Assembly (NCBI GenBank): GCA_001871075.1
Contig: MNUP01000053.1
Span: 1-29,289, forward strand
Reading direction: 5' to 3'
From: Candidatus Desantisbacteria bacterium CG1_02_49_89
GTDB taxonomy: Bacteria; Desantisbacteria; UBA1551
DNA: 29,289 nt
The position numbers and the translations under genes were made by a program. Within the stretch, counting starts at the first letter, position 1, and each line of letters opens with the position of its first letter. The notes beneath the pieces were generated by a model, which was not told where the DNA came from, did not search any database, and saw only the letters and a program-made list of their open reading frames with translations. Of this stretch, positions 1-29,289 are shown one piece after another.

Positions 1-83
1 ACACAGAATTTGCTAAAAATTAAAGAACTGCCACCGACGATAAAGAGGTAAAAATAGGGCATTTTCACGCATTTTTCAGGTGA

Positions 84-96
84 AGGTTTGAGTTAC
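84..96. repeat. fragment of the GTAACTCA palindromic element
   Basis: This is the 3' end (AGGTT then TGAGTTAC) of the 48-nt element found complete at 1763-1810 and 9726-9773. The 5' part is absent. The rest of 1-125 shows no gene and no other structure I recognise. Confidence 0.55.
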
Positions 97-125
97 AGGA
101 ATCTAATTTTCTTTCAGGAGAGAAA

Positions 126-542
126 GTGGTAATAACAAAGACGATCAAGGTAGACTCAAAGAAAGAGCTGGATATGATCAACATTACCGATAAGGTGCAG
201 GACGCGGTCGGAAGATCCGGCGCCAAAACCGGGACCGTCACAATATTCGTGCCGGGCGCGACAGGTGCGATCACGGCTATCGAATACGAGAACGGCCTGT
301 TAAAGGACTTCGCCGGCGCTCTTGAGAAGATCGCCCCGAAACACCTGGATTACGAGCACCACAAGAAATGGGATGATGACAACGGAAGGAGCCACGTGAA
401 AGCAAGCCTGATCGGCCCGGATATGACAGTTCCGTTCAAAGATAAGAAGCTGATACTGGGAACCTGGCAGGCGATCGTTTTCGTTGAGCTGGACACCCGG
501 CCCAGGGAGCGGGAAATAATTTTACAGATACTGGGAGAGTAA
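126..542 (+). CDS. yjbQ: YjbQ / UPF0047 family protein
   Basis: A 138-residue protein, the usual size for the YjbQ (UPF0047) family, a small trimeric cytoplasmic fold. The family is annotated as secondary thiamine-phosphate synthase because the E. coli member has weak activity of that kind; its true role is unsettled. Visible family features are the central THIS-like segment (VPGATGAITAIEYE), the stretch HLDYEHH with clustered histidines around residue 80, the SHVKASLIG strand that follows, and LGTWQAIVFVELD near the C-terminus. The start is GTG at 126, chosen because CAGGAG lies 5 nt upstream. The gene stands alone, followed directly by a 9-nt repeat array. Family assignment is secure; the biochemical role is not. 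Confidence 0.9.
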   Translation: MVITKTIKVDSKKELDMINITDKVQDAVGRSGAKTGTVTIFVPGATGAITAIEYENGLLKDFAGALEKIAPKHLDYEHHKKWDDDNGRSHVKASLIGPDMTVPFKDKKLILGTWQAIVFVELDTRPREREIILQILGE

Positions 543-586
543 TAGTTTACAAAGTTTATATAGTTTACAGAGTTTACAAAGTATAA
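543..586. repeat. half iSTR array, 9-nt unit AGTTTACAA
   Basis: About five imperfect copies of a 9-nt unit (AGTTTACAA, AGTTTATAT, AGTTTACAG and so on) begin directly after the yjbQ stop codon. The complementary arm is missing here, but the same unit forms a complete two-armed element at 6788-6868. Confidence 0.7.
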
Positions 587-630
587 ATCCGTGTTAATCC
601 GTGGCTGAATATTTTTAAGTTCTCGTAAGT

Positions 631-658
631 TCCCTGTAAAAATATCTTTTAACAGGGA
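631..658. other. AT-rich hairpin in the yjbQ-pfkB spacer
   Basis: TCCCTGT pairs with ACAGGGA, and the stem continues inward as A/T pairs after one mismatch. There is no T-tract, so a terminator role is doubtful. Confidence 0.4.
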
Positions 659-730
659 TCTTCGAGCGGGATTCAGACTACTATGATTTTAGCTTTTTAA
701 ATCTCTCTAAAATATTTTTATACTTTCCTC

Positions 731-808
731 AAATCTTACAATCTTAAATCTCTCAATCTCACAATATTGTAATCCGTATGCATCCGATCTTTTAATCCGT
801 TTGCATCT
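731..808. repeat. tandem arrays of AATCTTAC-like and AATCCG/GCATCCG-like units
   Basis: Two adjacent arrays fill the spacer before the sugar kinase. The first (731-768) repeats AATCT(T/C)ACA-like units. The second (769-808) repeats ATCCG with a GCATC spacer and has a close twin at 27547-27589, in front of the FucI-like gene. Both twins end just upstream of a start codon. Confidence 0.6.
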
Positions 809-819
809 ATGGGGATAAT

Positions 820-1734
820 ATGAAGAAATATGACGTAATCGGCGTGGGTTGCTGCGCGTTTGACTGCCTTATGAAGGTCTCAAAAAATCCGGGTCCTGAC
901 GAGAGGATCAGAGCGGGTGATTTCATTATCCAGGGCGGCGGCGAGGTCGGCACAGCCCTGGTCGCTGTTGCGCGCCTGGGCGGAAAAGCGAAATTCATAG
1001 GAAGGCTGGGGAACGATAATTTCGGCGAATTTCTTATTGAAGATTTCAAAAGAGAAGGCGTTGACACAAGCAGCACGATACTTGAGAAAAGAAAAACCAC
1101 AAGGTTCGCCTGCATACTTGTTGACGAAAAGACCGGGAAACGCGGCATCATTTATTCCGAGAAAGGCGTTCCGGGCGCTATGCCTTCTGATATCCGAGAA
1201 TCTGAGATAAAGCAGGCAAAATATCTTCTTGTCAGCCAGGCATCCCCCGGCATAGAGGCGTCTTTGAAAGCCGCAAGGATAATGAAGAAAGCGGGCGGCA
1301 CTGTTGTGCTGGACGCCACAAAGATAATCCCGCAGACAAAAGAGTTCCTGCGCTTAAGCGACGTGATAATCGTGGACGAGGAATTCGCCTGCCTGCTAAT
1401 AGGCGAGAAGAATTATTTCAGGTCCGCGCAGAAAATATTCTCAATGAAGAAAAAAGGGATAGTGGTTGTGACAGCCGGCACAAAGGGAAGCTTCTGTGTT
1501 TCTAAGGAAGGGAAATTCCACACGCAGGCCTTCAAAGTAAAGGCAGTAGATACCACTGGGGCCGGAGACGTGTTCCACGGTGCTTTCGCGCTGGGGCTTC
1601 TGCGCAAATGGCCCCTGCCCTACACGGCGAAGTTCGCTTCCGCGGTCTCGGCGATGAAGTGCAGGTCGCTTGGCGGCCGCGCCGGCATACCGAAACTTGC
1701 CGAAGTGAAGAAATTCCTTAAAATCAGCCACTGA
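820..1734 (+). CDS. PfkB-family carbohydrate kinase
   Basis: A 304-residue ribokinase/PfkB-superfamily enzyme that transfers phosphate from ATP to a sugar or nucleoside in the cytoplasm. The N-terminal glycine-rich motif GGEVGTALVAVARLGG and the C-terminal signature DTTGAGDVFHGAF (residues 244-256) are intact; D250 is the expected catalytic base and the GAG before it forms the anion hole. Length is typical. The start ATG follows GGGGAT at a good distance. The substrate cannot be read from sequence; neighbouring glycosidases suggest a released sugar such as a hexose, pentose or 2-keto-sugar. The stop codon TGA (1732-1734) lies inside the first arm of a repeat element. Confidence 0.92.
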   Translation: MKKYDVIGVGCCAFDCLMKVSKNPGPDERIRAGDFIIQGGGEVGTALVAVARLGGKAKFIGRLGNDNFGEFLIEDFKREGVDTSSTILEKRKTTRFACILVDEKTGKRGIIYSEKGVPGAMPSDIRESEIKQAKYLLVSQASPGIEASLKAARIMKKAGGTVVLDATKIIPQTKEFLRLSDVIIVDEEFACLLIGEKNYFRSAQKIFSMKKKGIVVVTAGTKGSFCVSKEGKFHTQAFKVKAVDTTGAGDVFHGAFALGLLRKWPLPYTAKFASAVSAMKCRSLGGRAGIPKLAEVKKFLKISH

Positions 1735-1842
1735 GTGCACTGAGCTCACTGAGGGTTCTTGTGTAACTCAAACCTTCAGGTTTGATGTCAGGACTAAAGT
1801 CCTGAGTTACAGAATCTCAGTGAATTCAGTGGCTTCAGTGGC
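1727..1842. repeat. iSTR element (9-nt CACTGAG units) with nested palindrome
   Basis: Arm 1727-1753 and arm 1816-1842 are 27-nt inverted copies matching at 22 of 27 positions; each holds three 9-nt units built on CACTGA. The left arm contains the pfkB stop codon. The centre carries the complete 48-nt GTAACTCA element. Confidence 0.85.
1763..1810. repeat. 48-nt GTAACTCA/TGAGTTAC double-hairpin element, copy 1
   Basis: Outer arms GTAACTCA and TGAGTTAC enclose two small hairpins, AACCT-TC-AGGTT and GGACT-AA-AGTCC, separated by TGATGTCA. Copy 2 at 9726-9773 has the same skeleton with different but still paired stems. Confidence 0.85.
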
Positions 1843-1877
1843 GAAAATTGCATTTATCTATCTTTAATGGAGTTGTA

Positions 1878-3584
1878 ATGAGTGAAGAAAAAATAGAAAC
1901 AGTGGCGATGGAGACTTACGCGAGGCGGAGCTTCAATTACCTGAATAACATGGTGGACAAGGACGGGCTGCCCTACTTCAATATTTTCTGGGCAGAGCCG
2001 TCCGAAGCCGCGCACGACTGGCCTGATTTCGGGGACGTGATGTCCAGGCAGCTGCAGGCGGTAGTTATGGCAAGGCACATGACAGGCCAGGCGCTTCCGA
2101 TGGAAAAGGTCTGGCTTGAAAAATCCCTTTCGCTTGTTGACCCGGGAACAGGGTTTCTTTACAGGCCGAAGACTAATTTTTCCGAACACGTGGCTGATAT
2201 GGGAGACGCGGCCCTGACGCTTTACGCCTACGTTACCGCTTACGCTGACAGTAAGGACAGCAACCTCAAAAAAATAATATGCAAAATGACGGATTCCCTG
2301 CTCAAGAAATACGAAGGCAACCTTTCCGAAGGAGCCGGGTTCTTAAGCGGTTTCACGATAAAGAGCCTGATGGCATGCGCGCGTTTCCTGGATTATGAAC
2401 CGGCGCTCAAGCTTGCCGGAATGCTTGTTGACAAAGTTTTCAATGTTGAACCGCTTTTCAGCCCGGATAACACATTCAGGCACGGCGGGCACATGCACGG
2501 GAACCTGCGGACTCTTTCCGGAGCGGCAGACTGGGCGATTTACACGAAGGACCCTGTGATCTTCAGCCGTGTCGACGCTATTTACCGTTACGTCAGAACA
2601 ACAGCTACAAGCTTCGGTTTCCTTCCTGAGGTCATAGGCAGGCAATGCGATATTATCGCGTGCGAGACCTGCGCCGTCATGGATTACCTGAGCACGGTTG
2701 TGACGCTTGCGAACCACGGACATCCCGAATACTGGTCTGACGCGGAAAAGATCGCGAGGAACCACATGATCGAAAACCAGGCAACAGACTGCTCCTGGCT
2801 TAAACCGGACAATTCAAAGGAAGACAGCCCTCAGTTCTCGTGGCGGGACGTGGACAAAAGGATGATCGGCGGTTACGCGGGATGGAGCTCCCCCAACCAT
2901 ATACTCGCGACAAGGGAAAGCCTGAACGCGCAGTGGGACACCCCCGAGACGCACGACAAGACACGGGCGTTCCAGAACTGCTGCGGCGGCTCAGGCACGC
3001 ATGCGTTTTTCATTATTTGGAAGAACGCGTCCAGGTTTGACAACGGAACGCTTTCCGTCAACATGCACATAGACAAGCTCCTGCCCCAGGCAGAGATAAG
3101 AGGTTTCCAGCCGTACAAAGGCCTGCTTACGATATCACTGAAAGAATCCTGCAATGTGAGGGTAAGGATACCGGAATTTGTGAAGCCGAATGAAATGAGG
3201 GCGGAATCCGATAAGGGAAAGATCGAGCCCAGGCAGTGGGGCAATTATCTTGAGCTCGGAAAAAGAAACGCCGGAGAAAATCTGAAAATAACTTATCCCC
3301 TGCCGGTCTATACGGAGGAATTCTTAATAGGAAATCCGGGGTTCAAGCAGTACAAATACCGCGCGGCCTGGAAGGGCGACACCGTCGTGAAAATGGAGCC
3401 GCTTGGCAATGACTATAAAACGGGCTATTCGGATTTTGATAAAAAGGAAGTCCCTGTTTTCTACGGCAAGGAAGGCCCGGGTCCGCTGTACCAGAGAGAT
3501 CATATGCTCAAGGACGCGCAGCCCGAACCGAGTGAGCTTTACATGGATACCAGCCCTCTTGATTTCTGGTTTATAAAAGACTGA
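1878..3584 (+). CDS. GH127-like glycoside hydrolase (beta-L-arabinofuranosidase family)
   Basis: A 568-residue (alpha/alpha)6-type protein resembling the beta-L-arabinofuranosidase (GH127/DUF1680) family. Known GH127 enzymes use a zinc-bound cysteine nucleophile held by a Glu-x-Cys motif and a Cys-Cys pair. Here E263-T-C265 (in the run CETCAVMDYLS) and C368-C369 (in QNCCGGSG) are obvious counterparts. The ETC-to-CC spacing is larger than in the best-known family member as I recall it. The C-terminal third (MHIDKLLPQAEIRG and what follows) looks like the usual beta-sandwich. There is no signal peptide, so it probably acts in the cytoplasm on imported oligosaccharides. I chose ATG 1878, with GGAG 5 nt upstream, over an in-frame TTG at 1848 lying just past a repeat. 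The stop TGA is the first three bases of a TGATTACGG repeat. Confidence 0.8.
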   Translation: MSEEKIETVAMETYARRSFNYLNNMVDKDGLPYFNIFWAEPSEAAHDWPDFGDVMSRQLQAVVMARHMTGQALPMEKVWLEKSLSLVDPGTGFLYRPKTNFSEHVADMGDAALTLYAYVTAYADSKDSNLKKIICKMTDSLLKKYEGNLSEGAGFLSGFTIKSLMACARFLDYEPALKLAGMLVDKVFNVEPLFSPDNTFRHGGHMHGNLRTLSGAADWAIYTKDPVIFSRVDAIYRYVRTTATSFGFLPEVIGRQCDIIACETCAVMDYLSTVVTLANHGHPEYWSDAEKIARNHMIENQATDCSWLKPDNSKEDSPQFSWRDVDKRMIGGYAGWSSPNHILATRESLNAQWDTPETHDKTRAFQNCCGGSGTHAFFIIWKNASRFDNGTLSVNMHIDKLLPQAEIRGFQPYKGLLTISLKESCNVRVRIPEFVKPNEMRAESDKGKIEPRQWGNYLELGKRNAGENLKITYPLPVYTEEFLIGNPGFKQYKYRAAWKGDTVVKMEPLGNDYKTGYSDFDKKEVPVFYGKEGPGPLYQRDHMLKDAQPEPSELYMDTSPLDFWFIKD

Positions 3585-3618
3585 TTACGGTGATTATTAA
3601 TATGATTACGGTGATTAA
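3582..3618. repeat. half iSTR array, unit TGATTACGG
   Basis: Two copies of TGATTACGGTGATTA, separated by AATA, start on the stop codon of the GH127-like gene. The same unit forms a full two-armed element at 18126-18251, and a short fragment lies at 8328-8342. Confidence 0.7.
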
Positions 3619-3691
3619 AAGCTTTAAGTACGAAAACACATAATTCCACGAAATAGACAGAAGTCGATTAAAATTGAAACACGGAACTTTC

Positions 3692-4525
3692 ATGAATACT
3701 AATACTCATATATATTATTTTATGTTTGTAGGAGTAATAGCTTTTATCATGGTTTTTATCATACTTTTTGTTCTGCCTAAAATATTTAAAAATCAAGTAA
3801 AGCCAGACAACAGATCAAGACGTGAGATAAATGAAGAATATAGCAATCAACTGGAGGAATTTAGGAAGAGAGCAAGGCTGTTGAATGCTCAGAGATTAGT
3901 GGATTTTGATCCAAACGACGCCAAGAATTGGTTAGCTTTAGGTTATGCTAAAAAAGAATGGGGAAAGTATGATGAATCCCTGGAAGCTTTAAAGAATGCT
4001 GAAAAGCTAAAACCGGATGATCCGGATGTATTGAACGGGCTTGCAGAATTCCAGATTCTAAAAAGAGATTACGCAGAAGCGATCTGGAACTTACAAAAAG
4101 CTCTCAAGATCAATTCAAAATGCATTACGTATCTAAGCAATCTAGGTTTGGCATTCGCGGAACACCATGAATACGAAGAAGCAATCGATACAATTTTAAA
4201 AATATCCGAGATCGAAAGAAACGACGGGGACCTGTATAATCTCGGAAGGTCATATTCGGGGTTAGGCGAATATGACAAAGCGATAGAGAAGCTTGAACGC
4301 CTGGACACCGACACTACCAACTTCCCGGGCGTTTGGTATGAGCTTGCAAGGATATACGCGATAAGAAACGAGCTGTCTACGGCAATGATACATCTGGAAA
4401 AGGCGGTCAATTTAGACGGGAAATTCAAGGAAAAGGCAAAAGAAGACGAAGCGTTTAACAAGTTAAAGAACTCGGAATATTTCCTGAAGCTGGTTAATAA
4501 TAATAATCAGGGCTCCCACCTTTAA
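3692..4525 (+). CDS. membrane-anchored TPR-repeat protein
   Basis: A 277-residue protein with one N-terminal transmembrane helix (residues about 8-29, YYFMFVGVIAFIMVFIILFV), a charged linker, and five to six tetratricopeptide repeats from about residue 65 to 270. Examples are the units beginning NWLALGYAKKEWGKYDESLEAL and DLYNLGRSYSGLGEYDKAIEKL. TPRs mediate protein-protein contacts, so this is probably a scaffold facing either the cytoplasm or the periplasm. The Shine-Dalgarno is weak; ATG 3692 is preferred to TTG 3674 because it puts the hydrophobic helix nearest the N-terminus. The first half is clearly more AT-rich than the second. Function is unknown; the NfeD/stomatin pair lies downstream, but a repeat-filled spacer separates them. 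Confidence 0.8.
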   Translation: MNTNTHIYYFMFVGVIAFIMVFIILFVLPKIFKNQVKPDNRSRREINEEYSNQLEEFRKRARLLNAQRLVDFDPNDAKNWLALGYAKKEWGKYDESLEALKNAEKLKPDDPDVLNGLAEFQILKRDYAEAIWNLQKALKINSKCITYLSNLGLAFAEHHEYEEAIDTILKISEIERNDGDLYNLGRSYSGLGEYDKAIEKLERLDTDTTNFPGVWYELARIYAIRNELSTAMIHLEKAVNLDGKFKEKAKEDEAFNKLKNSEYFLKLVNNNNQGSHL

Positions 4526-4557
4526 AATTGGCGGGTCTTCGAGAAGCCCTGAGTTAC
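4507..4557. repeat. degenerate GTAACTCA-type element overlapping the TPR gene end
   Basis: TCA-GGGCT at 4507-4514 pairs with AGCCC-TGAGTTAC at 4545-4557, matching the second hairpin and outer arm of the 48-nt element but with a 30-nt loop. The loop contains the TPR stop codon (4523-4525). The stem GGGCT/AGCCC is a third variant of the paired arms. Confidence 0.45.
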
Positions 4558-4561
4558 AGAT

Positions 4562-4637
4562 GCACGATGAACGATGAACGACGCACGATGTTACGAATTA
4601 AACTCTGACACGTTGATACGTTGATACGTTGACACGA
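4562..4637. repeat. two adjoining tandem arrays (7-nt GATGAAC units; 8-nt TGATACGT units)
   Basis: Units of 7 nt at 4562-4589 are followed by AT-rich GAATTAAA and then four 8-nt units TGACACGT/TGATACGT at 4606-4637. The arms do not complement each other, so this looks like halves of two different iSTR elements. The 8-nt array recurs at 9797-9828. Confidence 0.7.
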
Positions 4638-4663
4638 ATTTAAAAAAGAGGGGGTGGTTTAAA

Positions 4664-5110
4664 ATGGAAATATCAGCATGGGTAATGTGGGTGGTGATCG
4701 CGGTGGTATTCGCGATTTTCGAAATGTTCACGTTCACGTTTCTGACCATATGGTTCGCGGTGGGAGCCGGAGTGGCGGCACTGCTCGCGTATCTGGGCCT
4801 GCATCCGGGTTACCAGTGGACGTCTTTCGCGGTTGTGGCTCTTGTACTGGTTGCTTTGACGCGCCGCGTTGCGCGCAGGATAACCAGTAAATTCCAGACA
4901 AAGGGAATAGGCTCGGACCGGTTCGCGGGCCTGAGAGGGGTCGTCACGGAGGGCATAGATCCCGCCCTTAACAAGGGCAAGGTAAAACTCGAACGGGAAG
5001 AATATGAATGGCTTGCCCTGAGCGAGACAGGCGGGAAGATCAGTTCCGGCACGGAAGTTGAGGTTGAAAGACTTGAAGGAACGAAACTCATCGTAAAGGA
5101 GGTAAAATAA
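4664..5110 (+). CDS. NfeD-family membrane protein (short form)
   Basis: A 148-residue short NfeD protein lacking the ClpP-like protease domain of long forms. Two to three transmembrane helices occupy residues about 5-70 (VMWVVIAVVFAIFEMF; TIWFAVGAGVAALLAYLG; SFAVVALVLVALT). A soluble OB-fold-like domain follows from about residue 88 (GLRGVVTEGIDPALNKGKV) to the end (GTEVEVERLEGTKLIVKEV). Short NfeD proteins partner with stomatin-type SPFH proteins in membrane microdomains. Here the partner starts one base after this stop codon, so the two are surely co-translated. The start has a strong GAGGGGGTGG ribosome site. Family and partnership are secure; the physiological task is not known. Confidence 0.9.
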   Translation: MEISAWVMWVVIAVVFAIFEMFTFTFLTIWFAVGAGVAALLAYLGLHPGYQWTSFAVVALVLVALTRRVARRITSKFQTKGIGSDRFAGLRGVVTEGIDPALNKGKVKLEREEYEWLALSETGGKISSGTEVEVERLEGTKLIVKEVK

Positions 5111-5111
5111 C

Positions 5112-6008
5112 ATGGCTATATTGTTTTTCTTTCTGGCAGTGGTCGTTATTTCGTTTGCCACGGCAAGTATCAAGATAGTGCGGCCGTGGGAGAAGGGCCT
5201 GGTTGAAACACTGGGCAAATATCAGACAACCGTATCCAGCGGCCTGACAGTGCTATTTCCCATCACCCAGCACATGATGAAGGTGGATATGAGGGAGCAG
5301 GTCGTGGATGTCCCGCCCCAGCACGTTATCACCAAGGATAACGTCGCGGTGGAAGTGGACGCCGTTATTTATTACGAAGTGACAGACCCGGTAAGGGTGA
5401 CGTACAACGTCGCGAATTATTACGCCGCTATCACAAAACTTTCGCAGACAAATTTAAGGAACCTTATCGGAGACATGTCGCTGGACGAAGCGCTTACATC
5501 ACGCGAGAAGATCAACACGAAACTGAAAGAAGTGCTGGACGTTGCGACTGACAGGTGGGGAACAAGGGTTACAAGAGTCGAATTGCAGCGCATTGACCCG
5601 CCGGAAGACGTGACAAACGCCATGCACAGGCAGATGAAGGCAGAGCGCGAAAAAAGAGCGGTGATCCTTGAGGCGGAAGGCGCGAAGCAGTCCGCGATAC
5701 TGAAGGCTGAAGGAGAAGCAGGAGCGATAAAAACAGTCGCTGACGCGGATAAATACAAGAAGATCACCGTTGCGAAAGGCGAGGGTGAAGCGATCCAGAC
5801 GGTTTATGACTCTATACACAGCGGGAAGCCTACCAATGACCTTATCGCGATAAAATATCTGGAGACGCTTGAAAAGATCGCGAACGGAACAGCCACAAAG
5901 ATATTCATGCCGCTTGAAACCTCCGGAGTGCTGGGAAGCCTTGCCGGCATAAGAGAACTGTTCAAGGGCGAAAAGCCGGCAGTCAAACCCGAGGAACAGA
6001 AGAAGTAG
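5112..6008 (+). CDS. SPFH/band-7 (stomatin, paraslipin-type) protein
   Basis: A 298-residue SPFH-domain protein. An N-terminal membrane anchor (residues about 2-20, AILFFFLAVVVISFATASI) is followed by the SPFH domain (KIVRPWEKGLVETLGKYQTT to about residue 170) and an alanine/glutamate-rich coiled coil (MKAEREKRAVILEAEGAKQ). It ends with the paraslipin tail (IKYLETLEKIANGTATKIFMP). These proteins oligomerise into cages on the membrane and organise microdomains or guard membrane proteases. The ribosome site AAAGGAGG lies inside the end of the NfeD gene, and the genes are 1 nt apart. A clear intrinsic terminator follows after a TCATTGCG palindrome. Confidence 0.92.
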   Translation: MAILFFFLAVVVISFATASIKIVRPWEKGLVETLGKYQTTVSSGLTVLFPITQHMMKVDMREQVVDVPPQHVITKDNVAVEVDAVIYYEVTDPVRVTYNVANYYAAITKLSQTNLRNLIGDMSLDEALTSREKINTKLKEVLDVATDRWGTRVTRVELQRIDPPEDVTNAMHRQMKAEREKRAVILEAEGAKQSAILKAEGEAGAIKTVADADKYKKITVAKGEGEAIQTVYDSIHSGKPTNDLIAIKYLETLEKIANGTATKIFMPLETSGVLGSLAGIRELFKGEKPAVKPEEQKK

Positions 6009-6035
6009 AGAACGCTTATCGCATTTTGGGTAATC

Positions 6036-6138
6036 TGTCATTGCGAGCCGAAACCGCGAGCGAAGCGTGGCGGGCAAGCGAAGCAATCTCGTTAGGGGAT
6101 TGCCTCCCCGCCACGAATATTGGCGGGTCGCAATGACA
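6036..6138. repeat. TCATTGCG palindromic element, copy A
   Basis: Terminal inverted repeats TGTCATTGCGA and TCGCAATGACA enclose further inverted segments containing AAGCAATCTC. The same element occurs at 7192-7274, 15891-15957 and 29125-29209. No ORF is inside, so it is non-autonomous and REP- or MITE-like. Confidence 0.85.
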
Positions 6139-6163
6139 CAAGGATTGGAAGTCAATGGCATAG

Positions 6164-6207
6164 AAAATGCAAGTTTTTCCTAAAAAAGACGGAAAACTTG
6201 CATTTTT
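6164..6207 (+). terminator. intrinsic terminator after the NfeD/SPFH pair
   Basis: A 16-17 bp stem (AAAATGCAAGTTTTTCC against GGAAAACTTGCATTTT) with a short loop runs into a T-tract. The A-rich left side makes it potentially bidirectional. Confidence 0.88.
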
Positions 6208-6293
6208 TATGTTACTTATATAATATTTGAAATACTTGAATATATGGGAATAATAGCAAAGGGCATAAAAAAGAGCGGATTCCTCAATTTATA

Positions 6294-6321
6294 TTGACTT
6301 TTTGCAGTATTGGAGTATATT
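6294..6321 (+). promoter_or_regulatory. probable sigma-70 promoter for the DUF1844 gene
   Basis: TTGACT (6294-6299) and TATATT (6316-6321) are 16 nt apart; TATTAT at 6318-6323 gives an 18-nt alternative. It lies just after the terminator and implies a roughly 140-nt leader containing the hairpin at 6385-6442. Confidence 0.6.
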
Positions 6322-6384
6322 ATTATTTAATAGAGTAAAATATATTAAAGCCACAGAAGATACATGCCCGGCCTCCTGCTTCAA

Positions 6385-6442
6385 CAGTCGCCTTTTCGGC
6401 GACCTGCCGAAGAGGCATGGCGGGTTGCCATAAGGGCGACTG
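6385..6442. repeat. CAGTCGCC hairpin element in the DUF1844 leader
   Basis: CAGTCGCC pairs with GGGCGACTG and encloses the strong inner hairpin GTCGCC-TTTTC-GGCGAC. A related copy lacking the right end is at 9677-9716. The remainder of 6009-6467 holds copy A of the TCATTGCG element, the terminator and the promoter, with no gene. Confidence 0.7.
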
Positions 6443-6467
6443 TGGTTTATCTTTTGGAGGTGCTTTT

Positions 6468-6788
6468 ATGGAAGAAGAACAGGAAGATAACCCGAACTAC
6501 CAGTTTATGAGCCTTGTTTATTCCCTTTCCCAGACAGCCATGATGCAGCTGGGCAAGATCACAAACCCGCTGACCGGTAAAATGGAAAGAAACATAGTCC
6601 AGGCAAAAGCTACCATAGACATGATGGAGATGTTAAAGGAGAAAACGAAGGGCAACCTGACAAGAACCGAAGAGAAGATGATACTGACCAACCTCAGCAA
6701 CCTTTACCTTAACTACAGCGATGAGGTAAACAAGGAACCTGCCCAACCCGACAAGCCCGGCAGTGAAAAACAGGAAGAGAAAAAATAA
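6468..6788 (+). CDS. DUF1844 domain protein
   Basis: A 106-residue small acidic protein of the DUF1844 family, whose function is unknown. The family core is plain: FMSLVYSLSQTAMMQLG, then NPLTGKMERNIVQAKATIDM, then LKEKTKGNLTRTEEKMI and the helix LTNLSNLYLNYSDEV, with a charged disordered tail. I use ATG 6468, which has GGAGG 7 nt upstream, rather than an ATG at 6417 that lies inside the leader hairpin. It has its own promoter and leader, so it probably begins a transcription unit that may continue into acylphosphatase. Confidence 0.88.
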   Translation: MEEEQEDNPNYQFMSLVYSLSQTAMMQLGKITNPLTGKMERNIVQAKATIDMMEMLKEKTKGNLTRTEEKMILTNLSNLYLNYSDEVNKEPAQPDKPGSEKQEEKK

Positions 6789-6868
6789 AGTTTACAGAGT
6801 TTACACAGTTTACAGAGTACTTAAAAAAACTTTGTCAACTTTGTCAACTATATAAACTTTGTAAACTG
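6788..6868. repeat. complete iSTR element, 9-nt unit AGTTTACAG
   Basis: Units AGTTTACAG/AGTTTACAC begin on the stop codon of the DUF1844 gene (left arm about 6789-6818). After an AT-rich centre come complementary units AACTTTGTC/AACTTTGTA (right arm about 6829-6867). The acylphosphatase start is 8 nt past the right arm. Confidence 0.85.
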
Positions 6869-6876
6869 GAATTTAT

Positions 6877-7149
6877 ATGCGCCGAGCGCATTTGATAATA
6901 AGCGGCAGGGTGCAGGGAGTGGGTTTCAGGTACAGGGCCCGCGACATCGCGGAAGGCCTGGGCCTGAAGGGGTGGGTCAGGAACCTGCCTGATGGCAGGG
7001 TTGAAACGATCGCTGAAGGCGAAGACGCCCCCGTAGAAGAGTTTGTCAAATACTGCCGCAAGGGCCCTCCATGCGCGCACGTAAGCGGCGTGGAGATAAG
7101 CGAGGAAGAACCGCTGAATGATCTTGCAGGTTTTGATATAGAATATTGA
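6877..7149 (+). CDS. acyP: acylphosphatase
   Basis: A 90-residue acylphosphatase, full length for the family, which hydrolyses carboxyl-phosphate bonds such as those in acetyl phosphate or 1,3-bisphosphoglycerate in the cytoplasm. The signature GRVQGVGFRYR is present with catalytic R18, and the second motif GWVRNLPDGRVE carries catalytic N36. The start ATG lies just past a repeat element with no strong ribosome site visible. The stop TGA is contiguous with the next repeat arm (ACCACGAGATT). Confidence 0.95.
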   Translation: MRRAHLIISGRVQGVGFRYRARDIAEGLGLKGWVRNLPDGRVETIAEGEDAPVEEFVKYCRKGPPCAHVSGVEISEEEPLNDLAGFDIEY

Positions 7150-7318
7150 ACCACGAGATTCCACAGATTTCCACCAGATTACTGTCAGGCAGTCATTGCG
7201 AGTGAAACGAAGCAATCCGAGAGATTGCTTCACCTGCCCGCCACGCTTCGCTCGCGGCTTCGGTTCGCAATGACAGAAGGAATATAATCGTGTGTAAATC
7301 TCGTGAAATCGCGTGGTT
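7149..7318. repeat. iSTR element (CCACGAGATT units) with nested TCATTGCG element
   Basis: The left arm (7149-7181) repeats CCACGAGATT/CCACAGATTT-like units. The right arm (7285-7318) is its imperfect inverse. Between them sits a full TCATTGCG palindrome (7192-7274). Confidence 0.8.
7192..7274. repeat. TCATTGCG palindromic element, copy B
   Basis: GTCATTGCGAG to CGCAATGAC, nested in the centre of the CCACGAGATT element. Confidence 0.85.
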
Positions 7319-7332
7319 AAGAGGTATTTGAG

Positions 7333-7674
7333 ATGGTGGAGAATTACGAGTTCGGGAAAATAAAAATTGACGGGAAAGAGTACGGAAGCGACGTCCTGAT
7401 CCTCAAAGACGGCTCTGTAAGGGAATGGCGCAGGATCGAGGGCCATAAACTGGCCGTAAAGGACATAGAAGCGCTTATAAAGGAAAGGCCGCAGTCAATA
7501 GTGATAGGCACCGGAGAAGGCGGCGTGATGGACGTCCCCCGGGAAGTGGTAAAGTCGGTGATAAACAAAGGCATAGACATGGTGGTTGAAAAAACCCCTT
7601 CTGCCGTTCAGAAATACAACGATATGCTCAAAGAAGGCGTTGCGGTGAGCGCGGGATTGCACCTTACCTGTTAA
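7333..7674 (+). CDS. Mth938-like (DUF498/NDUFAF3-type) protein
   Basis: A 113-residue protein of the Mth938-like fold, related to the domain in the mitochondrial complex I assembly factor NDUFAF3; the bacterial role is not established. Family features are the N-terminal Y-x-F-G-x-I-x-I-D-G-K-x-Y segment, WRRIEGHKL, the strand IVIGTGEGG, the partially conserved middle, and the C-terminal EGVAVSAGLHLTC. In this family the last segment usually reads VAAAFHLTC, so the conserved HLTC end is kept. The ribosome site AAGAGG lies a suitable distance upstream. It may be co-transcribed with its neighbours, but repeats fill both flanks. Confidence 0.85.
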   Translation: MVENYEFGKIKIDGKEYGSDVLILKDGSVREWRRIEGHKLAVKDIEALIKERPQSIVIGTGEGGVMDVPREVVKSVINKGIDMVVEKTPSAVQKYNDMLKEGVAVSAGLHLTC

Positions 7675-7680
7675 AAAGAA

Positions 7681-7782
7681 TTATGAGTTATGAGTTATGA
7701 GTTATGAATCAACAGCAAGGAATTAATTTAAAATAGAATCCTTGTTTTTGACTCATAATTCGTAATTCATAACTCATAATTA
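7681..7782. repeat. iSTR element, 7-nt unit TTATGAG
   Basis: Four 7-nt units TTATGAG make the left arm (7681-7709) and TCATAACT-type units the right arm (about 7751-7782). The loop (AAGGAATTAATTTAAA ... TCCTTG) is itself an inverted repeat and closely matches the loop of the 19576-19680 element. Confidence 0.88.
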
Positions 7783-7799
7783 GGCGTAGTGACTAAACC

Positions 7800-8153
7800 A
7801 TGAATGATTTAATAAAGTGGGTGCCGGTAATAATCTGGAGCGTGGTTGTCTTCACCTTTTCTTCGATACCCAACCTTAAAATACCGGGTTTCGGGCTGGG
7901 ATTCGAAGACAAGATCTATCACTGCGCCGAGTTTATCATCTGGGGGATGCTTTTTGCCCGGTCAGGCACAAAGGCGGGGCTGAAGCCTTCGGCCAACCTT
8001 ATTATTTTATTCGCGATAGGGATGGTTTTTGCGTTTGTTGATGAATGGCACCAGAACCTGATCCCGGGCAGGCGTTTCGACTGGAAAGACATGGTCGCGG
8101 ACTGGGCCGGGCTTGGAATATCAGCGTTCTTCTGGTTGTTCCTTAAGAAATAA
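7800..8153 (+). CDS. VanZ-like membrane protein
   Basis: A 117-residue VanZ-family protein with three to four membrane segments (WVPVIIWSVVVFTFSS; AEFIIWGMLFARS; LIILFAIGMVFAF; WAGLGISAFFWLFL). It carries the family hallmark DEWHQNLIPGRRFDWKDMVAD, in which the D-E-x-H-Q and R...D residues are the conserved polar core. VanZ-type proteins are broadly distributed; one confers low-level teicoplanin resistance, but most have no known function. It starts 17 nt after a repeat element. Confidence 0.88.
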   Translation: MNDLIKWVPVIIWSVVVFTFSSIPNLKIPGFGLGFEDKIYHCAEFIIWGMLFARSGTKAGLKPSANLIILFAIGMVFAFVDEWHQNLIPGRRFDWKDMVADWAGLGISAFFWLFLKK

Positions 8154-8177
8154 TTGCAGTAGCGGTCGGAACGCTTC

Positions 8178-8217
8178 ATTGCAAAAGTCAAATTGCAAAT
8201 TGTAAAATGCAAATTTA
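8178..8217. repeat. short tandem array of TTGCAAA-like units
   Basis: Imperfect units based on ATTGCAAA/TTGTAAAA follow the VanZ-like gene. They resemble a degraded iSTR arm. Confidence 0.45.
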
Positions 8218-8278
8218 ACCACAGGTTCATGAACATGTATTTTTACTTAACACTAAATATAATCACTGTCCCTAAAGG

Positions 8279-8316
8279 ACCCCTGCGTCTTGCTTTCATG
8301 AGAAAGCTGCAGGGGT
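8279..8316. other. two-part hairpin upstream of the secreted protein gene
   Basis: ACCCCTGC (8279-8286) pairs perfectly with GCAGGGGT (8309-8316), with an inner stem GCTTTC-ATGA-GAAAGC. No T-tract follows, so a structured leader or repeat is as likely as a terminator. Confidence 0.5.
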
Positions 8317-8364
8317 AATTATCTTTTGAAATCACCGTAATCAGATTTTAAAAAGGAGGGGTTT

Positions 8365-9093
8365 ATGCGTAAGATAATGGTTGTGGCAGTAGCGGCGTTG
8401 CTCCTGCTTGTGCCGGCAGCGGTAATAGCCCAGGAATGGACGGAAGTAAAAGATGAGAAAGTGACGGTTAACGAATTCTTCGCTATGGGCCGATTTATAA
8501 GCCTTAAACCGGTAAACGATTTCCTGGCGAACAACGGGTTCGGAAGCCTTGGCGATAACCCGATGATGTACGGCGTGACAACAAAAAACAAAGCCGGCGA
8601 TAAGGTCTACTGGGGGCTTTCTGCAGGCACGACGATCGGGGAAGGTATTTTTAACATACTCGCTCCCAATCTCATAGAGAGGAACATATCCAGGATCGGA
8701 ACAGACACCGTCACGAACAGAGCCGAGTTCAACATGATGTTCGCTGAAGGCATTTTTGAATACGAGATCGTAAAGCTGGGCGGTTTCTCTGTGGCAGCAG
8801 GCATGGGTATCGGGTTCGGCGGCGCTTCGATCACAGTGATCGGCGACAACGGCGGAAGGTACAGAAAGCTTTCATTCCTGGTCAACCCTGTTGCTTCCGC
8901 AAAGTACCATTTCTTTGAGGAATCCGGCGGCGGAGTGATAGTGTCTTTTACCGCGAGCTATGATTACTACCCGAATATCTACTGGTGGCCCGCGGAAGCC
9001 GGCACGCTCCCGCAGCCCGATGCATTTGACATGACCGGGGCGTCTGTCTGGGTGTCGGTCGGTATCCCGGTGACCGAGATCAAGGAAAAATAG
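8365..9093 (+). CDS. secreted protein of unknown function
   Basis: A 242-residue protein with a clear Sec signal peptide (MRKIMVVAVAALLLLVPAA, cleavage likely after VIAQ). I do not recognise the mature part. It is rich in Gly, aromatic residues and alternating hydrophobic strands (for example KVYWGLSAGTTIGEGIFNI, FSVAAGMGIGFGGASITVIG, GGGVIVSFTASYDYYP), a pattern seen in small outer-membrane beta-barrels. A periplasmic or outer-membrane location is therefore plausible but unproven. The ribosome site GGAGGGG is strong. The YacP-like gene starts 20 nt after the stop, so the two are probably co-transcribed. Confidence 0.75.
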   Translation: MRKIMVVAVAALLLLVPAAVIAQEWTEVKDEKVTVNEFFAMGRFISLKPVNDFLANNGFGSLGDNPMMYGVTTKNKAGDKVYWGLSAGTTIGEGIFNILAPNLIERNISRIGTDTVTNRAEFNMMFAEGIFEYEIVKLGGFSVAAGMGIGFGGASITVIGDNGGRYRKLSFLVNPVASAKYHFFEESGGGVIVSFTASYDYYPNIYWWPAEAGTLPQPDAFDMTGASVWVSVGIPVTEIKEK

Positions 9094-9113
9094 CAGGCGG
9101 AAACTTACAGAAG

Positions 9114-9638
9114 ATGGCGGTATACTATATACTTGACGGGAACAATATAATTAAAAGCACGCAGGTTTTTCTTGATGCTGCCGGCGGCAATTTTATCAAA
9201 GCCCAATACGAGCTCGTGGAAGCCGCGCATAAGGCGCTTGTGCGCAGGTCCTCTGGCGACACCCTTGACGTGGTTTTTGACGGCGGAGGCATGAACTACA
9301 AGTTCATTCCTCCGTTTGGCGCGAAGGTCGCGTTCAGCAAAGACAGGAGCGCTGACAGGGTTATATGCGAAAAGATAAAAAAGGCGTCCGACCTGTGGGT
9401 GCAGGGGCACGGTTTTGACAGAACGGTGGTTGTCAGCGATGACCTGGAGATACGCGAATGCGTGAAGATATTCGGCGCTGTGTCCTGGCGCACCGCGGAA
9501 TTCGTTGAAAAGGTTTTCCCGCGGAAAGCAGAAAAGCCCCTGGCGCGGGCAAAACAGGCTGTTGAAAAAACAATAAGGCCGGACCACCAGGCGAAAATAA
9601 CCGAAGAGCTTGAGAAGCACTTTGGCATTAAAAAATAA
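9114..9638 (+). CDS. YacP-like NYN-domain ribonuclease
   Basis: A 174-residue protein of the NYN (Nedd4-BP1/YacP) PIN-like nuclease family; B. subtilis Rae1/YacP is a ribosome-associated endoribonuclease. Acidic metal-binding positions are visible in YILDGNNII (D8), LDVVFDGGG, SKDRSADRVI and VVVSDDLEIRE. Length matches the family. It starts 20 nt after the secreted-protein gene with only a weak purine-rich site upstream. A single-stranded RNA nuclease role is the family expectation, not something visible here. Confidence 0.88.
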   Translation: MAVYYILDGNNIIKSTQVFLDAAGGNFIKAQYELVEAAHKALVRRSSGDTLDVVFDGGGMNYKFIPPFGAKVAFSKDRSADRVICEKIKKASDLWVQGHGFDRTVVVSDDLEIRECVKIFGAVSWRTAEFVEKVFPRKAEKPLARAKQAVEKTIRPDHQAKITEELEKHFGIKK

Positions 9639-9652
9639 GTCAAAAGTAACTG

Positions 9653-9674
9653 AATAACCACGGAGACACGGAGG
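9653..9674. repeat. half array AACCACGGAGACACGGAGG
   Basis: ACCACGGAG/ACACGGAGG units of 9 nt with no complementary arm in this spacer. It is interrupted by the CAGTCGCC element. Confidence 0.6.
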
Positions 9675-9676
9675 CA

Positions 9677-9716
9677 CAGTCGCCTCATCGGCGACCCGCC
9701 GAAGTGGCGGGAGACT
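9677..9716. repeat. CAGTCGCC hairpin element, partial copy
   Basis: Matches the left two thirds of 6385-6442, including the GTCGCC...GGCGAC hairpin and the CCGCCGAAG segment. The right terminal GGGCGACTG is missing. Confidence 0.65.
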
Positions 9717-9725
9717 ACCTTTGAT

Positions 9726-9773
9726 GTAACTCAAGGCTTCAGCCTTGATGTCAAACCTAAAGGTTTGAGTTAC
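9726..9773. repeat. 48-nt GTAACTCA/TGAGTTAC double-hairpin element, copy 2
   Basis: Same skeleton as 1763-1810 (outer arms, TC and AA loops, TGATGTCA linker), but the stems are AGGCT/AGCCT and AACCT/AGGTT. Both stems still pair perfectly. Confidence 0.85.
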
Positions 9774-9828
9774 AATAATATTCCTTGTTGTTGCTCTGAC
9801 ACGTTGACACGTTGACACTTTGACACGC
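9774..9828. repeat. half iSTR: conserved loop plus four 8-nt TGACACGT units
   Basis: The loop-like sequence ATTCCTTGTTGTTG, shared with 7681-7782 and 19576-19680, leads into four 8-nt units (9797-9828) of the type seen at 4606-4637. The left arm is missing, replaced by the 48-nt element. Confidence 0.7.
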
Positions 9829-9841
9829 TTGGGAGGCTATA

Positions 9842-10630
9842 ATGAAAGTGTTTATTTTCACGGACCTCGAAGGGGTTGCGGGAGTCGCGGACTTTGAATC
9901 CCAGACATACCCGGGAGGAAGGTATTACGAACAGGCGAAACACCTGCTTACCCAGGAAACAAACGCATGCGTAGAAGGATTGATTGAAGCGAAAGCAAAG
10001 GAAATAATAGTGCTGGACGGCCACGGGTGCGGAGGAATAATCCCGGACGAACTTCATAAGGAAGCGCGGCTTATATCAGGCACAGTGATGTCTCCCCCGT
10101 TCGGGCTCGACAACAGTTATGACGCGGTGATACTGCTCGCGCACCATGCCATGGCAGGCGTTGAGGACGGCAACCTGAACCACAGCTATTCGTCAACCGG
10201 GATCTTCAATATGTGGTTCAATGACGAACTTGTCGGCGAGATAGGGCTTGAATTCGCGCTTGCGGGGTATTTCGGGATACCCATAATACTGGTCACAGGC
10301 GATTCAGCGGCATGCAGGGAGGCAAAGAGTTACATAAAAACCGTGGAAACCGTGGTCGTGAAGGAAGGCATAAACAGGCGGACCGCGAACGCGCTTTCAC
10401 CCGGGCTGGCAAGGGAGCTCATAAAGGCAAAAGCAAAAACAGCCCTGAAGAGCATAAAGGAAATGAAGCGTTACAAGCTGCTGAAGCCGCCCTTTTCACT
10501 CAAGATCCAGTTTATCTCGTCGGATTCAACCGAGCGCCATGTTACAAAGCCGGGCTGCCTGAGGATCGACTCAAGGACCGTGCAGTTCAAATCAGACGAT
10601 TTCCTCAAGATGCTTCAATTATGGATCTAA
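9842..10630 (+). CDS. M55-family D-aminopeptidase (DppA-like)
   Basis: A 262-residue zinc aminopeptidase of family M55. The B. subtilis DppA ligand pattern is retained: D8 and E10 in TDLEGVAG, H61 in DGHGCGG, H101 or H102 in LLAHHAMAG, and E133 in ELVGEIGLEFA. The family cleaves N-terminal D-amino acids, for instance from D-Ala peptides released during peptidoglycan turnover. Length is normal. The ribosome site GGGAGG sits 6 nt before the ATG, just past an 8-nt repeat array. No peptide transporter is adjacent here. Confidence 0.92.
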   Translation: MKVFIFTDLEGVAGVADFESQTYPGGRYYEQAKHLLTQETNACVEGLIEAKAKEIIVLDGHGCGGIIPDELHKEARLISGTVMSPPFGLDNSYDAVILLAHHAMAGVEDGNLNHSYSSTGIFNMWFNDELVGEIGLEFALAGYFGIPIILVTGDSAACREAKSYIKTVETVVVKEGINRRTANALSPGLARELIKAKAKTALKSIKEMKRYKLLKPPFSLKIQFISSDSTERHVTKPGCLRIDSRTVQFKSDDFLKMLQLWI

Positions 10631-10752
10631 CGACCGTCGAGCGTCGCGCGTCTTACGTCATACGTAAATCTTTAAAACGTACGACCTACGACGTAAAACG
10701 TTTGACGGTATTCACGTACGACTTACGACGTATGACGTACGACGGACAAAGA
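10629..10752. repeat. large iSTR element of 7-nt ACGT-containing units
   Basis: Left arm units end in CGT (CTTACGT, CATACGT). The centre is AAATCTTTAAAA. Right arm units read ACGTACG, ACGTATG, ACGACGT and similar. The array runs from the dppA-like stop codon to the ribosome site of the dehydrogenase gene. It is the longest such array in the window. Confidence 0.85.
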
Positions 10753-10758
10753 GGAAAC

Positions 10759-11832
10759 ATGGAAAGCAAGCTACCGAAAAAGATGAGGGCTGTGGTGCTG
10801 CACGGGCCGGGTGATTACCGGCTTGAAGAAGTGCCCGTACCCTGCGCGGGGAAAGAAGAAATCATCGTAAAGGTCATCGCCGCGGGGATCTGCGCCGGGG
10901 ACGTGAAGTGCTGGAAAGGCACCGAGATGTTCTGGGGAGAAAAAGGTTATGCAAACCCGCCGGCAATTGCGGGCCATGAATTCATAGGAGAAGTGGTTGA
11001 GCTTGGAGAGGGCGCCGCGGAAAAGCACGGGGTTAAGATCGGAGAACTTGCGATCTCGGAGCAGATCGTGCCCTGCGGGGAATGCAGGTTCTGCAAAAGC
11101 GGGAAATACTGGCAGTGCTTCGTGCATGATATTTACGGGTTCAGGAAACAATTGAACGGCGGGATGGCCGAATACATAAAATATCCCGCGAGATCAGTCA
11201 CTCATAAGGTTCCTGGATCAATAGACAGGATACAGGCGGCGCTGATAGAACCACTTGCCTGCTCCATCCACGCGGTTGACCGCGGAAATATAGGGTCCGA
11301 AGACGTTGTTGTGATAGCCGGATGCGGGACTCTGGGGCTGGGGATGGTGGGAGCGGCAAGGCTTAAGAATCCCGGAAAACTTATTGCGGTTGATGTCCAG
11401 GACCTTCGCCTTGAAATAGCGAAATATATGGGCGCTGATCTGACGCTCAACCCCAGGAAAGAAGACGTTATCAAAAAGGTGCTGGATATGACCGGCGGTT
11501 ACGGGTGCGACGTTTATGTTGAAGCGTCAGGCCACCCTTCAGCCGTAAAGCAGGGCCTGCAAATGATACGCCGCCTGGGCACGTTTGTGGAATTCGGTGT
11601 TTTTGCCGGGGAGACATCGGTTGACTGGACGGTTATCGGGGACGGCAAGGAACTTGACATACGTGGCTCGCACCTTGGGCCCGGAACGTATCCCGCCGCG
11701 ATAGACTGCATAAACACGCAGAAAATAAAAACCGATAAGATAATAACCCACAGGCTGCCGCTGGAGAAATTCAAAGAAGGTTTTGAGCTGATGGCGCACG
11801 GCGAAGGCATTAAAATAGTACTTGTGCCATAA
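10759..11832 (+). CDS. zinc-dependent medium-chain alcohol/polyol dehydrogenase
   Basis: A 357-residue zinc MDR enzyme. Catalytic zinc ligands C45 and H73-E74 (in GICAGDVK and AGHEFIGEVV) and the structural zinc set C106, C109, C112, C120 are all present. The Rossmann motif is VVIAGCGTLGLG, followed by an acidic strand end (AVDVQD) favouring NAD+. Residues such as WKGTEMFWG and VHDIYGFRK resemble polyol dehydrogenases of the erythritol/L-threitol type, so a sugar-alcohol substrate is my best guess. ATG 10759 has GAGG 5 nt upstream. An in-frame extension to 10312 overlaps the dppA-like gene in another frame and translates the repeat, so I reject it. An intrinsic terminator overlaps the stop codon. 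Confidence 0.88.
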   Translation: MESKLPKKMRAVVLHGPGDYRLEEVPVPCAGKEEIIVKVIAAGICAGDVKCWKGTEMFWGEKGYANPPAIAGHEFIGEVVELGEGAAEKHGVKIGELAISEQIVPCGECRFCKSGKYWQCFVHDIYGFRKQLNGGMAEYIKYPARSVTHKVPGSIDRIQAALIEPLACSIHAVDRGNIGSEDVVVIAGCGTLGLGMVGAARLKNPGKLIAVDVQDLRLEIAKYMGADLTLNPRKEDVIKKVLDMTGGYGCDVYVEASGHPSAVKQGLQMIRRLGTFVEFGVFAGETSVDWTVIGDGKELDIRGSHLGPGTYPAAIDCINTQKIKTDKIITHRLPLEKFKEGFELMAHGEGIKIVLVP

Positions 11833-11857
11833 AAAATAGTAACGGATACTATTTTTT
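11831..11857 (+). terminator. intrinsic terminator overlapping the dehydrogenase stop codon
   Basis: AAAAAATAGTA and TACTATTTTTT form a perfect 11-bp stem with a 5-nt ACGGA loop and end in a T-run. The symmetric A/T tracts allow use in both directions. It separates the metabolic genes from the AT-rich cassette. Confidence 0.82.
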
Positions 11858-11887
11858 CATATTTTTCAGATAGGACAGGGAGACTAT

Positions 11888-11965
11888 ATGTCAATTTTAG
11901 ATTTTTTTAACCCAAAACCCAATATTGAGAAAATGTTAGAAGAAATGTGTAAAGGTAATTTATAA
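11888..11965 (+). CDS. 25-residue ORF, possible gene remnant or leader peptide
   Basis: ATG 11888 follows a good GGGAG site at 6 nt and encodes MSILDFFNPKPNIEKMLEEM plus five residues before TAA. The start resembles the N-termini of HEAT-repeat-type proteins, so this may be the stub of a larger gene replaced by the cassette. It could equally be a chance ORF. A TATAAT string at 11961-11966 overlaps its end, but I see no matching -35 box. Confidence 0.3.
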   Translation: MSILDFFNPKPNIEKMLEEMCKGNL

Positions 11966-11998
11966 TACTAATTATGAAAGAGTCTTGAGAAAAATACT

Positions 11999-13033
11999 AT
12001 GAGGAATTTTTTAATAAATTTTCTACCATATGCTCCAGTTAAAGAAGATATAAAAATAGGAAAGGTTCTACTTTGGCCATTTTATAAGAAAAAAGATGAA
12101 TATATTCCAGATGATACAATAAAGACACATCTTGAAATAATTTTCAAACAATATATTTGTACGGAAACACTTAAATCACTTAATGAAATTACCATTATAT
12201 CCCTTGATGATAAAATAGATTTTAAAGAATTAAACCCGAACGAAATGGAAGAAGTGAGATCTGCGACTTCAATTTTGTCCTTTTGCTCAATTGTAAACAG
12301 AGATTTTTCTAATCCAGTGTCCTCTGATAATTTTCAAATTTTTCTTCAACGGTTCAAGCCTGGCGATGACAAAATTGCTCCTTCGCATGGAAGCTGGATA
12401 CGGCACAATGTTATTAATTTAAAGATTCAGGACGCTAAATTCATTACCCCTTTTCATATTTGCATTCCACCTTTCGGCATAGATTACAATGAGAAAATTT
12501 TAAGAGGTTTGGAAAAAGTTTTGATGAATAGAAGCAAGCAAGAAGAGGCGAGAACCTTACGAGCATTAGAATGGTTCAATTATGCCAACATAAATATAGA
12601 TGGATTTAACTATTTTACCCGTATTATATTGATGTCCATTGCTTTTGAGATACTTCTCGGCGGGTATCAAGGCAAATTTGAATTTATGGAAAAAGTCAAA
12701 GGACTTATGTGTGAAACCAATGAATATACAGTAGAAAGAGAAATTCCTGATAAAGATGGTAAACAGGTTAAAGAGTGCCACACAGACAAGGAGTGGTTTG
12801 CTTACGATTTTTACAATCTTAGAAATAAAATTGTACATGGCAACAAATTAGAAGAAACTAATGAAAAACACTCTAGCGGGGAATTCTATTTTGAACTCGC
12901 CATTTCATTTTTTAAAGAATGCATGAAAAAGACACTATCTACCCTTTCTTATTATAAATATGATGCAATGGATTCGATACTGTGGGTACTAACAGCTGAA
13001 AAAATAAGCCAAAAAAAGAGAGCAGCTAAGTGA
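11999..13033 (+). CDS. Apea-like HEPN-domain protein
   Basis: A 344-residue protein encoded in markedly AT-rich DNA unlike its neighbours. I do not recognise the N-terminal 190 residues. The C-terminal part reads as an Apea-like HEPN domain: the helix ALEWFNYANINIDGFNYFTR, the segment IILMSIAFEILLGG, and then FYNLRNKIVHGN, which contains the R275-N-x3-H280 motif of HEPN ribonucleases. HEPN proteins with this motif are often metal-independent RNases in toxin-antitoxin, abortive-infection or CRISPR-linked systems. The next gene starts on GTG overlapping this stop by 4 nt, so the two are translationally coupled. The ribosome site is poor. The HEPN call is by motif and would need a profile search. 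Confidence 0.72.
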   Translation: MRNFLINFLPYAPVKEDIKIGKVLLWPFYKKKDEYIPDDTIKTHLEIIFKQYICTETLKSLNEITIISLDDKIDFKELNPNEMEEVRSATSILSFCSIVNRDFSNPVSSDNFQIFLQRFKPGDDKIAPSHGSWIRHNVINLKIQDAKFITPFHICIPPFGIDYNEKILRGLEKVLMNRSKQEEARTLRALEWFNYANINIDGFNYFTRIILMSIAFEILLGGYQGKFEFMEKVKGLMCETNEYTVEREIPDKDGKQVKECHTDKEWFAYDFYNLRNKIVHGNKLEETNEKHSSGEFYFELAISFFKECMKKTLSTLSYYKYDAMDSILWVLTAEKISQKKRAAK

Positions 13034-14790
13034 GCATATCATTTGAAGAAATTCAAAAGGCGCTTGGTCTCCCTGCCGAAATTAACGAATGGGAATTCAA
13101 GGAAGCGGCATGGGCTCTGCCTAAGAGTATATGGGAGACCATATCTGCATATGCCAATTCAGGAATTAGCGGATGCATTCTACTTGGTGTAAAACACAAA
13201 GGAAAGGTATTTGAGGTTTCAGGAATTACAGATATTGAGAAAGTTCAAAATGAGTTTACTAGCCAGATAGACCATGTCTTCAATGTCCCGCTTTCTTCCT
13301 ATATTCATATTGAACCAAAGCCTTATAATGATAAATGGATGCTCGTTATTTTAACTGGAGAACCCCCCAAGAGTCTTAAACCTGTTTTTATTAAAGAAAA
13401 AAGTCCTATAAAAGGCGGATACAAGCGTGTAGGTGGAAGCGACCTTCACTTAGTGGATAAAGATGTAGAGCGTTTTTATCAGGAAAGAAGTATCCAGCCA
13501 TACGAATTTTCTCCTATGCAATCTGTAAAAATAAATGAATTGGACCCAGCAATAATTCAAATCTATAAAAAATTACTCAGTCTCAGGGAGCCGGACAGCA
13601 AAATATTATTATATGACGATAATCGACTCCTTCAAAGCCTTAAAGCAGTTGTTTACGATGAAAATAATAAGAGATGGATTCCGACCATAGCCGGAGTTCT
13701 GCTTTTTGGTTCCGCGGAAGCCATTGCAAGAGAATTCCCTGCTTTTAAAGTTGATATAATAGACATAGACGGGACCGAATGGGTTCCTGATTATAAGGAG
13801 CGTTTTAAAAGCTATCCTTCCTATCAAGGTTCGCTTTTAACAATAGCAGCCGAAATCCTTGAAAGAATGCGCAAGGATATCGCGATTCCCTTTCAGTTAG
13901 AACCTCAAACCTTAACAAGAATTGATGAAACACCTCAGATGACATCCCTTCGAGAGGCCATCAGGAATGCCTTAATACACCAGGATTATCAAAAGAGGAA
14001 TCCAACACAGATTCGGAGGTTCAACGACCGGATTGAAATTGAGAACCCCGGATATTCTTTAAAACCTATTGAGCGTATAGGAGAACCAGGTTCTGAATTA
14101 CGTAATCCTATTATTGCAAGGGTCTTTAGTGATATCGGGTGGGCTGAAGAAAAGGGTTCCGGAATCCGAGCTATGCAAGATGCAATGGACAAAGCGGGTT
14201 TGACACCCCCTATTTTTGAGAGCGATACCGGTTCAAACCTTTTCCGCGTCACTTTTCGCTTACATCATTTTATGACCGAAGAAGACCTTGATTGGTTGCA
14301 GGAACATACCGAAGGTCATAATCTCTCTGATGAGGAAAAAAAAGCGCTTATTTTAGTGCGCCATACTGGCAGCGTCAATAATCTAACATACTGCCAGATA
14401 AACCATACAGATACCTTGACTGCGAGCAAGAGTTTAGCAAGACTCAGGGATAAAGGTTTTTTAGTTCAATCCCAGGTGAAAGGGCCCGGAACCTATTATG
14501 TACCTGCTGAGACGCTCCCAACACAAACCCCTGATTTATTCCATCCAGAACCTATAAAGAAAACCTATAAAGAAAAAGAAGAATCTATAAAGAACCGGAT
14601 TGCGGAACTATGCCGCACTCCTCATTCTGCTAAAGAGCTATCACTTAAATTAGGGAAGAATAGAGTATATCTTGTCATAAACTATCTCTCAAAAATGGTG
14701 AAAGAGGGAAAATTAAGACGCACAAATCCTGCTCCAAAAGCAAGGAATCAAAAATATTTTACAGAAAATAACAGAAATCATAAAAAGTAG
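13030..14790 (+). CDS. AlbA_2 / GHKL ATPase-like / winged-helix regulator-type protein
   Basis: A 586-residue protein with the COG2865 layout. An N-terminal Schlafen-type AlbA_2 domain (EWEFKEAAWALPKSIWETISAYANS, CILLGV) runs to about residue 150. A GHKL/HATPase_c_4 module follows, with N-box R308-E-x2-R-N313-A-x2-H317, the strand IEIENPG (near 336-341) and the G-box EEKGSGIRAM (373-382). Helix-turn-helix segments lie at about 425-490 and 525-570. Such proteins are annotated as predicted transcriptional regulators and recur near defence genes. Overlap with the HEPN gene suggests a functional pair. The last nine or so codons (TENNRNHKK) are made of 9-nt repeat units that belong to the left arm of an iSTR element. 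Confidence 0.85.
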   Translation: MSISFEEIQKALGLPAEINEWEFKEAAWALPKSIWETISAYANSGISGCILLGVKHKGKVFEVSGITDIEKVQNEFTSQIDHVFNVPLSSYIHIEPKPYNDKWMLVILTGEPPKSLKPVFIKEKSPIKGGYKRVGGSDLHLVDKDVERFYQERSIQPYEFSPMQSVKINELDPAIIQIYKKLLSLREPDSKILLYDDNRLLQSLKAVVYDENNKRWIPTIAGVLLFGSAEAIAREFPAFKVDIIDIDGTEWVPDYKERFKSYPSYQGSLLTIAAEILERMRKDIAIPFQLEPQTLTRIDETPQMTSLREAIRNALIHQDYQKRNPTQIRRFNDRIEIENPGYSLKPIERIGEPGSELRNPIIARVFSDIGWAEEKGSGIRAMQDAMDKAGLTPPIFESDTGSNLFRVTFRLHHFMTEEDLDWLQEHTEGHNLSDEEKKALILVRHTGSVNNLTYCQINHTDTLTASKSLARLRDKGFLVQSQVKGPGTYYVPAETLPTQTPDLFHPEPIKKTYKEKEESIKNRIAELCRTPHSAKELSLKLGKNRVYLVINYLSKMVKEGKLRRTNPAPKARNQKYFTENNRNHKK

Positions 14791-14816
14791 ATATTTTTGT
14801 GATTTTTGTGATTTTG
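14761..14816. repeat. iSTR element spanning the AlbA_2 gene 3' end
   Basis: The left arm, 9-nt units like ACAGAAAAT/AACAGAAAT (14761-14787), is coding. The right arm, units ATTTTTGTG (14792-14816), is the imperfect complement. The stop TAG is in the loop, and the right arm abuts the GGAGG of the next gene. Confidence 0.75.
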
Positions 14817-14825
14817 GAGGAAGAA

Positions 14826-15809
14826 TTGGAATATAGAGAACTGGGAAAAACTGGAACAAAGGTTTCCGCGGTCGGGTTCGGCTGCTGGGCGATGGGGGCA
14901 AGCGGCTGGGGCGATGTGGATGACAGCGAATCGATAAGCGCGGCGCGCAGGGCGCTTGACCTGGGCATAAATTTCTTTGACACAGCGCCGGGATACGGGT
15001 TCAACCACTCCGAGAAGGTCCTCGCGAAAGCCCTTGAAGGAAAGCGCAAAGAAGCTTTCCTGGCGACAAAATGCGGCATAGACTGGGAGGAGAAGACCGG
15101 GAAGATCTGGAAAAACTCAAGCCCCGCTTATATCCGGAAGGACTGCGAGCGCAGCCTGCAAACGCTGAACACGGACCGCATAGACCTGCTGCAGGTGCAC
15201 TGGCCTGACGAGAAGGTCCCTATCTCCGATACTATGGGAGAGCTGGCAAAACTGCAGAAGGAAGGGAAGATAAAATATATCGGTGTTTCCAATTATTCGG
15301 TAGCGCAGATGAAGGAATGCCGGAAATATATTGAGCTTGTAAGCCTCCAGCCCCCTTTCAGCATGCTCAACCGGGGTGTTGAGCAGGAAATACTCCCCTT
15401 CTGCCTCGAGCAGAAGATATCCGCGCTGGCATACAGCCCCATACAGCAGGGCCTGCTCACCGGCAAATACACCAGGGACGCGGTTTTCCCCGAGAATGAC
15501 ATGCGCTTACACAACCCGATGTTCAAGGGCGTTATTTTTGAAAAGATCATAGCGGCGGTTGAAGAATTCAAGAAAATGGCTAAGGGATACGGCAGGACAA
15601 TGACCCAGTTCGCGATAAACTGGGTTCTGTGCAACCCGGCCCTGACCGTCGCGATAGTCGGGGCGAAGAAACCCGCGCAGGTTGAGGAGAACGCGGGCGG
15701 TGCGGGCTGGAAGATAAGTGATGAGGACCTGAAAAAGACATACGAGATACTCGACAGGCTCCAGCAGGAAATAATGCGGCAGTTAGCCGCCCAGAATAAA
15801 AACAAATAA
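14826..15809 (+). CDS. aldo/keto reductase
   Basis: A 327-residue NAD(P)H-dependent aldo/keto reductase of the single-domain TIM-barrel family. The start is TTG 14826 with GGAGG 5 nt upstream; an in-frame GTG at 14799 would translate the repeat arm. The catalytic tetrad is visible as D52, Y57, K82 and H125 (FDTAPGYG, ATKCG, LLQVHWPD). The GxSN segment YIGVSNYSVAQM and the cofactor-binding region AIVGAKKPAQVEENAG are intact. It resembles the group acting on sugars and general aldehydes. Its base composition returns to that of the metabolic genes, so it probably once followed the polyol dehydrogenase directly. Confidence 0.9.
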   Translation: MEYRELGKTGTKVSAVGFGCWAMGASGWGDVDDSESISAARRALDLGINFFDTAPGYGFNHSEKVLAKALEGKRKEAFLATKCGIDWEEKTGKIWKNSSPAYIRKDCERSLQTLNTDRIDLLQVHWPDEKVPISDTMGELAKLQKEGKIKYIGVSNYSVAQMKECRKYIELVSLQPPFSMLNRGVEQEILPFCLEQKISALAYSPIQQGLLTGKYTRDAVFPENDMRLHNPMFKGVIFEKIIAAVEEFKKMAKGYGRTMTQFAINWVLCNPALTVAIVGAKKPAQVEENAGGAGWKISDEDLKKTYEILDRLQQEIMRQLAAQNKNK

Positions 15810-15980
15810 ACCACACGATTCCACTCCCTACATGTTTCTACGAAACATAACCGTGGGAGCAGGCAGATTTTCACGCGATTGGAACCACGCTGTCATTGCG
15901 AACAAAGTGAAGCAATCTTGTTTGGATTGCTTCGTCGTTTCACTCCTCGCAATGACATATCGTTTGTAATCTCGTGGCTA
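15808..15980. repeat. iSTR element (CCACACGATT units) with two nested inserts
   Basis: The left arm AACCACACGATTCCACT (from 15808) is interrupted by a small insert (about 15826-15863, hairpin ATGTTTC-TAC-GAAACAT at 15832-15848). It resumes as AGATTTTCACGCGATT, then meets a TCATTGCG element (15891-15957). The right arm is 15958-15980. The same host family is at 7149-7318. Confidence 0.75.
15891..15957. repeat. TCATTGCG palindromic element, copy C
   Basis: TGTCATTGCG to CGCAATGACA, a 67-nt form with inner AAGCAATC/GATTGCTTC pairing, nested in the CCACACGATT element. Confidence 0.85.
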
Positions 15981-15992
15981 AAAAGGTTTAAT

Positions 15993-16712
15993 ATGAAAAA
16001 AATATTACTTTTAATTTTTTACTTTCAACTTTCAGCTTTCAGCTTTCAGCTGTGCCGGGCAGAGACACCCCTCTTCATAAACCCGGCACCGGGCAGGCCC
16101 GAGGCATTCACGTACCTCAGCGTTGACGGGAAAGATTCGGTCGTGATGACCGATTCCAGCAAATATGTCAAGGACAGGAACGGCAGGACCGTTATGGTCG
16201 TTACCTCAAGGCCCGCTGGCCGCAGGTTCAGCACCGTCATTACGATGGAATCTGTGACAATGAAACCTATTTCGGTGACAGTGACCGGGAATACCGAGGT
16301 CGTTGCCGAGGCGAAATACAGCGGCAGTATCGGTGAGATACAGTACAGGGGATGGAAAAAAAGAGAGCGCAAGCGCGTTTATGTTACGGTCCTGACATAC
16401 GACCAGCGTTCTTTGTTCTGGCTTTTCAGGGGTTATAATTTTTTAAATCCTAAAGTGACAGACGTGGACCTTGTCATGCCGCTTGGGAACCGCTGCTCTG
16501 TCAAGGTAAGGTATGTGGGCAGGGAAGAAATAACCGTGCCTGCCGGAAAATTCATGGCGCACAAGCTTGAGATGGAGCCTGACGCCCTTCTGCCCCAGAT
16601 GTCGGCAAAATTGAAAACGTATTTCTGGTTCAGCGCGGAAAAGGTGCCGAGGTTCCTGAAATACGAATACTTGACCGGCAGAAAGAAGCAGACAGCGGAG
16701 CTCCTTAAATGA
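15993..16712 (+). CDS. secreted DUF3108-like protein
   Basis: A 239-residue protein with a signal peptide (MKKILLLIFYFQLSAFSFQL, cleavage likely near CRAE). The C-terminal half (VDLVMPLGNRCSVKVRYVG, VPAGKFMAHKLEMEP, TYFWFSAEKVPRFLKYEY) resembles DUF3108-type periplasmic beta-rich proteins of unknown function; I am moderately sure of that. ATG 15993 is used because upstream in-frame codons translate repeat DNA. Oddly, the hydrophobic core of the signal peptide is encoded by four tandem CTTTCAG-type heptamers (16022-16049), the same kind of unit that fills nearby spacers. Confidence 0.75.
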   Translation: MKKILLLIFYFQLSAFSFQLCRAETPLFINPAPGRPEAFTYLSVDGKDSVVMTDSSKYVKDRNGRTVMVVTSRPAGRRFSTVITMESVTMKPISVTVTGNTEVVAEAKYSGSIGEIQYRGWKKRERKRVYVTVLTYDQRSLFWLFRGYNFLNPKVTDVDLVMPLGNRCSVKVRYVGREEITVPAGKFMAHKLEMEPDALLPQMSAKLKTYFWFSAEKVPRFLKYEYLTGRKKQTAELLK

Positions 16713-16713
16713 T

Positions 16714-16780
16714 CAGTTGTCAGTTGTCGGTTGAGAGTTGTCAGTTAACCCACAACCCACAACTCACAACGGATAACTAA
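16714..16780. repeat. iSTR element, 7-nt unit GTTGTCA
   Basis: Left arm units GTTGTCA/GTTGTCG/GTTGAGA start right at the previous stop codon (about 16714-16749). Right arm units ACAACCC/ACAACTC run to about 16780. The next ATG is 8 nt further. Confidence 0.85.
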
Positions 16781-16787
16781 ACAAGCA

Positions 16788-18128
16788 ATGAAAGACACAC
16801 TAAAAGAACTGCTGGGGAAAGAATGGAAGTGCGGGTGCGGCAGAACGCACCGCGTGCCCACAAAGGAAATTTACTGCGGCGCAAACGCGAAAGAGCGCCT
16901 GCTCAGGTTCATATTCGCCGAAATGCCCGGGCCTGACGTTGCCGTTGTCGCGGATACGAACACCTTCGCGGTCGCGGGCCAGGCTGTGGGAGAATGCCTT
17001 GCCGAGAACGGGCTGAACGTGAAAGTCCGATTATTCCCGGCAGGCAGAAAGAAACTGAAGGCGGAAAAAGAACTTGCGGAGAAACTCGGTTCTGAACTGA
17101 AGGACTTCCATTTCGCGGTTGCGTGCGGCTCAGGCACTATAAACGACCTTGTAAAATACGCGGCAACGATCGCAAAGATACCGTATATCTCGTATCCCAC
17201 AGCCCCATCCATGAACGGGTATCCTTCTCCGATAGCCGCGCTTTCATACAAGGGCACAAAGAAAACGCTTGCCGCTATACCGCCTGCCGCGGTGATCGCG
17301 GACCTGGACATCCTGCGCAACGCGCCGGAGGATATGATACAGGCGGGCATCGGCGACGGGATCTCAAAATCGGTCTGTAACATCGACTGGGCCGTGTCCC
17401 GTTTCATAAAAAAAGAGTATTTCTGCCCCCTGCCCGGAAAGATGATGGCAGGCGTGATGGGTTTTTACACAGGGAACGCGAAAAAGGCCGCGGGCAGGGA
17501 CCCTGCGGCGATAAAAGGATTGTTTGAAGCGCTTAACCTTGCCGGGGTGTCAATGGTGATCGCGGGTTCGTCCGCCCCGGCTTCAGGCGGGGAGCACCTG
17601 ATCTCCCACTTCCTTGACATGTCCAATTCTTCGAAGGGAAAAGACATGAACCTCCACGGCCGGCAGGTGGGCGTGACGACAGTATTGAGCGCGAAGCTGT
17701 ACGAGAAACTGCTTAAATTAGACACTGATTTACGCAGATTACCACAGTTAAAGAAGCATTACGCCGGAGACAGGCAGACTAAAAAAGAATTCATGAGCCG
17801 CTACGGAAAGAAAATGGCCGGGGAAGTATACCGGGAATTTATGACAAAGTACCTGCCTCCGGACAAGAAAGAAAAGGAGCTGTTGTTTATCCTGAAGAAC
17901 TGGGGGAAGATCAAAGATATGATCAGGAAAAACCTGGTCCCAAGCAAAGTGCTTGAAAAAACCCTCAGGCGATCAGGAGCCCCTGTTTCGTTCACAAAAC
18001 TCGCGATTACAAGAGCGGTATTCCGCAGCGCGATACTTCACGCAAGGGAAATCCGGGGAAGGTACACGGTCCTGGACCTGGCGTATGACGTCGATATACT
18101 TGAAAGTTTTGCAAATGATGTCGTGTGA
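16788..18128 (+). CDS. sn-glycerol-1-phosphate dehydrogenase-like enzyme
   Basis: A 446-residue iron-type dehydrogenase of the glycerol-1-phosphate dehydrogenase (EgsA/AraM) group, reducing dihydroxyacetone phosphate to glycerol-1-phosphate with NAD(P)H and a divalent metal. Seen are the N-terminal CGCGRTHRVPT, the nucleotide loop CGSGTINDLVKY (113-124), YPTAPSMNGY, GIGDGISK, and the metal-binding SAPASGGEHLISH (E269, H270, H274). Bacterial members occur in arabinose operons or feed unusual glycerophospholipids. There is no obvious Shine-Dalgarno. Codons 311-321 (LDTDLRRLPQL) come from a 9-nt repeat resembling intergenic iSTR DNA. The stop codon is the start of a TGATTACAG repeat. Confidence 0.88.
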   Translation: MKDTLKELLGKEWKCGCGRTHRVPTKEIYCGANAKERLLRFIFAEMPGPDVAVVADTNTFAVAGQAVGECLAENGLNVKVRLFPAGRKKLKAEKELAEKLGSELKDFHFAVACGSGTINDLVKYAATIAKIPYISYPTAPSMNGYPSPIAALSYKGTKKTLAAIPPAAVIADLDILRNAPEDMIQAGIGDGISKSVCNIDWAVSRFIKKEYFCPLPGKMMAGVMGFYTGNAKKAAGRDPAAIKGLFEALNLAGVSMVIAGSSAPASGGEHLISHFLDMSNSSKGKDMNLHGRQVGVTTVLSAKLYEKLLKLDTDLRRLPQLKKHYAGDRQTKKEFMSRYGKKMAGEVYREFMTKYLPPDKKEKELLFILKNWGKIKDMIRKNLVPSKVLEKTLRRSGAPVSFTKLAITRAVFRSAILHAREIRGRYTVLDLAYDVDILESFANDVV

Positions 18129-18251
18129 TTACAGTGATTCTAACTGAGATTACGGTGATTATTTTAAGAAAGGACCAAAATCAGGATTTGTTAATCTCGG
18201 TATATTTCAATAATCACTGTAATCATTTTCAAGAAATCACTGAAATCATAT
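18126..18251. repeat. complete iSTR element, unit TGATTACGG
   Basis: The left arm (18126-18166) begins on the G1PDH stop codon and repeats TGATTACAG/GATTACGGT. The right arm (about 18191-18251) repeats AATCACTGT/AATCATTTT. The same unit occurs at 3582-3618. Confidence 0.85.
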
Positions 18252-18273
18252 TTTCGAGTGGAACGAGGAAATA

Positions 18274-19572
18274 ATGCTGGCGTCAAAAGTTTTCGTATTT
18301 TTCACCGAGTTGACAAGGCAGTTCCTGCTGAGCAAAACCGGCAAACCCCTGGGCAGGATCTTTGACCTTATAGTCGACCAGAAGGAAATGTTCCCCCGGG
18401 TCATTTCGGTAGTGGTATCAACAGGGGTGATCAGGAGATCCTACGCGGTTTTCCCCTGGGAAAAGATACAGACAACGGATGAGTGCTGCCTTATTACTGA
18501 AGCGCAGGACCTGGTTTTTAAGGATTTCTACCAGGCTGAAAACGGTATGTCCCTGCGCAGGGACATCCTTGACAAGCAGATCGTAGACACGCTGAACCGC
18601 AAGGTTGTGCGCGTTAACGACATTCACCTGCTCAGGGCTGAGAATAACCTGCACATAGCCCACGTTGACATAGGGATGCGCGGCCTGTTAAGGCGCCTTG
18701 ACCTTGAGCTCGCGGTGGACAATATTATACGGTTTTTCAGGCCGGACGCGAAATACCTTGAAAACGATATGTTCATATCCTGGAAATACGTCCAGCCCCT
18801 TGCCATCCACCCGATAAAGGGAATGATAACTTTGAGCGTAAGCCAGGAACAACTCTCGAGCATACCGCCTGCTGAACTGGGAGACATAATACTTGGCCTG
18901 GACGTTTACGAGCGCGTCGCTTTGTTCAGGTCGCTCGACATTAAAATGAAGGTCAAGGCGCTTCTCGGGCTGGAGGCCGGGGTCCAGAAAAGCCTGGTGG
19001 AGGACATGGATCCCAAATCCATAGCCGATATACTCAACCTGATGCCTCCTGACAACGCGGCTGACCTGCTGGGAGAGTTTTCCGACAGGCAGACAGACAG
19101 CCTTTTCAACGTTATGGAAAGCGACAAGGCGAAAAAACTCGCGGCACTGCTGGGGCACGAGGCGCATTCAGCGGGCGGGCTGATGACAACCGAATTCATA
19201 ACCCTGCCGGAAAATATCACCGTTGAGGAAGCTATAAACCGCATCAAGGGTATGACCGGGAAGGCTGAAACGATATATTACGGTTACATCGTTGATGACG
19301 CGCGCCATCTTATCGGGATGACCACGTTCCGGCACCTGCTTTTTGCCCAGCCGCAGAAACTCATAAGTGAGATCATGATAAAAAGGCCGGTGCGCGTGCA
19401 TTTGACTGACACCGCGCGCAAGGTTGCGTTCCTTTTTGATAAATACGGCCTGCTGGCAATACCGGTTGTGAACGGAGAAGCGGTGATCCACGGCATAATA
19501 ACCGTTGACGACATACTGGGTCACATAATCCAGAAGGCGTACAAGAAACGCGCGCGCAAGCCTAAATTATAA
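18274..19572 (+). CDS. soluble PRC-barrel / MgtE-N / CBS-domain protein
   Basis: A 432-residue cytoplasmic protein. Two PRC-barrel-like segments occupy about residues 15-85 and 105-165. An MgtE N-terminal helical domain follows (PPAELGDIILGLDVYERVALF, MDPKSIADILNLMPPDNAADLLGEF), then a CBS pair (LMTTEFITLPENITVEEAI; MIKRPVRVHLTDTARKVAFL). The MgtE transmembrane domain is absent. In MgtE channels the N and CBS domains sense Mg2+ and gate the pore. A free-standing version beside a transporter suggests it regulates the NRAMP-like protein that follows. The start has GAGG 7 nt upstream. Domain calls are by recognisable motifs; the regulatory role is inference. Confidence 0.87.
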   Translation: MLASKVFVFFTELTRQFLLSKTGKPLGRIFDLIVDQKEMFPRVISVVVSTGVIRRSYAVFPWEKIQTTDECCLITEAQDLVFKDFYQAENGMSLRRDILDKQIVDTLNRKVVRVNDIHLLRAENNLHIAHVDIGMRGLLRRLDLELAVDNIIRFFRPDAKYLENDMFISWKYVQPLAIHPIKGMITLSVSQEQLSSIPPAELGDIILGLDVYERVALFRSLDIKMKVKALLGLEAGVQKSLVEDMDPKSIADILNLMPPDNAADLLGEFSDRQTDSLFNVMESDKAKKLAALLGHEAHSAGGLMTTEFITLPENITVEEAINRIKGMTGKAETIYYGYIVDDARHLIGMTTFRHLLFAQPQKLISEIMIKRPVRVHLTDTARKVAFLFDKYGLLAIPVVNGEAVIHGIITVDDILGHIIQKAYKKRARKPKL

Positions 19573-19575
19573 TAC

Positions 19576-19680
19576 AATTATGAATTATGAATGATGAATT
19601 ATGAGTCAGATGCATGGAATTATATTTAAATTAATACCTTGTTGTTGATTCATAACTCATAATTCATAACTCATAACTAA
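19576..19680. repeat. iSTR element, 7-nt unit ATTATGA
   Basis: Left arm ATTATGA/ATGATGA units (19576-19606), loop ATGGAATTATATTTAAA to ACCTTGTTGTTGA, right arm TCATAAC/TCATAAT units to 19680. It is a close relative of the 7681-7782 element, especially in the loop. Confidence 0.88.
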
Positions 19681-19689
19681 GGATTCTGT

Positions 19690-20916
19690 ATGAAGAATAA
19701 GTGGTGGATCGGAATGCTGGCTTTCCTGGCAGTGCTGGGGCCGGGCATAATCACTTCCAACGTGGATAACGACGCGGGCGGCATAACCACATACTCGCTT
19801 GCGGGAGCGAATTTCGGCTACACCCTTTTGTGGTCGCTGATACCCATAACCCTGGTTCTTATAATAGTTCAGGAGATGTGCGCGAGGATGGGGGTGGTGA
19901 CCGGGAAGGGGCTTGCAGACCTGATACGGGAAAACTACGGCGTGAAGATAACATTCTTAATGATGACCGCGCTTTTCTTCGTGAATCTCGGCAACACGAT
20001 CTCGGAGTTTGCGGGCATCGCGGCAAGTTGCGAGATATTCGGCGTAAGCAAATTCCTGTCCGTGCCGCTTTGCGCTATGGCGGTGTGGCTGCTTGTGGTA
20101 AAGGGCACTTATAAATCGGTTGAGAAGGTTTTCCTTGTGGCGTGTGTGTTCTACATAACCTATATTTTTTCCGGTTTCCTGGCAAAACCGGACTGGGCAG
20201 AGGTCATCCCCCAGACTTTCAAGCCGGCTTTCCAGTTCAGGTCGTTCGCATACCTTACCATGCTCATGGGCCTTGTCGGCACCACGATAGCTCCCTGGAT
20301 GCAGTTCTATTTGCAGGCATCGGTAGTGGAAAAAGGTGTTTCCCTTGAAAATTACAAGTATTCGCGGGCCGACGTGGTCGTCGGGAGCTTTGTGGTGAAT
20401 TTCGTGGCGTTCTTTATTATTGTTGCCTGCGCAGCAACGATATTCAAGGCCGGAATACACGTTGAAACCGCGAAGGACGCGGCGATGGCGCTTGCCCCTC
20501 TCGCGGGAAAATACTGTGCCTCCCTGTTCGCTTTCGGGCTTCTGAACGCCTCGCTTTTCGCGGCATCGATCCTGCCCCTTTCCACAGCTTACTTCATCTG
20601 CGAGGCATTCGGGTGGGAGTCAGGCGTGAATAAAAAATTCCGGGAAGCCCCGCATTTCTATTCCATTTACACCGGCACCATAGTTTTTTCCGCGGGGCTT
20701 GTGCTGCTGCCGAAATTCCCGCTCATAAAGGCGATGTATATTTCTCAGGTCATAAACGGGATACTTCTGCCCTTCGTGCTTATTTTCATGCTGCTGCTCA
20801 TAAATAAAAGGGAGCTGATGGGCGGCTATATCAACTCGCGGTTCTTCAACATTGTTTCCTGGGTAACGGTCCTGGCTCTTCTGGGCCTATCTGTGGGAAT
20901 GCTGGTTACGCTTTAA
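19690..20916 (+). CDS. NRAMP-family divalent metal transporter with atypical site
   Basis: A 408-residue integral membrane protein of the NRAMP (SLC11) fold with about eleven hydrophobic segments. TM1 starts GPGIITSNVDNDAGGITTYS: aligned to the canonical D-P-G-N motif it reads D-A-G-G, so the Asp remains while Asn is lost. TM6 (GTTIAPWMQFYLQAS) has Ala-Pro-Trp where canonical Mn2+/Fe2+ transporters have Met-Pro-His. Loss of the methionine is a feature reported for NRAMP-related Mg2+ transporters. The neighbouring MgtE-N/CBS protein fits a Mg2+ or hard-ion substrate. Fold assignment is secure; substrate is inference. Confidence 0.88.
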   Translation: MKNKWWIGMLAFLAVLGPGIITSNVDNDAGGITTYSLAGANFGYTLLWSLIPITLVLIIVQEMCARMGVVTGKGLADLIRENYGVKITFLMMTALFFVNLGNTISEFAGIAASCEIFGVSKFLSVPLCAMAVWLLVVKGTYKSVEKVFLVACVFYITYIFSGFLAKPDWAEVIPQTFKPAFQFRSFAYLTMLMGLVGTTIAPWMQFYLQASVVEKGVSLENYKYSRADVVVGSFVVNFVAFFIIVACAATIFKAGIHVETAKDAAMALAPLAGKYCASLFAFGLLNASLFAASILPLSTAYFICEAFGWESGVNKKFREAPHFYSIYTGTIVFSAGLVLLPKFPLIKAMYISQVINGILLPFVLIFMLLLINKRELMGGYINSRFFNIVSWVTVLALLGLSVGMLVTL

Positions 20917-20954
20917 AAAATAGGGACAAGAGGTTAGGGATCAGTGTAAGGAGT

Positions 20955-21032
20955 GGATAAGGGAAGTAGCTTATCCCGAAGGGATCCCTTTGGGATTCTG
21001 CAATATATGTAGCGGTCCCGATTTATCGGGAC
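20955..21032. repeat. three successive palindromes upstream of the ATPase promoter
   Basis: GGATAAG/CTTATCC (20955-20976), a near-perfect 20-nt palindrome centred on GGGATCCC (20975-20994), and GTCCCG-ATTTAT-CGGGAC (21015-21032) preceded by AGCGGT. The last has a relative at 23686-23706 with the same loop and a different stem. Confidence 0.65.
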
Positions 21033-21060
21033 TAAGTATTGTTAATTCAGGGAATTGCTC

Positions 21061-21180
21061 ATTACACTTTTTTGTGTTACACTAAATGGTGTTACACTAA
21101 AAAGTGTAATATATACTGTTTTACTTGACAATTACACAATTTTGTGTTATACTATTTTGTGTAATACAAAAATGTGTAAT
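21061..21180 (+). promoter_or_regulatory. palindrome-packed operator region of the AAA ATPase gene
   Basis: At least eight GTGTAA/TTACAC half-sites occur in 120 bp. They include a 13-nt direct repeat GTGTTACACTAAA at 21074 and 21089 (15-nt period), TTACACT-AAAA-AGTGTAA (21092-21109), ACACAATTTTGTGT (21134-21147) inside the promoter spacer, and GTGTAAT boxes up to the ribosome site. This is the layout of a tightly repressed, probably autoregulated promoter. Confidence 0.8.
21125..21153 (+). promoter_or_regulatory. sigma-70 promoter of the AAA ATPase gene
   Basis: TTGACA (21125-21130) and TATACT (21148-21153) are separated by exactly 17 nt. The spacer is itself a TTACAC/GTGTTA palindrome. Confidence 0.88.
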
Positions 21181-21189
21181 GGGGGTTAT

Positions 21190-22320
21190 ATGGAAAATCC
21201 TTTTATTTATGGCGAAAGAGTAACAGGCGAATACTTTTGGGATAGAGAACAAGAGGTTGAAAGGCTCAAAATAGATTTGTTAAGCTCCCAGAAGGTTTTC
21301 TTGATATCTTCACGCAAGATGGGAAAATCTTCTCTTGTTGCCACAGTTCTGGAACAACTGGAAAAGCAGGGAATAATAACCGTGTATCTCGACCTGGAAA
21401 AATTTTCTTCCTACGATAAATTACTGGAAAGATACCTGAACTGTCTGATGAAACATGAAGGACCGCTTGAAAAGGCGCTTGATTTCATAAAGCAGCTCCT
21501 GCCTCAATTGAGACCGGAAATAAGGCTTGATGAAGAGGGAAAACCATTTTTCTCATTTGGTCTGGGACGGTCACCCCAAGGTATAGAGAACATCGAGTCA
21601 GAAATATATGAATTGCCCGGAAAGATCAGCGAAAAGAAAGGAAAAAAAATAGTTATTGTGTTTGATGAATTTCAGGAGATTTTGGATTTTAACGGCAAAC
21701 ATATTGAAGGCGTGATCAGGTCGGAAGTTCAGCGCCAAAGAAACGTTGGGTATGTGTTCTGCGGTTCAAAGAAACACCTGCTTGCGGATATGGTAAGCTC
21801 CCCGGAAAGGCCGTTCTATCAGATTGGCCCCATAATGCGCCTGGATAAAATACCGGGGGAAACAATGCTGAGGTTTTTAAAAGAGAAATTTCTTTCCGCA
21901 AACATTGATGTTGACGGCGGATGTTTAGATCAAATCATTGAGTTCTCCCGGGGCGTGCCTCATTACGTGCAAATGCTTGCGCACAGACTCTGGGATTACA
22001 GTGTCTCTAAGGGCAAGGCGGAAGCCGGAGATGTTCAAAAGGTTGTAAACGAGCTTATCAGTCAGTCCTTTGAGGAATTTCAGTCCAGGTGGGGGAACCT
22101 GATTACCTCAAAAAAATTATTATTGAAAGCAATTTCAGTATCAGGCGGGCAGAATGTCCTTTCAAAAAAATATATGACGGAACACAATCTCGGATATCCC
22201 TCTTCAATCAGAAGAACTCTCTTGTCCCTTATGGATGAGGGAATTCTTGACAAAGAAGACGGCAGTTATTTCTTTACCGATCTTCTCTTCTGTAGGTGGA
22301 CAAAGGATTATGTGGAGTAA
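21190..22320 (+). CDS. archaeal-type AAA ATPase (ATPase_2/STAND-like) with C-terminal winged helix
   Basis: A 376-residue P-loop ATPase of the group common in archaea and patchily found in bacteria. An N-terminal NPFIYGERV leads to a variant Walker A, SSRKMGKSS (G45-K46-S47), where the usual first glycine is serine. Walker B is KIVIVFDEFQEI (D159, E160), sensor-like YVFCGSKKHLL follows, and a C-terminal winged-helix region (SSIRRTLLSLMDEGILDKEDGSYFFTD) ends the protein. ATG 21190 follows GGGGG. An in-frame ATG 45 codons upstream lies before the promoter and is rejected. Related proteins are linked to mobile DNA, but no clear function is known. The promoter architecture suggests self-repression. 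Confidence 0.87.
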   Translation: MENPFIYGERVTGEYFWDREQEVERLKIDLLSSQKVFLISSRKMGKSSLVATVLEQLEKQGIITVYLDLEKFSSYDKLLERYLNCLMKHEGPLEKALDFIKQLLPQLRPEIRLDEEGKPFFSFGLGRSPQGIENIESEIYELPGKISEKKGKKIVIVFDEFQEILDFNGKHIEGVIRSEVQRQRNVGYVFCGSKKHLLADMVSSPERPFYQIGPIMRLDKIPGETMLRFLKEKFLSANIDVDGGCLDQIIEFSRGVPHYVQMLAHRLWDYSVSKGKAEAGDVQKVVNELISQSFEEFQSRWGNLITSKKLLLKAISVSGGQNVLSKKYMTEHNLGYPSSIRRTLLSLMDEGILDKEDGSYFFTDLLFCRWTKDYVE

Positions 22321-22350
22321 AGTTTTTGATTTGAAATTACTTATACTTCA

Positions 22351-22430
22351 GTCATTGCGGCAATCTATTTAAACAATCGTAGGGCAAACCTTCTCACCAG
22401 ACCCGCCAATCTTTAAGGAGGGAGGTTTGC
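22351..22430. repeat. partial TCATTGCG end and GGCAAACCTT/AGGTTTGC element
   Basis: GTCATTGCGGCAATCT (22351-22366) is a truncated TCATTGCG element. GGGCAAACCTT (22382-22392) and AGGTTTGC (22423-22430) are inverted ends of another family, seen again at 25259-25334. Confidence 0.55.
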
Positions 22431-22443
22431 GAGGAGATGTTGC

Positions 22444-22653
22444 ATGCCTACCGAATTGAACCAGATTTTAGTTAAAGGAGAACATTTTTATCACAGCTTT
22501 TCCTTTGACATTGACGATTTCATTGGGGATGGTATCTGGTGGCTGCAGATTTATAATAATGACCGCAGTCTTATCTATGATAAGCCATTTGCGTCAAGTA
22601 TGGGCGATTTGAATAAAAGGAAAGTCAGAAAAATTATAAATGAAGAATTTTAA
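22444..22653 (+). CDS. small hypothetical protein
   Basis: A 69-residue protein I do not recognise. It is rich in Asp, Phe and Trp (HSFSFDIDDFIGDGIWWLQI) and ends with a basic helix (LNKRKVRKIINEEF). GAGGAG lies 7 nt upstream of the ATG, partly supplied by a repeat element. It sits in the AT-rich island between the AAA ATPase and the nuclease-like gene; a link to either is only suggested by position. Confidence 0.5.
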   Translation: MPTELNQILVKGEHFYHSFSFDIDDFIGDGIWWLQIYNNDRSLIYDKPFASSMGDLNKRKVRKIINEEF

Positions 22654-22708
22654 AACTATAAGGGCATTGTAATCTGATAATTCATTTTTATTCTATTTGG
22701 GAGGAAAT

Positions 22709-23440
22709 ATGCAGTACAAAGATGATATAACATATTCGGAAGCAATTGAACAAGTAATGTTGCACAATGAATATTTTGCACCATTAAAACTTATTTATAA
22801 AGAAATCTGGAAATATAAAGATAAATTAAAAATTACTGGTTTGACTCCGCATATGACAATTCAAGAAAGAGTTCAAAGAGATAAAAGATTTACACGAATA
22901 GGATTGGGTGTTTATGCTTTAACAAAACATCTTGATAAACTACCAAAAGTAATTCCACCAAAAACAGAATCTGAAAAGAAAGAACGATTGCACGCAAAAA
23001 TTCAGGGGATGCTGATTGAAATCGGAAATAATAAAAATGAGGTTGAGGATACTTATACCAATGATAAAAAATGGGTTTTTGATAATAAGACGCTTGGAAG
23101 TTTGGCAACTCTTTCAGAAATCCCACCTTTTACTTACGAGAATATTATCAATGAAACTGTGAGATTTTTTGATGTAATCTGGTTTAATAAAAGAAAGTTC
23201 CCACTAAAAATATTTGAAGTAGAGCATTCTACTGATTTTAGAGATGCATTTGTTAAATTTATGGAATTGCAGGATATTAGAGCGATATTTTGCTGTGTTT
23301 CATTTAAGGATAGAAAAGAAAAATTTAAAAAAGAATTAAGTAAAAATGCTTTTGAACCATTAATAAACAGATGCGAATTTGCTTCCTATGAAGAAGTAGA
23401 GAATGATTATAACATCGCAATAAGCAAGACGTTTTTATGA
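22709..23440 (+). CDS. HARE-HTH plus PD-(D/E)XK-like protein
   Basis: A 243-residue protein from AT-rich DNA. Residues about 6-75 (TYSEAIEQVMLHNEYFAPLKL to RIGLGVYALTKH) read like a HARE-HTH DNA-binding domain, a type found fused to restriction endonucleases. The C-terminal half has D155-V-I-W and then FEVEHSTDFRDAF (E170-x-E172), the D...ExE pattern of restriction-like nuclease proteins, although the expected lysine is replaced by glutamate. ATG 22709 has GGGAGG upstream; the in-frame TTG at 22697 overlaps that site. The next gene begins on ATGA, overlapping the stop by 4 nt. Nuclease activity is inference from a short motif. Confidence 0.65.
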   Translation: MQYKDDITYSEAIEQVMLHNEYFAPLKLIYKEIWKYKDKLKITGLTPHMTIQERVQRDKRFTRIGLGVYALTKHLDKLPKVIPPKTESEKKERLHAKIQGMLIEIGNNKNEVEDTYTNDKKWVFDNKTLGSLATLSEIPPFTYENIINETVRFFDVIWFNKRKFPLKIFEVEHSTDFRDAFVKFMELQDIRAIFCCVSFKDRKEKFKKELSKNAFEPLINRCEFASYEEVENDYNIAISKTFL

Positions 23441-23694
23441 TAATAATAGATGGTTACAAAATAAATACTTTTACAAACTTAAGCGAAGCGGTTTGTTTAA
23501 AAATTCTCGAGATTATCCAAAAAGAATTTGGTGAAATTGGAGATTTTCTTATAGAAGAGGACGAAGTTGGTTTCCGTGTTTATAGAGGATATTTTGAAAA
23601 TGCACCTAAAATGATTAATGAAATGGAATTGAAATTAGAATTAATTGAAAAAAATGATTACCACTTTGCCCTTGGTTATAGAATAGTGCGATAA
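23437..23694 (+). CDS. small hypothetical protein coupled to the HARE-HTH gene
   Basis: An 85-residue acidic protein I do not recognise. It begins MIIIDGYKINTFTNLSEAV and contains a helix-strand pattern (LKILEIIQKEFGEIGDFLIEE). It overlaps the preceding gene by 4 nt (ATGA), a strong sign of co-translation, so it may be a partner, inhibitor or antitoxin of the nuclease-like protein. Its last codons and stop lie in a GTGCG-ATAAAT-CGCAC hairpin that belongs to a repeat family. Confidence 0.6.
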   Translation: MIIIDGYKINTFTNLSEAVCLKILEIIQKEFGEIGDFLIEEDEVGFRVYRGYFENAPKMINEMELKLELIEKNDYHFALGYRIVR

Positions 23695-23755
23695 ATCGCA
23701 CCGCTACGGCTGCCAGTCGAGCAAGCTCGACCACTACACCACTTACACGTCTACA
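23686..23755. repeat. AGCGGT/ATTTAT hairpin element, minus orientation
   Basis: GTGCG-ATAAAT-CGCAC (23686-23701), followed by ACCGCT, is the reverse-complement relative of 21011-21032. CGAGC-AA-GCTCG at about 23719-23730 forms a second hairpin. The whole stretch looks like one intergenic element. Confidence 0.6.
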
Positions 23756-23778
23756 AGGGGTGGGGGAAAAAGACAAAA

Positions 23779-25251
23779 ATGATAATAAAAAAAAATCAGG
23801 ATGAGATAATCGGGTACCTGGAGGATTCCTCCAATTTCCGAGAAGGGAAAGCGGAAAAGGTATATATTCCCGAGAACGAAGGCGAGATAATCGGGATAGT
23901 TAAGGAATGCGCGAAAAACGGGCCTAAAGGCCCTACTCCTTTAACGGTGTCGGCCGGAGGGACCGGGACTGTGGGGGCAAGGATACCGCTTGAAGGCGCG
24001 GTCCTGTCAATTGAGAAGTTGAATAAGATCATAAGCGTAGATAAAAAAGGGAACACGGCAATACTGCAGGCAGGCGTTATGATAGATAATTTCCTGAAAG
24101 AGCTGGAAAAAGAAAAACTTTTTTACCCCCCCTTCCCCACTGAGCGCACGGCTTTCATAGGCGGCAACGTTTCCACAAACGCAAGCGGGGAATACAGTTA
24201 CAGGTTCGGGTCAACCCGCAGGTACGTGAAAAGAATAAGGGTTGTGCTGTCAACGGGCACGGTCCTGGATATACCGAGAGGAAAATATAAGGCGGATAAA
24301 GAGGGATACATAAATAATGGGGACAGTCCCCTTTTCTTTCAGAAAGGGGGACAGTCCCCTTTGAAGATACCGTCATACACAAGCCCCGGCGTCAAGAATT
24401 CAGCGGGTTATTTTTCAAGACCCGGGATGGACCTGATAGACCTGTTCATCGGCTCAGAGGGGACGCTTGGAATAATCACTGAGGTTGAGGTTGAGGTTAT
24501 ACCAGCCCTGCCCCCAAGGTTCATAATGATTATGTTCTTTCCGGATGAAGAGAGGATCGTTCCGGAATTCCTCTCCGAGGTAAAGGGCAGGGCCGTTGTT
24601 GACCCGCTCCAGGTGGAATATTTTGACAGGAACAGCCTTAGTTTCCTTAAAAAGGATTTTCCGGACATCCCGGAATGCGCCGCCGCTATATACGTTGAGG
24701 ACACAGAGAATGAAAAGAACCTGGACGGCTGGTGCGGTCTGGTCGAGAAGTATGGGATCGCCGATACCTGGATGAGCAAGGACGGAAAAAGCTACAGGAA
24801 CCTTGTTGATTTCAGGCATAAACTGCCGGAGAACGTCAACGCCTATTTCAAAAAGATCGGCTCGATAAAGCTCGCGGTGGACGCTGCCCTGCCGGAAAAT
24901 GCTTTCCCGGATTTCTATAGAATGTACAAGAAAATACAGGATGAGACGCAGATTCAGACGGTAAGGTTCGGGCACATCGGCGAAAACCACCTGCACTTTA
25001 ATTTCTTCCCGAAAGACGCGGGTGAAAAAGAGACCGTGGCGAGAACAATAGAAGACATACTGCGCAAAGCGGTGAAGGCGGGCGGCACTGTGTCCGCCGA
25101 GCACGGCATAGGCAAGCTGAAACACAGGTATCTTGAGATAATGTACGGAAAAGAAGGGATACTGGAAATGTCGCGCGTCAAAAAAACAATTGACCCGCAA
25201 AGCATGTTCGGGCTTAACAACATATTCCCCGGATCAATGCTGAATATTTAA
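23779..25251 (+). CDS. GlcD-type FAD-linked oxidase
   Basis: A 490-residue flavoprotein of the glycolate oxidase GlcD / D-lactate dehydrogenase group. The N-terminal FAD domain shows VSAGGTGTVGARIPLEGAVL and PTERTAFIGGNVSTNASG; the C-terminal FAD_oxidase_C domain shows RFGHIGENHLHFNFFP and SAEHGIGKLK (normally SGEHGIGxxK). It oxidises 2-hydroxy acids, here perhaps from sugar breakdown; the electron acceptor is unknown and no FeS partner is adjacent. Residues 180-196 (NNGDSPLFFQKGGQSPL) are encoded by a tandem GGGGACAGTCCCC repeat inserted in frame between conserved segments. A G-rich run precedes the ATG. Confidence 0.9.
   Translation: MIIKKNQDEIIGYLEDSSNFREGKAEKVYIPENEGEIIGIVKECAKNGPKGPTPLTVSAGGTGTVGARIPLEGAVLSIEKLNKIISVDKKGNTAILQAGVMIDNFLKELEKEKLFYPPFPTERTAFIGGNVSTNASGEYSYRFGSTRRYVKRIRVVLSTGTVLDIPRGKYKADKEGYINNGDSPLFFQKGGQSPLKIPSYTSPGVKNSAGYFSRPGMDLIDLFIGSEGTLGIITEVEVEVIPALPPRFIMIMFFPDEERIVPEFLSEVKGRAVVDPLQVEYFDRNSLSFLKKDFPDIPECAAAIYVEDTENEKNLDGWCGLVEKYGIADTWMSKDGKSYRNLVDFRHKLPENVNAYFKKIGSIKLAVDAALPENAFPDFYRMYKKIQDETQIQTVRFGHIGENHLHFNFFPKDAGEKETVARTIEDILRKAVKAGGTVSAEHGIGKLKHRYLEIMYGKEGILEMSRVKKTIDPQSMFGLNNIFPGSMLNI
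24316..24364. repeat. in-frame GGGGACAGTCCCC double palindrome inside the oxidase gene
   Basis: GGGGACAGTCCCC occurs at 24319-24331 and 24347-24359, flanking a CCTTTTCTTTCAGAAAGG hairpin. The reading frame passes through without a stop. Confidence 0.85.
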
Positions 25252-25258
25252 TAAAGAC

Positions 25259-25334
25259 GCAAACCTACCCGCCCTGCGCAAAGGCAGGGCGAGGTCTCGC
25301 CCCGACGTAGTCGTGGCGGAAAGGTTTGCCCTAC
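25259..25334. repeat. GCAAACCT/AGGTTTGC element
   Basis: Inverted ends GCAAACCT and AGGTTTGCCCTAC enclose the strong hairpin CGCCCTGC-GCAAAG-GCAGGGCG. A related copy is at 22382-22430. Confidence 0.7.
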
Positions 25335-25365
25335 AAAAAACCGCAAGAATTTCAAGGAGATAAAA

Positions 25366-27306
25366 ATGAAGGCAGAAGCAAAGTGGAGCCCGCAGGTCCT
25401 GCGCCTTTCCTTCTCGTATAACGGCGTGGATTCCGAGAAATTCATTTCAAGATGGAAAAGGACGGAAATCTCAGAAGATATAAAGGAGGCAAAGGTAAGG
25501 CACCTTACCTACACAGACCCCGTTACCCAGTTGCGCCTGCTTGTGCACCTCAAGGATTACAAAGAGTTCAACGCCTATGGCTGGTACGCCGAATTTGAGA
25601 ACAGGGGCACAATAGATACCCCCATCATAGAGAATATACTGCCGCTTGACCTTACCCTCTCGATCGAGGACAAAGAAAGGGTTTTCCTGCACCACGCTAA
25701 AGGCAGCCTGTGCCGCATGGATGATTTCCTTCCGATAACCACAGAGATAGGCACGGTAACTGACGGGTTCCACAACACGGTGGACAGGATCACGCTCAAT
25801 GCCGTGGGCGGAAGGTCTTCGAACGGCACACTGCCGTTCATGAACTTACAGTCAGGCGAAGGCGGGCTTGTGATCTGCGTCGGCTGGTCAGGCCAGTGGA
25901 TGGCTGATTTCAAGCGCAAGGACAGCGCCCTGCGCATACGCGCCGGCATGGAAAATACCCACCTTTTGCTCCACTCAAAGGAAAAAATAAGGACCCCGCG
26001 CATCCTTTTACTGAGCTGGGATGGGAACGACCCGATCGCAGGCAATAACCTGCTCAGAAGGATGATCCTTGAGTATTACGCGCCGCGCCTTAAGGGCGAG
26101 CCGGTGATACCGCCTGTGGCTTTCAACACGATGTACGCCTATTACCAGAAAAAAGAGGTCAGCCAGGAATACGAGCTGAAGGCCATTGAAAGGTCCGGTG
26201 AGCTTGGCATCGAGGCGTACTGGCTGGACGCGTGCTGGTACGGCGAGGGCAAGGAATGGTGGCAGGAGGCGGGCAACTGGTTCGTCAACAAGGACAGGTT
26301 CCCGTCAGGCCTTAAACCGATCGGGGAAGCTGCAAAGAAGAAGGGCCTGAAATTCGTTCTGTGGTTTGAGCCTGAAAGGGTAAGAAAGGGTTCTGACATA
26401 GAGGGCGACCATCCGGAATATATGCTCAGGACAACCCTTGACCCGGACACCATGCTTTTCAACCTCGGCATGCCGGAAGCGCGGGCGTTCATAACTGACA
26501 GGATCTCAAAGATCATAAGCGAGTCAGGGGTCACCATTTACAGGCAGGATTTCAACATGGACCCCCTTCCGTACTGGAGGCAGGCTGACCCGGATGACAG
26601 GGTTGGAATGTCTGAGATACGCCACATTGAAGGGCTTTACGCGATGTGGGATGAGCTTTTAAAGCGCCATCCCGGGCTTGCAATTGACAACTGCTCAAGC
26701 GGCGGCAGGAGGATAGACCTGGAGACAGTAAGCAGGTCTTTCCCGCTCTGGCGAAGCGATTTCTCGGACGTGCCCGGGCTGTCCTACGGCGTCGCGATAA
26801 GCGTAGGCGACCAAAGCCAGAACTCGGGTCTTTCCCGCTGGATACCGTTCCACACAGGCGCTGCCTGGAAGTTCAAGCCGTATGAATTCCGCTCAACGAT
26901 GTCAAGCGGCGTTGTTTTCTACTACGACATACGCGAAAAGGATTTTCCCGTTGAAGACGCTAAGCGCGCGATAGAGGAGCTCAAGAGTTTGAGGTATTTT
27001 TTCCTGGGCGATTTTTACCCGCTTCACCCTCTGACCGTTTCTTACAGCGACTGGTGCGCATTCCAGTTCCACAGGCCTGACCTGGACAGCGGGTTCGCGG
27101 TTTTCCTCAGAAGGCACGAAAGCCCGTTCGTGAGCATGGAAATAGGGCTAAAGGCGATCGACCCGGGTGCGGAATACGAGATAAGCGTTGCTTCCGGCTT
27201 TGAAACGCCGCCCGCGAAAAGAGCGAGCGGCAGGGAACTGAAGAAAATAAATATTATGATACCCGAAATGCCGGGCTCGGCGCTGCTGCGCTACAAAAAA
27301 ATATAA
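25366..27306 (+). CDS. GH36-family alpha-galactosidase
   Basis: A 646-residue glycoside hydrolase of clan GH-D, best matched to GH36. It has an N-terminal beta-supersandwich, a TIM barrel from about residue 250 (PPVAFNTMYAYYQ, YWLDACWYG, FVLWFEPERV), and a C-terminal beta domain. The likely nucleophile is D395 in YRQDFNMDP, and the acid/base D465 in WRSDFSDVPG. The substrate-binding NCSSGGRRIDLE loop is intact. There is no signal peptide, so it acts in the cytoplasm on imported alpha-galactosides. AAGGAG sits 7 nt before the ATG. Confidence 0.9.
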   Translation: MKAEAKWSPQVLRLSFSYNGVDSEKFISRWKRTEISEDIKEAKVRHLTYTDPVTQLRLLVHLKDYKEFNAYGWYAEFENRGTIDTPIIENILPLDLTLSIEDKERVFLHHAKGSLCRMDDFLPITTEIGTVTDGFHNTVDRITLNAVGGRSSNGTLPFMNLQSGEGGLVICVGWSGQWMADFKRKDSALRIRAGMENTHLLLHSKEKIRTPRILLLSWDGNDPIAGNNLLRRMILEYYAPRLKGEPVIPPVAFNTMYAYYQKKEVSQEYELKAIERSGELGIEAYWLDACWYGEGKEWWQEAGNWFVNKDRFPSGLKPIGEAAKKKGLKFVLWFEPERVRKGSDIEGDHPEYMLRTTLDPDTMLFNLGMPEARAFITDRISKIISESGVTIYRQDFNMDPLPYWRQADPDDRVGMSEIRHIEGLYAMWDELLKRHPGLAIDNCSSGGRRIDLETVSRSFPLWRSDFSDVPGLSYGVAISVGDQSQNSGLSRWIPFHTGAAWKFKPYEFRSTMSSGVVFYYDIREKDFPVEDAKRAIEELKSLRYFFLGDFYPLHPLTVSYSDWCAFQFHRPDLDSGFAVFLRRHESPFVSMEIGLKAIDPGAEYEISVASGFETPPAKRASGRELKKINIMIPEMPGSALLRYKKI

Positions 27307-27601
27307 AACTTTCCCCCTGTAGCTGCTGCGCAGCTCAACGCAGGGACCTTCGGGTCAGAGCCGAGTCGATGACCCTACGGCACGAAAACACTCCGCCCGT
27401 CTTTCAGCGGGCGAGACTTCGCCCACCTATAAGGATGGGCGAGGAAACTACGAAAACACGAAATTAACCACACGATTGTCCCAAGGGGACCTCTTTAAGG
27501 TTTATGAGAGAAAAATCGGGTAAAAAAACAGAGATTTGTTACGGCAGTATCCGCATGCATCCGCATTATTTAATCCGTTTGCATCCGAAAAAGGAGGAAT
27601 G
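27307..27601. repeat. spacer packed with small hairpins and repeat fragments
   Basis: No gene is seen. It holds AGCTG-CTGCG-CAGCT, CGCCCG/CGGGCG and CGCCCA/TGGGCG hairpins lying between two CTACGGCACGAAAACAC / CTACGAAAACACG segments, then AACCACACGATT, a GTCCC-AAG-GGGAC palindrome (27479-27491), and the ATCCG array (27547-27589) matching 769-808. Confidence 0.6.
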
Positions 27602-29008
27602 ATGAAAAAGGCGTGTCTGGGAGTGATCATCGGCAACAGGGGCCTGTTCCCCGGATATCTTTCCGAACAGGGAAGGAAGGAGATACTTGGGGTCCTGAAA
27701 AAGCAGGGGATCGATACTGTTATAATCCCCGAGAACCAGGCGAAATACGGGGCTATTGAGAACCTGAAGGAGGCGAGAAGGTGCGCGGACCTCTTCGGCA
27801 GGAACCGCGGCAAAATAGATGGGATACTCATAGCGCTTCCGAATTTCGGGGATGAAAGGGCTGCGGCGGAGGCAATAAGGCTTTCCGGCCTTAACGTGCC
27901 GGTGCTTGTGCAGGCGTATCCGGATGAACTCAGCAAGATGGACGTGAAGCACAGGCGGGACAGCCTTTGCGGGAAATTTTCGGTCTGCAATAACCTGAAC
28001 CAGTACGGCATCCCGTTCTCGCTTACAAAGCTGCATACCGTGGATCCGTCTTCAAAGGATTTCGGAGCTGACCTGGACTGGTTCGCGGGAGTGTGCCGCG
28101 TGGTCAAGGGCATGCGAAGCGCGAGGGTCGGCGCGATAGGCGCAAGGACCACCCCGTTCAAAACCGTGCGTTTCGACGAGAAACTGCTTGAGGGAAACGG
28201 CATATCCGTGGAAACGATAGACCTGCTTGACATAATTGTCCGCATCGGGAAAATGAAAGAAACGGACAAGGGCGTGCAGGCTGAGATCAGGGCGATGAGG
28301 GGCTACTGCCCTTCCTCGCAGATCCCCAAAGAAGCAATGCTTAAAATAGCAAAACTCAGCGCGGCTGTAAAAAAATGGATAGCCGAGAACGAGCTTGACG
28401 CGTGTTCCATACGCTGCTGGCCTGAGCTGCAGGATTACCTGGGCGTGTTCCCCTGCTCTGTTATGAGCGCGCTTACAAATTCCCTGCTGCCCACAGCCTG
28501 CGAGGTGGACGTGATGGGAGCCCTTGCCATGTACGCGCTGCAGCTTGCCAGCGGGATCCCTTCCGGGATCTTTGACTGGAACAACAATTACGGGGATGAC
28601 CCGGACAAGCTCGTGCTCTTCCACTGTTCGAACGCCCCGAAATCAATGCTTGCCGACCCCTGCCTCAGCTATAACGCGATACACGCGAACGTGCGCGGCG
28701 ACACCGAATGCTCGTTCGGCACCTGCGTTGGCAGGGTAAAGCCCGGGCCAATGACTTACGCGCGCATTTCCGACACGCCAGGATGCCTTAGTGCCTGTAT
28801 CGGAGAGGGAGAGTTCACGGATGACAAGCTCGATACGTTCGGCGGAGTGGGCGTGGCGAAAATAAAAAATATGCAGGAGCTCCTGCGGTTCCTGTGCAAT
28901 AACGGGTTCGAACACCACGTCGCGATGAGCAAGTCGCAGGTCGCGGGCGTGCTTGACGAGGCGTTGTATAATTATATGGGCTGGGAAGTGTATTACCATA
29001 ATAAATAA
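27602..29008 (+). CDS. L-fucose/L-arabinose isomerase-like protein
   Basis: A 468-residue protein of the L-fucose isomerase-like superfamily, enzymes that interconvert aldoses and ketoses with Mn2+. Likely metal ligands are E275 (CWPELQDYLG), D303 (ACEVDVMGALAMYAL) and H438 or H439 (FEHHVAMSKSQ). FDWNNNYGDD and LFHCSNAP are also family-like. It is shorter than classical FucI and divergent, so the true sugar is open; distant members act on other deoxy- or sulfo-sugars. I use ATG 27602, with AAGGAGG 4 nt before it, rather than the adjoining ATG at 27599. A pfkB-type kinase elsewhere in the window could act after it. Confidence 0.82.
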   Translation: MKKACLGVIIGNRGLFPGYLSEQGRKEILGVLKKQGIDTVIIPENQAKYGAIENLKEARRCADLFGRNRGKIDGILIALPNFGDERAAAEAIRLSGLNVPVLVQAYPDELSKMDVKHRRDSLCGKFSVCNNLNQYGIPFSLTKLHTVDPSSKDFGADLDWFAGVCRVVKGMRSARVGAIGARTTPFKTVRFDEKLLEGNGISVETIDLLDIIVRIGKMKETDKGVQAEIRAMRGYCPSSQIPKEAMLKIAKLSAAVKKWIAENELDACSIRCWPELQDYLGVFPCSVMSALTNSLLPTACEVDVMGALAMYALQLASGIPSGIFDWNNNYGDDPDKLVLFHCSNAPKSMLADPCLSYNAIHANVRGDTECSFGTCVGRVKPGPMTYARISDTPGCLSACIGEGEFTDDKLDTFGGVGVAKIKNMQELLRFLCNNGFEHHVAMSKSQVAGVLDEALYNYMGWEVYYHNK

Positions 29009-29012
29009 CAAC

Positions 29013-29092
29013 AGATCCTAGATCCTGGATGCTAGATCCTGGATCGAGGATTTATTTAAATAAATTCCTTCATCCAGGATCCAGTATCTAGT
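29013..29092. repeat. iSTR element, 7-nt unit ATCCTGG/ATCCTAG
   Basis: Left arm heptamers ATCCTAG, ATCCTGG, ATGCTAG (29014-29045), loop AGGATTTATTTAAATAAATT then CCTT, right arm ATCCAGG/ATCCAGT from 29071. The right arm appears split by a MITE-like insertion and resumes after 29257 as AGCCTGG. Confidence 0.85.
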
Positions 29093-29253
29093 GTGGTGTC
29101 TCTAACAGATCTTTACATTTGGGCTGTCATTGCGAGGAGTGTTAACGACGAAGCAATCTCGACCTAAAAATCGAGATTGCCACGCTCCCTTTGGTCGCTC
29201 GCAATGACAACTCAAAGCAGAATCAAATGTCAAGGGATTTATGCGACACCATA
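29092..29253. mobile_element. MITE-like element with CTAG target duplication
   Basis: About 162 bp with inverted ends TGTGGTGTC and GACACCATA. The left end with its CTAG (29088-29120) and the right end (29225-29257) match at 24 of 33 inverted positions. CTAG flanks both sides (29088-29091 and 29254-29257), consistent with a 4-bp target duplication in the heptamer array. It encodes no transposase and carries a TCATTGCG element in its centre. Confidence 0.72.
29125..29209. repeat. TCATTGCG palindromic element, copy D
   Basis: TGTCATTGCGAGGAG to CTCGCAATGACA, with an inner AGCAATCTCGA / TCGAGATTGC inverted pair. It lies inside the MITE-like element. Confidence 0.85.
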
Positions 29254-29289
29254 CTAGAGCCTGGCAACTAATTCATATACCGAGGGGAA

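Follow-up and report, generated by a model that had tools for sequence, protein, structure and literature searches.

The intergenic gaps of the genome of Candidatus Desantisbacteria bacterium CG1_02_49_89 contain dozens of small, apparently mobile elements in which two facing sets of 7-10-nt words enclose an AT-rich middle. A complete element consists of two convergent polar arms, each of 3-5 tandem words of 7-10 nt, and an AT-rich quasi-palindromic core. In the best-sampled class, with the word TTATGAR, it is the entire element that was copied, to about 40 places which are mostly intergenic. The elements were analyzed in a window of 29,289 nucleotides, which is the whole stretch of DNA under study (contig C7), and in 1.9 Mb of the genome to which it belongs (G000; 2.48 Mb in 150 contigs). 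It had been missed in the preliminary description of the window that the units recur, that elements share a core and that the words face inward.

Paired tandem arrays in the window

A tandem and an inverted score of each spacer were compared with those of 100 dinucleotide shuffles. The spacers at 1727, 6788, 7681, 16714, 19576 and 29013 exceeded all 100 shuffles with both scores. Two spacers were borderline: at 10629 the tandem score was above all shuffles and the inverted score equalled the largest of them, and at 18126 the inverted score was above all shuffles and the tandem score was not. The inverted tandem architecture that had been described as common to these spacers, with shuffles reaching similar scores named as evidence against it, was therefore confirmed for six of them, is borderline for two and did not hold for the spacers at 7149 and 15808. 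In the latter two, the strong inverted repeat comes from a distinct TGTCATTGCGA...TCGCAATGACA element which is enclosed by weak CCACGAxATT-type arms. At 7149..7315 an element of the TGTCATTGCGA type lies in the middle (about 7190-7276; repeat finders, reading and shuffles), and at 15808..15976 weak CCACACGATTCC / CTCGTGGCT arms are placed around another TGTCATTGCGA element (repeat finder, reading and shuffles).

Two elements of the window carry TTATGAR and belong to class A. In the first (7680..7781), identified with repeat finders, direct reading and its genome-wide family, an arm of four TTATGAG units is followed by the core CAACAGCAAGGAATTAATTTAAAATAGAATCCTTGTTTTTG, which matches the core model described below, and an inverted TTATGAR arm. 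The second (19575..19678), with the unit TTATGAA, lies between an MgtE-type and an Nramp gene and was delimited by repeat finder, reading and the orthologous spacer of a relative (G001). The class F element at 29008..29094 (repeat finder, core model) combines ATCCTGG-type arms with a core of the class A kind (GAGGATTTATTTAAATAAATTCCTT). Inverted 9-mer arms of AGTTTACAG flank a short AT-rich centre at 6789..6867 (repeat finder, shuffle test), and the heptamer arms CGTCATA/CGTACGA (CGTACG-type) at 10629..10747 also have an AT-rich centre (repeat finders, shuffle test). At 1727..1842, CACTGAG-type arms (1727-1753 and 1812-1842) enclose a central GTAACTC...GAGTTAC REP hairpin pair (about 1763-1812; repeat finders, reading and shuffles). 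A TCAGTTG arm faces an AACCCAC/AACTCAC arm at 16713..16778 (repeat finder, shuffle test), and the element with TGATTACGG arms at 18126..18257 (repeat finder, shuffles, comparison with G001) supplies the TGA stop codon of the upstream gene.

Tandem arrays without an inverted same-unit partner were found in the spacers at 543, 4526, 8178 and 9797. Among them are the AGTTTACAA array at 542..585 (repeat finder, shuffle test) and the heterotypic GATGAAC and TGACACGT arrays at 4559..4636, which are neighbours in the same orientation (repeat finder, polarity count). The region 9657..9827 is a mixed composite of a CACGGAG arm, REP hairpins (9725-9775), the half core AATAATATTCCTTGTTGTTG and a TGACACGT arm (9797-9827), as identified by repeat finder and reading. 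No Rfam model matched the window. TTATGAR, AGTTTACA and TGACACGT each occur in two spacers of the window and all recur genome-wide; the earlier statement that each spacer has a different unit is thus incorrect in detail.

Pairing and placement of arrays in the genome

With unit classes and polarity calls that rest on the consensus units given by Tandem Repeats Finder and a word list chosen by the authors, 1436 non-redundant arrays of period 6-11 were identified in 1.9 Mb of G000, 746 of them with period 7. Inverted same-unit neighbours at most 120 bp apart numbered 78, compared to 8.1 expected when the units were permuted (the largest of 200 permutations gave 17); direct neighbours within the same distance numbered 17, compared to 7.8 expected. 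The genome-wide repeat search, which the preliminary description had suggested as a check, thus bears out the inverted pairing: the paired-arm architecture is real, and a limited vocabulary of units recurs.

The stronger arrays are mostly intergenic. According to crude longest-ORF gene calls, co-directional gene pairs flank 88% of the intergenic arrays and 85% of the spacer bases, so that placement between co-directional genes only mirrors the genome. The position of most elements between such genes, near stop and start codons, and their strong predicted folds (about -31 kcal/mol) would fit intercistronic RNA hairpins on which selection acts through the stability or processing of the mRNA or the insulation of neighbouring genes. 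However, the co-directional placement reflects the genome background, and the folding energy did not differ between the transcribed and the opposite strand (59 elements, p 0.33). The absence of a strand bias rules against RNA-level selection in G000, and RNA hairpins are regarded as a very unlikely explanation.

Copying of class A elements as whole units

About 40 further places in G000 gave a match to the TTATGAR element at 7680-7781 (80 rows on both strands). Each copy is ~100 bp long, most are intergenic, and they have both an asymmetric core and asymmetric arms in common. The 42-nt class A core model gave 81 rows (both strands) in G000 and no match in G001, the only order-level relative compared. 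The consensus of this model contains no base pairs and it therefore acted as a sequence model only.

Within class A, the two arms of one element were less similar to each other (0.836) than arms of different elements (0.880; 200 of 200 permutations higher). This is caused by a fixed asymmetry between X-arm and Y-arm, as the typical copy has a GATGA-type third unit in one arm which is absent from the other. Such a fixed asymmetry was therefore inherited by copying of the whole element, and hairpin formation in place cannot give it. The dedicated element family that had been put forward as one possible origin is supported by class A, with its about 40 copies sharing a core and a fixed arm asymmetry and with element-free spacers in G001. 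Matches of at least two flanking nucleotides were present at 5 of 26 elements, compared to 5.9 expected, and hence no target duplication was found.

The preliminary description had also considered replication slippage or template switching. In its explicit form, each hairpin would have originated within its own spacer from a short array by slippage and intrastrand template switching, and the loops would be original DNA. For class A in G000 such a local origin is excluded by the shared core and the inherited asymmetry; its bearing on other genomes is considered below.

One core with several words

Several classes share one core, and halves of elements join at the core centre, mostly still facing inward. 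The core model, for which TTATGAR elements had been used, also matches elements with TGACACGT arms (L138, E 8e-7) and elements with ATCCTGG arms. A periodic arm came after the half-core motif in 13 of 40 cases and after the reversed motif in 1 of 29, and the junctions between half-elements of different classes in G000 correspond to the core centre TTTAA.

REP-type hairpins (GTAACTC..., GCCCGCC...) were identified by pattern at the core centre in 28 places. Ten Y1_Tnp matches are present in G000, and nine of these loci were read: two on contig C23 are flanked by GTAACTC REPs and one by another hairpin. At none of the nine loci were tandem-armed elements found next to the Y1_Tnp gene; REP hairpins or ordinary genes were present instead, and no gene that would mobilize the elements was identified. 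Since the GTAACTC hairpins at the core centre are those flanking the C23 RAYT genes, the centre resembles a landing site for REPs. A RAYT as the mover of the tandem-armed elements was rejected, as the C23 RAYT genes are flanked by REP hairpins and not by these elements.

Inward polarity of the words

The words are polar: they face the centre and almost never point outward, also in mixed pairs. Since the direction of each word had been assigned on the basis of inverted pairs of that word, the count of same-word neighbours with a gap of ≤60 bp in G000 (66 inward, 0 outward, 10 in line) is a measure of consistency only, whereas that of different-word neighbours (44 inward, 3 outward, 38 in line; inward versus outward, p 2e-10) is an independent test. 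Consistency among words with at least two pairs was 65 versus 1. In six genomes, pattern counts gave 24, 21, 67, 11, 5 and 6 inward TTATGAR stretches, some of which overlap one element, and no outward stretches; a local origin of the hairpins predicts equal numbers of both. As mixed-word pairs cannot form a stem, base pairing by itself is not sufficient to account for the orientation. That these pairs keep their orientation without a possible stem also argues against RNA hairpins.

Inward polarity in pairs unable to base-pair would be in agreement with paired binding sites, in which the arms are polar multi-site operators for nucleoid or global regulators (IHF/HU-like), DNA is bent or synapsed by two arms that face each other, and each regulator has a word of its own. 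Such an interpretation has been given to the paired tandem octamer/heptamer sites of Geobacter metallireducens (PMC2700814), and G000 has three HU/IHF-family genes compared to one in G001. However, three such genes do not match the number of words, the arrays have no preference for a type of spacer (the 88% and 85% given above), and it is the entire core with its asymmetric arms that was copied, not the sites alone. Binding sites are therefore considered unlikely.

Orthologous spacers and other phyla

In G001, all three orthologous spacers examined lacked the element. The MgtE-Nramp spacer has 117 nt in G000 and 20 nt, without an element, in G001, with the same end and start of the flanking proteins; the FeADH-MgtE spacer has 145 nt in G000 (the 18126 element) and 6 nt in G001; and the GAPDH-PGK spacer, about 33 nt and element-free in G001, is clearly longer in G000. 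As G001 is a single, distant, order-level relative, this comparison does not distinguish gain from loss. The absence of the elements from the same spacers in G001 is a further point against selected RNA hairpins.

A scan of named genomes yielded at least 116 stretches with inward TTATGAR arms, which among the matches listed belong to Bacteroidota, Chloroflexi, Planctomycetota, Elusimicrobia, Cyanobacteria, Acidobacteria, candidate phyla and others. Among the matches listed, same-unit neighbours at these loci were inverted in 127 cases and direct in 5, but most of the 127 were selected by the search itself, for which inverted TTATGAR was the query. The informative subset among these matches consists of the 29 pairs that are inverted and have another unit, which in a few cases is a close variant of TTATGAR. 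In a set of 145 diverse genomes, the short-gap inverted form of TTATGAR occurred only in the window's own genome (0 of 144 others); its distribution is thus patchy and not universal, and a universal element was rejected. TCAGTTG gave nothing in the same set.

The cores are lineage-specific. In a Rikenellaceae genome one core is common to 14 copies, and in Hymenobacter the loops mostly differ. Many Bacteroidota loops are unrelated although the arms are kept, which would not be expected from simple copying of whole elements.

In a pair of Saprospiraceae, one spacer of the ribosomal operons has a TTATGA hairpin in one species and none in the other, and in another orthologous spacer the arms are of TTATGAG in one species and of the GGTTGATTGG type in the other. 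Such a difference of words at one site is not what plain insertion predicts. Two pairs of Hymenobacter spacers kept the same element, with some compensatory unit changes and different loops: in the pair L248/L275, 30 base pairs were kept, 5 showed double changes and 1 was broken, and in the second there were 3 double changes and 8 broken pairs. Gain or loss, word replacement and co-evolution in place thus all occur in these spacers. The comparison of orthologous spacers, from which the preliminary description expected either whole elements gained or lost or divergence by point mutation only, showed absence in G001 and, elsewhere, gain or loss, word replacement and compensatory change.

The Hymenobacter spacers, one of them between ribosomal protein genes, keep their hairpin with some compensatory changes and in this respect fit RNA hairpins. 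A local origin is consistent with these possibly compensatory changes in L248/L275, with loops that vary between loci and between orthologues, and with arm similarity in Bacteroidota, which outside G000 was higher within elements (0.689) than between them (0.642; 0 of 300 permutations). Slippage or template switching is a possible secondary process in Bacteroidota; as an explanation of the elements as such, a local origin appears rather improbable.

Non-autonomous mobile elements as best explanation

A placement that mirrors the genome, together with the absence of a strand bias in folding and of target duplication, favours mobile, non-autonomous elements. The best explanation, held with evenly balanced confidence, is that the elements are mobile and non-autonomous, short (about 80-130 bp) and non-coding, with one class per word and polar, exchangeable ends. 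A trans-acting recombinase or transposase would see the polar arms as the ends of the element, and the missing target duplication suggests that it is perhaps a single-strand (HUH-type) enzyme. The tandem arms would provide a series of binding sites, and slippage would then let the words of each class drift. Chimeras may be made by exchange or nested insertion at the palindromic centre. An autonomous copy or parental transposon was not noticed in the 1.9 Mb of G000 that were read.

More tentatively, these mobile elements might belong to a cross-phylum superfamily with polar inward arms, exchangeable halves and cores specific to each lineage, for whose movement an as yet unrecognized enzyme would be responsible, and published single-word heptamer arrays might be fragments or members of it.

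Comparison with known repeats

The inverted tandem pairing, for which the preliminary description knew of no described class, is partly known: parts of it were published for Geobacter in 2009 and for Xanthomonas in 2015 and explained as regulator sites or quadruplexes. In Geobacter metallireducens, paired tandem-octamer/heptamer sites on opposite strands form classes 1-3 (Aklujkar, 2009; PMC2700814). Their distance varies, some are members of two classes, and insertion sequences are found at a fixed distance from them; binding of IHF/HU global regulators was proposed (PMC2700814). In G000, too, arrays of tandem 7-8-nt units form pairs with the partners on opposite strands, and there are several classes of unit; the Geobacter class 2 consensus TCTCCGTS resembles by eye the CACGGAG/CTCCGTG word. 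Unlike the present analysis, the main text on Geobacter covers one genome and has no between-class core, inward-only rule, dispersal test or cross-phylum comparison (PMC2700814).

Heptamer arrays of GGGAATC form 70 and 75 convergent inverted pairs in two xanthomonads (Rehm, 2015; PMC4692102); they are intergenic, and 83% are in the same place in both species. As in these and in other heptamer repeats (STRRs), period-7 arrays are over-represented (746 of 1436) and intergenic in G000. Unlike in G000, the Xanthomonas arrays have a single G-rich word, read as a G-quadruplex, and no core or copied unit was described (PMC4692102). TAACTGA heptamers occur in intergenic regions of Beggiatoaceae, Cyanobacteria and Bacteroidetes with no known mechanism of spread; almost all arrays are direct (one inverted case) and mostly just upstream of start codons (MacGregor, 2015; PMC4679880). 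TTATGAR is similar in that one heptamer word is present in distant phyla, and differs in its inverted arms.

MITEs are short non-autonomous elements with inverted ends. The elements of G000 are also short with inverted ends, and differ from MITEs by the lack of a target-site duplication. REPs and REPINs are short inverted pairs in intergenic regions, and it is probably a trans-acting enzyme (RAYT) that disperses them as doublets; REPs are single palindromes with GTAG or CGTC tags (PMC3116915, PMC3733652). As in REPINs, the inverted doublet is the dispersed unit in class A, given its shared core and arm asymmetry. Unlike in REPs, no GTAG/CGTC tag was read at the foot of the stem in the arms and core of classes A, B and F. 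The arms consist of tandem words, and the repeats next to the RAYT genes checked are of other kinds.

A full-text literature search with the raw repeat words returned no paper, and the open-licence main texts consulted contained no mention of a between-word core, an inherited asymmetry, an inward-only rule or a cross-phylum link. These results would caution against taking such spacers for promoters, operators or RNA genes, and the spread of the words becomes testable by finding the enzyme that recognizes the arms. Reports on heptamer repeats have so far been isolated ones, from cyanobacteria, Beggiatoaceae, Xanthomonas and Geobacter, with a separate explanation each; the shared plan, the inward-only rule, the copying of whole units, the between-word core and the cross-phylum word connect these reports.

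Other repeats and genes

Distinct from the tandem-armed elements, a dispersed element TGTCATTGCGA...TCGCAATGACA was identified in four copies in the window (6036-6138, 7190-7276, 15891-15957 and 29124-29209), two of which are enclosed by weak tandem arms. A larger repeat enclosing one TGTCATTGCGA copy lies at 29095-29289 and has the ends CTAGTGTGGTGTC and GACACCATACTAG; similar ends were observed next to ATCCTGG-type elements or the core at the loci L028:99, L091:18763 and L142:12126.

At locus L060, two near-identical composites (L060:2420-2570 and L060:5748-5894) both join TGACACG, CACAGGTTAACACAGG, AGTTTACA and CACGAATT modules, and their near-identity looks as if composites were copied too.

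Adjacent genes at 11999-14790 of the window encode a HEPN-like protein, assigned by a weak Pfam match under the cut-off, and an SLFN_AlbA_2/RecG C-terminal-like protein, a pair that possibly has a defence or regulatory role.

In Parabacteroides sp. PF5-6 (genome G146; L200, L224 and other loci), short loops lie between TTATGAA arms. Several of these have the form GAGAA..AAGGAGATAACCC..TTCTC, a core specific to this lineage and similar to a ribosome-binding sequence.

On contig C23 of the window's genome, GTAACTC...GAGTTAC REP hairpins form arrays that flank two Y1 transposase genes of the RAYT type (L294 and L295); a further such gene (L296) occurs with CCCCAACAAGTTGGGG hairpins.
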